A DNA stretch of 64,000 nt from Bacteroidetes bacterium HGW-Bacteroidetes-10 (GTDB lineage Bacteria > Bacteroidota > Bacteroidia > Bacteroidales > UBA932), in assembly GCA_002842695.1 (NCBI GenBank), contig PHDT01000011.1, positions 62,001 to 126,000 of the forward strand, written 5' to 3'. A program made the translations under genes and the position numbers. Position 1 is the stretch's first letter; the number at the start of each line of letters is the position of its first letter. Of this stretch, positions 1 to 64,000 are shown piece after piece. Under the pieces are notes generated by a model that was given only the letters and a program-made list of their open reading frames with translations, did not search any database and was not told the DNA's origin.

Positions 1-1370
1 CACGAAACCGCGCAGTATTGCTCTTTGCCGCAGGTCCATGTCCCGTTGTCAATTACAGGATTGTCTGCAACTGCAACAATATCTGCAAGAGCCTCCGGCC
101 CGTTTCCAATTATGTTTATGTCCTTTACCGGGCTGGTAAGCTTTCCGTTTTCAATTAAATATCCGGATTTTACAAAAAATGTAAAGTCTCCCGCTCCAAT
201 CTGAACCTGTCCGTTAGAAAAATTGTCCACGAAAATGCCCCTCTTTACAGAGGCAATAATCTCACTCTCCTTTGCACTTCCGCCCTCCATGTATGTAGCC
301 CTCATCCTTGGCAGCGGCATATGTCTGAAAGACTCTCTTCTCCCGTTTCCGGTAGGAGAGGTCTTGTAATATTCTGCGCTGATTCTGTCATGCAGGTATG
401 AGTTAAGAATACCATCCTTAACCATATAGGTCTTCTGAGATTCAATACCTTCGTCATCAAAGCTGATTGAGCCTCTGTTTGCAAATATGGTTCCATCGTC
501 CACCACAGAAATATCAGATGAACATATTTTTTTGCCCAGTTTGTCAGAAAAAATGGATGTGCCAAGTCTGTTAAAATCTGCCTCAAATGCATGGCCGATG
601 GCCTCATGCAGCAATATTCCAGAACTGCCTGAGCCCATTACCACAGGCATCTCTCCGCCGGAAGGTCTGAGGGCGCCAAACTGCATTGAAGTTTTTGACA
701 CAACCTCATCTGCAAGTTCCTTAATCAATTCTCCGGTTAGCATCTCAAATCCGCTTCTGAAACTTCTGGAAGCGCTTCCGTTTTCAGTAACTCCATCTGC
801 CTTCATAATACAAGTAACTGCAACAGAACACATGGGTCTCTCATCTGTGGCAAAAACACCGTCTGAGTTATAGAACAGTATGTTTGTATTTGAGTCCGAA
901 ATTCTGGCCATGACCTTATTTACCCTTGAGTCGGCACTAAAAACCAGAGAATCCATTTCGCGGAGAAATGGAATTCTGTCTGAAACACTCTTGTCTGCCC
1001 ATGGTACAAAAGCTTTATATCTTTTTGGAAAATCCTTAAGGCTGAGATTAAGCGGGCCTATATTTCTGCCCGGGTCTGAAGCAATTGCAGAGGCAGTTCT
1101 TGCTGCACGCTCCATCTCCTTCATTGTGGTTATCTCTGTGTATGCATATCCGGTCTTCTCTCCTGAGAGGACTCTTATGCCCACGCCGTAATCTATATGA
1201 GTTCCGGCTCCGTTAATTTCGGAGTCACGGAGCGTAAGTTCGTTTGAAATGCTGTGCTCAAAGTAAAGGTCGGCATAATCTCCTCCGTTGGAAAGAGCAA
1301 TGGAAACAAGCCTTTTCAGATCCTCTTCACTTACCCCGAACAGGGCTTTCATTTCTTCGGGATGATTCAT
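1..1370 (-). CDS. tldD: TldD-family metalloprotease, 3' end outside the window
   Basis: I translated this frame by hand from the ATG at 1370; it stays open to base 1, giving 456 codons with the C-terminus missing. Residues 255-260 read HEAIGH, the HExxxH zinc motif of TldD, followed by AFEAD. The family (TldD with its partner TldE/PmbA) forms a cytoplasmic metalloprotease that trims unfolded or modified peptides, as in microcin B17 maturation. A tldE/pmbA gene often follows directly and would lie outside the window. The gene is divergent from the WYL regulator, 30 bases away. Family assignment is firm; the substrate is unknown. Confidence 0.93.
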   Translation of the reverse strand, partial: MNHPEEMKALFGVSEEDLKRLVSIALSNGGDYADLYFEHSISNELTLRDSEINGAGTHIDYGVGIRVLSGEKTGYAYTEITTMKEMERAARTASAIASDPGRNIGPLNLSLKDFPKRYKAFVPWADKSVSDRIPFLREMDSLVFSADSRVNKVMARISDSNTNILFYNSDGVFATDERPMCSVAVTCIMKADGVTENGSASRSFRSGFEMLTGELIKELADEVVSKTSMQFGALRPSGGEMPVVMGSGSSGILLHEAIGHAFEADFNRLGTSIFSDKLGKKICSSDISVVDDGTIFANRGSISFDDEGIESQKTYMVKDGILNSYLHDRISAEYYKTSPTGNGRRESFRHMPLPRMRATYMEGGSAKESEIIASVKRGIFVDNFSNGQVQIGAGDFTFFVKSGYLIENGKLTSPVKDINIIGNGPEALADIVAVADNPVIDNGTWTCGKEQYCAVS

Positions 1371-1376
1371 CTGCGC

Positions 1377-1384
1377 TATTTTTG
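1377..1384 (+). promoter_or_regulatory. TAnnTTTG -7 element for the WYL regulator
   Basis: TATTTTTG lies 16 bases before the ATG at 1401. It matches the Bacteroidota housekeeping -7 consensus TAnnTTTG. No clear -33 TTTG is seen, so this is a motif match only. Confidence 0.5.
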
Positions 1385-1400
1385 ACAAAGTAACCGAAAA

Positions 1401-2339
1401 ATGGCTAAATTAGCAAAACCTAAACCCTCAAACTTCACTATGGACCAGCCCAAAATAGAGAGGTTGCTAAGGATAATGCAACTTCTTACAGACAGGACAA
1501 GAGTCAATACAATTGATTCCATATCTCAATCCCTTGAAATATCACCAAGAACCGTATACAGATATCTTGATACATTCGAGAACGCAGGATTCAGACTAGA
1601 GCGCAAGCTAAATAGTGTCTCTCTTGCAAAAGATTCCAAATACTTCAGGATGATTTCAGATCTGGCATATTTTAACCAGGAGGAGGCCTATATAATTAAA
1701 AAGGCTCTGGAGGTATTTGACCCCGGTAACCAGGCGGTACTGGGAGTAAAGAAAAAGCTCAGTAATATTTACGATTTCCGTGACACCGCTCCACTTCTTG
1801 TAAAGCCGGGCAGGGACAGAATTATCAGCAGTCTTATGTTTGCAATTGCTGAGGAGCGTCAGGTGGTTCTTAAGGAATATCACTCCATTCACACATCAAA
1901 GATTTCTGACAGGAAGGTTGAACCAATAGCTTTTGGTGTAAATATGTCTACAATCTACTGTTATGAGGAAGAAAGCGGAATATGTAAATATTTTGCTATT
2001 CCCAGAATAGGAGAGGTTATCGTTGAAGAGAGCGAATGGATGTTCAAAGAGAGTCATGGAATTTTGAAAACAGATATTTTTAGGTTTTCCGGAAATGAAC
2101 CCAGACATATCAAATTAAAAATGTCAATGGTTGCTGCCACACTTTTGGCTGAGGAGTTCCCTCTTAGCGAACAATATATTACTGCGCTGAGTAATATTGA
2201 GTTCTGCCTTGAGTGCGACGTTTACGATTTTCAGGGAGCAGCCAGGTTTGTGCTGGGATTGTGTAATGAAATTGAAGTATTGGGAAGCGATGATTTTATT
2301 GGTTTTTTGGAAGAAAAAAGGAAGAGAAGCAAGTTTTAA
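1401..2339 (+). CDS. HTH/WYL-domain transcriptional regulator
   Basis: A 312-residue protein. Residues about 15-65 form a winged helix-turn-helix of the HTH_11/DeoR type (LLRIMQLL, then SISQSLEISPRTVYRYLDT). The middle and C-terminal parts resemble a WYL ligand-sensing domain: a Y-H residue pair after a VVLKEY strand, a VEPIAFG turn and a YFAIPRI strand. WYL proteins regulate DNA-damage, defence and metabolic genes, often in response to nucleic-acid or nucleotide ligands. It sits directly upstream of and co-directional with the pigment cluster, 44 bases before the ammonia-lyase, so it is a candidate cluster regulator; that role is inferred from position only. Confidence 0.72.
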   Translation: MAKLAKPKPSNFTMDQPKIERLLRIMQLLTDRTRVNTIDSISQSLEISPRTVYRYLDTFENAGFRLERKLNSVSLAKDSKYFRMISDLAYFNQEEAYIIKKALEVFDPGNQAVLGVKKKLSNIYDFRDTAPLLVKPGRDRIISSLMFAIAEERQVVLKEYHSIHTSKISDRKVEPIAFGVNMSTIYCYEEESGICKYFAIPRIGEVIVEESEWMFKESHGILKTDIFRFSGNEPRHIKLKMSMVAATLLAEEFPLSEQYITALSNIEFCLECDVYDFQGAARFVLGLCNEIEVLGSDDFIGFLEEKRKRSKF

Positions 2340-2362
2340 TACACAATAACTAATAAATTTTA

Positions 2363-2370
2363 TAAATTTG
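2363..2370 (+). promoter_or_regulatory. TAnnTTTG -7 element at the head of the pigment cluster
   Basis: TAAATTTG ends 13 bases before the ATG at 2384, in a 44-base AT-rich gap. A transcript starting about 7 bases downstream would have a very short leader. This is the best candidate main promoter for the 2384-24672 gene run. Confidence 0.6.
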
Positions 2371-2383
2371 CCCAATTATAAAC

Positions 2384-3916
2384 ATGCGAAACTTGGTGAT
2401 TAACATTGGCGAAGGACTAACTTTTGAGAATATTGTCAGGGTAGTCATAAACAAAGAAAACGTTCAAAGCGGACATGATGCAGATAAAAGAGTTACAGAG
2501 AGTTTCGACTTTCTTACCTCTTTTGCGGGAGAGAAGGTTATTTATGGCATAAATACCGGTTTCGGGCCTATGGCTCAGTACAGGGTCGACGACAGCAGAC
2601 TGAGAGATTTGCAGTATAACATTCTGCGTTCTCACTCATGCGGGGCAGGTAAGCCAATTGATCCTGTATATGTAAGAGCATCAATGCTTGCGAGGTTGTC
2701 CAATTTCTGTATTGGAAAATCAGGCGTAAGCAGGCAGCTTACTGAGATTTTATCTGCATTTATCAATAACGAAATATATCCGGTTGTTCCTGAACACGGA
2801 GGAGTTGGCGCAAGCGGCGATCTGGTACAGATGGCACATATTGGCCTCACACTCATTGGAGAGGGGGAGGTCTTTTTTAAAGGGAAAAGGATGCCAGCCG
2901 CAGAAGCAATGAAGATATGCAATATATCTCCGTTGGAAATAAAGATAAGAGAGGGACTCGCCATAGCAAACGGAACCAGCGTTATGACCGGAATTGGAGC
3001 CGTGAATGTTCATTATGCTTCTATGCTCCTTAAATGGGCAACTATTGCATCGGTAATGATGAATGAGATTGCCTCTTCTTATGATGACTTTGTTGCAGAG
3101 CCTCTTATAGACAGCAGACCGCATCCGGGACAGAAAAAAGTGGCAGCTCAGATGCGAAGCCATTTCGAATCATCAAAAAGGCTCAGGAAGCGAGAAGCTG
3201 AACTCTATGAGGGAGCAAATCAGGAGAAAATTTTCGAACATAAAGTACAGGGATATTACTCGCTTCGCTGCGTGCCTCAGGTTCTTGGTCCTGTTTTGGA
3301 GACCATTGAGAGGGCGATGGAGGTAATTGAGAGAGAGTATAACAGTGTTTGTGATAATCCGGTGGTTGATCCTGCCTCAGGAAGCATTTATCACGGTGGA
3401 AATTTCCACGGAGACTATGTCAGCTTCGAGATGGACAAGCTAAAGATTGCAGTTGCAAAAATGACTATGCTTGCCGAAAGACAGCTGAATTATCTGTTCC
3501 ATGACAGAATTAACGGTATTCTGCCTCCTTTTGTAAATCTGGGAGTTCTGGGTCTGAACTATGGTTTGCAGGCAGCTCAGTTTACTGCAACATCAACTAC
3601 TGCCGAGTCGCAATCTCTCTGCATGCCTGTTTATGTTCACTCAATTCCAAATAACAACGACAATCAGGACATTGTGAGCATGGGTACAAACTCAGCTCTT
3701 ATAGCAGCAAGGGTTATTGAGAATGGTTTCCAGGTGATGGCCATTCATTTTATGGCTTTAATGCAGGCGATTGATTATCTTGAAATTAAGGATGATATTT
3801 CTGATGAAAGCAAGAGAGTATTCACCGAACTGAGAAAAATATCTCCAAAGTTTAGTGATGACACTCCAAAATATAAGGAGATTGAACAATTAGTACAATA
3901 TCTGAAAGAGAACTGA
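2384..3916 (+). CDS. Tyrosine ammonia-lyase (HAL/PAL/TAL family)
   Basis: A 510-residue aromatic amino-acid lyase. The MIO cofactor would form from Ala-Ser-Gly at 143-145 in GGVGASGDL, and Tyr54 in YGINTGFG is the catalytic tyrosine. The substrate-selectivity loop reads RSHSCGAGKP. As I remember it, the flexirubin TAL of Flavobacterium johnsoniae has nearly the same stretches (TGFGPMAQYR, LQYNLIRSHSSG, STTAESQ), which favours tyrosine over histidine. The reaction would be L-tyrosine to 4-coumarate plus ammonia, supplying the aryl starter of the polyene. It is first in the cluster and the next gene starts 1 base after its stop. Automated annotation may call it histidine ammonia-lyase; no other hut genes are nearby. 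Confidence 0.9.
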   Translation: MRNLVINIGEGLTFENIVRVVINKENVQSGHDADKRVTESFDFLTSFAGEKVIYGINTGFGPMAQYRVDDSRLRDLQYNILRSHSCGAGKPIDPVYVRASMLARLSNFCIGKSGVSRQLTEILSAFINNEIYPVVPEHGGVGASGDLVQMAHIGLTLIGEGEVFFKGKRMPAAEAMKICNISPLEIKIREGLAIANGTSVMTGIGAVNVHYASMLLKWATIASVMMNEIASSYDDFVAEPLIDSRPHPGQKKVAAQMRSHFESSKRLRKREAELYEGANQEKIFEHKVQGYYSLRCVPQVLGPVLETIERAMEVIEREYNSVCDNPVVDPASGSIYHGGNFHGDYVSFEMDKLKIAVAKMTMLAERQLNYLFHDRINGILPPFVNLGVLGLNYGLQAAQFTATSTTAESQSLCMPVYVHSIPNNNDNQDIVSMGTNSALIAARVIENGFQVMAIHFMALMQAIDYLEIKDDISDESKRVFTELRKISPKFSDDTPKYKEIEQLVQYLKEN

Positions 3917-3917
3917 T

Positions 3918-4646
3918 ATGAAATATGCTTTAGTCACGGGAGCAGGCAGGGGAATAGGCAGAGCCATCGCGCAGAGGCTTGCCTCTGCAGGCTACCATGT
4001 TCTTGTGAATTACAAATCCAATGATGCTGCGGCTGAAGAGACTGCGGCTCTTGTAAAGAGTGCCGGAGGTGATGCAACTCTGATGAAATTTGATGTTTCT
4101 GACAGAAAGGAGACAGAGACAGCTCTTAATCAGTGGAGATCAGAAAACGAAGGGGCCTGGATTGAGGTATTGGTAAACAATGCAGGAATAAGAAAGGATA
4201 ACCTCATGTTGTGGATGGAGCCTGCAGAGTGGGACAGCGTTATTGATACAAATCTTAATGGCATGTTCAATATTACACGGCTGCTTGTGAAAGATATGAT
4301 GGTAAGGAGGTTTGGCCGTATTGTAAATGTGGTGTCATTATCAGGAATAAAGGGACTCCCCGGACAGACCAACTATTCTGCTGCCAAGGGAGGAGTAATA
4401 GCTGCAACAAAGGCTCTGGCCCTTGAAGTGGCGAAAAAGGGTGTCACCGTAAATGGTGTAGCCCCCGGTTTTATTACAAGTGACATGACTTCAGACCTGG
4501 ATGAGGCTGCACTTAAGAAACAGATACCTGTTGAGAGGTTCGGCAAACCCGAAGAGGTGGCTGCACTGGTTGCATTTCTGGTTTCGCCGGAAGCATCATA
4601 TATTACAGGAGAGATAATATCAATAAACGGAGGAATATATACTTAG
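3918..4646 (+). CDS. 3-oxoacyl-ACP reductase, FabG-like SDR
   Basis: A 242-residue short-chain dehydrogenase. It has the TGAGRGIG dinucleotide loop at 7-14, NNAG at 87-90 and the YxxxK pair at Tyr153/Lys157, and ends with the ITGEIISINGG segment usual for FabG. It would reduce the beta-keto group on the ACP-bound polyene using NADPH. It fits tightly between the lyase and the first ketosynthase, so it is probably the cluster's dedicated reductase rather than the housekeeping fabG. Confidence 0.9.
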   Translation: MKYALVTGAGRGIGRAIAQRLASAGYHVLVNYKSNDAAAEETAALVKSAGGDATLMKFDVSDRKETETALNQWRSENEGAWIEVLVNNAGIRKDNLMLWMEPAEWDSVIDTNLNGMFNITRLLVKDMMVRRFGRIVNVVSLSGIKGLPGQTNYSAAKGGVIAATKALALEVAKKGVTVNGVAPGFITSDMTSDLDEAALKKQIPVERFGKPEEVAALVAFLVSPEASYITGEIISINGGIYT

Positions 4647-4652
4647 AATTGT

Positions 4653-5870
4653 ATGGCGAGAGTGGTTATAACAGGCATGGGGATCTACTCATGCATTGGA
4701 CAGAATCTTGATGAGGTGCTTGAGTCTCTCAGGGCCGGCAACTCCGGAATAGGGGTTGATCCTGCAAGAGAGGCCATGGGTTTCAGATCCTATCTGACAG
4801 GAATTCTTCCAAAACCGGATCTTAGCAAAAGACTGGACAGACGTAAAAGGATTTCAATGTCAGAAGAGGCAGCCTATGCATACATTGCAACAGAGGAGGC
4901 CCTTGCAAACGCTCTTATCGACAATGAGTTTCTCGATTCCCGCGAAGTGGGAATTCTCTATGGAAACGATAGCAGCGCCCAGGCAGTAATTGACGGTATT
5001 GACCTTATCAGGGAGAAAAAAAATACAACACTTGTTGGATCGGGGTCTGTATTTCAGTCCATGAATTCAACCGTGAGTATGAATCTGTCTGTTATTTACA
5101 GACTGAAGGGAATAAACCTGACCATTGCCGGTGCCTGCGCAAGCGGATCTCATGCAATAGGAATGGGCTATTTTATGATAAAGAATGGTCTACAGGATTG
5201 TATAATCTGCGGAGGGGCTCAGGAGGTTAATCCTTATGCGGTATGCAGCTTTGACGGGCTGAATGCCTTTTCTGTAAGAAATGACAACCCTAAGGGAGCA
5301 TCAAGGCCTTTTGATTCTGAGAGGGATGGTTTGGTTCCAAGCGGAGGCGCAGCTACTCTTATTCTGGAGAGCTATGAATCGGCAGTGAAGAGAGGGGCTC
5401 CAATTCTTGCGGAGGTATTGTCTTATGGCTTCTCATCAAACGGAGATCATATATCAGTCCCAAATATTGATGGCCCGAAAAGATCCCTCATTATGGCTCT
5501 TAAGCAGGCCGGTCTTTCTCCTGCAGACATTCAGTATATCAATGCTCATGCGACCTCTACGATTGTGGGGGATTACAACGAAGCCCTGGCAATTGATGAA
5601 GTATTCGGCGAGCTGAAGCCTTATGTTGGTTCTACAAAAAGCATGACAGGACATGAGATGTGGATGGCAGGTGCCAGCGAGGTTGTCTACTCTGTGCTAA
5701 TGATGAAGAACTCTTTCATAGCACCTACAATTAATTTTGAAAAGCCTGACGAAGCATCGTCAAGACTAAATATACCAAATAAAACAGTACCGTTTGAATT
5801 TAACACTTTCCTTTCCAATTCATTTGGGTTTGGAGGTACAAATTCTACGCTCATTATCAGAAATTTATAA
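4653..5870 (+). CDS. Beta-ketoacyl-ACP synthase (first of three)
   Basis: A 405-residue FabF-type condensing enzyme with an intact triad: Cys162 in GACASGS, His299 in NAHATST and His334 in MTGHEMWMAG. The last block differs from the usual TGHLLGAAG, suggesting a specialised chain or partner. It would extend the polyene with malonyl-ACP. A gene for an ACP follows after 20 bases. Which of the three KS proteins starts, extends or terminates the chain cannot be read from the sequence. Confidence 0.9.
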   Translation: MARVVITGMGIYSCIGQNLDEVLESLRAGNSGIGVDPAREAMGFRSYLTGILPKPDLSKRLDRRKRISMSEEAAYAYIATEEALANALIDNEFLDSREVGILYGNDSSAQAVIDGIDLIREKKNTTLVGSGSVFQSMNSTVSMNLSVIYRLKGINLTIAGACASGSHAIGMGYFMIKNGLQDCIICGGAQEVNPYAVCSFDGLNAFSVRNDNPKGASRPFDSERDGLVPSGGAATLILESYESAVKRGAPILAEVLSYGFSSNGDHISVPNIDGPKRSLIMALKQAGLSPADIQYINAHATSTIVGDYNEALAIDEVFGELKPYVGSTKSMTGHEMWMAGASEVVYSVLMMKNSFIAPTINFEKPDEASSRLNIPNKTVPFEFNTFLSNSFGFGGTNSTLIIRNL

Positions 5871-5890
5871 AACACACATATTTTCCAGCT

Positions 5891-6151
5891 ATGATTGATG
5901 CAGCCCTGATTGACAAAATTAACAATGTTCTGGCAGAAGAATTTGAAGTAGATATTCAGAAAATTTCGCCGGAAGCTCCTTTAATGGATACCCTGGATCT
6001 TGACAGTCTGGATCTCGTTGACATGGTGGTACTCATTGAACACAATTTCGGGTTTACCGTAGTTGCCAAGGATTTTGTTGGCATTAAGTCGTTCAATGAT
6101 TTTTATCACTTTATCAACAGCCGCATAGATGAAAAAGGAGCCAAGGAATGA
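5891..6151 (+). CDS. Acyl carrier protein (polyene arm)
   Basis: An 86-residue acidic protein with the DLDSLDLVDMV motif; Ser39 would carry the 4'-phosphopantetheine. It would hold the growing aryl polyene during extension by the neighbouring KS, KR and DH enzymes. The reading frame overlaps the next gene by 23 bases. No phosphopantetheinyl transferase gene was recognised in the window, so a housekeeping enzyme probably activates it. Confidence 0.92.
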   Translation: MIDAALIDKINNVLAEEFEVDIQKISPEAPLMDTLDLDSLDLVDMVVLIEHNFGFTVVAKDFVGIKSFNDFYHFINSRIDEKGAKE

Positions 6152-7025
6152 GTGGAGTGGTAAATCAAGAGGAGGAGCAACCGGATATCTCATCTTTGTA
6201 TTTATCATCAAGAGAGCAGGACTAAGAGCAGCATATGCTCTTCTCTCCTTTGTTGCCTTATATTTCATACCATTTGCACCTCGTGCCACTGCTTCTGTAT
6301 GGCGCTATTCAAGAACAATATTGGGTAAGGGAAGAGCCGCATCGGTTCTTTTTGTTTACAGAAATTACCTGAATCTTGGCATCTCTCTTATTGACAAGAC
6401 TGCAGTTTCTGCAGGACTTGGCGACAGGTTCTTATTCGAATTTGATGAGCCGGCCAATGTGAGCAGCATTCTTTCCGGAAACAGCGGAGCAGTAATTATT
6501 GGAGCCCATTTTGGAAACTGGGAGGTGGGTGCTCCCTATTTTGGGAAGTATGGCAAGAGGATGAGGGTAGTTATGATGGATGCTGAGTTTCAGAGCATAA
6601 AAAAAGTGCTGGAGGAACAAAAGCAGCTGGACGCCTTCAGCCCAATCCCTATTAAAGATGATTCGTTTTCGCACATATTTGAAATTCGCGATGCACTCGA
6701 GAGGGGCGAATATGTAGCCATGCAGGGCGACAGACTCACACCTAACGGAAAGAGCGCTGAGGTTGAGTTTATGGGCAGGAGGGCACTTTTCCCCCTGGGA
6801 CCTTTTGTTCTTGCGGCAAGATTTGGTTATCCGGTAATATTCTACTTTGCCGTAAGGAGCGGACTAAGAAAATACAGATTTCACTTCTCACTGTACGAGC
6901 CCGCTAAGAGGCAGGGTACTGTCAGACCTGAAACAGACATATTGAATTCATACACCGCATATCTGGAGAAAACCGTTAAGGCCTCTCCGGGGCAGTGGTA
7001 TAACTTTTACAAATTCTGGCTATGA
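6129..7025 (+). CDS. LpxL/HtrB-like lysophospholipid acyltransferase
   Basis: A 298-residue membrane-associated acyltransferase. The HxxxxE catalytic motif is HFGNWE at 127-132 and a hydrophobic segment lies near residues 32-50. Family members transfer acyl chains from ACP to lipid A or related acceptors. Within this cluster it could transfer the finished polyene from its ACP to a lipid or the dialkylresorcinol. The ATG at 6129 overlaps the ACP gene; the ATG at 6148 is out of frame, so 6129 is the start. Its stop overlaps the next start by four bases. Confidence 0.87.
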   Translation: MKKEPRNEWSGKSRGGATGYLIFVFIIKRAGLRAAYALLSFVALYFIPFAPRATASVWRYSRTILGKGRAASVLFVYRNYLNLGISLIDKTAVSAGLGDRFLFEFDEPANVSSILSGNSGAVIIGAHFGNWEVGAPYFGKYGKRMRVVMMDAEFQSIKKVLEEQKQLDAFSPIPIKDDSFSHIFEIRDALERGEYVAMQGDRLTPNGKSAEVEFMGRRALFPLGPFVLAARFGYPVIFYFAVRSGLRKYRFHFSLYEPAKRQGTVRPETDILNSYTAYLEKTVKASPGQWYNFYKFWL

Positions 7026-8389
7026 GAACACAAACGAGAATGCTCCTCATATCTGCCAACAGACTTGCAGATCCATATCCTGTCTATCCAATTGGCTTGT
7101 CATATCTGCAGACCTATCTGAGGGAGAAACTTCCGTGGCTGGAGACCTCTGTTTGCGATATGAACATGATGGATATTGACGGGCTTAAGAGGAGAGTTGA
7201 GGAGTTCAGTCCAAACTATGTGGGGATATCAATTAGAAATATTGACGGAGCCAATTCACTTGACAGAACGAGCTTTATTCCAGGATATAAGGAGATTACT
7301 GATGCCGTAAGGGAGAAGACCAAAGCACCTGTTATTCTGGGTGGAGCCGGTTTTTCCATTTATCCGGCAAAACTGTTTGAAATTCTTAAGCCAGACTATG
7401 GAATTGCAGGTGAAGGGGAGGAGAGTCTCAGGCAGCTTGTAGAGTCGCTTGAAAAGGGAGAGGAGCCGGTTAATATTGAGGGGCTGATTTCTGCTCATAC
7501 AGGAGGTATAGTTCTGAAGCCACACAGTAATTACCTGAATTCTCTTAACCTTTCCTTTGACGAATCCCTCTCTGACTTTTACTGGGAGAAGAGCGGAATG
7601 CTCAACATCCAGACAAAAAGGGGCTGCTGCTATAACTGCATATATTGTTCATATCCTATTATTGACGGCAGAAAGGTAAGAACTCTGGATACAGATCTTA
7701 TTGTCGGAACACTGGAGAGACTGTACAAAGAGAAGGGAATTAACTATGTCTTCTTTACCGATTCTGTTTTTAATATACATAACAGCTACAATGCCGAACT
7801 TGCCGAGAAGATTATCAAAAGCGGAATTAAGATTAACTGGGGAGCATATTTCTCTCCTCATAACCTTACTGAAGATCTGATTGCACTCTTCAGGAGAGCG
7901 GGGCTTAAACATATTGAATTTGGAACAGAGTCGCTCTGCACAGAGCAGATGCACAGATACGGAAAGAATTTCTCTTTTGAGGATGTTATCACCAATTCAG
8001 AGTTATGTCTCAAATACAATATTTTCTATGCCCACTTCCTTATTCTTGGAGGATTGGGAGAGACAGAAAAGACGCTCAGGGAGACTATGGAAAACTCGAA
8101 AAAAATTCGCTATTCGGTATTTTTCCCATATATTGGTATGAGGATCTACCCGGGAACTCCACTGCAGAAAATTGCAATAGAGGAGGGACGAATCAGCCCG
8201 GATAATCCTCTTCTGGAGCCGACATACTATCTGGCAGACGGATTTGATCTGAAGAGCTGCAGAGAGATGGCAAACGACACCGGGAAAGCATGGATTTTCC
8301 CTGATGACCCTCTTGCGGAGGATATTGAAAGAATGAGAGTAGTAAAAAAGAAAAAAGGATTGATATGGGAGTATCTGAGAAAGCCATAG
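7022..8389 (+). CDS. B12-binding-type radical SAM protein
   Basis: A 455-residue protein. The N-terminal ~165 residues look like the Rossmann-like cobalamin-binding half (PIGLSYLQTYL, ILGGAGFSIYP, GIAGEGEESL). The radical SAM core starts at Cys202-x3-Cys206-x2-Cys209, the 4Fe-4S ligands. I see no canonical DxHxxG, so cobalamin binding may be base-off or absent. Such enzymes methylate or rearrange unreactive carbons. In this cluster it could modify the aryl ring or chain; the exact step is unknown. It overlaps the preceding gene by four bases. Confidence 0.85.
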   Translation: MRTQTRMLLISANRLADPYPVYPIGLSYLQTYLREKLPWLETSVCDMNMMDIDGLKRRVEEFSPNYVGISIRNIDGANSLDRTSFIPGYKEITDAVREKTKAPVILGGAGFSIYPAKLFEILKPDYGIAGEGEESLRQLVESLEKGEEPVNIEGLISAHTGGIVLKPHSNYLNSLNLSFDESLSDFYWEKSGMLNIQTKRGCCYNCIYCSYPIIDGRKVRTLDTDLIVGTLERLYKEKGINYVFFTDSVFNIHNSYNAELAEKIIKSGIKINWGAYFSPHNLTEDLIALFRRAGLKHIEFGTESLCTEQMHRYGKNFSFEDVITNSELCLKYNIFYAHFLILGGLGETEKTLRETMENSKKIRYSVFFPYIGMRIYPGTPLQKIAIEEGRISPDNPLLEPTYYLADGFDLKSCREMANDTGKAWIFPDDPLAEDIERMRVVKKKKGLIWEYLRKP

Positions 8390-8805
8390 TTGCAAGAGAG
8401 GAGATTGAGGGGCTGATTCCTCAGCGCCCGCCCTTTGTCTTTGTTCACAGCTATTACGGCGAGGAGGAGGGGTTGCACCATACTGGATTTCTTCCGGACG
8501 TAAGCACTCTTTTTGTTGAAAATGGAAAAATGCGCGAACAGGGTGTAATTGAGCATATTGCTCAGTCTGCTGCTGCATCTGTGGGATACGGATACCAAAT
8601 TAAGGGTGAGGAGGTGCCGGTTGGATTCATAGGAGCTGTGGCTGCTTTTGAACTGACAAAGTTGCCGGATGCGGGAGAAGAGATAAGAACAACAGTAAAA
8701 TTTGCAGGTGAGTTCGGAGGAATTTCACTGGTGGAGGCGGAATGCAGGCAGAGGGGAGAACTTATTGCAAAGACACAACTCAAGATATTTTTAAACATTC
8801 AGTAG
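8365..8805 (+). CDS. Hotdog 3-hydroxyacyl-ACP dehydratase, ApeP-like
   Basis: A 146-residue hotdog-fold protein with the QRPPFVFVHSYYG entry and the VIEHIAQSAAA helix (the acidic residue plus Gln of FabA/FabZ-type dehydratases). It would remove water from the 3-hydroxyacyl-ACP, forming one double bond of the polyene per cycle. It overlaps the radical SAM gene by 25 bases. A second, FabZ-like hotdog protein lies at 14911; either may be the main polyene dehydratase. Confidence 0.82.
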   Translation: MGVSEKAIVAREEIEGLIPQRPPFVFVHSYYGEEEGLHHTGFLPDVSTLFVENGKMREQGVIEHIAQSAAASVGYGYQIKGEEVPVGFIGAVAAFELTKLPDAGEEIRTTVKFAGEFGGISLVEAECRQRGELIAKTQLKIFLNIQ

Positions 8806-8814
8806 TTACTTGAA

Positions 8815-9261
8815 ATGAGAAAAAAGAGAGGGCTTAACAAAGCCGCACTGGTACACAGGCACAGCGTGAGAATCCGCTTCTCTGAAGTGGATTCCATGAA
8901 CATTGTCTGGCACGGCAATTATGTAAAATTGTTCGAGGATGGCAGAGAGGCATTCGGGAATCACTACGGAATAGGCTATCTTGATATTTACGGAGCCGGT
9001 TACACTGCTCCTGTTGTTGAGCTTCACTGCTCCTATATTCAGCCTCTTACATACGGAGATACTGCTGTTATCGAGACAAGATATATTTACCTGCCCTCTG
9101 CAAAGGTCCGTTTTGAATATGACATTTTCAGAGAGTCAGATAACGCACTGGTAGCTACCGGATATTCGCTTCAGGTATTCCTCGACAAAGAGGGTGCGCT
9201 TGAGTGGAACAATCCTGAGTTTTTCCTAAACTGGCAGAAGAGATGGATGGAAATAGAATAA
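8815..9261 (+). CDS. 4HBT-type acyl-CoA/ACP thioesterase
   Basis: A 148-residue hotdog thioesterase. The segment RFSEVDSMNIVWHGNY holds the family's Asp26 and the H-x-x-Y pair of 4-hydroxybenzoyl-CoA thioesterase relatives. It would hydrolyse acyl thioesters, for instance clearing stalled chains or releasing the product. Members of this family are common in aryl polyene clusters. It overlaps the next gene by 19 bases. Confidence 0.85.
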   Translation: MRKKRGLNKAALVHRHSVRIRFSEVDSMNIVWHGNYVKLFEDGREAFGNHYGIGYLDIYGAGYTAPVVELHCSYIQPLTYGDTAVIETRYIYLPSAKVRFEYDIFRESDNALVATGYSLQVFLDKEGALEWNNPEFFLNWQKRWMEIE

Positions 9262-10982
9262 AGCCTGATAAGGTATACATAGCTTCAGATTCAATATTCT
9301 CTCCCCTTGGAACAACTACTGAGGAGAATATGAGGGCCGTAATGACCGGCAACACCGGAATAAGGCTCACTGAAGACTCTTCACTCTTTCACCGTGGTTT
9401 TTACGGGGCCAGAATTGAAGATGATAAATATATTGATATTGTTGCTTCACTTGGTGATGAGATGACCAGGCTGGAGAAGAGAATACTCCATGTAATATTT
9501 CAGGCCCTTGAGGGAGATTCTGTTTTGCACAAGGCTGTTCTTGAGGGGAATACAAGGCTGATTCTTGCTACGACTAAAGGAGACATCGGGTTGATTGAGG
9601 GTATGGGTGAGAAGATTGGCACTCAGCCGTTCCCGGGAGTTCTGGCAGAGAGAATCAACTCTTTTCTTGGGCTTAAATCAACACCTCTGCTTATATCCAA
9701 CGCATGCATTTCAGGAATCAATGCCATTATCACCGGGGCAAGACTAATAGAGCAGGGAAAATGTGACCACGCAATTGTTGTGGGTGCAGATCTCATGACA
9801 AGGTTTGTTGTTACAGGTTTTGAATCTTTCCACTCTGTAAGTGCAGGAATCTGCAAGCCATACGATGCAAAAAGAGACGGCCTTAACCTTGGAGAGGCAG
9901 CAGGAGCAATCATCCTTACTTCGGAGCGGACACTGGTTAAGGAATCTGATCCTGTTGTTGTGGAGGGAGGCTCGTTAACAAATGATGCAAACCATCTCTC
10001 TGCCCCATCCAGAACAGGCGATGGTCTGGGCACCGCAATGGCGGAGGCGATCAGAGAATCGGCCACAAACCCGTCTGAAGTGGATTTTATAAACGCCCAC
10101 GGAACTTCAACTCTCTATAATGATGAGATGGAGTCAAAGGCAGTGCACTATTCCGGTCTCTGCGATGTACCGGTTCAGAGCCTTAAACCATTTTTCGGAC
10201 ATACGCTGGGGGCTTCAGGTGTTATTGAGTCAATTGCATCTGTTTGGCAGATAAAGAATTCATTTCTCTTTGGAACAAGAGGATATGAAGAGCCCGGAGT
10301 ACCTGAACCTATTAAGGTTTCTGCACACCACAGGGAGGTTGCTTTAAAGAGGTGTGTAAAGAGTGCATCTGGTTTTGGCGGCTGCAATGCAGCTGTTGTC
10401 TTTGCCAGAGAATCTGCCTCCAATTCAAAGCCATCAAAAATGAAATTCAGCTGGAGAGAGCTCTCATCATTTGAACTTAAGGGAGAGGGCGATTTTGATA
10501 CTGTTATAAGAGAGAGATACAGAGAGCTTGAACTAAAAGATATTAAATTCTTCAAAATGGATGACCTGTGTAAAATGGGGGTGGTTGCTGCTGCAAATCT
10601 TTTCAGAAGTGTTAAACCGGAGGAAAGCCTTACAAACTTTCAGAAAGGGATTTATGTTGCAAATACCACATCATCAATGGAGACAGATATCAGGCATCAG
10701 AGACTTATTGACGAGGGAGGAGACCTCTCTGCAAGCCCTGCCGTTTTTGTCTATACTCTTCCAAATATTGTAAACGGAGAGATATCAATAAGAAATAAGT
10801 TTCAGGGCGAAAATACTTTTTTTGTTACTGTTGAGGCGAGAAGGGCTGAGATACTTGAAGAGATGAAGGAGATGGCTCTTTATACAGGGCTTGAGCTGCT
10901 TGTAACCGGATGGTGTGAATTTATTGAAGGAAAATACGAAGTAAATTTCAAACTCCTTAAAAAAGAGCAATATGGCAATTGA
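9243..10982 (+). CDS. Beta-ketoacyl synthase with C-terminal KS-like extension
   Basis: A 579-residue protein, about 180 residues longer than a normal KS. Residues 1-390 are a full condensing enzyme: Cys155 in SNACISG, His286 in NAHGTST and His320 in FGHTLGASG. Residues 391-579 follow a basic/Ser-rich linker; the part near 500-540 (SASPAVFVYTLPNIVNGEIS) resembles the partial Ketoacyl-synt_2 domain found in aryl polyene clusters. The extension lacks the KS His residues and probably acts as a partner or structural domain. It overlaps both neighbours, indicating translational coupling. Confidence 0.85.
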   Translation: MDGNRIKPDKVYIASDSIFSPLGTTTEENMRAVMTGNTGIRLTEDSSLFHRGFYGARIEDDKYIDIVASLGDEMTRLEKRILHVIFQALEGDSVLHKAVLEGNTRLILATTKGDIGLIEGMGEKIGTQPFPGVLAERINSFLGLKSTPLLISNACISGINAIITGARLIEQGKCDHAIVVGADLMTRFVVTGFESFHSVSAGICKPYDAKRDGLNLGEAAGAIILTSERTLVKESDPVVVEGGSLTNDANHLSAPSRTGDGLGTAMAEAIRESATNPSEVDFINAHGTSTLYNDEMESKAVHYSGLCDVPVQSLKPFFGHTLGASGVIESIASVWQIKNSFLFGTRGYEEPGVPEPIKVSAHHREVALKRCVKSASGFGGCNAAVVFARESASNSKPSKMKFSWRELSSFELKGEGDFDTVIRERYRELELKDIKFFKMDDLCKMGVVAAANLFRSVKPEESLTNFQKGIYVANTTSSMETDIRHQRLIDEGGDLSASPAVFVYTLPNIVNGEISIRNKFQGENTFFVTVEARRAEILEEMKEMALYTGLELLVTGWCEFIEGKYEVNFKLLKKEQYGN

Positions 10983-12165
10983 TGTTTTTATTGGCGGACT
11001 TGGATGCATTACAGCACTGGGAAAAGGCACCAATGCCCAGCTTGAGAGACTTGCATCGGGACGGAGCGGGCTTGGAGAGCTTACTCTTTTTGAAACAAGT
11101 CATCAGGCAACAGTAGGTGAGGTTCCGCTCAAAAATGAAGAGCTGGCAGATCTGCTGAATCTTCCACGGGTTAAGGAGTATTCCAGGACAACCCTTCTGG
11201 GACTGGCAGCAGCTGCTGAGGCGCTGGAGGATTCCGGAATTGAGAGGGATGGCCTCAGAATTGGTTTTATTTCTGCAACGTCAGTTGGCGGAATGGATGT
11301 CAGTGAGCTCTTTTACAGGGAGTATCACAAGGACAAAAACAGAGGAAAACTGAGGCAACTGATAGGACATGATTGCGGAGCATCAACCCAGTTTATGTGC
11401 GAAAGACTTGGAATTAAAGATTTTGCCACAACAATCAATACTGCGTGCTCTTCTGCAAACAATGCTATTATGCTTGGAACAAGGATGATAAAGGCAGGAA
11501 TGCTGGATGTGGTAATTGCAGGAGGAACAGATTCACTCTGCAGGTTTACTGTAAATGGTTTTTCATCTCTGGGAATACTTGACAGGGAACTTTGCAGACC
11601 ATTTGATAAATCCAGAAGCGGACTTAATCTTGGAGAGGGTGCCGGTTACCTGCTTTTATGCTCAGATAAGGTAAAAACTGCCCGCAGATATGGTAAGGTT
11701 ACCGGTTATGCAAATGCAAACGATGCATTTCACCAGACAGCATCCTCTTCGACAGGAGACGGAGCCTATCTTGCAATGAAGGGAGCTCTCGAACAGAGTG
11801 GCTCCGAGCCGGGAGATATCGGTTATATAAATGTACACGGTACAGGAACTCAAAATAATGATGCATCTGAGGGAGTGGCAATGAAACGCCTTTTTGGTGA
11901 AAATGTTCCTCCATTCAGCTCAACAAAGGGTTACACAGGGCATACTCTGGGAGCAGCAGGAGGAGTGGAGTCAGTTTTTGCTGTTCTGAGCCTTTTTCAT
12001 GGTTACATCTGGCCAAATCTCAACTTCACGGCTAAGATTGAGGAGGCAGATGTTACTCCGGAAACAAGATGTATTAAGAGAGATAATCTGAAGGCCGTGA
12101 TGACCAATTCTTTCGGCTTTGGAGGAAACTGTACTTCGCTTGTATTTGAATCAGCAAAAAATTGA
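10972..12165 (+). CDS. Beta-ketoacyl-ACP synthase, KS of a KS/CLF-like pair
   Basis: A 397-residue condensing enzyme with an intact triad: Cys159 in NTACSSA, His289 in NVHGTGT and His324 in YTGHTLGAAG. It is followed four bases later by a Cys-less KS-like protein, the arrangement known for the ApeO-ApeC heterodimer of Escherichia coli and Xenorhabdus aryl polyenes. That pair is probably the main iterative polyene elongase. Confidence 0.9.
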   Translation: MAIDVFIGGLGCITALGKGTNAQLERLASGRSGLGELTLFETSHQATVGEVPLKNEELADLLNLPRVKEYSRTTLLGLAAAAEALEDSGIERDGLRIGFISATSVGGMDVSELFYREYHKDKNRGKLRQLIGHDCGASTQFMCERLGIKDFATTINTACSSANNAIMLGTRMIKAGMLDVVIAGGTDSLCRFTVNGFSSLGILDRELCRPFDKSRSGLNLGEGAGYLLLCSDKVKTARRYGKVTGYANANDAFHQTASSSTGDGAYLAMKGALEQSGSEPGDIGYINVHGTGTQNNDASEGVAMKRLFGENVPPFSSTKGYTGHTLGAAGGVESVFAVLSLFHGYIWPNLNFTAKIEEADVTPETRCIKRDNLKAVMTNSFGFGGNCTSLVFESAKN

Positions 12166-12169
12166 AAGC

Positions 12170-13060
12170 ATGATCAGAACTAACCTGTATATAACCGGCA
12201 TGGCCGGAATCACAAAGGAGGAGCCGGATTACAAGAACTATATTCCCGACGCAGGTCTGCGACGCAGAATGAGCCGGGTAATCAGAATGAGTGTGGCATC
12301 TGCACTTATGGCTCTTGAAGATTCGGGAAGCGGGGAGATTGATGCCATCGTTACCGGGACCGGCTGGGGATGTCTTGCAGATACAGAAAAATTTCTGATC
12401 TCAATACTTGATAACAGTGAGAGGCTGCTCAATCCATCCTCATTTATTCAGAGTACATCAAACACAATAGGCGCTCAGATTGCACTTATGCTTGAGGATA
12501 AGCATTACAACAATACATATGTTCACGGAGGCAGCTCTTTTGAATCGGCCTTGCTGGATGCCTCTCTGCTTATTTCCGAAGGAAGGCGGCGGGTGCTTGC
12601 GGGGGGATTTGACGAACTTACACCTACCAAATCACATCTGCTCGAGAGAATGGGGATGTGGAAAAAATATATATGCGGCGAGGGATCTCATTTCTTTGTA
12701 TTGCAGGGAGAAAAAGGAGAGCGGACACACGGGAGGCTCTCTGCGCTGGATATCCTGCCTTTGGGAATTGATGAGAGCGATGCCCTGGCCAGATTTGATT
12801 TGTTTTTAAGGGAATCGGGTGCAGATAAAGGCTCTTTTGAAATTCTTTGCGGAGATCACCTGCTATGCTATTTACTCTCCCGAAAAGGATATAAAACAAC
12901 AGATTACAAACATAAATGCGGTGAATATCCAACTGCATCTGCTTGTGCAATGCAACAGGCATTTAGGATTTTATCAGAAAAAACCGCTCCTGAAAGGATT
13001 GTGATTGTGAATAAATATCTGTACGATGTATTTACATTCATGTTAATCGAAAAAGTGTAA
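12170..13060 (+). CDS. Cys-less KS-like protein, chain-length-factor-like partner
   Basis: A 296-residue protein resembling the N-terminal KS fold (Ketoacyl-synt_2 type). Aligned to the preceding KS, the catalytic Cys position is Gly121 in YVHGGSSFESALL, and no KS histidine blocks are visible. It is therefore probably a non-catalytic partner that sets chain length, as ApeC does. I placed the start at the ATG at 12170, four bases after the KS stop; the longer frame from 12119 only adds a shadow of the KS C-terminus. Confidence 0.8.
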   Translation: MIRTNLYITGMAGITKEEPDYKNYIPDAGLRRRMSRVIRMSVASALMALEDSGSGEIDAIVTGTGWGCLADTEKFLISILDNSERLLNPSSFIQSTSNTIGAQIALMLEDKHYNNTYVHGGSSFESALLDASLLISEGRRRVLAGGFDELTPTKSHLLERMGMWKKYICGEGSHFFVLQGEKGERTHGRLSALDILPLGIDESDALARFDLFLRESGADKGSFEILCGDHLLCYLLSRKGYKTTDYKHKCGEYPTASACAMQQAFRILSEKTAPERIVIVNKYLYDVFTFMLIEKV

Positions 13061-13734
13061 TGATCATTCTCTTTATAATTTTAGGTATAAGTCCATTGTT
13101 TTTGATTATCGCCTCGGTAAACATAGGCTGGAACTTTTACATAAGATCATTCAACAAATCTCTCCGTTCCGGGAATGAGGTAATGCTTACATTTGACGAT
13201 GGCCCACATCCCGGGAACACAGAAAAGGTGCTTGATATTCTTGCACAATCAAATACCAAGGCCATTTTCTTTCTTATTGGGGAGAGAGCCATCGAGCACC
13301 CGGAAATTGTAAGGAGAATTGTAAAAGAGGGGCATCTGGCAGGGATACACTCAATGAGACATACAGCAGGGTTTACGGTTGCCCCGGCTAAGATGGTTAC
13401 AGGTGACCTCGATGCCTGCAGAAAGATACTTGAGGATTTGTCTGGAGAAAAAATATATCTCTTCCGTCCCCCTTTTGGTGTTACAAATTTCAATATTGCA
13501 AAAGCTGTCAGAAAGCTTAATTTAAAAACAATTGGATGGAGTGTCAGAAGTTTTGATACAGCAATTAAAAGTCCTGAAAAAGTAATTGACAGAGTTGCAG
13601 GCAGAATTCACCCTGGAGCGATTGTCCTGTTGCATGACAGGCTTCCTGAATCTGCAGAAATACTCTCCGGAATACTCCGTGAAATTAAGAACAGGGGCTT
13701 GAAACCCACAATATTTAAGGAAATCTATGATTAG
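13060..13734 (+). CDS. Membrane-anchored NodB-type polysaccharide deacetylase
   Basis: A 224-residue protein. A hydrophobic anchor spans residues 2-24, then the NodB motifs follow: TFDDGPHPG (Asp46, Asp47), HSMRH (His97, His101) and RPPFG (136-140). These are the metal ligands and catalytic base of family 4 carbohydrate esterases. The usual reaction removes N- or O-acetyl groups from glycans. Its role here is unclear; it could act on a sugar-linked product or on the acyl ester. Its ATG overlaps the preceding stop by one base, so it is part of the operon. Confidence 0.85.
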   Translation: MIILFIILGISPLFLIIASVNIGWNFYIRSFNKSLRSGNEVMLTFDDGPHPGNTEKVLDILAQSNTKAIFFLIGERAIEHPEIVRRIVKEGHLAGIHSMRHTAGFTVAPAKMVTGDLDACRKILEDLSGEKIYLFRPPFGVTNFNIAKAVRKLNLKTIGWSVRSFDTAIKSPEKVIDRVAGRIHPGAIVLLHDRLPESAEILSGILREIKNRGLKPTIFKEIYD

Positions 13735-14362
13735 AAATTTATATATACTGCTGATTCTCTCCCTCACTTCGCTGCCTGCAGTTGCTCAGAGCACCTCTGT
13801 TCCTATGTCCGGCGGGGAGATTCACTCCTTTGAAAAGCTCATAGCTTTGAGGGCAGCATCAACAAGTACCCTCAGGGCAGAGTTCAGACAGGAGAAGAGC
13901 ATGGAGATACTTAAAAACAAAATGATCTCGGCCGGAGAGTTCATATATGCAAAGAGTGACAAAATTGCATTCCTTTATAAGAAGCCTCTGCAGTACAGCA
14001 TGATTATTAGCGGCACAACTCTCAAAACTGTTACCGGAGGGAAAGCCAGGAGTATGGAGCTTAAAAGCAATCCTGTAATGAAACAGATGAAAGAGCTCAT
14101 CTCTGCAACTTTCCTTGGCAACTTCTCCTCTTCTGCAAAGAGTTACGATATAACCTATACAAAGGGAAAGGATATTGTCACAGCTCTGGTTCTGCCGGCT
14201 TCACCTGAGATAAAATCAATTATTAAAAGCATTGCAATAACATTCGGAAGTACAGAGGGGGAGATAAGAGCTATAAAAATTTCCGAGGCGAACAACAGCA
14301 CTACAGATTACTTTTTTACCAACCAGACACTTAATGCAAAAATTCCCGATGAAATTTTTTAA
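13727..14362 (+). CDS. LolA-like outer-membrane lipoprotein carrier (first of two)
   Basis: A 211-residue protein with a signal peptide (basic start, hydrophobic 6-15, AVAQS cleavage region). The body matches LolA: EFRQEKSMEILKNK, GEFIYAKSDKIAFLYKKP and the beta-rich middle. LolA relatives are regular members of aryl polyene clusters and are thought to carry the lipid-like pigment across the periplasm. It overlaps the deacetylase gene by 8 bases. Confidence 0.85.
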   Translation: MIRNLYILLILSLTSLPAVAQSTSVPMSGGEIHSFEKLIALRAASTSTLRAEFRQEKSMEILKNKMISAGEFIYAKSDKIAFLYKKPLQYSMIISGTTLKTVTGGKARSMELKSNPVMKQMKELISATFLGNFSSSAKSYDITYTKGKDIVTALVLPASPEIKSIIKSIAITFGSTEGEIRAIKISEANNSTTDYFFTNQTLNAKIPDEIF

Positions 14363-14939
14363 AGTCATAGCCTCTCTTTTGCTCATCACTCTGGCAACAG
14401 GATGTGCTCCAACGCTTAAGGAGGGCATTTGGCTTCATAATACACCTTACAAATCGGGCGGTATTCCACAGGTTTATGATCCGTCACCGGGAGTGCAGAG
14501 CTACGACTTTGTACTGGAGAGAAAAGGAATGCAGATTGACGGGATAGTAATAATTAAGTCTGAGAACGGAGGAAGCAGGAGAGTTGTAATGACATCACTC
14601 TTTGGCATGACATTTCTTGACTTTGAACTAAAGGGGGAGACAATTAAGATTAATTACTGCATTGAGCAGCTAAACAGAGAGAGAGTTATTCTGCTCTTCA
14701 AGAAGGATTTTGAGATTCTGTTTAACCCGGACCATTCGCATGTTACAAAGTACCTGTTTAATTCAGATGGAACCATAAAGGAACTGGAGCAGGGAAACAG
14801 CATAACCCGGGTACATATGGCATTTGGGGATTACAGCGGACAATATCCGCAGGAGATTAAAATTGGCCATCCGTGGCTGCGAATTAAACTGCATTTAAAG
14901 AAATCGGCATATGAAGCTGGAGAATCTGTACAAAATTGA
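14349..14939 (+). CDS. Cluster lipoprotein, unknown function
   Basis: A 196-residue predicted lipoprotein. The signal peptide ends in the lipobox LATGC, so the mature protein is lipid-anchored. The ATG at 14349 gives a normal signal (MKFFKVIASLL); the upstream ATG at 14334 would add five residues. The rest is beta-rich with no motif I can name. Aryl polyene clusters usually encode a DUF3261 lipoprotein at the equivalent place, possibly a receptor for LolA cargo; membership in that family is a guess. Confidence 0.72.
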   Translation: MKFFKVIASLLLITLATGCAPTLKEGIWLHNTPYKSGGIPQVYDPSPGVQSYDFVLERKGMQIDGIVIIKSENGGSRRVVMTSLFGMTFLDFELKGETIKINYCIEQLNRERVILLFKKDFEILFNPDHSHVTKYLFNSDGTIKELEQGNSITRVHMAFGDYSGQYPQEIKIGHPWLRIKLHLKKSAYEAGESVQN

Positions 14940-15288
14940 GGAGCTGCCCTCTGCTGAGGGGAGTTCACGGTTATTTGAGGCGATAATTAATCCGCAGTCC
15001 GATATCTTTAAAGGACACTTTCCGGGAGCTCCTGTATTACCCGGAGTGTGTACACTTTATATGCTGAAAGATTGTCTGTCATTGGCACTGAACAGTGATG
15101 TAACAATTTCTGAGATTTCACAATGCAAGTTTACAGGTATGGTAGATCCGGTGTCAGAGCAGAGAATGGAATTCCAGACAGAGATAAAGGAAGAGAGTGA
15201 GAAAACCGGGAGAGTAAATGCTACGGTCAAAATGGGTGAAACAGGAAGAGTGATAATGAAATTCAGGGGAGGATACAGAATTGGGTAA
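14911..15288 (+). CDS. FabZ-like 3-hydroxyacyl-ACP dehydratase
   Basis: A 125-residue hotdog protein. It carries the FabZ signature GHFPGAPVLPGV with His36. The expected acid on the long helix is replaced by a segment reading CTLYMLKD, where Asp is a possible acid. Family role is dehydration of 3-hydroxyacyl-ACP; aryl polyene clusters contain two such proteins (ApeI and ApeP) acting together. It overlaps both neighbours (29 bases upstream, 8 downstream if the TTG start is used). Confidence 0.82.
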   Translation: MKLENLYKIEELPSAEGSSRLFEAIINPQSDIFKGHFPGAPVLPGVCTLYMLKDCLSLALNSDVTISEISQCKFTGMVDPVSEQRMEFQTEIKEESEKTGRVNATVKMGETGRVIMKFRGGYRIG

Positions 15289-16444
15289 CGAAAATGTGAA
15301 CAGCAAAGTATTTGCTGTGGTGATTCCTACATACAACAACTCATGTACTCTTGCCCGTGTGGTTAATGAGGTAAAGAGCTGTTGCAGCAAGGTAATTGTT
15401 GTCAACGACGGCTCTTCAGACACAACCGGGGAAATATTAGCCTCTATTGATGGAATTGAAGTTATTACACATTCGGTCAATAAAGGGAAAGGCCCGGCAA
15501 TAAAAAGCGGCTTTGAAAGGGCCGCAGCGATGGGGTATAGTCACGTAATTACCATTGATTCAGATGGTCAGCACTTTCCGTCGGAAATACCTTCAATAAT
15601 GAAGGCTTCTGAGAGCGAACCAGAGACACTCTGGATTGGTTCACGCCGGCTGGGATGTGAAAACATGCCGGGGAAAAACACTTTTGCCAATAAATTTTCA
15701 AATTTCTGGTTTCGTGTCGAGACCGGAATAAAACTGGACGACACACAAAGCGGATTCAGGTGTTACCCGCTTTCCCGGTTAAAAGGTATAACACTCTTTT
15801 CAGGCAGATATGAGTGGGAGCTTGAGATAATTGTTAGGGCGTCATGGAGAGGGATAGCGGTTAAGAATATTCCTGTAAATGTTTATTATCCACCGGCCGG
15901 AGAGCGTATCTCTCATTTTAAACCTCTCAGGGATTTTGCAAGGATTTCTGTACTTAACACAGTACTGGTGCTGATTGCTCTTCTGTGGGCATATCCTGTC
16001 AGGTTCTTTAAATGGTTTAACAGAGAGAATATTAAAGCTTTTATTAAGAAACATATTACCGAGTCTAAAGAGAGTAACCTTCATATTGCAAAGTCGGTAG
16101 GGCTGGGACTCTTTTTTGGAATTTCTCCACTGTGGGGTTATCAGATGATTGCAGCATTAGCGGCTGCCCATCTTCTGAAACTCAACAAGGTAATAACACT
16201 GGTCGCATCAAATATCAGCATACCTCCAATGATTCCCTTTATATTGTACGGAAGTTTTGCTGCAGGCGCATTCATTCTGGGTGAACCGGTAAAACTAATA
16301 CCTGTTGAACTCACACTGGAATCCATTTCGGTAAGCCTCAAGCAATACCTTGCAGGTAGTGTTGCGTTTGCAGTTGCAGCAGGAGTTGCCGGACTTGGAG
16401 TCTCATACCTCTTTTTATCAATCTTCAGAAAACCGTTAAAATGA
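15281..16444 (+). CDS. Family 2 glycosyltransferase with C-terminal DUF2062
   Basis: A 387-residue protein from the TTG at 15281. Residues 10-230 form a GT-A fold: VVIPTYNN, VVNDGSSD and the DSD metal motif at 93-95. A hydrophobic segment near 220-240 and a C-terminal DUF2062 membrane domain (LGLFFGISPLWGYQM and later helices) follow. No in-frame ATG fits; TTG 15281 or GTG 15296 would be the start. Dolichyl-phosphate-mannose-synthase-like enzymes of this form recur in aryl polyene clusters; donor and acceptor are unknown. Confidence 0.85.
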   Translation: MGNENVNSKVFAVVIPTYNNSCTLARVVNEVKSCCSKVIVVNDGSSDTTGEILASIDGIEVITHSVNKGKGPAIKSGFERAAAMGYSHVITIDSDGQHFPSEIPSIMKASESEPETLWIGSRRLGCENMPGKNTFANKFSNFWFRVETGIKLDDTQSGFRCYPLSRLKGITLFSGRYEWELEIIVRASWRGIAVKNIPVNVYYPPAGERISHFKPLRDFARISVLNTVLVLIALLWAYPVRFFKWFNRENIKAFIKKHITESKESNLHIAKSVGLGLFFGISPLWGYQMIAALAAAHLLKLNKVITLVASNISIPPMIPFILYGSFAAGAFILGEPVKLIPVELTLESISVSLKQYLAGSVAFAVAAGVAGLGVSYLFLSIFRKPLK

Positions 16445-16596
16445 GTTTAGGATCAATATTCATGGCAATTTTCAATTTTTTTGAAAGAAGGAGAGTAATT
16501 CTCTTTCTCTCGCTTGCCATGATTGTTGCGCTGCTTGCCTGGATGGCCAAAAAGTGGCGAGGGAAAAAGAAGCGCAAGGTTATTTGGTCAGCTTAA
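16441..16596 (+). pseudogene. Displaced 5' end of the MMPL gene (frame 1 fragment)
   Basis: A 51-codon frame starting with an ATGA overlap on the glycosyltransferase stop. It encodes MAIFNFFERRRVILFL followed by a hydrophobic helix, the usual first transmembrane segment of an MMPL/RND exporter, then runs into TAA at 16594-16596. The rest of the exporter continues one base out of phase. Joining them needs a +1 shift or an indel near the A5 run at 16549-16553. Confidence 0.75.
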
Positions 16597-19500
16597 GGCA
16601 AAAGATAAAATTGTCATAATGTTTGAGGCCGATTCCTCCCTGTCTGACACTGCTCCCGATATTCTTATCTCTGCCTCAGATGAATTCAGCGCAGGACTTT
16701 ATGAACTTGCAGGAGATTATATCGAATCATCAAAACTTCTTGCAGGAGAGAATGAGCAGGAGGAGGCAAAATCATTTGTTTACGATAATTTGCCAATATT
16801 TCTGAAAGAAGAAGATTATCAAAGAATTGAGCAGGCTGTTCAAGAGGAGGGCATATCTGCTTCCCTTGCTTCAGGGCTTGCGCTGCTTCTCTCACCAGCA
16901 GGCGAGGGAGCAAGAGGATACTTTGAATCAGATCCTCTCTCAATAGGAACTCCTCTAATGGCGAGATATGACTCTCTGAGAATGGGGATGGATTTTACTC
17001 TTTACAGGAAGCACCTCTTTTCATCAGATTTATCGGCCTTGCTTTATGTAGTATCTCCGGTGTACTCTTCAGGTGATAGCAGAAAAAACGAGGTGCTCGT
17101 TAGCGCGCTTGAGAAACTTGAGACAGAGATTGAGCAAAAGTATAAAGGAACAAACATCTCATTTTCGGGTGGCCCGTGTGTTGGTGTTTACAATTCGAGG
17201 GTGATTAAAAGCGATACACTTATAACATCATCAATTGCGCTGCTTCTCATTCTTCTTCTCTTCTGGTTTGCATTCCGCGACATCAGGACACTTTTGCTTC
17301 TTGTTGTGCCTGCACTGTTTGGTGCCCTCTTTGCTTTGGCAATAATGGCAGCCGGTGGCGGAGAGGTCTCTTCAATTGCTGTGGGAGCCGGAGCAACAGT
17401 AATGGGTATAGCTTTAAGCTACTCAATACATGTAATTACTCACCACAGGCATGTAGGAAGCATTAGTCAGCTTCTTGACGAAATATCATATCCGCTTACA
17501 GTCGGGGGCTTTACCACAATTGGAGCATTTATTGGATTGCAGTTTACAAACTCAACCCTGCTCAGGGATTTTGGCCTCTTTTCTGCCCTCACACTTGCCG
17601 GAACCACAATTTTTTCTCTCATCTACCTTCCTCATATGCTTCCTGCTAAAGCGAATGATTCACAGGGAAAGCTGGGAGATCTTATTGAAAAGATCACTTC
17701 TTTTGAATACGAAAAGAGGAGCTGGCTTAAATGGGGTATTGTTATACTTTTTGTAATGGGCTTATTTCTTGCTCCCGGAGTGAAGTTCGAGAGTGACATG
17801 ACAAAGCTCGGATACGAACCGGAATCTCATAAAGAGGCTCAGAGAGCAATTTCAGAGAAATTCGGAATGGCAGACTCCAGGGTGTTTCTTCTGTCGGCGT
17901 CCGGTGAAATGGAGAGCGCCGCTGCAGAATACCATTCAGGCAACGAGGTTCTGGAAAGATTGTCAAAAGAGGGGAGTGTTGAAAAAAGCGCATCTCTCTC
18001 ATGGATGCTGCCTCCGGCGGCGCTCCAGAAAGAGAGGATTGAACGCTGGAATAGTTTCTGGAGCAACGGAAAGAGAGAGAAAACGATTGAAACCATCAAT
18101 ATTACAGCTGCCCGGATGGGCTTTTCCTCTGATGCCTTTTCACGGTTCGAATCAATTCTTGCAAAGGAGTATGCTCCGCTTGATTTTACCATGGGCAGGA
18201 ATTTACTGCCCTCAAGCTTCAGAGAGTGGGCAGAGGAGACAGATTCAACCGTAATGCTCATCACTCAGCTTTTTGTTTCTGAGAATAATAAACCACATGT
18301 ATATAAGGTTCTGGAGTCTGAAACTTCATACGAAATAATAGACAGGGCACATTTTTCAGGCATGTGGGCAGAGGGAATCCGGGACGATTTCAACACAATT
18401 CTACTCATATCTTCGCTCCTTGTCTTTTTGACTCTTCTTATATCTTACGGCAGAATTGAACTGGCACTTATGGCTTTCCTTCCTATGATGGTAAGCTGGG
18501 TAATTATTCTTGGGCTGATGAGCCTGCTGGGGATTCCGTTTAATATCTTTAACATCCTTCTGGCCACCTTTATATTTGGAATTGGCGACGACTTCTCAAT
18601 CTTTGTTCTTGACGGATTGTCTGGAGAGTATATGGGTAAAAAGAACATTCTTACTTCACATAAGGCGGCAATATTCTTTTCTGCATTTACAGTTCTTGCG
18701 GGTATGGGATCAATGATATTTGCAGTGCACCCTGCACTTAAGTCCATAGCCATGGTCTCGCTTCTGGGAATGTTTGCAGTCTGGATAGTTGCATACACTG
18801 TTCAGCCTGTTATTTACAGACTGTTTATAACAAACCAGGCGTCAAAAGGGCTGCCTCCCTATACCTTCTCTGGAGTCTTGCAGATGCTGGTTACATTCTC
18901 TGCATTTGTGACAGGCTGTTTTATTGCCGCACTCATGATACCTTTCTTAATGCTCTTTCCTGTAAGTCACGACAGAAGGGTACTCTTATTCAGAAAATTC
19001 ATCAGAGCAGTTGTATTTATTCCGGTCAGGCTCTCTCCAACAGTCCGGATCTTTTTTGACAACAGTCACAGGGAGGATTTTTCAAGGCCCGCGGTAATCA
19101 TTGCCAATCACCAGTCTTTCATTGATATTCTGATGCTTTTGTCATTGCATCCAAAAATAATAATGATGACCAACAAATGGGTATGGAACTCTCCTTTTTT
19201 TGGGCATGTTGTAAGGTTTGCAGGATTTCTCTATCACAAGGATGGAATTGAGAACCATATTGCAGAGATAGCAAAAATGAGGGAGAAAGGATACTCTCTT
19301 CTTATATTTCCTGAAGGAACCCGCACACCTGATATGGAGGTTCATCGTTTTCACAAAGGGGCATTCAGGATTGCTGAGGAGCTTGAAATGGACATTCTTC
19401 CTGTTGTTATTTACGGAAACGGAAACCTGGTGTCGAAAAGACAACCATTTTACGTCAAGCATGGTGTGATAGGATGCAGAATTCTGAAAAGAATTGAACA

Positions 19501-20272
19501 TAAAGACAAATCATACGGTTCTGAGTACAGGTCACGAACAAAGAGTACTGCCGCCCTCTTCAGAAGAGAATATGCAGCATTAAGAAGAGAGTACGATTCT
19601 CCTTCAAACAGGTTCTTTTATCATGCAGTCCTGGCCAACTATCTTTACAAGGGGCCGGTGCTTGAGTGGTATATGAGAATAAAGATGAATATGGAGCGCA
19701 GTTACGAACAGTTCCATAGTATTATTCCTCATAACGCAACGGTTACTGACATTGGATGCGGGTATGGTCCACTTGCCTTCATGCTGGCCTTGCTTTCACC
19801 TTCACGAAAGGTAACGGGTATAGACTATGACGAGAAGAAAATTGAACTGGCTGCTTCCAGTTATGCAGCAGGTGAGAATATCAGCTTCCGCTGCGAAGAT
19901 GCTCTTTCAGCCGGATTTGAACCGTCCGATGTGTTCATTATGAATGATATTCTTCACTATCTGATGCCCGGAGAACAGGAGTTGCTTATTAAAAAAGCAG
20001 TATCCGGACTAAAGAGCGGAGGATTTCTTATTGTCAGGGATGGTGATGCGGAGAGTGTTCAAAACCACAGAATGACCAGACTTTCTGAGTGGTTTTCGAT
20101 TAACCTGCTGGGATTTAACAAGGCAGACCATGCACCTTGCTTTATTGGAAAAGGGAAAATGGCTGAGATTGCCAGATCGCTTGGCTGTTCAATTGAAATG
20201 AGAAAGAATGACAAGGTGACATCAAATACAGTATATATCATTAAACCTGAAGAGACAAATGGCAAAGTATGA
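16523..20272 (+). CDS. MMPL exporter-PlsC acyltransferase-methyltransferase fusion
   Basis: The open frame gives 1249 residues from a TTG. Residues ~1-800 are an RND/MMPL exporter with two membrane blocks (about 230-375 and 620-800). Residues ~855-1000 are a PlsC-type acyltransferase: HQSFID (His863) and FPEGTRT (929-935). Residues ~1060-1240 are a class I SAM methyltransferase: DIGCGYG (1076-1082) and a GIDYDEKK acidic loop. In proteobacterial aryl polyene clusters these activities are separate genes. The first transmembrane helix is encoded in another frame (16441-16596), so the gene is broken, frameshifted in assembly or recoded; the first in-frame ATG is 16619. Confidence 0.85.
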   Translation: MLRCLPGWPKSGEGKRSARLFGQLKAKDKIVIMFEADSSLSDTAPDILISASDEFSAGLYELAGDYIESSKLLAGENEQEEAKSFVYDNLPIFLKEEDYQRIEQAVQEEGISASLASGLALLLSPAGEGARGYFESDPLSIGTPLMARYDSLRMGMDFTLYRKHLFSSDLSALLYVVSPVYSSGDSRKNEVLVSALEKLETEIEQKYKGTNISFSGGPCVGVYNSRVIKSDTLITSSIALLLILLLFWFAFRDIRTLLLLVVPALFGALFALAIMAAGGGEVSSIAVGAGATVMGIALSYSIHVITHHRHVGSISQLLDEISYPLTVGGFTTIGAFIGLQFTNSTLLRDFGLFSALTLAGTTIFSLIYLPHMLPAKANDSQGKLGDLIEKITSFEYEKRSWLKWGIVILFVMGLFLAPGVKFESDMTKLGYEPESHKEAQRAISEKFGMADSRVFLLSASGEMESAAAEYHSGNEVLERLSKEGSVEKSASLSWMLPPAALQKERIERWNSFWSNGKREKTIETINITAARMGFSSDAFSRFESILAKEYAPLDFTMGRNLLPSSFREWAEETDSTVMLITQLFVSENNKPHVYKVLESETSYEIIDRAHFSGMWAEGIRDDFNTILLISSLLVFLTLLISYGRIELALMAFLPMMVSWVIILGLMSLLGIPFNIFNILLATFIFGIGDDFSIFVLDGLSGEYMGKKNILTSHKAAIFFSAFTVLAGMGSMIFAVHPALKSIAMVSLLGMFAVWIVAYTVQPVIYRLFITNQASKGLPPYTFSGVLQMLVTFSAFVTGCFIAALMIPFLMLFPVSHDRRVLLFRKFIRAVVFIPVRLSPTVRIFFDNSHREDFSRPAVIIANHQSFIDILMLLSLHPKIIMMTNKWVWNSPFFGHVVRFAGFLYHKDGIENHIAEIAKMREKGYSLLIFPEGTRTPDMEVHRFHKGAFRIAEELEMDILPVVIYGNGNLVSKRQPFYVKHGVIGCRILKRIEHKDKSYGSEYRSRTKSTAALFRREYAALRREYDSPSNRFFYHAVLANYLYKGPVLEWYMRIKMNMERSYEQFHSIIPHNATVTDIGCGYGPLAFMLALLSPSRKVTGIDYDEKKIELAASSYAAGENISFRCEDALSAGFEPSDVFIMNDILHYLMPGEQELLIKKAVSGLKSGGFLIVRDGDAESVQNHRMTRLSEWFSINLLGFNKADHAPCFIGKGKMAEIARSLGCSIEMRKNDKVTSNTVYIIKPEETNGKV

Positions 20273-21704
20273 TGTAATAATCATTGGGGCAGGCCTCTCG
20301 GGGCTTGAATGCGGGGCTGTTCTCTCTGCAGAGGGACGCAGGGTGCTGCTTATGGAGCAGGGTGAGGTATCAGGCGGATTTTTTCAGCCCTTCAGACGCA
20401 GGGGAGTGAAAATTGACTCCTCGGTACATTATGCCGGAAGTCTGGACAAGGGTCAGTTCCTGCATTCCGCGTTCACATATATGGGAGTTATGGACAAGCT
20501 GAAGCTGGTGAGAATGAACTCCCGCGGGTTTGATGTAATTTGTACAGATGGTGAATCCTATGATTTGCCAATAGGGCATGAACAATTTGTTGAGAGTTTA
20601 TCTGCCCGCTTCCCTCATGAAGCCAAAGGGATAAGAGACTATTCCGCAGAGCTGCACCGTACAGGAGGTCTTTCAATTCAGTCCATCAGGTCAGGAGGAG
20701 GCTTCTCTCCGGATGGAATAGATGCAATTTCTACAAGTGCTTATGATAAAATAGCCTCTTTTGTTCAAGATCCTGTACTAAGAAGAGTTCTTGCCGGTAA
20801 TTCAATAATTTACGGCGGCATAAAAGAGGTAACTCCATTTTATGTTCATGCAATATCAAACAACTCCTATATTGAAAGTTCATATCGTTTTGCAGATGGT
20901 GCAGACACACTTACCACCGCTCTGGAACAAAAAATAATTGATAACGGCGGTGAGATAAGATTCTCTTCAGGTGTTAAATCAATAATTACCAGTAACGGAG
21001 AGGTTTGCGGAGTACTTTCAGAGAGTGGTGAGATTACTGAATCTGAGTGGGTGATCTCAACCATACATCCATCTTTAACCCTGGAGATGCTGAATATTGA
21101 CAGCGGCATCAAGAATTCATACAGGGAGAGGATTACTGCACTAAGAAACTCGTGCGGGCTCTTTTGCCTCTATCTTCTTATGAAGCCTGGAAGCTATCCG
21201 TACAGAAACGAAAATTACCACATTCTGGGAGAGAAAAATGTAATGGTATCTTTCCAGCCACCGGTAAATGAATCTGCATTTGCAGAGGTTGTGACCTTAA
21301 TACGACAGATGGACTTCAGTGAAGTTGAACAGTGGAGTGAATCATATACAGGAAAGCGGGATTCACGCTACAGTGAGTTTAAGGAAAAAATATCTGAAGA
21401 GATGATGGAGAGGGCAGAGCAGATACTCCCCGGTCTCAGGGAGGCGGTTAAGGCACGCTACAGTGCAACTCCGCTTACTTTCCGTGACTATGTAAATACT
21501 CCGCAGGGAACTGCCTACGGAATAATGAAAAACTACAATGCCCCGCTCTCTACATTCATCCCTGTTAAAACCAGAGTGAAAAACCTCCTGCTGGCAGGGC
21601 AGAGCATTAATGTTCATGGCGTGATGGGAGTAACTGTCACTTCACTGCTCGCTTGCTGTGAAATAATCGGGCCGGAATATTTATCAGAAAAAATGATGAT
21701 TTGA
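20259..21704 (+). CDS. Phytoene desaturase-like FAD oxidoreductase
   Basis: A 481-residue flavoprotein. The N-terminal dinucleotide fold holds GAGLSG at 10-15 and an acidic end of strand 2 (LLMEQ). The C-terminal segment LLLAGQSINVHGVMG is the second FAD-contact block of the CrtI/amine-oxidase superfamily. It would oxidise or isomerise the polyene or the resorcinol precursor. Similar oxidoreductases are found in flexirubin loci, but the step is not assigned here. It overlaps the preceding gene by 14 bases. Confidence 0.85.
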   Translation: MAKYDVIIIGAGLSGLECGAVLSAEGRRVLLMEQGEVSGGFFQPFRRRGVKIDSSVHYAGSLDKGQFLHSAFTYMGVMDKLKLVRMNSRGFDVICTDGESYDLPIGHEQFVESLSARFPHEAKGIRDYSAELHRTGGLSIQSIRSGGGFSPDGIDAISTSAYDKIASFVQDPVLRRVLAGNSIIYGGIKEVTPFYVHAISNNSYIESSYRFADGADTLTTALEQKIIDNGGEIRFSSGVKSIITSNGEVCGVLSESGEITESEWVISTIHPSLTLEMLNIDSGIKNSYRERITALRNSCGLFCLYLLMKPGSYPYRNENYHILGEKNVMVSFQPPVNESAFAEVVTLIRQMDFSEVEQWSESYTGKRDSRYSEFKEKISEEMMERAEQILPGLREAVKARYSATPLTFRDYVNTPQGTAYGIMKNYNAPLSTFIPVKTRVKNLLLAGQSINVHGVMGVTVTSLLACCEIIGPEYLSEKMMI

Positions 21705-23380
21705 TGCGACTAATATTAAGGATATTTAAAATACTGCTTATTGTAATTGTCTCGGCACTGCTTCTGGTTTCGGGAGCCGCTGTGGTTCTTTATTTTACAT
21801 CAGACACCTCTGTGCCTGAGATGAGCTTGCCTGAAGTTATGCCTCAGGTTAAGGATTCCGCGGGAGTCAAATATTTTGGAAAATCTTACCTTGTAAAGGG
21901 TGAGGGCGATTTGTGGGAACTCCACATGAAAGGAGATGCTGCAGAGAGAGGACTGGCCTTCGGTCAGTTATGCAAAGGACTTATGTATGAGCAGGAGAGC
22001 GCATTTGTGAATCAGATTAAGAAAATTATACCACAGGAAAAGTATCTGAATTTTCTCAAATATCTGACAATAATCTATAACCGCGACCTGCGTTCAAATA
22101 TCCCTGAGGAGTACCTCGAGGAGATTTATGCCGCATCTCTGGGATGCAGCAGCGAATTCAGTTATATAGGCGATGCATACGACCGTCAGCTTAACTATCA
22201 TGCTGCACATGACCTTGGACATGCCATGCAGGAGTATATGCTTGTAGGCTGCTCCTCTTTTGCAGTATGGGATAGTATGAGTGCCGATTCATCCCTCCTT
22301 GTCGCACGCAACTTCGATTTCTGGGTTGGAGACGATTTTGCCCGCAATAAACTGGTAACCTTTTGCTACCCGGACAGAGGATACAGATTTGCTTCAATAG
22401 GATGGGCGGGAATGTCGGGTGTCCTCTCAGGAATGAACGAATACGGGCTTACTGTTACACTGAATGCCGCAAAATCAGTTCCTCCGGGCGCTTCAAAAAC
22501 TCCTATCTCAATTATTGCAAGAGAGATTTTGCAATATGCCTCCAACATTGAAGAGGCATACACTATCGCAGGAAGAATGGATGCATTTGTATCTGAATCA
22601 ATATTAATAGGATCTGCCCGTGACGGCAAAGCTGCAATAATTGAAAAGAGCCCTGAATCAACAGTTCTCTACTCACCCGAGGGAGAGAAGATTATATCAA
22701 CTAACCATTTTCAGTCCGCAGAATTTCTCACTGACAGGGATAACAGAGAGGCCGTTGCTGCAATTGAAGGAAGCCACTCTCTGTACAGATATAAGAGGAT
22801 TGAAGGGATGCTGGAGGCAAAACGGAAATTAAGCGCAGAAGATGCTGCCGCAATACTCAGGGAGTACAGAGGAGAGGAGAATGCAGAGATAGGGTTTGGT
22901 AACGAGATGTCAGTCAATCAGTTTATTGCCCACCACGGAGTGCTTTTTTCTCCTCAGAGAGGTATTATGTGGGTGAGTACAGCTCCATGGCAGCTGGGCA
23001 AGATGGTGGCATATGATCTCAGCCTGATTTTTGGAGATAGTTTACAAAAGCAAGATGCCAGAGTACCACAACTGGACATTGTTGCCGACTCATCAGCCAT
23101 CTCCTCATTCGCATCGAGGGTAATGGAGTTCAGACTTCTTGCTGCAGAAATCAATGCTGCCGCTTCCGAAAAGCAACCTGTAGATGAGTCGGCAATTCAG
23201 CGCCTTGCGGAGCTGAATCCTGATTACTTCTATACTTACCTCTTGCTTGGAGATTATTATATCTCTGCAGGAGACGAATTAAAGGCCTTAACCATGTTTG
23301 AAAAGTCGCTCACTAAAGCGCTCCCCTCAAATAATCAGAGAGAAGCAATAGAGAAGCGAATTAAAAGATACAGAAAATGA
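21704..23380 (+). CDS. C45-family Ntn-hydrolase with N-terminal anchor
   Basis: A 558-residue protein from the ATG at 21704, which overlaps the previous TGA by one base. Residues ~5-30 form a signal anchor. The C45/acyl-CoA:6-APA acyltransferase-like core has VGCSSFAVW, with Cys183 the likely nucleophile exposed by self-cleavage, then LLVARNFDFW and NEYGLTVTLNAA. A TPR-like C-terminus ends the protein. The family hydrolyses or transfers acyl groups at amide or ester bonds. It is a candidate for ester bond formation between polyene and dialkylresorcinol, or for phospholipid deacylation; both are inference. Confidence 0.78.
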   Translation: MRLILRIFKILLIVIVSALLLVSGAAVVLYFTSDTSVPEMSLPEVMPQVKDSAGVKYFGKSYLVKGEGDLWELHMKGDAAERGLAFGQLCKGLMYEQESAFVNQIKKIIPQEKYLNFLKYLTIIYNRDLRSNIPEEYLEEIYAASLGCSSEFSYIGDAYDRQLNYHAAHDLGHAMQEYMLVGCSSFAVWDSMSADSSLLVARNFDFWVGDDFARNKLVTFCYPDRGYRFASIGWAGMSGVLSGMNEYGLTVTLNAAKSVPPGASKTPISIIAREILQYASNIEEAYTIAGRMDAFVSESILIGSARDGKAAIIEKSPESTVLYSPEGEKIISTNHFQSAEFLTDRDNREAVAAIEGSHSLYRYKRIEGMLEAKRKLSAEDAAAILREYRGEENAEIGFGNEMSVNQFIAHHGVLFSPQRGIMWVSTAPWQLGKMVAYDLSLIFGDSLQKQDARVPQLDIVADSSAISSFASRVMEFRLLAAEINAAASEKQPVDESAIQRLAELNPDYFYTYLLLGDYYISAGDELKALTMFEKSLTKALPSNNQREAIEKRIKRYRK

Positions 23381-24672
23381 AAAGAGATCCACGGATTCAG
23401 TTTAAAACCAGAAGCGAAATTCAATCGTTCCAGGAGGAGTCGCTTAGGGAGACCCTAGAGTATATCTCGCACAATTCACCCTTTTACAAACGCCTGTTTC
23501 TGGAAAAGGGGGTGGATATATCCTCTGTTCAGACGATAGCAGATCTCAGGAGGATTCCTACAACCTGCAAGGAGGATATTCAGCGTTACAGCAATGATTT
23601 TCTGTGCGTGCCAAGGAGTAAGGTTATTGATTATGTAACAACTTCTGGTACACTGGGAGAGCCGGTTACTTTCATGCTCACAGAAAATGACCTTGACAGA
23701 CTTGCATACAATGAGAAACTATCCTTTACTACTGCCGGCTGCCTTCCGGGAGAGACAATTCAGATAATGACTACAATTGACCGCCGGTTTATGGCAGGTC
23801 TTGCATATTTTCTTGGAGCGAGAGAGCTGGGCTCGGGAATAGTAAGGGTAGGAAACGGTATTCCTGAACTTCAGTGGAGTTCGATAAACAGTCTGGCTCC
23901 GGAGACATGCATAGTTGTGCCATCATTTCTTGTTAAACTGGCTGAATATGCTGCCAAAAACGGAGAAGACTGCTGCAAATCTTCATTGAAAAGGGCTATA
24001 TGTATTGGAGAACCGCTAAGAGAGATTGATCTCTCTGACAACACCCTTACAAAGAGAATCGGACAACTCTGGCCCGGTCTCTCTCTCCACTCTACTTATG
24101 CATCGACTGAAATGCAGAGCTCATTCACAGAGTGCAGCCATCTGTGCGGGGCACACCATCAGCCGGATTTAATCATTATTGAAATTCTTGATGAGAATGA
24201 GAATCCGGTCAAGGATGGTGAGGTAGGGGAGCTTGTCATCACCACGCTGGGAGTGGAGGGGATGCCGCTGGTAAGATTCAGGACAGGAGACCTTTGCAGA
24301 GCTTATAATGAGCAGTGCAAATGCGGCAGAAACAGTACAAGACTCAGCCCGATTCTTGGCAGAAAGGGTCAGATGATAAAGTACAAGGGAACCACTTTGT
24401 ACCCCACTGCCCTTTACGATATTCTGGACAATATTGAAGGGATTATCAACTATCAGGTTCAGGTATATACAAACTCTCTGGGTACAGACGGAATCCAGAT
24501 AAAAATTGGAACAGCAACTCCCACCGACTCTTTCGAGAAGCGTATTAAAGAGCACTTCAGGGCTAAGATAAGAGTGGCACCAGATATAAGTTTTGAGCCT
24601 GTTGAACTGCTGGCCAAGGCGGTAATGCCACCGCAGAGCAGAAAGGCTATTAAGTTTGTGGATATGAGGTAA
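23377..24672 (+). CDS. PaaK-like adenylate-forming acyl ligase
   Basis: A 431-residue member of the phenylacetate-CoA ligase branch. It has the phosphate-binding loop TSGTLGEPV at 89-97, the adenylation motif YASTEMQS and VRFRTGDLC. The reaction would be ATP-dependent activation of an aromatic acid to its adenylate and transfer to CoA or ACP. Its natural substrate in this locus is 4-coumarate from the ammonia-lyase at 2384. It starts four bases before the end of the C45 gene; a 43-base gap with a promoter-like motif follows. Confidence 0.85.
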   Translation: MKRDPRIQFKTRSEIQSFQEESLRETLEYISHNSPFYKRLFLEKGVDISSVQTIADLRRIPTTCKEDIQRYSNDFLCVPRSKVIDYVTTSGTLGEPVTFMLTENDLDRLAYNEKLSFTTAGCLPGETIQIMTTIDRRFMAGLAYFLGARELGSGIVRVGNGIPELQWSSINSLAPETCIVVPSFLVKLAEYAAKNGEDCCKSSLKRAICIGEPLREIDLSDNTLTKRIGQLWPGLSLHSTYASTEMQSSFTECSHLCGAHHQPDLIIIEILDENENPVKDGEVGELVITTLGVEGMPLVRFRTGDLCRAYNEQCKCGRNSTRLSPILGRKGQMIKYKGTTLYPTALYDILDNIEGIINYQVQVYTNSLGTDGIQIKIGTATPTDSFEKRIKEHFRAKIRVAPDISFEPVELLAKAVMPPQSRKAIKFVDMR

Positions 24673-24689
24673 TGCTGCCTTTTTTTGGC

Positions 24690-24697
24690 TATATTTG
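24690..24697 (+). promoter_or_regulatory. Internal TAnnTTTG element in the pigment cluster
   Basis: TATATTTG lies 18 bases before the ATG at 24716 in one of the few gaps of the cluster (43 bases). It could start a second transcript for lolA2-darA-darB and downstream genes. Confidence 0.5.
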
Positions 24698-24715
24698 TAA
24701 AGTGGAGATTAAGAG

Positions 24716-25324
24716 ATGAAAATTGTACTGGTAGTTTTAGCAATGTTTTTTTTAACCTCTTTCGGCCCCGAAACCGAGGAGCAGTTCTTTAACGACCTGG
24801 CAAAGCAATCCAGAGAGGTTGCAACAGTTAGTGGGACATTTATTCAGACAAAGCATATTAAGGTGCTCGGCGAAAAAGTTGAGTCTGGAGGAACTTTTTT
24901 TTACAAGAGGTCAGGAAATGTGAGATTCGATTACTCCACTCCAAAAACCATGTCAATTATCATGACAACCTCCAATATTCACATTTTGTCCAGAGGAAAA
25001 GCCACTACATTCTCACTGGAATCGCAAAAGGGTCTCTCAGACCTGGCCGGAGTAATGGAGGCCTGCATGGGAGGCAATATCACTTCAATTCCCAAAACTT
25101 ACAAGGTTACATACGAGCTTAAGCAGGAGAGGCATAAACTCTACATTGAGCCAAAAAATAAGAACCTGATAAGCCCCTACACCAGGATTGAACTCTCTCT
25201 CAATAAAAACAACCTCTCTCTTGAAGAGCTTATTCTTGTTGAAAAGACACAGGATTATACAGTATACAAGTTTTCATCAATTACTTTAAACCGGTCATTA
25301 CCTGCTACAATGTTCAGACCATGA
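24716..25324 (+). CDS. LolA-like carrier protein (second of two)
   Basis: A 202-residue protein with an N-terminal signal segment (hydrophobic 3-15, then SFGPE). The mature part carries LolA features: GTFIQTKHIK, GGTFFYKRSGNVRFDYSTPK and late Ser/Asn beta strands. It is only distantly like the LolA at 13727, so the two probably handle different cargo or different steps, one perhaps the polyene and one the dialkylresorcinol or conjugate. It overlaps darA by four bases. Confidence 0.83.
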   Translation: MKIVLVVLAMFFLTSFGPETEEQFFNDLAKQSREVATVSGTFIQTKHIKVLGEKVESGGTFFYKRSGNVRFDYSTPKTMSIIMTTSNIHILSRGKATTFSLESQKGLSDLAGVMEACMGGNITSIPKTYKVTYELKQERHKLYIEPKNKNLISPYTRIELSLNKNNLSLEELILVEKTQDYTVYKFSSITLNRSLPATMFRP

Positions 25325-26247
25325 CAGACAAAAAACACACCCATATTGCGGTCTTCTACTATACGCAGACAGGCCAGCTACTTGATATTTTAAAGTCACT
25401 AACCACTCCGCTTGAGGGGATGGGATGCAGGATAACCTATAAGGAGATTGTACCCGAGGAGCCATTTCCATTTCCATGGACATCAGATCAGTTTTATGAA
25501 ATATTTCCTGAATCAAGAGCAGAGGTGCCTTTTAAACTCAGAGAGATGGATTTTTCCGATGTTTTGGATGCAGACCTTGTGATTCTTGGCTACCAGCCAT
25601 GGTATCTTGCACCTTCAGTTCCTGTATCCTCATTTCTCCGCCTTGAGACTACGGGGAGCTACCTGAATGGACGGAATGTGCTTGCAGTTGCCGGTACCAG
25701 AAATATGTGGGTGTCTGCAATAAAAAGCATACAGGCCAGATTAAGGCAGCATAAGGCAAATCTTGTTGGTCATATAGCACTTGAAGACAGGCATCAGAAT
25801 CTTGTTAGCGTGCTTACAATATTCAGATGGCTCATTAACAACAAAAAAGAGGCTGGTAAATATCTTCCTGAAGCAGGAGTTTCAGAATGTGACATTAAAT
25901 CTGTTGCCGCAATATCTCAGGATCTATTCAACGCATTATCAGGGGGGGATTTCAGCCAGCTCCAGAAAGCTATTGTAGAGAAGGGAGGAATCAGATTTAA
26001 TCCTGGTCTCTACTTCATTGAAAGTAACGGAAACAAGATATGGGGAAAATGGGCCCACTGGGTACTTAAAAAGGGAAAATACGGAGATCCTGCAAGGAAA
26101 AATCGACTTTTGCTTTTCAAGTACTACCTGCTTACACTCATATTTGGAATATCTCCGTTTGGCTCTCTCTTCTTCACTCTTACGTGGCCTCTCAGAAAGA
26201 AGAGCTACAGAAAAATAGAAAAAAATATCTTATTTTTACAGAACTAA
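25321..26247 (+). CDS. darA: DarA-like dialkylresorcinol condensing enzyme
   Basis: A 308-residue protein that I recognise as the DarA-type cyclase/condensing enzyme of flexirubin loci. It opens with VFYYTQTGQL, similar to the phosphate loop of flavodoxin folds. PFPWTSDQFYEIFPES and the C-terminal FGISPFGSLFF membrane-like segment are other landmarks. DarA joins two beta-ketoacyl chains into the cyclohexanedione that becomes the 2,5-dialkylresorcinol. It is followed after 10 bases by darB, the fixed darA-darB order in Bacteroidota. Confidence 0.85.
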   Translation: MTDKKHTHIAVFYYTQTGQLLDILKSLTTPLEGMGCRITYKEIVPEEPFPFPWTSDQFYEIFPESRAEVPFKLREMDFSDVLDADLVILGYQPWYLAPSVPVSSFLRLETTGSYLNGRNVLAVAGTRNMWVSAIKSIQARLRQHKANLVGHIALEDRHQNLVSVLTIFRWLINNKKEAGKYLPEAGVSECDIKSVAAISQDLFNALSGGDFSQLQKAIVEKGGIRFNPGLYFIESNGNKIWGKWAHWVLKKGKYGDPARKNRLLLFKYYLLTLIFGISPFGSLFFTLTWPLRKKSYRKIEKNILFLQN

Positions 26248-26257
26248 CACACTAAAC

Positions 26258-27394
26258 ATGCGCCCAGTATATATTACCAAAACCTCTTCATTTCTGCCCA
26301 ACGATCCTGTTCAGAACAGTGAAATCGAGGATTATCTTGGGAGAATAGGCGACAAGCCGTCTAAAGCAAAGGATTTGATATTAAGGAACAACCAGATTAA
26401 GACCAGATACTACGCGCTGGACAAAGAGCAGAATGTCACACACTCTGCTTTTAAAATGGCGGTGGAATCTATCGAAAAACTTTACGGAGAAGGTATTAAT
26501 GCAGATAGTGTTCAGCTGGTTGCGGCAGGAACTGCATCTCAGGAGATGATAATGCCTTCGCACGGTGTACAGATACACGGGGAGATGGGTGGCTCTTCAA
26601 ACAGTGAGGTTGTCTCATTTGCAGGATCTTGCTGCAGCGGCATCCATGCATTAAAGTACTGCCAGATGGCTATAGCTACCGGAGATAAAGAGAATGCGGT
26701 TGCTGTTGCTTCCGAAAGACTCTCGGCCTGGATGAGAGCCTCTTTCTTTACAGAAGAGTACGAAAATCTTCAGAGACTTCAGGAGAACCCAATGATTGCA
26801 TTTGAAAAGGATTTTCTGAGATTTATGCTTTCAGACGGAGCTTCTGCAATGCTTTTGTCTGACAAACCTTCAGAAAGCGGACCCTCTCTCAAAATCGAGT
26901 GGATTGAACTTACCTCTTATGCCAATACAATGCCCACATGTATGTATGCCGGAGCAGAGTTTTTTAACGGAGAGCTTCAGGGATGGACAAGGTTTCCTGA
27001 AAAGGAGTGGACTTCAAGGTCCCTGTTTGCGCTTAAGCAAAATACAAAACTGCTGGGAGACAACATCGTGAAGCTTGGCGGAAAATTTCTCATGGAGGTC
27101 GCTTCAAAGAGAGAACTTGCACCAGAAGCTATTGACTGGTTTCTCCCTCATCTATCTTCAATGTACTTCAGAAATAAGATTTTCAGCGAACTGGAGTCTC
27201 TTGGATTTCTCATCCCACCAGAAAAGTGGTTTGTGAATCTGCCGCATGTCGGGAATGTGGCTGCTGCATCTGCTTTTCTGATGCTCGATGAACTTGTTAG
27301 GTCAGGAAGACTTAAAACCGGAGAGAAGATTCTTGTTATGGTGCCGGAGAGTGCCAGATTTTCATATGCTTTTGTTTACCTCACAGTCTGCTGA
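26258..27394 (+). CDS. darB: DarB-like ketosynthase III
   Basis: A 378-residue FabH/KAS III-fold enzyme. The nucleophile is Cys126 in GSCCSGIHAL; His298 in FLPHLSS and Asn333 in HVGNVAAAS complete the triad. DarB condenses two acyl thioesters by Claisen and Michael steps to give the dialkylresorcinol skeleton with DarA. Neighbourhood and length agree with known DarB proteins. Confidence 0.9.
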   Translation: MRPVYITKTSSFLPNDPVQNSEIEDYLGRIGDKPSKAKDLILRNNQIKTRYYALDKEQNVTHSAFKMAVESIEKLYGEGINADSVQLVAAGTASQEMIMPSHGVQIHGEMGGSSNSEVVSFAGSCCSGIHALKYCQMAIATGDKENAVAVASERLSAWMRASFFTEEYENLQRLQENPMIAFEKDFLRFMLSDGASAMLLSDKPSESGPSLKIEWIELTSYANTMPTCMYAGAEFFNGELQGWTRFPEKEWTSRSLFALKQNTKLLGDNIVKLGGKFLMEVASKRELAPEAIDWFLPHLSSMYFRNKIFSELESLGFLIPPEKWFVNLPHVGNVAAASAFLMLDELVRSGRLKTGEKILVMVPESARFSYAFVYLTVC

Positions 27395-27396
27395 TA

Positions 27397-27795
27397 ATGA
27401 AAATTAAAGATGTGCCGCAGGATGGCAAGATTCTGACAAACTCAGAAGTTAGGGATGTCTGTTATGCAGTTGACGAGAACGGAGACTACAAACAGGTGAT
27501 TAGTGTTGGATGGGATCCCAAGAATGAGGCTATAGACTACGCCTGGGAGACAATTGCAGAGGAGTGTGAAGAGATTAAAAAAGAGGTGATTGCAGGAAAT
27601 GCAAGCCCTTTGGCTTACCATATTCACCGCTTGGTAATGACTCCGGATATTCTGGCCTCTTATTCAGGTTTCTCTAAGAGAGAGATTAAGAGATGGTGCA
27701 AGGCAAAGCACTTCGCAAAAATGAGCCCCGGAGAGCTGCAAAGAATAGCAGACGCTCTCCGGATTGAAGTAAATAAATTAGTTTCCATAGATTGA
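27397..27795 (+). CDS. Small conserved cluster protein, function unknown
   Basis: A 132-residue soluble protein that I do not recognise as a named family. The N-terminal half is strand-rich with an acidic helix (AEECEEIKKEV). Residues about 90-132 (SGFSKREIKRWCKAKHF, then GELQRIADALRIE) look like the last helices of a Cro/CI-type helix-turn-helix. It lies 2 bases after darB and 1 base before the BtrH-like gene. It could be a small regulator or an accessory factor. Confidence 0.65.
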   Translation: MKIKDVPQDGKILTNSEVRDVCYAVDENGDYKQVISVGWDPKNEAIDYAWETIAEECEEIKKEVIAGNASPLAYHIHRLVMTPDILASYSGFSKREIKRWCKAKHFAKMSPGELQRIADALRIEVNKLVSID

Positions 27796-27796
27796 T

Positions 27797-28810
27797 ATGC
27801 AGCTCGAATTCATACACAAGCCATCAGGTCATTGCGAAAACGGCGTTGTGAGCAATTTGCTCAGATTTTACGGGAAAGAGGTAAGTGAAGCGATGGTGTT
27901 CGGCCTCGGTTCGGGACTATTCTTTGCCCATATGCCATTCATTAAGCTTCACGGCATGGCAGTTACCTCTTTCAGACCATATCCGGGAGAGATTTTTGCC
28001 CGTGTTGTTAAGCTCCTGAATGTGAAGATGAAAAAATATAAATTCAGGGACAGGGATAAAGCAATGGAGAGGCTGGATGAGGTTTTACTTACCGGCACAC
28101 CCGTTGGTATGCTTGTAGGGGTATACCATCTTCCATATTTCCCCAAGGAGTATCGTTTTCACTTTAATGCCCACAATATTTGCGTTATTGGCAAAGAGGG
28201 CGACATATACACTGTTTCTGATCCTGTTGTTGTCGACAAATGTACACTTAGCTCAGATGAACTTAAGGTGGTCAGATTTGCCAGCGGGACCTACCCTCCG
28301 AGGGGAAGAATGTACCATATAACAGATGCCAGCGGAATTCACCAGCCAAACGGCGAGGCCATCAGAAGGGCTATTCTCAGAAATTGCAGCAGAATGATTC
28401 ATATTCCTCTTCCTATGTTTGGTGTTGACGGAATAAGATACCTTGCCGGCAGGATGAGAAAGTGGGAGAAGAAGATGGGCAGTAAGAGAGCAGCCCTCAA
28501 TCTTGCTCAGGTAATCAGGATGAACGAGGAGATAGGAACAGGGGGAGCAGGATTCAGGTTTATTTATGCTGCCTTTTTGCAAGAGGCTGCTGCGGTAATG
28601 AATCAGCCTTCACTGCGCGACTTCTCTGCTCAGATGACAGCAGCGGGAGATATGTGGAGAGATTTCTCCTATAATGCGGCAAGAATGTTCAAAAAGAGGG
28701 ACGGTGATCTCATGACATATAATATTCTTGCCGAAAAACTGGAAAGAATTGCCGATAAGGAGGAGTCAATTTTCCGCGGCTTAGAAAAACTGATGAAGAA
28801 TGCACGATAG
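27797..28810 (+). CDS. BtrH_N-domain protein, putative acyltransferase
   Basis: A 337-residue protein. Its start, GHCENGVVSNLLRFYG with Cys13, and FGLGSGLFFAHMP match the BtrH N-terminal domain, a cysteine-peptidase-like fold. BtrH of butirosin biosynthesis transfers an ACP-bound acyl chain to an amino-sugar. Here it may transfer an ACP-bound chain to a hydroxyl or amine, for example joining polyene to dialkylresorcinol. The C-terminal half is helical and resembles DUF4872. The stop overlaps the ABC ATPase start. Confidence 0.82.
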   Translation: MQLEFIHKPSGHCENGVVSNLLRFYGKEVSEAMVFGLGSGLFFAHMPFIKLHGMAVTSFRPYPGEIFARVVKLLNVKMKKYKFRDRDKAMERLDEVLLTGTPVGMLVGVYHLPYFPKEYRFHFNAHNICVIGKEGDIYTVSDPVVVDKCTLSSDELKVVRFASGTYPPRGRMYHITDASGIHQPNGEAIRRAILRNCSRMIHIPLPMFGVDGIRYLAGRMRKWEKKMGSKRAALNLAQVIRMNEEIGTGGAGFRFIYAAFLQEAAAVMNQPSLRDFSAQMTAAGDMWRDFSYNAARMFKKRDGDLMTYNILAEKLERIADKEESIFRGLEKLMKNAR

Positions 28811-29561
28811 CTTTGCCATAGAGATTTCTGACCTGGTTAAGAGATACCCCGGCAGGCTCAATCCGACTCTTGACGGGCTGACCCTTAAAATTCCCGCAGG
28901 ATCGCTCTTTGGGCTTCTTGCGCCCAATGGTGCCGGCAAGACTACCACTATAGACATTCTTTGCGGGCTTAAGAAATTTAATTCGGGGACTATTTCGGTT
29001 AATGGTTTTTCGGTTCCTTCCGGGCTGAGAAAAATCAAACAGATAATGGGTCTCGTTCCCCAGGACATTGCTCTTTTCCCGCTTCTGACAGGAAGGGAAA
29101 ATCTTAAGGTAATTGGTGGAATTTACGGAATACCAAAAGCTGAGTTAAAAGGGAGGGCAGATGAATTACTGGAGAGGTTCGGTCTGACAAACAGCGCAGA
29201 TAAACTTGTCTCTGAGTATTCAGGAGGGATGAAACGAAGAATCAATATAATTGCAGGTCTTCTTCATATTCCAAAGATTCTGATTCTTGATGAACCAACA
29301 GTAGGAGTGGATGCTCAGTCCAGAAATCTTATTCTGGAGGAGCTTATAAAGATAAACAGGCAGGGTACTACTATTCTCTTCATTTCACACTATCTGGAAG
29401 AGGCAGAGTGTATCTGCGACAGAGTAGCACTTATGGATGGCGGTAAAATTATTCTTGAGGGAAATCCCCGTGATCTGACAGATTCACACCCAGAGTGCAG
29501 AAATCTGGAATCGTTATATATTAAGTTAACCGGTAAGCAGATGAGGGATACATATGAATAA
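28800..29561 (+). CDS. ABC transporter ATP-binding protein
   Basis: A 253-residue ABC-2-type ATPase. Walker A is APNGAGKTT at 41-49, the signature is EYSGGMKRR, and Walker B is ILILDEPTVGVD; the H-loop is ISHYLEE. It would power the permease encoded next, exporting a lipid-like intermediate or the finished pigment across the inner membrane. It overlaps both neighbours. Confidence 0.92.
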   Translation: MHDSFAIEISDLVKRYPGRLNPTLDGLTLKIPAGSLFGLLAPNGAGKTTTIDILCGLKKFNSGTISVNGFSVPSGLRKIKQIMGLVPQDIALFPLLTGRENLKVIGGIYGIPKAELKGRADELLERFGLTNSADKLVSEYSGGMKRRINIIAGLLHIPKILILDEPTVGVDAQSRNLILEELIKINRQGTTILFISHYLEEAECICDRVALMDGGKIILEGNPRDLTDSHPECRNLESLYIKLTGKQMRDTYE

Positions 29562-30828
29562 CAGACTTAAATATCTGCTCTATAAAGATTTTATAATGCT
29601 GGGAAGAGATTTTGCCGGCATTATCCTGATGTTTATTATGCCCATAGCTCTGGTTATTCTAATGGCAAACCTGCAGGACAGCACACTTAATGCAGTCAAG
29701 GGCACAAAAATTCAGCTTCTTCTGGTTAACAAGGATAAAGGCGAGCTGGGTGAAGCTATTGTAAAGGAGATAGTCTCAACCGGACTGTTTCAGATTGAAA
29801 CGGATGGAGTAGAATCAATAAACTCCCCGGCTGAGATGGAGAAGAGAATCTCCCCGGCAGAGAATCTTCTGGGTATTTTTATTCCTGAAAATTCAACCGA
29901 GATGATAAGGGGCAATGTTCAGAGATTTGTTGTAAGTGCTTTTAACGGTGTTCAGAAAGAGCCGTTCAGGGATGAGATCAAACTCTCAATTATTCTGGAC
30001 CCGCAGGCTAAGGGATCTTTTTATACGGTTCTTATGAGTACACTCAGGGAGCGGGCACAGAAGGTTCAGTTTGAATATATCCTGAAAGAGATAACAAATC
30101 AGGTAAATACTATATCGCCGGTAGTTGTTTCCACAGGGAATTTTTCCGGGGAGCAGTTTACAATAGATGCACGCTTTGCAACCAGAACCGGCAGCAATAT
30201 TGTTCCCAACTCAGTACAGCATAATGTTCCGGCATGGAGTCTTTTCGCAATATTCTTTATTGTGGTTTCACTCTCCGGTAACATAATAAAGGAGAGGGAA
30301 GGGGGGAGCTTTACAAGACTGCTCACAATGCCCTGTACATATGCAGAATATCTTATGAGTAAAGGCATTACTTATCTGTCTGTTGCACTTATTCAGTTTG
30401 GAGTTATGCTCCTTATCGGAGTCTATGTGCTGCCTCTTACAGGCCTTCCGTCACTGGAACTTGGCCAGTCTCTTTTCTCGCTCTTCTTTGTGGGATTTGC
30501 TTCGGCAGTAGCAGCTATAGGATATGGAATCGCAATAGGCAATGTGGCATCAACATCACAGCAGGCATCAGTTTTTGGCGCCGTGTCAGTTGTAATTATG
30601 GCTGCTGTAGGCGGAGTATGGATTCCGCAGTTTCTTATGTCGCCGCATATGCAGATTATCAGCATGCTCTCTCCCATGAACTGGGGAATGTCTGGCTTTT
30701 ACAGCCTCTTTCTCAGAGACGAAGGTTTTCTGGCAATTCTTCCCGAAGGTCTGGCTCTTATCGCCTTTGGTTTTGCCTGTTTTATGATAGCCCTCTATTC
30801 CAGGAGACAAATCAGATCAAATTTTTAA
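29554..30828 (+). CDS. ABC-2 type permease
   Basis: A 424-residue membrane protein: one helix near 17-37, a large periplasmic domain to ~225, then five or so helices. The layout is that of ABC-2 permeases (NIIKEREGGSFTRLLTMP is the usual linker). It pairs with the ATPase before it (8-base overlap). Confidence 0.9.
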   Translation: MNNRLKYLLYKDFIMLGRDFAGIILMFIMPIALVILMANLQDSTLNAVKGTKIQLLLVNKDKGELGEAIVKEIVSTGLFQIETDGVESINSPAEMEKRISPAENLLGIFIPENSTEMIRGNVQRFVVSAFNGVQKEPFRDEIKLSIILDPQAKGSFYTVLMSTLRERAQKVQFEYILKEITNQVNTISPVVVSTGNFSGEQFTIDARFATRTGSNIVPNSVQHNVPAWSLFAIFFIVVSLSGNIIKEREGGSFTRLLTMPCTYAEYLMSKGITYLSVALIQFGVMLLIGVYVLPLTGLPSLELGQSLFSLFFVGFASAVAAIGYGIAIGNVASTSQQASVFGAVSVVIMAAVGGVWIPQFLMSPHMQIISMLSPMNWGMSGFYSLFLRDEGFLAILPEGLALIAFGFACFMIALYSRRQIRSNF

Positions 30829-30850
30829 AAATCAATAAATACCCAAAACT

Positions 30851-31108
30851 ATGGACGAACTTATCCTGAAACTAAAACAACAGATTATTGAGGCGCTGAA
30901 TCTTGAAGAGATTACTCCTGAAGATATTGACACAGACGCTCCGCTTTTTGGAGATGGTCTTGGTCTTGATTCTATTGATGCGCTGGAACTTGTGATTTTA
31001 CTGGAAAGAGAGTACGGAATAAGAATGGAAGATCCAAAAGCGAACAAGGAGGTATTCAGATCTGTAAGAACTCTTGCAGAGTATATTGAGAAGAACAGGA
31101 AGGCATAG
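30851..31108 (+). CDS. Acyl carrier protein (second, resorcinol arm)
   Basis: An 85-residue ACP with GLGLDSIDALELV; Ser41 would be phosphopantetheinylated. It closes the cluster and is close to darA and darB, so it probably carries the chains for the dialkylresorcinol, but it could also serve the polyene. Convergent with the gene at 31111, separated by two bases; no terminator is visible between them. Confidence 0.9.
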   Translation: MDELILKLKQQIIEALNLEEITPEDIDTDAPLFGDGLGLDSIDALELVILLEREYGIRMEDPKANKEVFRSVRTLAEYIEKNRKA

Positions 31109-31110
31109 CT

Positions 31111-31470
31111 TTAAAGTTCAATCTCTATACTTACATCGCTTACTGTTGCAATTCCGTTCGCTGTTCCCGGTTTAAACCGTGGCAGCCGGCGAACAGCCTT
31201 TGCAATCTTCTTTTGAACTTTCTTGTCGAAAGAACCGGGGGCAGATCCGTTAACAGGTCTGCCCTTTTTGGTAACTGAAAAGTTTACCCTGAAGGTTGTT
31301 GGATGATCTGCAAAATCCCTGAATTCCTTCTTGAGATTTTTTACCAGCTCCTTTCTAAGCTGAGCTGTGCCACCCGGAAAAACAGGTGCGAGCTGACGTT
31401 TCTGAGAAAAAAGGGGCGCTGAACAAAGAAGGGCCAGCACCAGCAAAATCAATATCCTCTTCATGGCCAT
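31111..31470 (-). CDS. Small secreted TonB C-terminal-domain-like protein
   Basis: A 119-residue protein with a signal peptide (ATG at 31470 or at 31464; cleavage near LFSQ). The mature part resembles the TonB C-terminal domain: PVFPGGTAQL, FRVNFSVTKKGRPVNG and LPRFKPGTANG. Such free TonB-like domains are common in Bacteroidota and function is usually unknown. It follows tRNA-Gly by 14 bases on the same strand and may be cotranscribed with it. Confidence 0.72.
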   Translation of the reverse strand: MAMKRILILLVLALLCSAPLFSQKRQLAPVFPGGTAQLRKELVKNLKKEFRDFADHPTTFRVNFSVTKKGRPVNGSAPGSFDKKVQKKIAKAVRRLPRFKPGTANGIATVSDVSIEIEL

Positions 31471-31484
31471 TCATTTTTAATCAG

Positions 31485-31557
31485 AGCGGTAAATGGGGTT
31501 CGAACCCACGACCCTCAGCTTGGGAAGCTGATGCTCTGCCAACTGAGCTACTACCGC
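31485..31557 (-). tRNA. tRNA-Gly, anticodon CCC
   Basis: 73 bases fold into a full cloverleaf. The acceptor is GCGGTAG paired with TTACCGC, the anticodon loop is TTCCCAA (CCC), the T-loop is GTTCGAA, and the discriminator is T, as in bacterial tRNA-Gly. CCA is not encoded. Confidence 0.95.
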
Positions 31558-31566
31558 AATTCAGGA

Positions 31567-31574
31567 CAAATATA
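31567..31574 (-). promoter_or_regulatory. TAnnTTTG element for tRNA-Gly
   Basis: On the minus strand TATATTTG lies nine bases before the tRNA 5' end and directly abuts the stop codon of the M14 gene. It gives the tRNA its own promoter. Confidence 0.6.
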
Positions 31575-33140
31575 TCAATTTTCCTGCTCTTTTATAAGCA
31601 TAATGGCATCAACTATACCATTGAAGTGAGAAGCCCTTGCTTTCCATACAAACTTTCCATCACGTTTCTGAACAGCTGTGCCAATTCTGACCCACCTGTT
31701 CACATCCTCCGGGAAGGTTTCAGATGCAGGGCCGGCTTTCCAGGCATAAAGTGCATACTCCCCCTTTTTCAGGAAGGCTTTTTCAAACTTTACCTTTGCC
31801 CTGGGGTTACTGCTTTCTGCAGCGTTTTCTCCAAAATAGACCAGCTTGTTGTCTTCAATTGTGCTCCATCCACGTTTAAGAAGGTCTTTTGGTTCAATTA
31901 TGATTCTTTTTTCTCCGTCAATCTTCAGGTAATCATATACGGCATAAAAGGAGTCTTTTGCAAGATCTGCCAGATTCTCAGGAGATACCCATTCTCCGGC
32001 AGGATTATTTGCATAGAAGGTATATGGTGTTTCAAATGTTATAGCAAGTGTTGAGTCTTTAAACCTGTTCCAGATCCAACCCTCTGCGTATCTTGACCCA
32101 ACATCGGAAAAACTCTGATTTTCCGGCTTGTACAATCGTCTCTCTCCCATGGTTAGAGAAGATAATAACAATTGTTTGCGCAGGAATGATTCGTTTGTGG
32201 TTTTTGCAGTATGAATCCAGTAAGTGACAGAGTTTGCAATCTGAGAGTGCATGTTTAGCAGCAGGTCGAAAGGTCTGTCAGAAGTAAGCTGCTCCATTTT
32301 TGCCTTTAAGGCCTTTACCTCAGGCATGGTCAGAGAATCAGGTCTGTCCCAGTTGATTTCAATATTGACACCAGTTGAAGTAGATCTTGAATATCCTCCT
32401 TTAACTCCGTCCGGATTTATGAACGGTACAATATAGTATACAGCATTTTTACGCATCTGGACAGCATCCGGATTATCAGAGACAATCAGGTCAATCATAG
32501 CCTCAAGATGCCAGCTGGCAGGCTGCTCACTCGGGTGTGAACGTCCGTGGATCCACACTTTGCGCTTCTGGCTTTCAGGAACCGAAGGATCGGTCACTGT
32601 AATCATGTCTATGGGAAGCCCCTGTGAGCTTCTGCCTATCTCTTCTCCTTTCACATACGGGAGACTTTTCCATTCATCAAGCTTTGAAATATGACGGGAG
32701 AAAGTATATGGGATATAGTGAGAAACATATACAGTGTCGCGGTTAAAACGCTTTGTTATTAAACCTTTGCGCGGGTTTTCATCCTGAGAGAATCTCTGGA
32801 AATTAATCCCGTCGTAGCTGTAAAATGGCCTTATTGCCTCAGAATTTCTGATGTTAAGATAGAGGGTATTTCCCCGTGTTCCTGTCATCCTGAAGTAGTA
32901 CCATCTTGCGCTTGAAGCAAGGGTCGTGTCAATGGGATTCCTGGGGTCGAATCTTGAAAAAATATCATATGAGAGCAGGGTAGTTGAGTCATTTGGAGAG
33001 ATTCTGAATTTAACAGAGTCAACCAATTTTGCTTTTTCCAGACTTCCCGATTCAAATGAGGTATCGAAGCGTACCTGTGAAAAAAGAATGCCACTGCACA
33101 TTAGAGTAGGCAGTAGCATGCTGATAAGTCTTTTCGGCAT
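31575..33140 (-). CDS. Secreted M14 zinc carboxypeptidase
   Basis: A 521-residue protein with a signal peptide (MPKRLISMLLPTLMCSG, cleavage near LFSQ). An N-terminal beta domain (to ~145) precedes the M14 fold: HPSE with His202 and Glu205, His298 in NMHSQ, and a late TFETP block with the general-base Glu. These are the zinc ligands and base. The protein would cut C-terminal residues from peptides or peptidoglycan stems in the periplasm or outside the cell. It stands alone on the minus strand. Confidence 0.9.
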   Translation of the reverse strand: MPKRLISMLLPTLMCSGILFSQVRFDTSFESGSLEKAKLVDSVKFRISPNDSTTLLSYDIFSRFDPRNPIDTTLASSARWYYFRMTGTRGNTLYLNIRNSEAIRPFYSYDGINFQRFSQDENPRKGLITKRFNRDTVYVSHYIPYTFSRHISKLDEWKSLPYVKGEEIGRSSQGLPIDMITVTDPSVPESQKRKVWIHGRSHPSEQPASWHLEAMIDLIVSDNPDAVQMRKNAVYYIVPFINPDGVKGGYSRSTSTGVNIEINWDRPDSLTMPEVKALKAKMEQLTSDRPFDLLLNMHSQIANSVTYWIHTAKTTNESFLRKQLLLSSLTMGERRLYKPENQSFSDVGSRYAEGWIWNRFKDSTLAITFETPYTFYANNPAGEWVSPENLADLAKDSFYAVYDYLKIDGEKRIIIEPKDLLKRGWSTIEDNKLVYFGENAAESSNPRAKVKFEKAFLKKGEYALYAWKAGPASETFPEDVNRWVRIGTAVQKRDGKFVWKARASHFNGIVDAIMLIKEQEN

Positions 33141-33166
33141 TTTTTTGTTTTATGTGAACTGATCCG

Positions 33167-33322
33167 TTACAGTTCCGTTGCTTTTACTTTTACAACCTTA
33201 CCCCTGTTGGAGAAGGCAAGTTCGGAGTTGTTTTTCTTTTTCTCCTGAATAAGTCTGTGGAACGCGAGGTTCAAACCATTGAGAATGCTTTGGCGTAGCT
33301 CTTTAGTCTCTAATTCGCTCAT
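33167..33322 (-). CDS. 51-residue protein overlapping the zeta-toxin gene
   Basis: An ATG at 33322 opens 51 codons (MSELETKELRQSILNG ... KVKATEL) ending at 33167; it overlaps the toxin-like gene's last 20 bases. The sequence is charged with a helical start and Lys-rich middle. Overlap and co-direction suggest translational coupling; a role as cognate antitoxin or accessory protein is plausible but unproved. Confidence 0.6.
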   Translation of the reverse strand: MSELETKELRQSILNGLNLAFHRLIQEKKKNNSELAFSNRGKVVKVKATEL

Positions 33323-33884
33323 AATTTAACATTTTGTTGTAGGAAGGTTTATTGTATATCTTAGGTTCTAACGCTTTCCCGCCCTCTGCTATTAGCTCCT
33401 GCGGGATGGTGGAGTTGTTTATTATCATCCAGTATTCGCATAATGGAATATAAAGCGAAAATAAGTTTTTTATTCCAATATCGTATCGTCTTCGGATAGT
33501 TTTTTCTTCAATATTATGCCCTCCCGATGCCACTCTCATTTTAACTCGCTCAACAGCAAGGTTTGGGACGCTCAGCCAAAAAAACAACAAGGTTACCTTG
33601 TAGCCGCGTTCCTGGGCATACTTGATAACTTTGGTATACATTTTTGTGGCAAGCGTTGTTTCAATCGCAAAATCCGTGCCGTTGGTTATAAGATTGTCTA
33701 TGCGCTCAATCATGATTTTGCCGGCCTGAATAGACATACTCTCTGGTTTAAAGGGGGATAGACCCCTTGCAATTTCATCGGCATTAACGAACTCCCGGCA
33801 TGCCAGCATTTCGGGCAAAATGGTGTATGAAGCTGTGGTTTTTCCAGCCCCGTTGCATCCCGATATGATATAGAGTTTAGGCAT
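33303..33884 (-). CDS. Zeta-toxin-like P-loop kinase
   Basis: A 193-residue protein from the ATG at 33884 (MPKLYIISG); the open frame extends further upstream, but only across the TIGR02757 stop. Walker A is GCNGAGKTT. The NADEIA block with Asp and AIETTLAT resemble the substrate-binding parts of zeta toxins, which phosphorylate UDP-N-acetylglucosamine. A free-standing zeta-like kinase in Bacteroidota may be a toxin or a metabolic kinase. Confidence 0.83.
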   Translation of the reverse strand: MPKLYIISGCNGAGKTTASYTILPEMLACREFVNADEIARGLSPFKPESMSIQAGKIMIERIDNLITNGTDFAIETTLATKMYTKVIKYAQERGYKVTLLFFWLSVPNLAVERVKMRVASGGHNIEEKTIRRRYDIGIKNLFSLYIPLCEYWMIINNSTIPQELIAEGGKALEPKIYNKPSYNKMLNYERIRD

Positions 33885-33903
33885 AAGATTCTGGTTCTTT
33901 TTC

Positions 33904-33911
33904 CAAATATA
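33904..33911 (-). promoter_or_regulatory. TAnnTTTG element for the zeta-toxin-like gene
   Basis: TATATTTG on the minus strand, 19 bases before the ATG at 33884 and just after the TIGR02757 stop codon. It also supports 33884 as the start. Confidence 0.55.
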
Positions 33912-33912
33912 G

Positions 33913-34620
33913 CTATTTTTTCCCTGATGCACTCCATGCAAACAGGGCAAAATCGCCCAGACACGGGTCACCCGGAAATACTTCAGAGAGGTATTCGGTT
34001 ATCTCAGCGGCAGTAACGATATCTGCGCTCTTTCTTTTTGTAATCTTCATCTCCAGCGCATTTCTGTGAACATGTACATCCAGGGGGATAATTAGAGTGG
34101 CAGGGGAGATGCTTTTCCAGAGCCCAAGATCTACTTTGCCGTCGTCCCTCACCATCCATCTGTGAAGCATCCATATCTTTTTATTGGCAGCCTTTTTATC
34201 AGCCTTCCGCCCGTATACTTTAGTCCTGAACTCTTCCGGAGTAAGCCCTTCAAGAGTATCTCTTTCTGAGTATAGAGTTCTGAGATTACTGCAAATTTCT
34301 GCAAATTCGCTCCATCTGATTGTTCTGTGAAGACTTGCCGGATCGTTTCTGTACTTACCCCTCATTACATAATCAAAAGGTTTCCATGCCATTTCATCCA
34401 TCATCCGGCGGCAATCCCGAACAATCATCTCTCTTCTTCCCCAGGCAAGATGCGCAGCAAGTACTGCCGCAATCTCCACATCCTGCAGAGTCGCTTCTCC
34501 CGCTTTAAGCATAGAGGTAAAATGAGCAGGAATTGATACCGGATCGTCCTGAAAGTATTTATTGTCATTGTATTCGGTTGCAAGCTCCCTGACCCTTCTT
34601 TTAATCTCCTCAGATTTCAT
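33913..34620 (-). CDS. TIGR02757/DUF2400 family protein
   Basis: A 235-residue protein from the ATG at 34620 (MKSEEIKRRVRE). Its conserved stretches include AAHLAWGRREMIVRDC, RWMVRDDGKVDLGLW, IPLDVHVHRNAL and FPGDPCLGDFALF. The fold resembles HhH-GPD DNA glycosylases, but function is unknown. A promoter element lies 19 bases upstream. Confidence 0.85.
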   Translation of the reverse strand: MKSEEIKRRVRELATEYNDNKYFQDDPVSIPAHFTSMLKAGEATLQDVEIAAVLAAHLAWGRREMIVRDCRRMMDEMAWKPFDYVMRGKYRNDPASLHRTIRWSEFAEICSNLRTLYSERDTLEGLTPEEFRTKVYGRKADKKAANKKIWMLHRWMVRDDGKVDLGLWKSISPATLIIPLDVHVHRNALEMKITKRKSADIVTAAEITEYLSEVFPGDPCLGDFALFAWSASGKK

Positions 34621-34638
34621 TTTATTCAAATAATTGCC

Positions 34639-34657
34639 CAAATTTACATTAACTTTG
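34639..34657. promoter_or_regulatory. Divergent TAnnTTTG elements between TIGR02757 and lipoprotein
   Basis: Two elements face opposite ways: TAAATTTG on the minus strand (34639-34646) for the TIGR02757 gene and TAACTTTG on the plus strand (34650-34657) for the lipoprotein gene. The plus element would leave only ~12 bases before the ATG at 34676. Confidence 0.6.
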
Positions 34658-34675
34658 ACAGAGATGAAACGGAAA

Positions 34676-35092
34676 ATGAAATATTTGACAACCTGGCCGC
34701 TTTTTGTCTTCTCTATGCTGATACTCTTCTCCTGCGAAAAGGGACCGGCAGTGAAGCTTGACGGAACTTATTCCGGAACAATGGTAATTTCGGGTATTGG
34801 AACATATGAAAACAGTGAAGTGGTAATCACCGGACCGGCACTTTCAAGGGCATTAATTACCCTTAAGAAATTCCCTCTTGCAGCAGATTCTGATGTAACC
34901 ATTTATGCAGCAAGAGTAGAAAGCGACCCGGAGAAGTATACTATTTCCTACACAGGATCCGTAATTCCCGGAATGGAGTGCACTCTTACCGGAAATGCAA
35001 AGGGAGGAAACCTCAGCCTGGACCTCATAATCGAGGCCGGCGGCACCGCATTTTCACTTAATTATACTGGTAAGAGAATTGGAAATATTTAA
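34676..35092 (+). CDS. Small lipoprotein
   Basis: A 138-residue protein from the ATG at 34676 (MKYLTTWPLFVF), with a lipobox at LFSC. ATGs at 34634 and 34664 also exist but lie before or at the expected transcript start. The mature part is beta-rich with LDGTYSGTM and SYTGSVIPGMECTLTGNA, like calycin-type lipid-binding lipoproteins of Bacteroidota. Function unknown. A terminator follows 12 bases after the stop. Confidence 0.72.
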   Translation: MKYLTTWPLFVFSMLILFSCEKGPAVKLDGTYSGTMVISGIGTYENSEVVITGPALSRALITLKKFPLAADSDVTIYAARVESDPEKYTISYTGSVIPGMECTLTGNAKGGNLSLDLIIEAGGTAFSLNYTGKRIGNI

Positions 35093-35103
35093 CTTTATTT
35101 TAT

Positions 35104-35139
35104 AATGCTATCGAAAATTATTACGATGGCATTTTTTTT
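35104..35139 (+). terminator. Rho-independent terminator after the lipoprotein gene
   Basis: Arms aatgctatcg and cgatggcatt pair over 10 positions (one G-T), with a 10-base loop and a run of T after the right arm. Confidence 0.75.
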
Positions 35140-35148
35140 GCATATACA

Positions 35149-35183
35149 AACTAAGAAATTAGTTAAGTGACTAAATAGTTAGT
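35149..35183 (+). promoter_or_regulatory. Tandem palindromic operators for BlaI-like repressor
   Basis: AACTAA-GAAA-TTAGTT at 35149-35164 is a perfect inverted repeat with a four-base centre, and ACTAA-ATAG-TTAGT at 35170-35183 is a second. Centres are 20 bases apart, about two helical turns, so two dimers would sit on one face. Position just before a blaI/mecI-type gene implies autoregulation. Confidence 0.72.
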
Positions 35184-35221
35184 TGATGTTTTAAACATTT
35201 GTATATTAAATATATATAATT

Positions 35222-35623
35222 ATGAAATCTAAGATCAAACCAGAAATCAGAGAGCTAACCAAAGCAGAGTTACAGATTATGCAGCTACTCTGGAAAAAGG
35301 AAAAGGCATTCGTCAATGAGCTGATTGATGAGATGGAGGAGCCCCGTCCGGCTTACAACACCGTCTCAACAATTATCCGGATTCTTGAAAAGAAGGGTTT
35401 TGTGAGCCACCTCAATTTTGGAAAATCGCACCAGTATTTTCCTTTAATTGAGCGTGAAATTTACCTTAAATCCTTTATGGGAAACCTTCTGACATCTTTC
35501 TTCTCGGGATCAGTTTCAAACATGGTCTCTTTTCTGTCTCACAAAGAGAGCATATCTCTTAAAGAGGCAGACGAAATTATGGAAATTATATCAGGGCAAA
35601 AGAGTAATAAATCACAGTCATGA
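35222..35623 (+). CDS. BlaI/MecI/CopY-type transcriptional repressor
   Basis: A 133-residue winged-helix repressor: LTKAELQIMQLLWK, then PAYNTVSTIIRILEKKGFV (recognition helix) and a C-terminal dimerisation helix region. It represses its own operon until cleaved by the M56 partner encoded four bases before its stop. The tandem palindromes at 35149-35183 are the probable operators. Confidence 0.9.
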   Translation: MKSKIKPEIRELTKAELQIMQLLWKKEKAFVNELIDEMEEPRPAYNTVSTIIRILEKKGFVSHLNFGKSHQYFPLIEREIYLKSFMGNLLTSFFSGSVSNMVSFLSHKESISLKEADEIMEIISGQKSNKSQS

Positions 35624-36888
35624 ACTCAATCATTCAATATATAGCTGAATCTCTCTTAACAGGATTTTTGTTCTGGCTGCTCTTCAGAATAGTTTCAGAA
35701 AAGGGCTGCAGTTATAATTTTCAGCGCATTTATCTGCTTGTGTCATCTACATTGGTTCTCTTGCTTCCGCTTGTGAAAATTCCTCTTAATTCGGTCATTG
35801 CTATGCCTTCAATTGAACTGCCGGCAATAATGGTGGTTCCGGATGCACCCCCGGCTCCGTACACAGAGATGGCAGGAATAAGAGGGATTGTCATACTTCT
35901 TTACCTGACAGTTGTTATTTTCACACTTCTGAGACTCATTATTCAGTTAACAAGTCTCTCTGCACTTTACTTTAAAGGAGTGGTTGAACACAGGGATAAA
36001 CTGGTTATTGTAAGAAATTCCAGAGTGAAGTCACCATTCTCACTGTACAGGTACATTTTTATGCCAGCAAATGCTGGATATGATACAGAGAATACAATAA
36101 TAGCACATGAAGAGGCCCATTACCTGAGAGGTCACTCTGCCGACCTTCTGCTCATGAATATTCTCAGGTCTCTTCTGTGGTTTAATCCATTTATTCATAT
36201 ACTCTACAGAAATATTGTGTCACTGCACGAATATCAGGCAGACAGAGATGTCCTTGACAGGGGAGCAGATGTTACCATATATCAGAAGCTAATACTTAAC
36301 CTTCAATTTGGATTAACCCCGGAAATTGCAAATAGCCTCCATAATTCATTAACAATTAAAAGATTCAAAAAAATGAAAACAATGACTCAAAAAAGAAACT
36401 CGCCGCTGGCAGTGATTGCAACCACACTGGCCACTATGGCAATTGTTGTATTTGTATCATGTACATACAACTATGCATCTGCAGAGAATCCCTCAAACGG
36501 AACTCCTGTTTCAAATGATGTTCTGAACTCTCCTGCCGTTCCTGACCAGCCACAGGAGAAAGAAAAGGTAATCAAAGCCGAATATCTGACAGTTATGCCA
36601 CAGTTTCAGGGCGGCGACATGAGTAAGTTCGGACAGTGGATAGCTCAGAATGTTAAGTATCCTGCAGAGGCCAAAGCTAAGAAGATTCAGGGTAAAGTTA
36701 TTGCTACCTTTATTTTGACTAAAGAGGGAAAGATTACTAAAGTAAAAATTCTTCAGGGAGTAAATGAATTCCTTGACAAAGAGACAGTGAGAGTTATCAG
36801 CAGTTCTCCTGACTGGACACCCGGATACCTTGACGGAAAACCGCAAAATGTTGAGTTTGCCTTTCCCGTTGTTTTTAAACTTAATTAA
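35620..36888 (+). CDS. BlaR1-like M56 peptidase with TonB C-terminal domain
   Basis: A 422-residue membrane protein. Three or four N-terminal helices (to ~115) surround the M56 zinc site HEEAH (IIAHEEAHYLRGHS). A further helix near 255-275 leads to a linker and a periplasmic TonB_C domain: MPQFQGGDM, VKYPAEAKAKKIQGKV and WTPGYLDGKP. The TonB domain replaces the penicillin-sensor domain of BlaR1, so the signal is not beta-lactam. It overlaps the repressor by four bases. This fusion is common in Bacteroidota. Confidence 0.88.
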   Translation: MNSIIQYIAESLLTGFLFWLLFRIVSEKGCSYNFQRIYLLVSSTLVLLLPLVKIPLNSVIAMPSIELPAIMVVPDAPPAPYTEMAGIRGIVILLYLTVVIFTLLRLIIQLTSLSALYFKGVVEHRDKLVIVRNSRVKSPFSLYRYIFMPANAGYDTENTIIAHEEAHYLRGHSADLLLMNILRSLLWFNPFIHILYRNIVSLHEYQADRDVLDRGADVTIYQKLILNLQFGLTPEIANSLHNSLTIKRFKKMKTMTQKRNSPLAVIATTLATMAIVVFVSCTYNYASAENPSNGTPVSNDVLNSPAVPDQPQEKEKVIKAEYLTVMPQFQGGDMSKFGQWIAQNVKYPAEAKAKKIQGKVIATFILTKEGKITKVKILQGVNEFLDKETVRVISSSPDWTPGYLDGKPQNVEFAFPVVFKLN

Positions 36889-36928
36889 TAGCTGTCCTGT
36901 CTATCCTGTTACATAACAAAAACAAAAA

Positions 36929-36952
36929 AACCGCCTTAAAGGGCGGTTTTTT
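36929..36952. terminator. Bidirectional terminator between M56 and L31 genes
   Basis: Arms aaccgcc (36929-36935) and ggcggtt (36942-36948) with A-rich flank before and T-rich flank after, serving both converging genes. Confidence 0.85.
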
Positions 36953-36974
36953 CATAAGTGTGTATTCGGACAAA

Positions 36975-37226
36975 TTACTTTTGTACCTTTTTGTATCTGT
37001 TAAGGAATTTGTCAACACGACCGGCGGTGTCTACAAGTTTCATCTTACCTGTATAGAATGGGTGAGATGTATTTGAAATTTCGACTTTGATTACCGGGTA
37101 TTCAACTCCTTCGTGTACAATTGTCTCTCTTGTATTGGCACACGAGCGTGTGAGAAATACATGTTCGTTTGACATATCCTTGAAAGCTACAAGACGGTAG
37201 GTTTCGGGATGGATTCCTTTCTTCAT
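36975..37226 (-). CDS. rpmE2: 50S ribosomal protein L31, type B
   Basis: An 83-residue protein starting [15 protein letters not shown]. It has no CxxC zinc ribbon, and [21 protein letters not shown] is the diagnostic L31 end. This zinc-free form replaces the zinc form under zinc limitation in many bacteria; in Bacteroidota it is often the only L31. A promoter element is 29 bases upstream. Confidence 0.97.
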
Positions 37227-37255
37227 TACTATTAATATTAATTATTATGGGGCTG

Positions 37256-37263
37256 CAAAAGTA
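37256..37263 (-). promoter_or_regulatory. TAnnTTTG element for rpmE2
   Basis: TACTTTTG on the minus strand, 29 bases before the rpmE2 ATG. Confidence 0.55.
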
Positions 37264-37288
37264 CAAATATTTATTTTACAATGCAAAA

Positions 37289-38038
37289 TTAATCTCTGCT
37301 GCCTGCAAATTTTGCCAGCAGTTTAAGAATCTCCAGATAGAGCCATATGAGCGTTACCATTAGACCGAATGCGCCATACCACTCCATGTACTTGGGAGCA
37401 CCTGCGGCAGATGCCTTCTCAATGAAGTTAAAGTCAAGCATTAGGCTGAATGCTGCAACACCAATAATTATCAGGCTGATTCCAATGCTAAGGGGGCCGC
37501 TGTTGTGAAGCATCACAAGATTAACACCAAACAGAGATAGAATTATCGTAACAACATAGTACAATGCGATTGCTCCAATTGCTATAGAAATAATTCTGAT
37601 AAATTTGTCATTAACCTTTATAAGTCCCGATCTGTATACCAGAAACATAACAAACGCAGTAAGCATTGTAAGCAAAACTGCATTCATAACAATGCCGGGC
37701 GCGCTCTCAGCAAAAGCCTGATTGAACATAGCCGAAACAGCTCCAAGGAAAAGCCCTTCCAGTACTGCATAAATTGGGGCCAGATACTGGGCTAGATTTG
37801 GTTTAAAACTGATAATCATTGCAACTACAAAGCCACCAATTGCACCACCCCATAACCACGGCTGAACAGATGCCGGATTGATTGCTTCATAAAAAACCTT
37901 CCATGTGTAAGAGGCTCCAGCCAGAACCATAATAAGGAGCAGCAGAGACTTCATAGCTGTCCCTTTTGCTGTCATTGTGCCGGCAGAATATTCAACTGCC
38001 TCTTTCTTAAAAATCTTTTCGCTAAGTACCGGATTCAT
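37289..38038 (-). CDS. Bax inhibitor-1/YccA family membrane protein
   Basis: A 249-residue protein with seven predicted helices and the family block VLEGLFLGAVSAMF. A C-terminal charged pocket motif around LMLDFNFIE is present. Relatives act as pH-dependent calcium leak channels or interact with membrane proteases; physiological role here is unknown. Confidence 0.88.
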   Translation of the reverse strand: MNPVLSEKIFKKEAVEYSAGTMTAKGTAMKSLLLLIMVLAGASYTWKVFYEAINPASVQPWLWGGAIGGFVVAMIISFKPNLAQYLAPIYAVLEGLFLGAVSAMFNQAFAESAPGIVMNAVLLTMLTAFVMFLVYRSGLIKVNDKFIRIISIAIGAIALYYVVTIILSLFGVNLVMLHNSGPLSIGISLIIIGVAAFSLMLDFNFIEKASAAGAPKYMEWYGAFGLMVTLIWLYLEILKLLAKFAGSRD

Positions 38039-38066
38039 ATTGCTATTTAATAAATCTTAAAGTTAA

Positions 38067-39290
38067 TTACTTGCAGCGATAGAGTTGTTCTTCATAAAGC
38101 ATAGATCTCTTCGCCTTTCGTATCCACTTCTGCTCCTCATGCTTCATCTCCTCCTTCAGGGTTTCCCAATCTTCTTCACCTTTAAGATAGTTAACAATAA
38201 CAGGGTCCCCTGCCAGCAGTTCGATTGCGGTTTTGTCATTTCCGGCCTCGTATTTACCCGGGCGGAATTCAAAGCCGTTGCAATTTTGGGCAGTGAATCT
38301 CACTATGCGCAAATTGTGTGCCAATGCATGATACTGTCTGCCTGGCACAGGAAGCAACTGAAATCCGAAGCAGGTTTCAGAAGAATATTTGTGAAACTGC
38401 GGAATAAACTTGTGCCATCTAATGTAGACAGAGGGGTCGTGAATAGGATGTTCAGGATCATTCCAGTTTTCATAACCATTAGTAATGTTGTAAGTTACGA
38501 GTTCTTCCATAAATGGAGCCCCAAATACCTCAAAAGGTCTGGTTGTTCCTCTTCCTTCACTTACATTTGTCCCCTCCCAGAGACACTGACCACTGTAAAA
38601 ATGACATGTAAACAGCCCCGGAATGTTTGGTGACGGGGGAATGCTCCAGGGAAGCATCTCGCTGTTAACAGCCTCAGATGCATATGAAATAATATGCAGC
38701 GGAAATTTTGCGTTAATTTCGTTATAGAAGTAATTTGCCAGCTCCCCGAATGTAAGTCCGTGTCTGTGCGGAATACCCTCTTCTCCAATAAATGAGGAGT
38801 AGCCCTCTTTAAGCATTGTTCCCTCCACCTGCCGGCCCATGGGGTTGATTCTGTCAATCAGGTAAACAGGAAGATTAATTCCCTCAGCCTTGAGAGTTCT
38901 GAACAGTCCGAAAAGAGTGGATGTAAATGTGTAGTACCTTGCTCCGGCATCCTGAATGTCAACAATAAGAGCATCTATATCCTTAAGTTTTTCGCTTCTT
39001 ATTGATAAAGAATCCTCGCTGCTTCCATAAAGAGATACAAATTCACACCCGGGAGCCATATTCTGATAAGCTTCTGTGTTGTCAAGCTTAACCTGGTCCT
39101 GAAGCTCTCCGAAAAGCCCGTGTTCAGGTATGAAAACTCTTTTCAGAAGCCCCTTTTTGTAAAAGGTCTCAAAAAGATATTCTCCTCTCTCAGGGTGCCA
39201 TGCACTCTGATTACAAAGGATGGCAATCTTGCCGCTCCTGAGTACTATATCCGGCTGATCAAGCAGCGGTGTTGTTCTGAATGAAAACAT
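38067..39290 (-). CDS. DUF1343 protein, NamZ-like exo-muramidase family
   Basis: A 407-residue protein with the family marks IAILCNQSAWHPERGEY, FIPEHGLFGELQDQ, DIQDAGARYYTFTSTL and a C-terminal WIRKAKRS. NamZ of Bacillus subtilis in this family releases terminal MurNAc from peptidoglycan fragments. I see no signal peptide, so this one is probably cytoplasmic and may belong to cell-wall recycling. It is three bases from glmM on the same strand. Confidence 0.85.
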   Translation of the reverse strand: MFSFRTTPLLDQPDIVLRSGKIAILCNQSAWHPERGEYLFETFYKKGLLKRVFIPEHGLFGELQDQVKLDNTEAYQNMAPGCEFVSLYGSSEDSLSIRSEKLKDIDALIVDIQDAGARYYTFTSTLFGLFRTLKAEGINLPVYLIDRINPMGRQVEGTMLKEGYSSFIGEEGIPHRHGLTFGELANYFYNEINAKFPLHIISYASEAVNSEMLPWSIPPSPNIPGLFTCHFYSGQCLWEGTNVSEGRGTTRPFEVFGAPFMEELVTYNITNGYENWNDPEHPIHDPSVYIRWHKFIPQFHKYSSETCFGFQLLPVPGRQYHALAHNLRIVRFTAQNCNGFEFRPGKYEAGNDKTAIELLAGDPVIVNYLKGEEDWETLKEEMKHEEQKWIRKAKRSMLYEEQLYRCK

Positions 39291-39293
39291 CTC

Positions 39294-40682
39294 TTAAATT
39301 ATTTCTGTAATAAAATCCATTACTTCCCGGGCAACAGCAGTGGCAAGAGCCTCGTCCGCCGCTTCTGCGTATATTCTGATTATTGGCTCTGTGTTTGATT
39401 TTCTGAGATGAACCCATTTCTTCTCTGAATCAAAATCTACCTTTACTCCATCAATATCTGTAATTCTTTGGGCAGAGAATCTCTCCTTAACTTTTTCAAG
39501 AATTGAATCTACATTTATTGATGGTGATAATTCAATTTTGTTCTTTGAAATAAAATAAGAAGGATACCTTTTCTTCAGTTCAGATACGCTAATCTTCTCT
39601 TTTGCCAGATGGCTAAGGAATAGGGCAATACCAATGAGTGAATCTCTTCCGTAATGAAGATCGGGAACAATAATTCCTCCGTTGCCTTCTCCTCCTATAA
39701 CAGCCGAAACCCTTTTCATCTCAGTAACAACATTAACTTCACCAACTGCAGATGCAAAGTATTCGCAGCCTGCAGCCTCTGTAATATCTCTCAGGGCTCT
39801 TGAAGAAGAGAGGTTCGATACGGTTGCTCCTTTTCTGCTTTTTAATATGTATTCTGCAACTGCCACAAGAGTATACTCCTCTCCGAACGGATTTCCATCC
39901 TCGCAGATAAGAGCAAGCCTGTCAACATCCGGGTCAACAGAAACTCCAAGGTCTGCGCTCTCTTTAACAACTCTGGAAGAGAGCTCTGTAAGGTGTTCCG
40001 GAAGAGGTTCCGGATTGTGGGCAAACTGGCCTGTAGGTTCACAGTTGATTTTTATGCATTTAACACCTAGTGCATCAAACAGTGCAGGCATTACAATGCC
40101 TCCTACTGAATTGACTGCATCAAGAGCCACTGTAAAGCCGGCTCTGTATATTGCCTCTGTGTCCACCAGAGGGTGGGAGAGTACAGCCTCAATATGGGCC
40201 TGCGTAAAATCTTTGTTTGTTATGATACCAAGATTATCGACCTCAGAGAATGAGTATTTTCCTCTCTCTGCATATTCAAGTAATTTTTCTCCTTCAGCTG
40301 CATCAAGGAACTCACCCTTTTCGTTGAGAAGCTTAAGCGCATTCCATTGTCTGGGATTATGTGAAGCGGTCAGAATAATTCCTCCGTCTGCCTTTTCAAA
40401 TATAACAGCCATCTCTACAGTTGGTGTGGATGCAAGGGAGGCGTTTACAACATCAATTCCGCATGCCATAAGTGTTCCGCATACAAGATGTTCTGCCATC
40501 TCTCCGGAGAGTCTTGCATCTCTTCCAACAACAACTTTATATCTGTTCTTGCCGGGGTTCCTCTCTTTGAGTCTTATTGAGTAGGCAGATACGAATTTTA
40601 CAATATCAGTAGGGGTAAGTGCCTCGCCTGGAGTCCCCCCGATAGTTCCGCGAATTCCGGATATTGATTTGATGAGTGTCAT
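39294..40682 (-). CDS. glmM: Phosphoglucosamine mutase
   Basis: A 462-residue alpha-D-phosphohexomutase. The phosphoserine is Ser107 in TASHNPRQW, the metal loop reads DPDVDRLA, and the sugar loop and the phosphate loop (RKSNTEPIIRIYAEA) follow. It would convert glucosamine-6-phosphate to glucosamine-1-phosphate for UDP-GlcNAc; phosphomannomutase activity cannot be excluded. The gene has its own promoter element. Confidence 0.88.
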   Translation of the reverse strand: MTLIKSISGIRGTIGGTPGEALTPTDIVKFVSAYSIRLKERNPGKNRYKVVVGRDARLSGEMAEHLVCGTLMACGIDVVNASLASTPTVEMAVIFEKADGGIILTASHNPRQWNALKLLNEKGEFLDAAEGEKLLEYAERGKYSFSEVDNLGIITNKDFTQAHIEAVLSHPLVDTEAIYRAGFTVALDAVNSVGGIVMPALFDALGVKCIKINCEPTGQFAHNPEPLPEHLTELSSRVVKESADLGVSVDPDVDRLALICEDGNPFGEEYTLVAVAEYILKSRKGATVSNLSSSRALRDITEAAGCEYFASAVGEVNVVTEMKRVSAVIGGEGNGGIIVPDLHYGRDSLIGIALFLSHLAKEKISVSELKKRYPSYFISKNKIELSPSINVDSILEKVKERFSAQRITDIDGVKVDFDSEKKWVHLRKSNTEPIIRIYAEAADEALATAVAREVMDFITEII

Positions 40683-40703
40683 GATTGTATCGGTTTAATA
40701 ACC

Positions 40704-40711
40704 CAAAGATA
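40704..40711 (-). promoter_or_regulatory. TAnnTTTG element for glmM
   Basis: TATCTTTG on the minus strand, 21 bases before the glmM ATG. Confidence 0.6.
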
Positions 40712-40712
40712 G

Positions 40713-40755
40713 AAAAAATGGGTGTCAGGATAAATTAAATTATACCTGACACCCA
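40713..40755 (-). terminator. Terminator of the V-ATPase operon
   Basis: Perfect 11-base arms (tgggtgtcagg at 40719-40729, cctgacaccca at 40745-40755) with a 15-base AT loop; on the minus strand a run of T follows. It lies 22 bases after the atpK stop. Confidence 0.88.
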
Positions 40756-40776
40756 ATAAATGTGTGTAAAACAAGC

Positions 40777-41235
40777 TTATGCAGGGATAGCAAGGAATGC
40801 TGCAGCGAATGCCAGAATTGCGTACAGCTCAGGGAATACAGCAAGAATAAGAGTTTTGCCAAATACATCCTGACCATTACCCATCTCTACAATACCGTTT
40901 GCAACAAGGGAAGCCTGCTTAAGAGCAGAGAAATAACCCACGATTCCAAGACCCAGACCAACAGCAAAGATTGCAAATCCTTGTCCCAAAGATAGAACAG
41001 GCATTTCAAGAAGTCTGTTGAGCATAAGGAAGAAACCTGCGAATCCGTAAAGACCCTGTGTAGATGGAAGTGCACAAAGAATCATTGATGAACCGAACAT
41101 ATCCGGATTCTTTTTAAGAGCACCAATGGTAGCGTTACCACCCATGGTAACTCCTATGGTGCTGCCAATACATGATACTGCAAGCATTACGCCCATACCA
41201 ACATAGGCTAGTGTCAATGGTAATAATTGTTCCAT
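40777..41235 (-). CDS. atpK: V-type ATP synthase subunit K (rotor ring)
   Basis: A 152-residue, four-helix duplicated proteolipid. The ion site set Leu56, Thr59, Gln60 (ALPSTQGLYGF), Gln107 (ALKQASLVANG) and Glu136 (VFPELYAIL) matches Leu61, Thr64, Gln65, Gln110 and Glu139 of the Enterococcus hirae sodium V-ATPase. This implies sodium binding. Last gene of the operon. Confidence 0.95.
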   Translation of the reverse strand: MEQLLPLTLAYVGMGVMLAVSCIGSTIGVTMGGNATIGALKKNPDMFGSSMILCALPSTQGLYGFAGFFLMLNRLLEMPVLSLGQGFAIFAVGLGLGIVGYFSALKQASLVANGIVEMGNGQDVFGKTLILAVFPELYAILAFAAAFLAIPA

Positions 41236-41267
41236 AATTTTGAATGTTTATTGTTGTTATTAATTAT

Positions 41268-43067
41268 CTACTGGTTTTTTGCAAGCGGACGGAAGGCTTT
41301 ACCTCCACCTCCGAATCCTGCATTTTTATAAAATTCTACGAAAGTAAGACGCATAGGGTGAACGAATGCTCCAAGGCTCGATAGAAGCAATACTGCCGTA
41401 TGGCCTATTAATAGCATCAGCCCTGTAAAGAACCAGCCCACATAAGGTATTCCTGACATGTTCATTGCAACTGAGTTTACAACCATTCCAAGAATTCCGC
41501 CGGCAGTTCCCAGTCCGAAGAGACGGATGTAGGAGAGCATGTCACCAAAGATTCCGGTAATGTCATACAGAGCAAAAGTACCCTTAAGCATCCTTGAAAA
41601 TATATTACCCTCTGTTGAGGAGAAGAAAATAATTAGGGCAAGTCCAAGGTAGCCGATGTAATTTACAAAGGCAGGAACAGCCAGATCTGGCATCATGGTC
41701 CCCGCGTATGCAAGTGAAGCCCATATTACCACAATTGACCATCCAATATTGTGCATTCCGTATTGCCATCCTTTACGAATCATAGAGTCAACTGCATTTA
41801 CCATTCTGGCGAAAACAATCTGGAACAGACCAAATATGATGGCAAACCAGAACATCTTGATGTCTGAGAAGAAAAAGCCTTTAACAGCATCAGGAACAGG
41901 AAATACCTCACCTATTTTTGCCCCGAAGAAAACTCCGTTAAGCATGGGCATTATAAATGAACCCAGACCAAGAAACTGAACCAGAGTCATATAACCCCTC
42001 ATTGCCGGCATTTTGATTTTTCCGATTGTTCCGGCAATCATAAGAATGAGCCCGTATCCCATATCTCCCAGGCAAAGTCCAAAGAAGAGCATGTAGAATG
42101 GAGCAAAATATGGAGTAAGATCAAGCTCTCCATATTTTGGGAGCATGTATAATTCACCTATAGGCTCAAATAATCTTGTGAAAAATGTGTTTTTTAGCTT
42201 GATGGGAGGGTTGTCTTCAATTACAGCCTCCTCTTCAATAAAGTACACATCTGTAGAGCCAAAGAATGCAGAGAGCTCCTCTTTATGTTCAACCGGAGCA
42301 AAGCCGGTCATTACAGCAATAGAACCCTCAGCCTCTTTAACTGAAGAAGTACCTGCAAGGTAAAGATCCAGTGTTGCCTTTACTTTAGCCATGCCGCTCT
42401 CAAGGTCTGATATTTTTGCAGTTAAAGCCGCAAGCTGAGAGTTGTTGGTGGCGATTCTGCTTCGCAGCTCATCAATCTTTCTGTCAATCAGATCATATGA
42501 GAGCGAAGGGAATTTGATCTCGGAGTATTTGAAATTCAGCTCCTGATTTTTAGGGACAAGTATTGCAAAATAGCATTTGCCCTTGTCTCTTGATATTATC
42601 TGGAGAATATGCTCCTTATCCCAGTCCTCATTGAAGTTGGTCTCGGAAATTGCATAAAAATGCAGAGTAAATCCAAGCTCTTCAATTTTTTTAATGTCGT
42701 TTAAATTAAACTGTCCCCATGGAAGTGCCTCTTCTCTCTCCCTTAGCAGAGACTTTTCATCTGCACTCCAGAGTTCCCTGTTCTCCATGAGCTTTTCTGC
42801 AAGAAGAAGGGTCTCTTCGGGTGATGATGTGCTGTTTACCGGAAGTTCAGATGCAGTCACCTCTGCAAGAGACTCTTTAAGAGCGCTGAGACTTTTAATT
42901 GAGACAGCATATCTGCCTGTAAGGTCAAACATCTCCCTGGAATGAGCGTCAACAGCTTTATTCTCTCGTGTAATATCTACCATCCCGAGCTCCTGCACCT
43001 TCGAAAGAAAGGTTGCAACCTCCTGGTGGAAAACAATAAACGAGTATTTAGTCATTTTTGTTATCAT
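41268..43067 (-). CDS. atpI: V-type ATP synthase subunit I (stator, subunit a)
   Basis: A 599-residue protein. The cytoplasmic N-terminal half (MITKMTKYSFIVFHQEV, coiled coil around 190-225) precedes about seven or eight helices from ~310. SYIRLFGLGTAGGI carries the essential arginine that faces the rotor glutamate. It forms the ion half-channels with K. Confidence 0.95.
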   Translation of the reverse strand: MITKMTKYSFIVFHQEVATFLSKVQELGMVDITRENKAVDAHSREMFDLTGRYAVSIKSLSALKESLAEVTASELPVNSTSSPEETLLLAEKLMENRELWSADEKSLLREREEALPWGQFNLNDIKKIEELGFTLHFYAISETNFNEDWDKEHILQIISRDKGKCYFAILVPKNQELNFKYSEIKFPSLSYDLIDRKIDELRSRIATNNSQLAALTAKISDLESGMAKVKATLDLYLAGTSSVKEAEGSIAVMTGFAPVEHKEELSAFFGSTDVYFIEEEAVIEDNPPIKLKNTFFTRLFEPIGELYMLPKYGELDLTPYFAPFYMLFFGLCLGDMGYGLILMIAGTIGKIKMPAMRGYMTLVQFLGLGSFIMPMLNGVFFGAKIGEVFPVPDAVKGFFFSDIKMFWFAIIFGLFQIVFARMVNAVDSMIRKGWQYGMHNIGWSIVVIWASLAYAGTMMPDLAVPAFVNYIGYLGLALIIFFSSTEGNIFSRMLKGTFALYDITGIFGDMLSYIRLFGLGTAGGILGMVVNSVAMNMSGIPYVGWFFTGLMLLIGHTAVLLLSSLGAFVHPMRLTFVEFYKNAGFGGGGKAFRPLAKNQ

Positions 43068-43069
43068 AC

Positions 43070-43666
43070 CTAAGCCACCTCCTGTTGTTGTCTGGTTTTT
43101 ACGATCTTTTGAGAAGCCTTGGAGAGATTCTCCTCATCTTCCATAAATCGCTTGATTTTGAGAATAGCCTCCTTGTATCCCGGAATCTGAACCTTTTCGT
43201 AAAGGTTTACCTTCTGAGTGGTCTTCTTTCTGGCAAACTCAAGGAGTCTCATCTTTTCTGAATAGATTTCAGATTCGATACCCAGCTGAGCCAGCTGCTG
43301 AAGAATTTTCACCCCGTCTCCGTACCAGAGTGGCTTTGTAAAGAGGTTGTAAGGTCTGACCTCATAAATAACCTCTTTGAGTGCCGGTGTTTTGATACCC
43401 GCAATTTTTACGGTCTCAAGCAACACATCCTTAACAGAGATGAGCCCGGGTTCAAATTCGTTCCACAGGCCTGCAAGGTAGTCGTAAGATTTCAATGAGG
43501 AGGCCAGTTGATCCAACAGCTCGTCTGAGCGCTTCTTTGCTCTCTTAACCTCCATTCGCAGCGCAGACTCCTTGTTCTTGAGTGTAGGAAGCGCATTTGT
43601 GCGGACCTTCAGCTGCTTGTTGAGATCGTTAAGAGATGTTTTATTGAATTGGAATTTAATAGCCAT
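43070..43666 (-). CDS. atpD: V-type ATP synthase subunit D (central shaft)
   Basis: A 198-residue helical protein; the N- and C-terminal long coils (KTSLNDLNKQLKVRT and IKRFMEDEENLSKA) pair as the rotating shaft. Located between B and I as in other bacterial V-ATPase operons, with two bases to atpI. Confidence 0.93.
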   Translation of the reverse strand: MAIKFQFNKTSLNDLNKQLKVRTNALPTLKNKESALRMEVKRAKKRSDELLDQLASSLKSYDYLAGLWNEFEPGLISVKDVLLETVKIAGIKTPALKEVIYEVRPYNLFTKPLWYGDGVKILQQLAQLGIESEIYSEKMRLLEFARKKTTQKVNLYEKVQIPGYKEAILKIKRFMEDEENLSKASQKIVKTRQQQEVA

Positions 43667-43675
43667 AATTGAAAC

Positions 43676-44998
43676 CTATGCTTTTTTCCAGTATTTATTG
43701 AGGATCTCTTCCTTAATACTTAATTCTTCTCTTGTGAAGTATGTTGCAAACAATTCCCATGCTGTGTCAAGCATCTGGGTAGTGTTAATATTAACATCAA
43801 TGGCCAGCAGCCTTGTAGAGTATGCCTTGGCATAGTCGAGGCAGCGCAAGTCGTAGTCACTCAGGTCAAAGCCGTTCTCCAGCTTTGTCTTTGCGTTTGC
43901 CGCATCTGCATAGAGACGGACAGCGGCATTCATAACATGGTTGTGATCTTCACGGGTTTTTTTGCCAATAACAAGCTGTTTCAGACGAGAGAGTGAACGG
44001 AAAGGGTCAACGATAACCTTTCCTGTGTCCGAGTCTGCTCTCAGGAAGAGCTGCCCCTCAGTGATATAACCGGTGTTGTCCGGAATCGCGTGAGTGATGT
44101 CTCCGCCGCTAAGAGTCGTTACTGCAATAATTGTGATTGAACCGCCGGAAGGAAGCTGTACTGCCTTCTCATATATCTTTGCAAGGTCTGAGTATAGTGA
44201 ACCCGGCATAGAGTCCTTTGAAGGAATCTGGTCCATACGGTTACTAACAATACTCAAAGCATCTGCATAAAGCGTCATGTCTGTAAGCAGAACAAGAACC
44301 TTCTCATTTTTGTCTACAGCAAAATATTCAGCAGCAGTAAGAGCCATGTCCGGAATAAGCAGACGCTCAACCGGAGGCTGTTCAGTTGTATTTACAAAGC
44401 TGATAATCTTATTCAGAGCTCCCGCATTTTCAAACATCTGCTTGAAATAGAGATAGTCATCATTTGTAAGACCCATACCGCCCAGAATGATTTTGTCAAC
44501 ATCTGCCTTAAGGGCCACCTGAGCCATTACCTGATTGTAAGGCTGATCGGGGTCTGCAAAAAATGGAATTTTCTGGCCAGATACAAGTGTGTTATTCAGG
44601 TCAATACCTGCAATACCCGTAGGAATGATTTCAGAAGGCTGTTTTCTTCTGAACGGATTTACAGAAGGTCCCCCTATGAATCTTCTCTCTCCCTCAACAG
44701 GAGGTTTGTTATCGATAGGCTGACCAAATGAGTTGAAAAATCTTCCTGCGAGGTCGTCGCTTACATTAAGTGCCGGCGGTTCGCCAAAGAATACAACCTC
44801 TGCATTGGTTGCAATACCGTCAGTTCCTTCAAAAACCTGGAGAGTAACAAGATCCTCCTTGATTTTTACAACCTGTGCCAGTCTTCCTGCTACTGTTGCA
44901 AGCTCCTCATTTGCCACGCCTGATGCGCGAAGAGAGATAGTGGCTTTTGTTATGGCCTCAAGTTTTGTATATATCTTCTGAAATGCTTTAGTTGCCAT
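43676..44998 (-). CDS. atpB: V-type ATP synthase subunit B (non-catalytic)
   Basis: A 440-residue protein from the ATG at 44998; the frame six bases longer starts with TTG. GIAGIDLNNTLVSGQKIPFF replaces the P-loop, as expected for the non-catalytic subunit; RRFIGGPSVNPFRRKQPSE and LSRLKQLVIGKKTREDH are family blocks. It overlaps atpA by 11 bases. Confidence 0.96.
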   Translation of the reverse strand: MATKAFQKIYTKLEAITKATISLRASGVANEELATVAGRLAQVVKIKEDLVTLQVFEGTDGIATNAEVVFFGEPPALNVSDDLAGRFFNSFGQPIDNKPPVEGERRFIGGPSVNPFRRKQPSEIIPTGIAGIDLNNTLVSGQKIPFFADPDQPYNQVMAQVALKADVDKIILGGMGLTNDDYLYFKQMFENAGALNKIISFVNTTEQPPVERLLIPDMALTAAEYFAVDKNEKVLVLLTDMTLYADALSIVSNRMDQIPSKDSMPGSLYSDLAKIYEKAVQLPSGGSITIIAVTTLSGGDITHAIPDNTGYITEGQLFLRADSDTGKVIVDPFRSLSRLKQLVIGKKTREDHNHVMNAAVRLYADAANAKTKLENGFDLSDYDLRCLDYAKAYSTRLLAIDVNINTTQMLDTAWELFATYFTREELSIKEEILNKYWKKA

Positions 44999-46739
44999 TG
45001 CCAAGTTCGTTTTTAAGTTGTTCCAGATAGTTGTTGAACGCTGCGCTCTGATACTCTGAATAGTTCATCTGGCGCATAGTGTTTATTATCTTTTTGTAAT
45101 AGTTTGCACACTCTTCAAAAGATTCGAATTCAGGATTCTGTTCACAGATATCAATTACGAGATTGTACATGAACTTCTGTCTTTCCAGCGGAGAAGACTG
45201 GTCAATCTTGTCGTAGGCATCCTGCTGAAGTATAATGAAGTCAAGCAGTTCTGATTTCCAGTATCTTGTGTGGTATTCAACCGGAACACCATCATCTCCA
45301 AGAATATTAATCTGGTCGTATGCCTCTTTTCCCCTGAGAGCTATGTTTTTACCCTTGAATACTTTCTCAACCCAGTCTTCAGAAAACCTCTTCTTTAGAT
45401 CTTCAACAATTTCCGGATATTCGAGATATTTTGAGTAGGAGTCAAGCGGGTCTACTGCAGGATATCTTTTTCTGTCTGCACGGTTCTGTGAAAGAGCGTA
45501 GAAACATCTTGCAGCCTTTTTTGTAGACTCTGTAACAGGCTCCTTAAGGTTACCACCTGCAGGAGAAACTGTTCCGATAAATGTTACCGAACCAGTCTTG
45601 CCGTTTACAAGGTTAACAATACCAGCCCTTGCATAGAAGCTTGAAATGATTGCAGGAAGGTCCATAGGGAATGCATCTGCTCCAGGAAGCTCCTCCATTC
45701 TGTTTGACATCTCTCGAAGAGCCTGAGCCCAGCGTGAAGTAGAGTCAGCCAGAAGAAGCACTTTTAGTCCCATTGAACGGTAATATTCACCAATTGTCAT
45801 TGCAGTGTAAACAGAAGCCTCCCTGGCTGCAACAGGCATGTTTGATGTGTTGCAGATAATTGTTGTTCTCTCCATGAGCTTTCTGCCCGTTCTTGGGTCA
45901 ATCAGCTCAGGAAACTCAGTGAAGATTTCCACAACCTCATTTGCACGCTCACCGCAGGCTGCAACAATAATTACATCTGCATCTGCCTGTTTAGAAATTG
46001 CATGCTGAAGAACAGTTTTGCCACAGCCGAACGGTCCGGGTATGAACCCTGTTCCGCCCTCTGCAATGGGATTAAATGTGTCAATTGTGCGGACACCGGT
46101 CTCCATTATCCTGAATGGTCTCGGTTTATCGTTGTATGCAGTGATTGCAACCTTTACCGGCCACTTCTGCATCATTGTAACTTTGATGTCATCGCCGTTT
46201 TCGTCAGTTATAACCGCAATGTTATCTGTAACTTTGTACTTACCGGGTGCAGCAACACTTTTTACGGTATATTCACCCTTGAAAGTGAAAGGAACCATTA
46301 TTTTATGGGGAAGCCAGCCCTCTTTTACCTCACCGAGCCAGTCGGCGGCAGTAACTGAATCGCCAGTTTTTGCTACAGGTACAAAATCCCATTCTTTTTC
46401 CAGGTCCAGTGGCAGTGTATACTCACCTCTTTTCAGAAAAACACCCTCCATTGTCTCGAGGTTGTTCTGAAGACCATCGTAGTTACTTGAAAGAATTCCG
46501 GGGCCGAGAGTTACCTCGAGCATGTGTCCCATAAATTCAGCTTCATCACCTACTTTTAGTCCTCTGGTGCTTTCGTATACCTGAACAAACGCATTGCTTC
46601 CGGTTACCTTGATAACCTCCGCCATGAGTCTTGTGCCACCCAGGTCAATAAAACAGATTTCGTTCTGGGAAACGGGACCATCAACCTCAATCGTTACAAG
46701 GTTTGCTATAATCCCTTTTACTTTTCCTCTGGTTTTCAT
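44988..46739 (-). CDS. atpA: V-type ATP synthase subunit A (catalytic)
   Basis: A 583-residue ATPase. The P-loop is GPFGCGKTVLQH, the catalytic region VVAACGERANEVVE follows, and LADSTSRWAQALRE closes the site. The bulge domain insert (about residues 110-190) distinguishes it from F-type beta. It hydrolyses or makes ATP with B. Confidence 0.97.
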   Translation of the reverse strand: MKTRGKVKGIIANLVTIEVDGPVSQNEICFIDLGGTRLMAEVIKVTGSNAFVQVYESTRGLKVGDEAEFMGHMLEVTLGPGILSSNYDGLQNNLETMEGVFLKRGEYTLPLDLEKEWDFVPVAKTGDSVTAADWLGEVKEGWLPHKIMVPFTFKGEYTVKSVAAPGKYKVTDNIAVITDENGDDIKVTMMQKWPVKVAITAYNDKPRPFRIMETGVRTIDTFNPIAEGGTGFIPGPFGCGKTVLQHAISKQADADVIIVAACGERANEVVEIFTEFPELIDPRTGRKLMERTTIICNTSNMPVAAREASVYTAMTIGEYYRSMGLKVLLLADSTSRWAQALREMSNRMEELPGADAFPMDLPAIISSFYARAGIVNLVNGKTGSVTFIGTVSPAGGNLKEPVTESTKKAARCFYALSQNRADRKRYPAVDPLDSYSKYLEYPEIVEDLKKRFSEDWVEKVFKGKNIALRGKEAYDQINILGDDGVPVEYHTRYWKSELLDFIILQQDAYDKIDQSSPLERQKFMYNLVIDICEQNPEFESFEECANYYKKIINTMRQMNYSEYQSAAFNNYLEQLKNELGNGN

Positions 46740-46760
46740 ATCGATTTTAAAATTTTTCTC

Positions 46761-47402
46761 TTATAAATTCGTTTCCTCTTTTGTGTATGTGCTTCTAACC
46801 TCATCTACAAGTTTTCTAAAGAGCTCTGCTCCGACCTTTTTGTCGAGTGAGTCCCATCTTTTAACAATCATGAGTTTTGTTATGAAACAAAGAAGATAGT
46901 CGATGTCGAAATAATTGAATGTAGCAATTTCAGTTGCCTTTTTCCAGCGCATCAGGTCAATATTCTGCTCTCTGTCCAGAATGTTATTGCCTCCTAAAAT
47001 GGCAAACAGACGAGCGGAATCTTCAAAGAATTCACCGGCTCCAAAGTCGGCCACTCTGCTGGTTAGCAAAGATTCGGCTAAAGCTCCGGTTCCGGTTATA
47101 TATTCCGATGCATCAGAAGAGTTGATCCTGGCAACATAGGCTACCTGGATGTTACGAATATCGAGGTCATACCTGAAGTATTCCTTCAGAAAACGGTTGC
47201 GTGACTTGAATACCTCCCTGTAAAAGTGACCTGTAAGATTTTCACCCTTTAGACCAAACAGGAGCCAGTCAAGAAACCGTTTATCTTTTGCAGGCATATT
47301 CTCAGATACCTGTGTTAAGATTGCATCGATATCGTAGCTGCTCTTTTCAAAGTCCGGTATCAGATCCGGCAGTCCCGCTATGACGTAAGGATAGTTTTTC
47401 AT
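46761..47402 (-). CDS. DUF2764 protein, probable V-ATPase C-like subunit
   Basis: A 213-residue mostly helical protein from the ATG at 47402; a GTG one codon earlier is less likely. MKNYPYVIAGLPDLIPDF and KDKRFLDWLLFGL are the DUF2764 marks. It always lies between E and A in Bacteroidota V-ATPase operons, where subunit C would be, so it probably is the C/Vma6 equivalent. Confidence 0.85.
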   Translation of the reverse strand: MKNYPYVIAGLPDLIPDFEKSSYDIDAILTQVSENMPAKDKRFLDWLLFGLKGENLTGHFYREVFKSRNRFLKEYFRYDLDIRNIQVAYVARINSSDASEYITGTGALAESLLTSRVADFGAGEFFEDSARLFAILGGNNILDREQNIDLMRWKKATEIATFNYFDIDYLLCFITKLMIVKRWDSLDKKVGAELFRKLVDEVRSTYTKEETNL

Positions 47403-47404
47403 CA

Positions 47405-48019
47405 CTATTCTGTAAATAAAAACTCGCGGGTTTTTGGTTTAAGATATTCACTGAAAAGCTGCTGCAAATCCTTGTCTGTAAAGCTAATATGATAGCCCTC
47501 GTTTTTGGGGCCAATCTTGAATCCGTTCTGGAGTTTTTTATCAAAACCAACTTCAATTCCGGCTTTAAGCTGCTTAGCTATGTCGTTCTGAATGAAGGCT
47601 TCCAGCTCTGAACGCTTGTTTTCAGGAAGGAGCAGTGACAACGATACTGAATCACTTCCTTTTGGATTGAATGAAGCAATAGCAGTTGTAATAAGTTCCT
47701 TAAGAAGAGCGCTGTTTTCTGTTACAGCAGTGATAGGTTTGTTTACAGAATTTGAAATGAGTGTGTTCTCAATCTGATTTTTGAGGGTAGTCAGACTCTG
47801 TCTGAATGCCATTTTAATCTCACTCTCAATTTTATGTTTGATATCAGCTGCTTCGCGGTTTGCTTCGGATACTATCTTACCGTACTCCTCGCGTGCATTC
47901 GAAATAATTTCAGCCGCCTCTTTTTTCGCTTTAGCGAGCATCTCGTCGGCTTCCTGTTTTCCTTTTGACAAACCCTCATTGTACAGTTTGTCTGTTAGCT
48001 CTTGCAACTTGTTTTGCAT
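47405..48019 (-). CDS. atpE: V-type ATP synthase subunit E (peripheral stalk)
   Basis: A 204-residue protein with a long N-terminal coil (about 5-75, EADEMLAKAKKEAAEIIS) and a globular C-terminal domain. First gene of the V-ATPase operon; overlaps the DUF2764 region closely. No separate G/H subunit gene was seen. Confidence 0.9.
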   Translation of the reverse strand: MQNKLQELTDKLYNEGLSKGKQEADEMLAKAKKEAAEIISNAREEYGKIVSEANREAADIKHKIESEIKMAFRQSLTTLKNQIENTLISNSVNKPITAVTENSALLKELITTAIASFNPKGSDSVSLSLLLPENKRSELEAFIQNDIAKQLKAGIEVGFDKKLQNGFKIGPKNEGYHISFTDKDLQQLFSEYLKPKTREFLFTE

Positions 48020-48044
48020 ACCGTGTCAATTATTGTGAATTTGA

Positions 48045-48052
48045 CAAAGATA
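48045..48052 (-). promoter_or_regulatory. TAnnTTTG element for the V-ATPase operon
   Basis: TATCTTTG on the minus strand, 25 bases before the atpE ATG and just downstream of the mmdB terminator. Confidence 0.62.
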
Positions 48053-48064
48053 GAAAAAAATACG

Positions 48065-48093
48065 AAAAAAGCACCCCGAAGAGTGCTTTTTTT
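48065..48093. terminator. Terminator after mmdB
   Basis: Arms aaaaaagcac and gtgctttttt with an eight-base loop; strong on both strands. It separates the decarboxylase operon from the V-ATPase operon, both on the minus strand. Confidence 0.85.
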
Positions 48094-48131
48094 ATAAAAA
48101 ATAGTTTCGATACAAAATCTATTCACTTTCG

Positions 48132-49292
48132 TTACGAAAGGAATCCGAGAAGAATACCTGCTGCAACTGCGCTGCCAATAACACCTGCAACATTTGGACC
48201 CATTGCATGCATCAGAAGGTAGTTAGATTTGTCATATTCCAGACCAACATTGTTTGATACCCTTGCAGAGTCAGGAACAGCAGAAACCCCTGCATTGCCT
48301 ATCAGAGGGTTGATTTTGCTGCCCTCTTTAAGCATTGTATTGATCAGCTTAACAAACAGAACACCTGTTGCAGTAGCAATCACGAATGAGAGCGCACCAA
48401 TACCAAAGATGTATACAGATTTAAGCTGAAGGAATTTATCTGCCTGGGTAGAGCAACCTACGGTAACTCCAATCAGAATTGTAATAACATCAATCAGTGG
48501 TCCGCGGGCTGTTTCTGCCAGACGGCGTGTAACTCCGCTCTCTTTAAGCAGGTTTCCGAAGAAAAGCATACCAAGCAGCGGAAGACCTGACGGCACAATG
48601 AAGGCTGTCATTAGGAATCCGATAATAGGGAATAGCTTCTTCTCAGTTTGAGAAACTGCTCTGGGAGGCTTCATCTTAATCAGTCTCTCCTTCCTGTTTG
48701 TCAAAAGTCTCATGATTGGAGGCTGAATTACAGGAACAAGCGCCATGTAAGAATATGCAGAGACTGCAATTGCACCCATGAGGTCCGGAGCAAGTCTTGA
48801 CGAAAGGAAGATAGCTGTAGGGCCGTCTGCACCTCCGATGATTCCGATTGCACCTGCTTCAGCCGGAGAGAATCCGAGAAGAAGGGCTATTGCATAGGCT
48901 CCGAATATTCCAAACTGTGCCGCAGCACCAATAAGAAGCAGCTTGGGGTTTGAGATAAGAGCAGAGAAGTCGGTCATTGCACCAATTCCCAGGAAGATGA
49001 GAGGAGGGTACCATCCCTGCTGAACACCCTGATAAAGGATATTGAGCACAGAGCCCTCTTCATATACACCTACGCTAAGTCCGGGGAAGAGAGGAATGTT
49101 TCCGATAATTATACCAAATCCTATTGGTACAAGTAACAGAGGTTCCCAGTCCTTCTTGATGGCAAGATAAATGAACAAAAGTCCTATTGCAATCATAAGG
49201 ATATGCCCCCATGTGGCGTTCGCAAATCCTGTATACTGAAGGAATTGTGTCAGGTTATCTACCAAAAGCGAAAATAATCCTTTGTTTTCCAT
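48132..49292 (-). CDS. mmdB: Sodium-pumping decarboxylase subunit beta
   Basis: A 386-residue membrane protein with about ten helices. GGADGPTAIFLSS contains the aspartate corresponding to Asp203 of Klebsiella OadB, and GNAGVSAVPDSARV corresponds to the helix VIII Asn/Gly/Ser set. It decarboxylates carboxybiotin and exports sodium. Last gene of the operon. Confidence 0.93.
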   Translation of the reverse strand: MENKGLFSLLVDNLTQFLQYTGFANATWGHILMIAIGLLFIYLAIKKDWEPLLLVPIGFGIIIGNIPLFPGLSVGVYEEGSVLNILYQGVQQGWYPPLIFLGIGAMTDFSALISNPKLLLIGAAAQFGIFGAYAIALLLGFSPAEAGAIGIIGGADGPTAIFLSSRLAPDLMGAIAVSAYSYMALVPVIQPPIMRLLTNRKERLIKMKPPRAVSQTEKKLFPIIGFLMTAFIVPSGLPLLGMLFFGNLLKESGVTRRLAETARGPLIDVITILIGVTVGCSTQADKFLQLKSVYIFGIGALSFVIATATGVLFVKLINTMLKEGSKINPLIGNAGVSAVPDSARVSNNVGLEYDKSNYLLMHAMGPNVAGVIGSAVAAGILLGFLS

Positions 49293-49293
49293 C

Positions 49294-49710
49294 TTATCCG
49301 ATAATTATTAGCGGTGCACCCTCAAGAACGGAATCACCCTTGTTAGCTTTAATGGATACAATTTTGCCGTCAGCACTGGCTTCAATCACATTCTCCATCT
49401 TCATAGCTTCCAGTATCATGAGTTTTTGTCCTCTTTTTACAGAATCGCCCTCTTTTACGGAAACCTCGAGAATAACGCCCGGAAGCGGAGAAGAGACAAC
49501 TGTCTCAGATCCGCTGGCAGCAGGCTTGGCAACAGTTGCGCTCACCTGAGCCGGTTTGTTTGGCTTGGCAATTACCTGTTTCTTGGCCGGTCTGTCAATC
49601 TCCACCTTGAAAGGTATGCCGTTCACCTCAACCTCGGCAAATGTATCGTCTATATCATTTACGGTAACTGCGTATTCGTTGCCGTTTATTTTAAGTTTGT
49701 ACTCTTTCAT
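49294..49710 (-). CDS. mmdC: Biotin carrier subunit of the decarboxylase
   Basis: A 138-residue protein: an N-terminal strand-rich part (to ~45), a Pro/Ala/Lys linker (48-68) and a biotinyl domain with EAMKMEN, Lys104 being the biotin site. It carries CO2 from MmdA to MmdB. It is one base from mmdB. Confidence 0.93.
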   Translation of the reverse strand: MKEYKLKINGNEYAVTVNDIDDTFAEVEVNGIPFKVEIDRPAKKQVIAKPNKPAQVSATVAKPAASGSETVVSSPLPGVILEVSVKEGDSVKRGQKLMILEAMKMENVIEASADGKIVSIKANKGDSVLEGAPLIIIG

Positions 49711-49731
49711 AACATTAAGAACTTTTAATAA

Positions 49732-50637
49732 TTATTTTTTAGATGGAGTCTCTCTAAGGGTATAGATTTTTGAACTCCACGGAGAGTAATTCTTCGTTAC
49801 TCTTGCAATGGTGAGGATTGTATTTTCTATGTCATGGCTTTCGCTGTCCATGTTGTGAAGGTGCATTGCTGCAGATATTGCGGCAAAAATTTCTGCCGAA
49901 ACATCCTCCTCCTTGGCTGCCACATCCTTACCATGAACCTGCTCAGTTCTCTGGCGATTCTTGTAAATGTTGTAACGTCCGATTTGTTTGAACACAACAT
50001 ACAGAAGGATTAGAGCAATAAACACAACACTCATTGCAGTAAAGGCCATAATCGCTCCAAATGGATCAATTCTCTGGAAAACAGTGGATGCCGATTCAAC
50101 ATCAGATCCTGTATTGTTAGTGCTTGGAGAGGTTCTTGACATTATCTGCCATCCCTCAGATCCATCGCGGGTTCCGATTCCATCGTTGAAGCGGCCAAAC
50201 GATACATTGCTATCCAGATCCCTGCGGATTTGGATTCTGTCGATAATTGTTCTGCCGTCTGAAGCAACAAAGAGAATCTCCTCTGAATCTTCAAGTTTGA
50301 AGTTTATATGGAAAGTTCCCCTGAAAGGCTGATTATCTGCCCAGAAAAGAATGTGCTGCCTTGGCTTTATCTTAGTTAGCACATCTCCTTTTGGAATGAT
50401 GTATTTGGTCAGGTTGCCGGGATCATTGGTCAGGTAACATCCTGCAATATTAACAGTGCCGTATGATGAGTTGAAGAGTTCAATCCATCCGTTATGCTGT
50501 CCGTAGTCATCTTCGAAGTCACTGGTGTTGATAACCAGGTATTCGTTGATACACATATCGGACTGGCTCTGTGCATTGAGGCTGAGACCCGCCAGCATTA
50601 AACCCGAAAACAGAAATATTTGTAATATTCTTTTCAT
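49732..50637 (-). CDS. mmdD: OadG/MmdD-like subunit with lamin-tail domain
   Basis: A 301-residue protein with signal peptide (LNAQSQS), a periplasmic lamin-tail-like domain about 24-150 (INEYLVINTSD, GWIELFNSS), a membrane helix at about 196-217, and a cytoplasmic OadG-type tail. OadG/MmdD normally has ~80-120 residues and holds the complex together; the periplasmic domain is an addition seen in Bacteroidota. Confidence 0.85.
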   Translation of the reverse strand: MKRILQIFLFSGLMLAGLSLNAQSQSDMCINEYLVINTSDFEDDYGQHNGWIELFNSSYGTVNIAGCYLTNDPGNLTKYIIPKGDVLTKIKPRQHILFWADNQPFRGTFHINFKLEDSEEILFVASDGRTIIDRIQIRRDLDSNVSFGRFNDGIGTRDGSEGWQIMSRTSPSTNNTGSDVESASTVFQRIDPFGAIMAFTAMSVVFIALILLYVVFKQIGRYNIYKNRQRTEQVHGKDVAAKEEDVSAEIFAAISAAMHLHNMDSESHDIENTILTIARVTKNYSPWSSKIYTLRETPSKK

Positions 50638-50655
50638 TTTATCCGGATTTATTAT

Positions 50656-52209
50656 TTACAAAGGAAGGTTGTCGTGCTTCTTAGGCGGATTTGTTACCTT
50701 CTTGGTTGCAAGTTGCTGAAGAGATCTGATAATACGGAAACGAGTGTTTCTTGGCTCAATCACATCATCAATATAGCCGTAACGGGCTGCATTGTATGGA
50801 TTTGCAAAGGCGTCCCTGTACTCTTTCTCTTTCTGTGCAGCAAGTTCAACAGGATTTTCAGAAGCAGCAACCTCTTTACCGTAAAGAACTTCAATTGCTC
50901 CTGAAGGGCCCATTACTGCAATTTCTGCTGTAGGCCATGCGTAGTTGATATCTCCGCGAAGGTGCTTGCTGCTCATAACGCAATATGCACCGCCGTATGA
51001 TTTGCGAAGGGTAACGGTTACCTTTGGAACAGTTGCCTCTCCGTATGCAAAGAGAAGCTTTGCTCCGTGAAGGATAATTCCGCCGTACTCCTGCTGTGTT
51101 CCCGGAAGGAATCCAGGTACATCTACCAGTGTAACAAGAGGGATGTTGAATGCATCGCAGAAACGAACAAATCTGGCAGCCTTGCGTGATGCATTGTTGT
51201 CAAGCACACCTGCAAGAACTTTAGGCTGGTTGGCAACAATACCAACAGAGATGCCGTTAAAACGGGCAAAACCTACAATTATGTTAGTTGCATAATCTTT
51301 GTGAACTTCCAGAAACTTATTATCGTCAACGATTGTTCCGATAACTTCATACATATCGTATGGTTTGTTCGGACTGTCAGGAATGATTTCGTTAAGAGAA
51401 TCATCAAGTCTGTCAATTGGGTCGTTGGTATGAAGTACCGGAGCCTCTTCAAGATTATTCTGCGGAAGATAACTCATAAGGTCGCGAATGACTTTGATAC
51501 CATCCTCTTCTGAATCTACTGCAAAGTGAGCCACTCCGCTTTTGGTAGCGTGAACAGATGCACCGCCAAGCTGCTCCTGAGTTACATCTTCACCGGTAAC
51601 AGTTTTCACAACTTTCGGGCCGGTGAGGAACATATAACTGGTACCTCTTGTCATTATATTAAAGTCTGTGAGGGCAGGGGAGTACACCGCACCACCGGCA
51701 CAAGGACCAAAAATGGCAGAAATCTGAGGTATAACACCAGATGCCATAATATTTCTCTGGAAAATCTCAGCATAACCGGCAAGGGCATTTACCCCTTCCT
51801 GAATTCTGGCTCCTCCTGAGTCGTTTACACCAATTACAGGTGCTCCCATCTTCATCGCCTGATCCATAATTTTGCAAATCTTCATTGCAAAACTTTCAGA
51901 AAGCGAACCTCCGAATACTGTGAAGTCCTGAGCGAAGACATAAACCAGTCTTCCTTCAATTGTTCCGTATCCTGTTACTACACCGTCCCCGAGGAATCGC
52001 TCCTTCTCCATGCCAAAATTGGTGCAGCGGTGAGTTACGAACATGTCGAACTCCTCAAAGCTACCTTCATCCAATAGCATGTCGATTCTCTCGCGAGCTG
52101 TGAATTTTCCCTTCTGGTGCTGAGAGTCAATTCTCTTCTGACCACCACCCATGCGCGCCTTTTCACGAAGCTGAATTAGCGCCTTTACCTGTTCAAGTTG
52201 CTGGCTCAT
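50656..52209 (-). CDS. mmdA: Methylmalonyl-CoA decarboxylase carboxyltransferase subunit
   Basis: A 517-residue carboxyltransferase with the two crotonase-like halves: [13 protein letters not shown] (oxyanion and CoA site) and [15 protein letters not shown]. It moves the carboxyl group of (S)-methylmalonyl-CoA to biotin on MmdC. No biotin carboxylase gene is adjacent, which favours a decarboxylase over propionyl-CoA carboxylase, though an unlinked subunit cannot be excluded. Confidence 0.92.
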
Positions 52210-52237
52210 TTCTCTAACCTTTTTGATATTTTAGTAA

Positions 52238-52660
52238 TTAGCAGTTTACTTTACCTGGATCTTCGCAAAGTTCTGTAAGAACTCCTACGGTAGATTTTGG
52301 ATGCAGGAAGGCGATATTGAGGCCTTCTGCACCTTTGCGCGGGGTTTTGTCAATGAGTTGAACTCCCTTTTCTGCAAGTTCGTCAAGAGACTTCTGAACA
52401 CCATCTTCAGTGGCAAAAGCCAGGTGGTGAATTCCCTCTCCTTTTTTCTCAATGAATTTACCTATAGGGCCTTCCGGGTCCGTGCTCTCCAGAAGTTCAA
52501 TCTTGGTTTGTCCAATTTTAAAGAAAGCAGTTTTAACTTTCTGATCGGTTACCTCCTCTACAGCATAACACTTAAGTCCAAGGATACCTTCGTAATATGG
52601 AATGGCTGTTTCCAAAGACTTTACAGCAATACCGATATGCTCAATATGCGACAGTTTCAT
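52238..52660 (-). CDS. mce: Methylmalonyl-CoA epimerase
   Basis: A 140-residue glyoxalase-fold protein: [15 protein letters not shown], then [12 protein letters not shown], then [13 protein letters not shown], with the metal-binding His and Glu residues. It converts (R)- to (S)-methylmalonyl-CoA for MmdA. First gene of the operon; 28 bases before mmdA. Confidence 0.94.
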
Positions 52661-52705
52661 AACAAATTGTAATTAGTTGATTGAGAATTATAAGTAAATA
52701 TCCCG

Positions 52706-52713
52706 CAAAGGTA
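52706..52713 (-). promoter_or_regulatory. TAnnTTTG element for the mce-mmd operon
   Basis: TACCTTTG on the minus strand, 45 bases before the mce ATG. Confidence 0.55.
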
Positions 52714-52737
52714 AAAATTAATTAATGGTAAGACAAA

Positions 52738-52766
52738 AAAAAGTGGCCCAATTTTGAGCCACTTTT
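52738..52766 (-). terminator. Terminator after the YebC gene
   Basis: Arms aaaaagtggc and gccactttt with a 10-base loop, followed on the minus strand by a run of T. Confidence 0.8.
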
Positions 52767-52790
52767 CACTTTCCCGAACGAAAAATATAA

Positions 52791-53504
52791 TTAGTTTGCC
52801 ATCGTGTGGTAAACGTTTTGAACATCATCGTCGTTTTCAAATCTTTCGATTAGTTTTTCAATCTCAATCTTCTGTTCGTCATTGAGTTTTTTCAGTTCAA
52901 CTGTAGGTATTCTTTCGAATGTTCCGGAGATAAGTTCGTACCCTTTTTCCTCAATGAATTTCTGAATTGAGCCATATGACTCAAAGGCACCGTAAATCAT
53001 GACAGTATCCTCGTCAGGAAAAACCTCTTCTGCTCCAAAATCTATAAGCTCCAGTTCCAGTTCTTCAATATCAATTCCGGTATCTTTAATTTTGAAAACG
53101 CATTTCTTCTCAAACATGAACTCAACACTTCCGGAAGTTCCGAGTGATCCGTTAAGTTTGTTGAAATAGCTGCGGACATTTGCCACGGTTCTGGTTGTAT
53201 TGTCGGTTGCTGTCTCAACAAGGAATGCAATTCCGTGAGGTCCGTAACCTTCGTATACTACCTCTTTGTAGTCTGAATGATCCTTTTCAACAGCACGCTT
53301 TATTGCTCTCTCTACATTCTCTTTTGGCATATTCTCTGCCCTGGCAGAAGAGATAAGTGCTCTAAGACGCGGGTTGTTATCGGGATCTGTACCGCCTGAT
53401 TTGGCAGCCATTGTTATCTCTTTTCCGAGACGGGTGAAAACTTTTGCCATGTTTCCCCATCTCTTGAACTTTCTCTCTTTGCGAAATTCAAATGCTCTTC
53501 CCAT
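52791..53504 (-). CDS. YebC/PmpR family regulator/translation factor
   Basis: A 237-residue protein with the family N-terminus (MGRAFEFRKERK, then KRWGNMAKVFTRLGKEI) and YEGYGPHGIAFLVE. The family binds DNA and, in Bacillus (YebC2/YeeI), helps ribosomes through proline stretches. It is 13 bases after the TPR gene and closes that operon. Confidence 0.94.
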   Translation of the reverse strand: MGRAFEFRKERKFKRWGNMAKVFTRLGKEITMAAKSGGTDPDNNPRLRALISSARAENMPKENVERAIKRAVEKDHSDYKEVVYEGYGPHGIAFLVETATDNTTRTVANVRSYFNKLNGSLGTSGSVEFMFEKKCVFKIKDTGIDIEELELELIDFGAEEVFPDEDTVMIYGAFESYGSIQKFIEEKGYELISGTFERIPTVELKKLNDEQKIEIEKLIERFENDDDVQNVYHTMAN

Positions 53505-53517
53505 CGTTCTAGGTAAC

Positions 53518-54204
53518 TTATTGCTGAGGCTGAGTTGAAACTGTCAGTCTTGATATGTATTTGTCTATTTCAAAACCCTCAACTGTCTGAGGATATTTTG
53601 TTTTAATCTCTTCGTAAGCAGCCAGTGCCTTTGCGGTTTCGCCCAGCTCTTCGTATGCAATACCTGCTTTAAGAAGATATCCTGCAGCAAGAGGATTCTC
53701 TTCGAGATTTGCAGCCTTCATATACTGAGAAACGGCCTCTTTGTAATTCTGGAGACCAGCATAGGCATCGCCAATATTGCATATTGCACGGGCCTGAAGG
53801 ACTACATCATCACCATCATATTTTTTAAGATACGAGATTGCGCTCTCATAGTTACCAAGTTGAAGTTCTGAGATGCCGGCGTACAGATAAACTGCCTCTC
53901 CTGCATTTTTGCCGTATTCGTCAATGATTTGTTTGAATCCGAGCGAATTGCCGTCACCATTGAGTGCAACTGCAAATGAATCGGCACGGAAGTGCTGTTC
54001 AGCTACAAATGTCTGAGCAAGTGCTTCGTTGATAAGCGGTTTGCGGTACAGGTGCTGGTAGGCAAATCCAATTGCAGTGATGGCCAGAATGGCTACAGCT
54101 GTGTAGATAAGCGGCTTTTTGTACTTTTCGATAAAGTGTTCTGTTGTATTCAGGGCTTGTTCTACAGATTGCTCTGGATCCTGGTGTTGGTTTTTCTTTG
54201 ACAT
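53518..54204 (-). CDS. TPR-repeat membrane-anchored protein
   Basis: A 228-residue protein with an N-terminal cytoplasmic stretch, a helix at about 33-50 and tetratricopeptide repeats (about 115-215). The layout matches YfgM/DUF2133-type proteins linked with protein export and stress response. Function here is unproved. Confidence 0.82.
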   Translation of the reverse strand: MSKKNQHQDPEQSVEQALNTTEHFIEKYKKPLIYTAVAILAITAIGFAYQHLYRKPLINEALAQTFVAEQHFRADSFAVALNGDGNSLGFKQIIDEYGKNAGEAVYLYAGISELQLGNYESAISYLKKYDGDDVVLQARAICNIGDAYAGLQNYKEAVSQYMKAANLEENPLAAGYLLKAGIAYEELGETAKALAAYEEIKTKYPQTVEGFEIDKYISRLTVSTQPQQ

Positions 54205-54229
54205 CTCTTGATTTTTTTTAAGCAGGGTG

Positions 54230-54287
54230 CAAAATTACAATATTTTGTCTAATCTCAAATATTTAATCGATAAAAGTAATAACTTTG
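54230..54287. promoter_or_regulatory. Divergent TAnnTTTG elements between TPR gene and recF
   Basis: TAATTTTG on the minus strand (54230-54237) for the TPR gene and TAACTTTG on the plus strand (54280-54287) for recF, 18 bases before the recF ATG. Confidence 0.6.
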
Positions 54288-54305
54288 TGGTAGAAAATAT
54301 ATTAA

Positions 54306-55394
54306 ATGTACCTAAGAAGGATTACCGTCAACAATTTCAAGAACATCAGGGAGGCGGCGGCAGATTTTTCACCCAAGCTCAACTGTATAACAGGAATGAA
54401 TGGTTCCGGCAAGACTAACTTGCTGGATGCCATCTATTACCTCTCTATGTCCAAAAGCTATTTTTCAAACCAGGACCTCTACACAATTAACCACGAATCA
54501 GATAATACCTCGGTAACAGGTGATTATTACAGGGAAGACGGAACCTCAGAAAAAATTGCTCTCTCTTTGAACAGAGAAGGTGATAAATGCGTCAGACGCA
54601 ACGGAAAGAACTATCAGCGGTTATCTGACCACATTGGTCTCATTCCAATTGTCATGGTTTCTCCGTACGATACCTGTCTGATAAATGAATCCGGGGAGGA
54701 GAGAAGAAAATTTCTGAACGCAATAATTTCTCAGACAGACAGGGAGTATTTGCGCAGAGTTCAGAACTACAACCACCTGCTTGCACAGAGAAATAAACTG
54801 CTAAAGGGTAATGTGCTCCATATGGAATTGCTGGAGACTCTCTCAGAAAGACTTTCATATAACGCTGCATATATTTATGATGCACGAAAAAAATTCATTG
54901 AAAACTTTGTTCCTCATGTAGATAAATACTACAGTCAGATTTCCGGCGGGGGAGAATCCACAGGTATAGAATACAAATCAGATCTGGACAGAGGCTCAAT
55001 GGAGACTCTTCTGAGTACCTCCATGGAGAGAGACCGTCTGCTCAAATACACATCTTCCGGAATACACAGGGATGACCTGAACTTTACAATGGATGGAAAT
55101 CCAATCAGAAAAGTTGGTTCACAGGGTCAGCAGAAATCATTTTTGATTTCACTTAAGCTGGCTCAGTATTCAATTTTCAGAGAGCTGCACGGAAAAAGTC
55201 CGGTTTTGCTGCTGGATGATGTTTTTGATAAACTGGACATGAACAGGGTGGAATTTTTACTGAATCTTGTTTCTTCGGACTATTTTGGTCAGATTTTTAT
55301 AACTGACAGCAACAAGGTGAGAATTGGAGAGATTCTTGAAAAGATTGACGGAGATTCAAAATACCTTGAAGTATCGGGAGGATTGATATTATGA
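54306..55394 (+). CDS. recF: DNA replication/repair protein RecF
   Basis: A 362-residue SMC-like ATPase. Walker A is GMNGSGKTN at 30-38, the signature GSQGQQKSFLISLKLA and Walker B VLLLDDVFDKLD follow. It loads RecA at gaps together with RecO and RecR. It overlaps the DUF721 gene by four bases; dnaA and dnaN are not adjacent. Confidence 0.95.
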   Translation: MYLRRITVNNFKNIREAAADFSPKLNCITGMNGSGKTNLLDAIYYLSMSKSYFSNQDLYTINHESDNTSVTGDYYREDGTSEKIALSLNREGDKCVRRNGKNYQRLSDHIGLIPIVMVSPYDTCLINESGEERRKFLNAIISQTDREYLRRVQNYNHLLAQRNKLLKGNVLHMELLETLSERLSYNAAYIYDARKKFIENFVPHVDKYYSQISGGGESTGIEYKSDLDRGSMETLLSTSMERDRLLKYTSSGIHRDDLNFTMDGNPIRKVGSQGQQKSFLISLKLAQYSIFRELHGKSPVLLLDDVFDKLDMNRVEFLLNLVSSDYFGQIFITDSNKVRIGEILEKIDGDSKYLEVSGGLIL

Positions 55395-55681
55395 AGAGAA
55401 AGGATTTCATGAAAATTGGAGATGTTATTCCAGACTATATAAAGGTCATGGGAATAGCAGGGGCGCTGGTTGGAAATCAGGTTTCGGCTGCTTTTGATGA
55501 GGCCGTTGGAACATCTGTTAAAAAATATGTAACCTCAAGGGAGTTCAAGGGAGGAAAGCTCTATGTAGTAATGAACTCTTCGGTAGCAAGAGATGCTGCT
55601 TCAAAAATGAAGATGCAAATCATCGAATCTGTTAACGAGAGGATAGGAAATCAAGTTCTTAAAGAGATTATTTTCCGCTGA
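55391..55681 (+). CDS. DUF721/DciA-like protein
   Basis: A 96-residue protein with the DUF721 core (MGIAGALVGNQVSAAFDEAVG, split by the length limit, and LYVVMNSSVARDAASKM). DciA relatives load the replicative helicase. Coupling to recF is usual. Confidence 0.85.
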   Translation: MKRKDFMKIGDVIPDYIKVMGIAGALVGNQVSAAFDEAVGTSVKKYVTSREFKGGKLYVVMNSSVARDAASKMKMQIIESVNERIGNQVLKEIIFR

Positions 55682-55713
55682 AAAGCGTGACTTTTCGGCT
55701 AAAACAATTTAGT

Positions 55714-56886
55714 ATGGATAGAAGGCCGTTAATTGTAGCTGACTCCGATATCCCTTTTCTCAAAGGTATCCCTGAGCCCTATGCAGATGTAATTTATGTT
55801 GCTGGAAAAGAGATTACAAGAGATGTCATAATGGATGCAGATGCTCTGATAATCCGTACCAGAACCAGGTGCAACAGAGAGTTGCTTGAGGGGACAAAAG
55901 TGAAATTTATTGCATCTGCCACTATTGGCAGCGACCATATAGACATTGAGTATTGCAGCAGCCACGGAATATTCTTTACAAATGCAGCCGGCTGCAATGC
56001 TTGGGGAGTTGTTCAGTATGTAATGACTGCAATTTTCAAATGTTATTCCAGGGACTCACACTCTCCAGAGGGGCTTACTCTTGGAATTATTGGTGCCGGA
56101 AATGTTGGTGAAAGACTAGCCAGGACAGCTGAGCTTACAGGACTGAAAGTTAAAAGGTGTGACCCGCCTATACGAACACTTATGGCAAGCGACCCCGGTT
56201 ACTTTTCAAATTCTGCGGCAGCACTCAGGGGCGACGGCGGAAAATTCCGTGTTGACAGGTCTAAGCTCACCATGGATGATTATTATTCGCTGGATGAAGT
56301 TCTGGCAACTTCTGATATTATCTCTTTACATGTTCCGCTGGACAAAAATACCAGGGGGATGGCATCGGGATCCTTTTTTGCGAAAATGAGTGAAGGTGCA
56401 ATGTTTATTAACTCTTCGAGAGGTGAAATACTGGATGAAGAAGCACTTCTGAGATTCAGGGAAAAATTTGGAGCTGTTGTAATTGATGTCTGGAACGGAG
56501 AACCCGAATTGAACATAAAGCTTCTCGCTGCTGCAGATATTGCGACACCCCACATAGCAGGTTATTCGCTGCAGGGAAAAATTAATGCTACTGTTTTATC
56601 GGTAAACCATACAGGACGCTTCTTTGGAATAGAAGATCTGGCATTATACGACATTGAATATCCATTTGTAAGGGAGCCCGGTTTCAGGCTTGACTCTTCA
56701 GGGAGCTGGTTCTCCAATATGGCAGCTCTTTTTGCGGCTCATTATGATATTGAGGCAGATGACCGCGCATTAAGAGAGTCTCCTCAGTCATTTGAGGAAC
56801 TGAGGGCAGGATATGCATACAGGAATGAATATTCTGAGAGTGTATTTGAACTGATAGAAATCATTAACAAAAGGGAATATGTTTGA
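55714..56886 (+). CDS. pdxB: 4-phosphoerythronate dehydrogenase
   Basis: A 390-residue D-2-hydroxyacid dehydrogenase. The NAD fold is GIIGAGNVGERLA, VVLF-type LHVPLDKNTRGM and SRGEILDEEALL follow; Asp/His catalytic residues are in TPHIAGYS. The C-terminal dimerisation domain is that of PdxB, and the protein acts in pyridoxal phosphate synthesis. ATG at 55714 (MDRRPLIVADSD) is chosen; the longer frame starts at GTG 55687. Confidence 0.9.
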   Translation: MDRRPLIVADSDIPFLKGIPEPYADVIYVAGKEITRDVIMDADALIIRTRTRCNRELLEGTKVKFIASATIGSDHIDIEYCSSHGIFFTNAAGCNAWGVVQYVMTAIFKCYSRDSHSPEGLTLGIIGAGNVGERLARTAELTGLKVKRCDPPIRTLMASDPGYFSNSAAALRGDGGKFRVDRSKLTMDDYYSLDEVLATSDIISLHVPLDKNTRGMASGSFFAKMSEGAMFINSSRGEILDEEALLRFREKFGAVVIDVWNGEPELNIKLLAAADIATPHIAGYSLQGKINATVLSVNHTGRFFGIEDLALYDIEYPFVREPGFRLDSSGSWFSNMAALFAAHYDIEADDRALRESPQSFEELRAGYAYRNEYSESVFELIEIINKREYV

Positions 56887-58363
56887 TTCAAAGGATCTGA
56901 GACAATTTGAAGAGGCCGGTATTTCTCAGGAAACTGTAAGTAAGCAGCTTGAGCATTTTCGTACAGGATTTCCATACCCGGAAGTTATCGCTCCAGCTAC
57001 CCCGGCTTTAGGAATTAAAGTGTTTTCTGAGGTAGAGAGAGAAGAGGCTCTAAAGGCATATGCAGATTTTCAGGGAGATGTGAGAAAATTTGTTCCCGCT
57101 TCAGGTGCTGCAACCAGAATGTTCAAAGATCTTTTCGATGCCAGATTGTCAATGGAGAGAGGAGAGGAGATTAAGGCCGATTCTCCTTCCGCAAGCTTCT
57201 TTGAGAATATCGGACAATTTCCGTTCTTCAGCGACCTTATAAACACCCCCGGATTTGTCCGGGAAGACAAAATGAGCATGCTATCTGCTCTCCTGGATGA
57301 AGGCGGACTCAATTACGGCTCCCTTCCAAAAGGATTGCTCAAGTTCCACAAATATGGAACCAAATCACTGACTCCATTTGAGGAGCATCTTCAGGAAGCA
57401 GCAAGATATGCAGCAAACAGTAAAGCAGAGACAAGAATTACCTTTTCAGTTTCTCCGGAACACCTTGACTCTTTCAAAAAACTGGAAGAGGTTTCCATAG
57501 ACTCTTTTGTGAAGAGAACAGGAATCAGACCCGAGATTGAATATACTCTTCAGAAAAAATCTACAGATACAATAGCTGTTGATATGCAGAACTTGCCGTT
57601 CCGCAAATCTGACGGGTTAATACTCTTCAGGCCCGGCGGCCACGGAGCACTGATTGAAAATCTTAATGAAATCCGTGAAGAGGTTGTTTTCATTAAAAAC
57701 ATAGATAACATTTCAAGAGAGGAGAACTCAGCTGTTGTTACTGAGTGGAAGAAAATTCTCGCAGGAAAGCTCATCCTCCTTAAAAACAAAATTTCATCAT
57801 ACCTCACAAAACTTGACGGAGAGTATAATATCAGCCTCAATGAGGAGATTGCTTCGTTTCTTGAGGAGACTTTTTGTGTTAAATTGCCTTCGCTGCCTGA
57901 GGAGTTATATAAGGATTTCCTGATTGCAAAACTAAACAGACCGGTGCGTATTTGCGGCATGGTAAAGAATACAGGCGAACCTGGCGGGGGACCATTTATT
58001 GTTAAAGATGCAGATGGCTCAACATCGTTGCAGATTCTGGAGAGTGCTCAGATTGATCTCACGGATCCAAAGCAGAAATCAATTTTTGCTGCCTCTACTC
58101 ATTTCAATCCCGTAGATCTTGTATGTTCACTTAGAGATTATCAGGGAAAAAAGTTCGATTTGCGCAGATTTGTAGACGAAGAGACAGGCTTTATCTCATA
58201 TAAAAGCTACGGGGGAAGGCCGCTTAAGGCACTAGAACTTCCGGGACTCTGGAATGGTGCAATGAGTAACTGGAACACAATGTTCGCAGAGGTTCCGGCT
58301 GAGACATTCAACCCTGTAAAAACAATATTTGACCTGCTAAGAGATGAGCACAGGGAGCATTAA
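56879..58363 (+). CDS. DUF4301 family protein
   Basis: A 494-residue protein with the family marks PASGAATRMFKDLF, FRPGGHGALIENLN and GEPGGGPFIVKDADG. These resemble nucleotide-sugar transferase loops, but function is unknown. It overlaps pdxB by eight bases and converges with the next gene by a four-base overlap. Confidence 0.85.
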   Translation: MFDSKDLRQFEEAGISQETVSKQLEHFRTGFPYPEVIAPATPALGIKVFSEVEREEALKAYADFQGDVRKFVPASGAATRMFKDLFDARLSMERGEEIKADSPSASFFENIGQFPFFSDLINTPGFVREDKMSMLSALLDEGGLNYGSLPKGLLKFHKYGTKSLTPFEEHLQEAARYAANSKAETRITFSVSPEHLDSFKKLEEVSIDSFVKRTGIRPEIEYTLQKKSTDTIAVDMQNLPFRKSDGLILFRPGGHGALIENLNEIREEVVFIKNIDNISREENSAVVTEWKKILAGKLILLKNKISSYLTKLDGEYNISLNEEIASFLEETFCVKLPSLPEELYKDFLIAKLNRPVRICGMVKNTGEPGGGPFIVKDADGSTSLQILESAQIDLTDPKQKSIFAASTHFNPVDLVCSLRDYQGKKFDLRRFVDEETGFISYKSYGGRPLKALELPGLWNGAMSNWNTMFAEVPAETFNPVKTIFDLLRDEHREH

Positions 58364-58767
58364 GCCTCTGTGTTCTTTTTATCCTTTGATGAGATCCTGT
58401 GGGACATAATTCGCTCAGCAAGCAACAGCAGAGCAACATTCATCCCAATAACCATCCACAGTATTGATTCTCCGCTACCGAAAAGGTTTCTCATCTTACT
58501 TCCGAAATCAGGCATTTCTGAGATAATTCCGGAAATTCTCACGGAGTCAATTCCAAAATAGTATTTATTGAGCAGGAGCAGGGCGGTAAGAAAAAGTACA
58601 GCAAATAAAACTGCCAGAAGAATATTCTTTACCAGCTCCTCTCTGTCTGCTCTCTTAACGGCTTCAGCTGCGATTTTATTTCCGATTTTGTCAGAAAATC
58701 CAAATGGAACGGAGCCATTGTCCATTCCTGAAAATGCATCTTTTAACATTTTATCCATCTCATCCAT
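58360..58767 (-). CDS. Membrane protein, candidate anti-sigma factor
   Basis: A 135-residue protein from the ATG at 58767, which overlaps the sigma factor stop (ATGGATGA). It has an N-terminal cytoplasmic part, one helix near 52-73 and another near 107-125. No recognised anti-sigma motif is visible; the role is inferred from the translational coupling to the ECF sigma gene. Confidence 0.7.
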   Translation of the reverse strand: MDEMDKMLKDAFSGMDNGSVPFGFSDKIGNKIAAEAVKRADREELVKNILLAVLFAVLFLTALLLLNKYYFGIDSVRISGIISEMPDFGSKMRNLFGSGESILWMVIGMNVALLLLAERIMSHRISSKDKKNTEA

Positions 58768-59320
58768 AGCATACCTCCATTTTTTCACCGAGCATCACAC
58801 CCAGTTTTTTCTTAATTCTGTGCAGCCTCACCTTTACGTTAGATTCGGTCATCCCGCATATTTCACAGATCTCCTTAATGCTCTTTTCATGATTATAGAA
58901 AGATAGTATAAGAAATCTGTCAGATGGTTCAAGTTCATCAATAGCCTTATATAGTAATTTGAAGCGGTTCTCCTTATCCATAATCTCCTCTCTGCTCTCA
59001 TGTGAGTTGTCCGGAATAGCGGCCGTTTTCTCCATTGGAATGTGCTCCATGTGTCTCTTTCTGGCTTTTGAAACAGACATGTTGAATGCTATCCGGAAAA
59101 GCCATGTTGAGAATGAGCACTCACCCCTGAATGATTTAAGAGAAAAGTAGGCCTTTACAAATACATCCTGAGCGACCTCTTCTGCATCTTCCCTGCTGGA
59201 AACTACTCCTCTCACAACTGAGAGAATCTTTGGCGCATGAAGGTTTACAAGCTGATTATAAAGCGCAGCTTCACCTCCAAGAATTCTCTCAATTATTATA
59301 AGTTCCTCTTCCCTTTTCAT
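58760..59320 (-). CDS. ECF RNA polymerase sigma factor
   Basis: A 186-residue sigma-70 group 4 protein. Region 2 (about 20-90: DAEEVAQDVFVKAYFSLKSF, SFSTWLFRIA) and region 4 (about 125-180: SIKEICEICGMTESNVKVRL) are intact. It is transcribed from a region with both a housekeeping element and an ECF-like promoter (see 59331-59356), suggesting autoregulation. Confidence 0.93.
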   Translation of the reverse strand: MKREEELIIIERILGGEAALYNQLVNLHAPKILSVVRGVVSSREDAEEVAQDVFVKAYFSLKSFRGECSFSTWLFRIAFNMSVSKARKRHMEHIPMEKTAAIPDNSHESREEIMDKENRFKLLYKAIDELEPSDRFLILSFYNHEKSIKEICEICGMTESNVKVRLHRIKKKLGVMLGEKMEVCYG

Positions 59321-59330
59321 TTGCTTTTTT

Positions 59331-59356
59331 GACGCAGGTCATGGTTCAAAGTTACA
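59331..59356 (-). promoter_or_regulatory. ECF-type promoter for the sigma gene
   Basis: On the minus strand TGTAAC, 16 bases, CGTC, followed by AAAAAAGC. TAACTTTG (59347-59354), overlapping the -35, is also a housekeeping -7 match. The same TGTAAC-N16-CGTC reads in the opposite direction at 59381-59406. Confidence 0.72.
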
Positions 59357-59380
59357 CCATTTGAAGAAAAAATCTCTTAT

Positions 59381-59406
59381 TGTAACCTTTTTTAATGGCT
59401 CTCGTC
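59381..59406 (+). promoter_or_regulatory. ECF-type promoter for the divergent DUF6249-like gene
   Basis: TGTAAC (59381-59386), 16 bases, CGTC (59403-59406), followed by AAAATAGC. It is the plus-strand partner of the sigma gene promoter and lies 33 bases before the ATG at 59440. Confidence 0.72.
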
Positions 59407-59439
59407 AAAATAGCAAAACGAATTTAAAACAAAATTATC

Positions 59440-59853
59440 ATGTTAGATTTTATTTCAATCCCGGTTACATTTGGAATAGGCGCATATGCCTTTTACAAAC
59501 TAATAGAACTTTACGTAAGGAAGAAGGAGAGAATTATGATTATTGAAAAGCTTAACATGCTTGACAATGTAAATACTCAGAACATCAATCTTTCTAACCT
59601 CTTTGGAGACGACAGAATTCTCAAGAATCAGTATCTTGCACTAAGAATTGGAGCCCTTCTTATGGGTCTTGGCTTAGGTCTTCTCGTAGGTTATCTGATT
59701 TCTCAGCTTTCATTCGGATATATTGCAGAACCAAGCTGGGATGTGCGCCAGACAATAAGTGTAATTTACGGCGCAACAACTCTCTTTTTCGGAGGAATGG
59801 GTCTTATAACCGGATTTCTGGTAGAGACTAACATGAAAAGAAAACAGAAGTAG
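59440..59853 (+). CDS. DUF6249-like membrane protein
   Basis: A 137-residue protein with three predicted helices (about 5-25, 65-90 and 105-130) and two charged loops. It resembles DUF6249 proteins of Bacteroidota. Its ECF-like promoter links it to the divergent sigma factor, so it is probably a regulon member involved in envelope stress. Followed by a terminator. Confidence 0.72.
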   Translation: MLDFISIPVTFGIGAYAFYKLIELYVRKKERIMIIEKLNMLDNVNTQNINLSNLFGDDRILKNQYLALRIGALLMGLGLGLLVGYLISQLSFGYIAEPSWDVRQTISVIYGATTLFFGGMGLITGFLVETNMKRKQK

Positions 59854-59876
59854 TATTTCTGTCTATTCATTTAATA

Positions 59877-59912
59877 AAAAAAAGAGCTGTCTCAGAAGGC
59901 AGCTCTTTTTCT
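59877..59912. terminator. Terminator between DUF6249 and the DHS-like gene
   Basis: Arms aaaaagagctg and cagctcttttt with a 10-base loop; T-rich tail on both strands, serving both convergent genes. Confidence 0.87.
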
Positions 59913-59927
59913 ATGTTTATTGAAGAA

Positions 59928-61004
59928 TTATTCGGGATCTGCCATAAGTAGTCCTGCTCCCTTTGTGCCACCGGTCTTGAACATAACTGCATGCTCCTTT
60001 TTGGTGCGCTTTTTCCAGTCGCCTTTTGCATATGCGTAGCTTGCAATAATTGGAACTACTGTTGTAGCCTCTGCATATACCATCTGCTCGTGAGCTGTGT
60101 TAACCTTTCCCCATGAGTTTGCCTCTTTGAGGGTAGAAGATGAACATGCTCCGTCGCGAACGTCTGCAACAGTAATCTGAACTGCATACTGGTGCATTGG
60201 AACATCAAATCCAAGGCACTCTGCACATACCACTGTGTCCTGAGCGAAGTTCTTGGGAACTCCTCCGCCAACCATGAAGAGACCGCTTGTCTTTGCAGAC
60301 ATCTTTACCTCTGTTAGTTCACGGAAGTCTGCGATAGAGTCAATTGTAAGGTATGGCTTGCCCTCCTTCATCTTTTCAACCTGATGCATTACCAAACCGA
60401 ATCCTGCGCTGCTGTCTGTGAATGCAGGGCAGAAAATTGGAACATTCAGTTCATATGCTGTCTGAATAAGCGAGTTGGTTTTCTTTGAGTTTTTTGTTAA
60501 CCATTTACCAATCTCGCTGATAAATTCTCTTGATGAGTATGGTCTTGGCTCGAGAGAGTCTGCAATTGCCTTGATTGTTGAATCACAGGCCTGAAGTTCC
60601 TCTTCATCAATAAATGTATCGTAGATTCTGTCAATGTAGTTACCGCGAAGGTGGGTGTCATCAATGAATTGTGTACCCTTGTAATGTTTATATCCCAGGG
60701 CTTCAAAGAAGTCCATGTCAATAATTGATGCTCCGGTAGCAACCACTGCGTCAATCATGTTGAAACGAAGCATGTCTACGTAAACCTGCATACATCCGCC
60801 TGCAGAGGTACTGCCGGCAAGGATAAGCCAGTTTGTAGATTCAGTGTCGTTTATCATCAGCTGGAGAATATCTGCAGCAGAAGCTGTATCTCTTGAAGAG
60901 AAAGACATGTCACGCATTGAATCTATCAACAGGGTAGAGTCAATTTTTGTAATGTCAATGTGCTTTATGGTCTCCCTCAGGAGATCTCTCTTTGTTGGTT
61001 TCAT
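59928..61004 (-). CDS. Deoxyhypusine synthase-like protein
   Basis: A 358-residue member of the DHS superfamily: LAGSTSAGGCMQVYVDML near the NAD site, PAFTDSSAGFGLVMHQVEKM, and MFKTGGTKGAG at the end. Bacteria lack eIF5A, so a polyamine transaminase-like role (for example homospermidine or related synthesis) is more likely than hypusine formation. The gene is divergent from lysA, with a promoter element before each. Confidence 0.87.
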   Translation of the reverse strand: MKPTKRDLLRETIKHIDITKIDSTLLIDSMRDMSFSSRDTASAADILQLMINDTESTNWLILAGSTSAGGCMQVYVDMLRFNMIDAVVATGASIIDMDFFEALGYKHYKGTQFIDDTHLRGNYIDRIYDTFIDEEELQACDSTIKAIADSLEPRPYSSREFISEIGKWLTKNSKKTNSLIQTAYELNVPIFCPAFTDSSAGFGLVMHQVEKMKEGKPYLTIDSIADFRELTEVKMSAKTSGLFMVGGGVPKNFAQDTVVCAECLGFDVPMHQYAVQITVADVRDGACSSSTLKEANSWGKVNTAHEQMVYAEATTVVPIIASYAYAKGDWKKRTKKEHAVMFKTGGTKGAGLLMADPE

Positions 61005-61026
61005 TCTCTCTTATTTTTAATTTTTG

Positions 61027-61072
61027 CAAAGATAGATATTTTAAATTAAGTACAAGTTTTTTACTAATTTTG
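61027..61072. promoter_or_regulatory. Divergent TAnnTTTG elements between DHS-like gene and lysA
   Basis: TATCTTTG on the minus strand (61027-61034), 22 bases before the DHS-like ATG, and TAATTTTG on the plus strand (61065-61072), 29 bases before the lysA ATG. Confidence 0.6.
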
Positions 61073-61101
61073 CAGGTTCAAACCCTATTTGTATAAGCAC
61101 A

Positions 61102-62250
61102 ATGTTCAATTCCACAGAGACTGAAAGGTTCGGAACCCTGGAAACCCCATTCTACTATTATGATTTAAAACTGCTTAGGAAGACACTTGATGAATATACC
61201 AAGTATCTTGCCAGGTATAATTATCATGCTCACTATGCTTTCAAAGCAAATGCAAACGACAGAATTCTCTCTGTTATCAGGGAGTATGGTCTGGGTGCAG
61301 ACTGCGTAAGCGGAAACGAAGTAGCACTGGCTCTAAAATCTGGTTTTTCGCCGGATAAAATTGTCTACGCTGGTGTAGGTAAATCAGACAAGGAGATTAA
61401 AACCGCCCTTGAGGGAGGAATTTTCAGCTTTAACTGCGAGTCTGTTCCTGAAATTGAGATTATTAACTCCATTGCCGCTTCAATGGGAAAGACCGCTGGG
61501 ATTTCCCTGAGGATTAATCCGGATATTGATGCTCATACTCATAAGTATATTTCAACCGGCAGATCACAGGATAAATTCGGGATTAGTCCGTGGATGTTTG
61601 ATGATGTCCTTTCTACAATTAAGAATTGCAAAAGTGTACATCTTACAGGTCTCCACTTTCATGTTGGATCTCAGATTACAGATTTGCATGTGTTTGCAAT
61701 GTTGTGCAAAAGAGTTAACGAGTTGCAAACATGGTTTGAGGAGAGGGGAGTCAAAATTGAAAATCTTAATCTTGGCGGAGGACTTGGAATTGACTATGAA
61801 AATCCGGAGCAGAATCCCGTTTCGGACTTTAAAACCTATTTCGAAATCATAAACCAAAACCTTGAGGTACGTCCCGGTCAACAGGTACACTTCGAGCCGG
61901 GCAGAACAATTGTTGCTCAGTGCGGTACACTCATTTCAAGAGTACTGTACGTAAAAATTGGCAGGGGCAAGAAGTTTGCAATTCTGGATGCCGGAATGAA
62001 TGACCTGATAAGACCGGCGCTTTATCAGGCAAAACATAAGATCGACAACATTACATCAAAGGGACGGAAGATGCGTTACGATGTAGTGGGACCAATTTGC
62101 GAATCCAGCGACAGGTTCGGCAAAAACATCATCCTTCCTTCAACTTCAAGAGGTGATATAATTGCTATCAGATCTGCCGGTGCCTATGGTCAGGTGATGG
62201 CAATGAGGTATAACCAAAAAGAGCTGGCTCCGGAATATTATTCGGAATAG
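61102..62250 (+). CDS. lysA: Diaminopimelate decarboxylase
   Basis: A 382-residue PLP enzyme of the group IV decarboxylases. Lys48 in YAFKANAND is the PLP lysine, GGGLGIDY binds phosphate, FHVGSQITD and EPGRTIVAQCG are family blocks, and CESSDRFGK holds the partner-site Cys. It would decarboxylate meso-diaminopimelate to lysine. Carboxynorspermidine decarboxylase is an alternative, less supported by CESSD. Confidence 0.92.
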   Translation: MFNSTETERFGTLETPFYYYDLKLLRKTLDEYTKYLARYNYHAHYAFKANANDRILSVIREYGLGADCVSGNEVALALKSGFSPDKIVYAGVGKSDKEIKTALEGGIFSFNCESVPEIEIINSIAASMGKTAGISLRINPDIDAHTHKYISTGRSQDKFGISPWMFDDVLSTIKNCKSVHLTGLHFHVGSQITDLHVFAMLCKRVNELQTWFEERGVKIENLNLGGGLGIDYENPEQNPVSDFKTYFEIINQNLEVRPGQQVHFEPGRTIVAQCGTLISRVLYVKIGRGKKFAILDAGMNDLIRPALYQAKHKIDNITSKGRKMRYDVVGPICESSDRFGKNIILPSTSRGDIIAIRSAGAYGQVMAMRYNQKELAPEYYSE

Positions 62251-62254
62251 TTAC

Positions 62255-62262
62255 TATATTTG
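62255..62262 (+). promoter_or_regulatory. TAnnTTTG element for the TetR gene
   Basis: TATATTTG starts five bases after the lysA stop and 25 bases before the ATG at 62288. Confidence 0.55.
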
Positions 62263-62287
62263 AGGACGTTAACTGAAACTATAAATT

Positions 62288-62905
62288 ATGAGCAGAGTAA
62301 GTTCCAAAGACAAATATGTTGTAAAGGTGTATGACCTCTTCAGAAAGAAGGGACTCAACATGACAATGGACGAAATTGCCGGGCATCTTAAGCTCACAAA
62401 AAAGACATTGTACAACAATTTCAACAGTAAGGATGAGTTGATGCGCACAGTGATGCAATATGTACTGGGCGATGTCGAATTTAAGATTAACATGGCCCTG
62501 TCACAGGGGCGTAATGCAATTGAGGCGCTTTATCTTACAAGTGACATGATGAACAAGTCACTTACAGAGATTGGACCACTGTTGCTGAATGACTCATCAC
62601 TCTATCTTCCGGATCTTAAACTGCTTGATCACACTAACAGAATGTCCTTTTATTCAAGGATAATTTCTGAAAACATAGAAAGGGGAATTAATGAGGGACT
62701 TTACAGGTCTGATTTCAGCAAAGATCTTGTTACCCTGTTTTTTACCTCGGCAATGGCTAAAATATATGCGTGGAACGGATCTTATAAATTCATGAAAGAT
62801 CCATATATATTCCACTCAGAATTGGTCAGATATCACCTTGAAGCTATTGTTTGCGAAGATGGGAGGAATTTGCTCAAGGAAATTTTAAAAGGAAGAAAAC
62901 AGTAA
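62288..62905 (+). CDS. TetR/AcrR-family transcriptional regulator
   Basis: A 205-residue protein. The N-terminal helix-turn-helix (about 12-55: NMTMDEIAGHLKLTKKTLYNNF) is typical; the C-terminal ligand domain is divergent. Target and ligand are unknown. Fourteen bases later ffh starts on the same strand. Confidence 0.88.
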   Translation: MSRVSSKDKYVVKVYDLFRKKGLNMTMDEIAGHLKLTKKTLYNNFNSKDELMRTVMQYVLGDVEFKINMALSQGRNAIEALYLTSDMMNKSLTEIGPLLLNDSSLYLPDLKLLDHTNRMSFYSRIISENIERGINEGLYRSDFSKDLVTLFFTSAMAKIYAWNGSYKFMKDPYIFHSELVRYHLEAIVCEDGRNLLKEILKGRKQ

Positions 62906-62918
62906 TTTTTTATAAGGA

Positions 62919-64000
62919 ATGTTTGAAAATTTAATTGACAGACTTGAAAGCTCGTTTAAACTGCTTAAAGGAGAGGGACGGATTACGGAGGTTAACGTTG
63001 CAGAGACGTTAAAGGAGATTAGAAAAGCACTGCTTGACGCAGACGTAAGCTACAAGATTGCTAAGAATTTCTGTGACGATGTTAAGCAGAAGGCCATGGG
63101 ACAGGATGTTCTCAAGGCTGTGAGGCCCGGCCAGATGCTTACAAAGATAGTTCATGACGAGCTTACTCTTTTGATGGGAAGCGAAGCTCAGGATATAAAG
63201 GTGAAAGGGAATCCGGGAATTGTGCTTGTAGCTGGTCTTCAGGGTTCCGGTAAAACTACCTTTTCCGGGAAACTGGCTCTTAACTGCAAGACTAAAAGAG
63301 CTCTTAAAACAATGCTGGTTGCCTGTGACGTTTACAGACCTGCGGCTATTAACCAGTTAAAAGTGCTGGGTGAGCAGACAGGTGTCTTTGTATATTCAGA
63401 GGAGGGAATCAAGGATCCTGTTGCTATTGCAAACAGAGCAATTTCACAGGCCAGAGCTGAAGGTTATTCTCTTGTAATCATAGATACAGCGGGCCGTTTG
63501 GCGGTTGATGAGCAGATGATGAACGAGATTGCAGCAATTAAAAAGGCTGTAAATCCTACTGAAACGCTTTTCGTTGTGGATTCAATGACTGGTCAGGATG
63601 CTGTGGAAACTGCAAAGACCTTTAACGACAGGCTTGATTTTGACGGAGTTGTTCTTACGAAACTTGACGGTGATACACGTGGGGGTGCTGCTCTTTCTAT
63701 TCGTGCCGTTGTTAACAAACCCATTAAGTTTGTTTCGGCAGGAGAGAAGATGGAGGCCCTGGATGTATTCCACCCAAAAAGGATTGCAGACAGAATTCTG
63801 GGTATGGGAGACGTTATCTCTCTCGTAGAAAAGGCTCAGGAGCAGTTTGACGAGGAGGAGGCCCGCAGGCTTCAGAAAAAGCTGGCAAAAGACCAGTTTA
63901 CGCTGCAGGACTTTTATATGCAGATTCAGCAGATCAAAAAGATGGGAAACATCAAGGATCTTGCCTCTATGATACCCGGAATGGGCAAGGCCCTGAAGGA
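62919..64000 (+). CDS. ffh: Signal recognition particle protein Ffh, 3' end outside the window
   Basis: I translated this frame by hand from the ATG at 62919 (MFENLIDRLE); 360 codons are present. The N domain is followed by the GTPase: GLQGSGKTT (P-loop), DVYRPAA, DTAGRL and TKLDGDTRGG. The methionine-rich M domain lies outside the window. It targets nascent membrane proteins to the Sec machinery with 4.5S RNA. Confidence 0.96.
   Translation, partial: MFENLIDRLESSFKLLKGEGRITEVNVAETLKEIRKALLDADVSYKIAKNFCDDVKQKAMGQDVLKAVRPGQMLTKIVHDELTLLMGSEAQDIKVKGNPGIVLVAGLQGSGKTTFSGKLALNCKTKRALKTMLVACDVYRPAAINQLKVLGEQTGVFVYSEEGIKDPVAIANRAISQARAEGYSLVIIDTAGRLAVDEQMMNEIAAIKKAVNPTETLFVVDSMTGQDAVETAKTFNDRLDFDGVVLTKLDGDTRGGAALSIRAVVNKPIKFVSAGEKMEALDVFHPKRIADRILGMGDVISLVEKAQEQFDEEEARRLQKKLAKDQFTLQDFYMQIQQIKKMGNIKDLASMIPGMGKALK

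What the first reader, a model, noticed from the sequence alone, without database searches (positions are those of the whole stretch)
2384..31108. Flexirubin-type aryl polyene-dialkylresorcinol cluster with its own transport set
Twenty-six co-directional genes, most overlapping, combine tyrosine ammonia-lyase, KS/CLF-like pair, two ACPs, DarA and DarB, two LolA-like carriers, an MMPL fusion exporter and an ABC transporter. Flexirubins are well known in Flavobacteria and Cytophagia; such a complete, extended locus in what looks like an anaerobic Bacteroidales is less studied.
Basis: partly seen in the sequence, partly recalled or inferred. Interest (0 to 1): 0.78.

Follow-up and report, generated by a model that had tools for sequence, protein, structure and literature searches.

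The report
Flexirubin pigment cluster with B12 methylase
This is a genuine flexirubin-type pigment gene cluster in a bacterium of the order Bacteroidales, and its unusual part is a vitamin-B12 enzyme that appears to do, by different chemistry, the ring-methylation step that related clusters leave to an ordinary methyltransferase.

Summary
The locus is real: 28 (not 26) co-directional genes at 2384-31108, 17 of 27 junctions overlapping. Curated models for FlxA, FlxY, DarH, LolB2 and the StlD/DarB and DarG families are passed; two stricter DarB/DarG models are not. All 28 genes keep their order in Bacteroidales bacterium CF. The flexirubin reading stands, but such clusters are common: FlxA in 36, DarB in 24 of 198 order genomes.
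In sister clusters the same slot often holds a methyltransferase 45% identical to E. coli ApeB, the predicted aryl-head methyltransferase. Of 36 TAL-positive genomes, 14 have the radical SAM gene, 19 the ApeB-type gene, 3 neither, none both (P about 2e-7); in 50 named radical SAM genomes 2 have both. A TAL tree needs 11 switches between them. The predicted fold is closest to TsrM, an aromatic C-methylase, and TsrM's Arg69 is conserved in 54 of 54 sequences. Best reading: a TsrM-like, B12-dependent aryl C-methyltransferase that repeatedly replaces ApeB; untested in the laboratory.

The parts
1401..2339 (+). HTH/WYL-type regulator, probable cluster regulator
   Evidence: Pfam HTH_11 29.5 bits, over its cut-off of 25; kept next to the cluster in L051, L053, L055, L056, L063. 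Role inferred.
2384..3916 (+). FlxA tyrosine ammonia-lyase (4-coumarate starter)
   Evidence: NCBIfam NF053541 813.6 bits, cut-off 700
3918..4646 (+). ketoreductase (FabG-like)
   Evidence: Pfam adh_short_C2; 44% identical to the E. coli CFT073 APE ketoreductase
4653..5870 (+). ketosynthase KS1
   Evidence: Pfam ketoacyl-synt N and C domains; active-site Cys visible in the translation
5891..6151 (+). acyl carrier protein 1
   Evidence: Pfam PP-binding
6129..7025 (+). LpxL-type acyltransferase
   Evidence: Pfam Lip_A_acyltrans
7022..8389 (+). B12-binding radical SAM protein, predicted aryl C-methyltransferase (replaces ApeB)
   Evidence: TIGR04072 404.1 bits, cut-off 360; TsrM-like fold; Arg72 = TsrM Arg69, 54 of 54; not found with the ApeB-type gene in any of 198 genomes
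8365..8805 (+). small protein, probable dehydratase (name by place)
   Evidence: no Pfam/NCBIfam hit; 25-77% identical ORFs in the same neighbourhood in relatives
8815..9261 (+). 4HBT thioesterase
   Evidence: Pfam 4HBT_2
9243..10982 (+). ketosynthase KS2 with C-terminal extension
   Evidence: Pfam; split in two ORFs in G222, G254, G209
10972..12165 (+). ketosynthase KS3
   Evidence: Pfam
12119..13060 (+). chain-length-factor-like ketosynthase homologue without active-site Cys
   Evidence: Pfam Ketoacyl-synt_2; sequence
13060..13734 (+). polysaccharide-deacetylase-like protein
   Evidence: Pfam PF01522
13727..14362 (+). LolA-like carrier 1
   Evidence: Pfam LolA
14334..14939 (+). LolB2 outer-membrane acceptor
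   Evidence: NF053540 76 bits, cut-off 60
14911..15288 (+). FabA/ApeI-like dehydratase
   Evidence: Pfam FabA 29.1 bits
15281..16444 (+). glycosyltransferase 2 + DUF2062
   Evidence: Pfam
16523..20272 (+). MMPL exporter + PlsC acyltransferase + class I methyltransferase; N-terminal end out of frame
   Evidence: Pfam; frame comparison with L051
20259..21704 (+). phytoene-desaturase-like FAD oxidoreductase
   Evidence: Pfam Amino_oxidase, NCBIfam CrtD/CrtI-like below cut-offs
21701..23380 (+). C45 autoproteolytic acyltransferase/hydrolase
   Evidence: NF040521 213 bits, cut-off 85
23377..24672 (+). FlxY 4-coumarate ligase
   Evidence: NF053551 668.9 bits, cut-off 520
24716..25324 (+). LolA-like carrier 2
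   Evidence: Pfam LolA
25321..26247 (+). DarA (dialkylresorcinol aromatase, by place)
   Evidence: no family hit; beside DarB in relatives; low-confidence model, flavodoxin/WrbA-like matches
26258..27394 (+). DarB ketosynthase/cyclase
   Evidence: NF005293 513.5 bits, cut-off 450
27397..27795 (+). DarG-family protein
   Evidence: NF053536 122.3 bits, cut-off 70
27797..28810 (+). DarH BtrH-related acyltransferase, candidate for the polyene-resorcinol ester
   Evidence: NF053550 418 bits, cut-off 300; role inferred
28800..29561 (+). ABC transporter ATPase
   Evidence: Pfam
29554..30828 (+). ABC-2 permease
   Evidence: Pfam
30851..31108 (+). acyl carrier protein 2
   Evidence: Pfam PP-binding; NF006617 89.3 bits, cut-off 70

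Best explanation
The locus makes, anchors and exports a flexirubin-type pigment. FlxA turns tyrosine into 4-coumarate, FlxY activates it, the KS/KR/DH/ACP set extends it to an aryl polyene, DarB and DarA make a dialkylresorcinol, an acyltransferase (probably DarH) joins the two, and the LolA/LolB/MMPL/ABC proteins carry the product to the outer membrane. The 4-hydroxyphenyl head is methylated next to its hydroxyl group not by the usual ApeB-type SAM methyltransferase but by the TIGR04072 B12-radical SAM protein (7022-8389). That enzyme probably works like TsrM: methylcobalamin gives its methyl group to a ring carbon made nucleophilic by loss of the phenol proton, with Arg72 under the cobalt. 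Shown: gene content, slot, near-exclusivity, repeated swaps, predicted fold, Arg72. Inferred: the reaction, its ring position, whether it is polar or radical, and the rest of the pathway from the named families.
For: Cluster identity: FlxA, FlxY, DarH, LolB2, DarG-family and DarB-family models passed; 28 of 28 genes in the same order in Bacteroidales bacterium CF.
Same slot: the radical SAM gene lies directly after LpxL in 64 of 80 named loci and between LpxL and the small dehydratase in 56 of 80. The ApeB-type gene lies directly after LpxL in 11 of 23 Bacteroidales contexts read, with the dehydratase next in 8 and DarA next in 1.
Known partner: that gene (G165 copy) is 45% identical over 350 residues to the only annotated methyltransferase of the E. 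coli CFT073 APE cluster, ApeB, which its authors predict to methylate the aryl head; their apeB deletion gave immature APE acids (PMC8253772, passages).
Exclusivity: 198 genomes, radical SAM 19, ApeB-type 25, both 0 (E up to 1e-60); of 36 TAL-positive genomes 14/19/3/0 for radical SAM/ApeB-type/neither/both, hypergeometric P 1.8e-7. 0 of 80 named radical SAM loci hold it in the fetched stretch.
Repeated replacement: the TAL tree needs 11 changes between the two states; family f74 has one genus of each.
Chemistry: after TIGR04072 the best NCBIfam scores are BzaD (203.8 bits) and TsrM (130.8); a review lists BzaD among methyltransferases that shape the benzimidazole lower ligand (PMC8123684, passages). 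Foldseek's best PDB match is TsrM, E 1.1e-32, TM (query) 0.78-0.88, on a pLDDT 92.8 model. TsrM R69 aligns to Arg72, invariant in 54 of 54; in TsrM it sits under the cobalt and a Lys change hurts C2 methylation (PMC9692996, passages). Flexirubin's ring methyl comes from methionine with loss of one ring hydrogen (PMC3992019, section 4 part 1 and passages).
Against: Of 50 named radical SAM genomes, 2 (G500, G540) also hold an ApeB-type gene, in both without aryl polyene genes in the stretch read around it; in G500 the radical SAM gene also lies outside such a cluster. Some of these 50 are the same genomes as in the 198. In 5 of 23 contexts the ApeB-type gene is likewise unlinked, and in 7 more it lies elsewhere in the cluster. 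Three TAL-positive genomes have neither. TsrM's E273 and E236 are not kept (Val249 in 49 of 54; Tyr211 in 54 of 54), so a radical route is open. The cluster has a second, class I methyltransferase domain on the MMPL protein that could do the ring methylation. TIGR04072 is named rSAM_ladder_B12, which I take to mean ladderane biosynthesis. ApeB's own activity is a prediction in the paper I read. Nothing biochemical was tested here.
Confidence: 0.78

Rival explanations
1. The radical SAM protein does not methylate; it joins or rearranges carbons of the polyene, as proposed for ladderane formation in anammox bacteria, so the product is a cyclised aryl polyene.
For: TIGR04072 is named rSAM_ladder_B12; Kuenenia FAS clusters also hold phytoene-desaturase-like, phenylacetyl-CoA-ligase-like, polysaccharide-deacetylase-like and B12-radical SAM genes (PMC2649909, passages); a 2026 preprint lists ladderane synthase among non-methylating cobalamin radical SAM enzymes (PMC13142503, passages).
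Against: A methyltransferase of known kind takes the same slot and is seldom in the same genome (0 of 198, 2 of 50); nearest characterised families and fold are aromatic methylases; OxsB, a rearranging enzyme, ranks lower (E 4e-21); Arg72 is invariant.
Confidence: 0.1
2. The ring is methylated by the class I methyltransferase domain fused to the MMPL exporter, and the radical SAM protein adds another group, for instance a second ring methyl or a methyl on the resorcinol chain.
For: The fused domain has good Pfam scores (Methyltransf_25 48.1 bits) and sits in the same cluster; flexirubins differ in methylation pattern (PMC3992019, passages).
Against: The fused domain is also in G165, which carries the ApeB-type gene in its cluster (45% identical over 205 residues), so it does not explain why the other two exclude each other. 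The test is thin: in G254, which has neither methylase, only a 59-residue match at 27% was seen, and none in G209.
Confidence: 0.1
3. The exclusivity is only lineage sorting: two old cluster types, each inherited whole, with no functional equivalence.
For: The labels cluster on the TAL tree more than shuffled labels (0 of 500 as low), and whole clusters may move together.
Against: 11 changes between the two states on the TAL tree, with 7 forced by starred branches for the radical SAM group; L120 (radical SAM) nests among ApeB-type rows and L125 pairs with G153; family-level counts over 31 families still give P 6e-7.
Confidence: 0.08

Closest known systems
Flexirubin clusters of Flavobacterium johnsoniae (37 kbp, darB Fjoh_1102) and Chitinophaga pinensis (flxA-flxY plus a separate dar cluster)
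   Same: FlxA, FlxY, several ketosynthases, reductases, dehydratases, polysaccharide deacetylase, acyltransferase, LolA, glycosyltransferase, exporter, DarA/DarB (PMC3992019 section 4 part 1). The two named loci were not at hand; I compared with unnamed FlxA genomes of the same class (G222, G254, G209), which show 23, 25 and 26 of the 28 gene kinds in the stretches read.
   Different: B12-radical SAM gene present (0 of 24 other FlxA genomes in the phylum sample have it); dar/ABC block at the 3' end; KS2 in one ORF; no FAD halogenase-like gene in the window, as found beside TAL in G222, G254, G209.
E. coli CFT073 aryl polyene cluster (apeA-R)
   Same: KS, KR, TE, glycosyltransferase, LolA, MMPL, acyltransferase, DH, CLF and ACP proteins match window proteins at E below 0.01
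   Different: No TAL, Dar genes or radical SAM gene in its annotation; has ApeB. Its AMP ligase and DUF3261 protein gave no match at E 0.01.
TsrM, tryptophan C2-methyltransferase (6WTE)
   Same: Best fold match; Arg69 equivalent invariant
   Different: 21-25% identical in the Foldseek alignments; NCBIfam TsrM model 130.8 bits against a 500 cut-off; E273 and E236 not kept.
BzaD, B12 lower-ligand radical SAM protein
   Same: Second-best NCBIfam score, 203.8 bits
   Different: Far below its 450 cut-off; different pathway.
Anammox ladderane-associated B12-radical SAM protein (Kuste2803)
   Same: Named in the ladderane gene-cluster study as a radical SAM enzyme with a B12-binding domain (PMC2649909, passages)
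   Different: Its sequence was not fetched here, so TIGR04072 membership was not tested.

Membership tests
Flexirubin-type biosynthetic cluster | FlxA tyrosine ammonia-lyase and FlxY ligase | tested here: met
   813.6 bits (cut-off 700) and 668.9 (520)
Flexirubin-type biosynthetic cluster | DarB dialkylresorcinol ketosynthase | tested here: inconclusive
   StlD/DarB family passed (513.5, cut-off 450); stricter resorcinol_DarB missed (512.6 against 550)
Flexirubin-type biosynthetic cluster | DarA | tested here: inconclusive
   no family model hit; place and 32-57% identity to ORFs beside DarB; low-confidence fold
Flexirubin-type biosynthetic cluster | LolB2 and DarH accessory proteins | tested here: met
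   76 bits (60) and 418 (300)
Flexirubin-type biosynthetic cluster | flexirubin-specific DarG | tested here: not met
   flexirubin_DarG 132.3 against 170; the wider DarG family is passed, 122.3 against 70. I therefore say flexirubin-type, not proven flexirubin.
Flexirubin-type biosynthetic cluster | polyene-resorcinol ester pigment with KOH shift | not testable with these tools
   needs culture or heterologous expression
TIGR04072 B12-radical SAM | curated cut-off; CxxxCxxC; B12-binding domain | tested here: met
   404.1 bits (360); Cys 202/206/209 in 54 of 54; PF02310 41 bits (32.1)
TsrM family (TIGR04428) | curated cut-off | tested here: not met
   130.8 against 500
TsrM-like polar methylase (mechanism) | Arg under the cobalt | tested here: met
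   R69 = Arg72, 54 of 54, by sequence alignment; no cofactor was modelled
TsrM-like polar methylase (mechanism) | Glu273 ligand of the iron-sulphur cluster | tested here: not met
   Val/Ile/Leu 249 in 54 of 54
Ladderane-forming enzyme | cyclobutane formation | not testable with these tools
   needs product chemistry; described as proposed in the passages read

The most novel reading that the evidence does not exclude
Across many Bacteroidales families the aryl polyene/flexirubin head is methylated by a B12-dependent, TsrM-like enzyme that has repeatedly taken over from ApeB. The name 'ladder' for TIGR04072 would then be misleading: the family's main work would be aromatic C-methylation, and anammox ladderane clusters would be offshoots of aryl-polyene machinery whose B12-radical SAM member is a methylase or was turned from methylation to ring closure.
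Probability: 0.3. Interest if true: 0.8.

Novelty: new variant of a known kind. Interest (0 to 1): 0.6.

Why it matters
It would be a case of the same ring methylation being done by two unrelated enzymes that swap in one operon slot, in a pathway behind an abundant class of bacterial pigments. It would link vitamin B12 supply to outer-membrane pigment chemistry in Bacteroidales, and bear on how ladderane-type clusters arose.

Tried and rejected
Rejected: 'a rare flexirubin outlier' (FlxA 36 and DarB 24 of 198 order genomes). Rejected: 'the radical SAM gene marks an anaerobic version of the pathway'. Among TAL-positive genomes, strong haem-copper oxidase hits (above 380 bits) occur in 3 of 14 with the radical SAM gene, 6 of 19 with the ApeB-type gene and 1 of 3 with neither, and two Flammeovirga records carry the radical SAM gene. 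Considered: that it replaces the FAD halogenase-like protein found beside TAL in G222, G254 and G209; against this, both Flammeovirga loci have both and the slot differs.

Led nowhere: a DarA fold from three sequences gave pLDDT 65; its Foldseek list holds flavodoxin/WrbA folds and receptor chains, at least one of them a stated flavodoxin fusion. No anammox sequence was reached, so the ladderane link was not tested. Paper searches for aryl polyene with radical SAM (8 papers) or cobalamin (9) gave, by title and abstract start, nothing on this enzyme; flexirubin with radical SAM gave 0. Of these 17 listings I opened one paper (PMC9902471, passages). In one search the three sets whose names held a space showed no hits because the lookup broke; one search repeated the two G195 sets and found the clusters, the G064 set (L204) was not repeated.

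Dropped before counts: of 23 radical SAM loci, 7 were left out of alignment A1 (L032 with a stop, L039 the window itself, L046-L050 below the cut-off); G064 (280 bits, below cut-off) was kept in the 19. Of 80 named loci, 53 entered A3 (with the window, 54 rows). The TAL tree holds 79 sequences (50 radical SAM with the window, 23 ApeB-type, 6 neither), only those with a near-complete TAL in the stretch; labels are by genome, so unlinked ApeB-type genes count. Contexts of 2 of 25 ApeB-type Bacteroidales genes (G046, G123) and of G464 in the phylum sample were not read around the gene. (DarB) was given 36 of the 80 named loci, 51 handles (50 genomes).

Full report
What is there. Window 2384-31108 holds 28 genes on one strand, 17 of 27 junctions overlapping, largest gap 78 bases. 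The window lies in G000:C23, a 2.41-Mb genome in 42 contigs, 93.5% complete. NCBIfam models for FlxA, FlxY, DarH, LolB2 and the DarG and StlD/DarB families are passed; two stricter models (resorcinol_DarB, flexirubin_DarG) are missed. The same 28 genes in the same order lie in Bacteroidales bacterium CF (record titled complete genome; G498). The closest named relative by the radical SAM protein is MAG HGW-Bacteroidetes-14 (92% identical), where 17 of the cluster's proteins match at 64-96% before the fetched stretch ends.

Not rare. In 198 genomes drawn from the order, FlxA is in 36 and DarB in 24. In 296 genomes drawn from the phylum, FlxA is in 25, the window's included. The two other sampled genomes of the window's own family (G008, G126) have neither.

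The odd gene. 7022-8389 encodes a B12-binding radical SAM protein that passes TIGR04072, 'rSAM_ladder_B12'. In the phylum sample it is in 2 of 296 genomes, the window's and one below the cut-off; none of the 24 other FlxA genomes there has it. In the order sample it is in 19 of 198. It follows the LpxL-type acyltransferase directly in 64 of 80, with the small dehydratase next in 56 of those.

The swap. In TAL clusters without it, the slot is often filled by a class I methyltransferase of about 362 residues. The G165 copy is 45% identical over 350 residues to C_RS05645 of E. coli CFT073, the only annotated methyltransferase of that aryl polyene cluster. The E. coli study names it ApeB, predicts that it methylates the aryl head, and found that the apeB deletion makes immature APE acids (PMC8253772, passages). 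In the 198 genomes 19 have the radical SAM gene, 25 the ApeB-type gene and none both; of 36 TAL-positive genomes 14 have the first, 19 the second, 3 neither. Chance overlap of zero has P 1.8e-7 by genome and 6e-7 by family; both treat units as independent, which they are not fully. A TAL tree of 79 sequences needs 11 changes between the two states, and starred branches force 7 for the radical SAM group. Thus the replacement looks recurrent. In the phylum sample all 7 genomes with the ApeB-type gene are among the 25 FlxA genomes. A second test on 50 named radical SAM genomes, some of them shared with the 198, found 2 with both, G500 and G540; there the ApeB-type gene has no cluster gene in the stretch read. 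In 5 of 23 Bacteroidales contexts the ApeB-type gene is also unlinked.

Why methylation. Flexirubin's ring methyl comes from methionine with loss of one ring hydrogen, and a 2014 study calls ortho to the hydroxyl the only pattern seen so far (PMC3992019, section 4 part 1 and passages). After TIGR04072, the best NCBIfam scores of the protein are BzaD and TsrM, both far below their cut-offs. A 54-sequence AlphaFold2 model (pLDDT 92.8) matches TsrM best (E 1.1e-32, TM 0.78-0.88 by query), ahead of MgmA, AprD4, OxsB, CysS and TokK. TsrM Arg69 aligns with Arg72, invariant in 54 of 54. A review describes Arg69 as lying under the cobalt, a Lys change spoiling indole methylation, while TokK and Mmp10 have Trp and Leu there (PMC9692996, passages). 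TsrM's Glu273 and Glu236 are not kept, so I leave open whether the route is polar or radical. A phenol's ortho carbon is nucleophilic once the proton leaves, as for indole C2 in TsrM; this comparison is my inference.

Not oxygen. The choice between the two enzymes does not follow aerobic respiration: strong oxidase hits in 3 of 14 and 6 of 19 TAL-positive genomes. The window's genome has 6 B12-binding-domain hits, this gene included, so B12 use there is plausible.

Three head tailorings. FlxA genomes G222, G254 and G209 of the same class have neither methylase but an FAD protein beside TAL with a WxWxIP motif, which I recall as the mark of flavin halogenases; two Flammeovirga loci have both this protein and the radical SAM gene. 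The window has no match to it. Reported flexirubins vary in methylation and chlorination (PMC3992019, passages).

Damage. The MMPL ORF called at 16523 lacks the start seen in L051: that start and about 36 codons are readable in another frame just upstream, then the sequence departs by an apparent short deletion. It may be an assembly error or a real break; if real, export would suffer.

Verdict. A true flexirubin-type cluster, common in its order, in a variant where a B12-dependent enzyme most likely does the aryl methylation. No paper listed appeared to propose this, within an open-access library and by the titles and abstract starts seen.

Noticed in passing
window 16444-16560: The MMPL/acyltransferase/methyltransferase gene appears frame-broken near its 5' end relative to L051 (HGW-Bacteroidetes-14): about 36 N-terminal codons lie in another frame, followed by an apparent short deletion.
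   Followed up: partly
L116 and L117 (Flammeovirga): The radical SAM gene and an FAD halogenase-like gene occur in the same aryl polyene cluster of a genus I recall as aerobically grown.
   Followed up: partly
L218 (G399) and G464:C1:556038-557111: The ApeB-type methyltransferase match carries one internal stop in these two genomes; in L218 it lies beside TAL and the FAD halogenase-like gene.
   Followed up: no
L046-L050: A second, more distant group (27-33% identical to the window protein) of B12-radical SAM proteins matches TIGR04072 below its cut-off; no cluster gene is near in the roughly 4-kb stretches.
   Followed up: no
L086, L093, L098, L100, L112, L126: Clusters with two tandem DarG/DarH-like pairs and the ABC transporter but no DarA/DarB in the fetched stretch, suggesting that these proteins may serve aryl polyenes without resorcinol too.
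   Followed up: no
window 41268-46739: V/A-type ATPase genes (subunit I and two catalytic-type subunits) on the minus strand.
   Followed up: no
L234 (G500): In the Prevotellaceae MAG behind L060 a dar block sits with aryl polyene genes while the radical SAM and ApeB-type genes lie elsewhere.
   Followed up: partly
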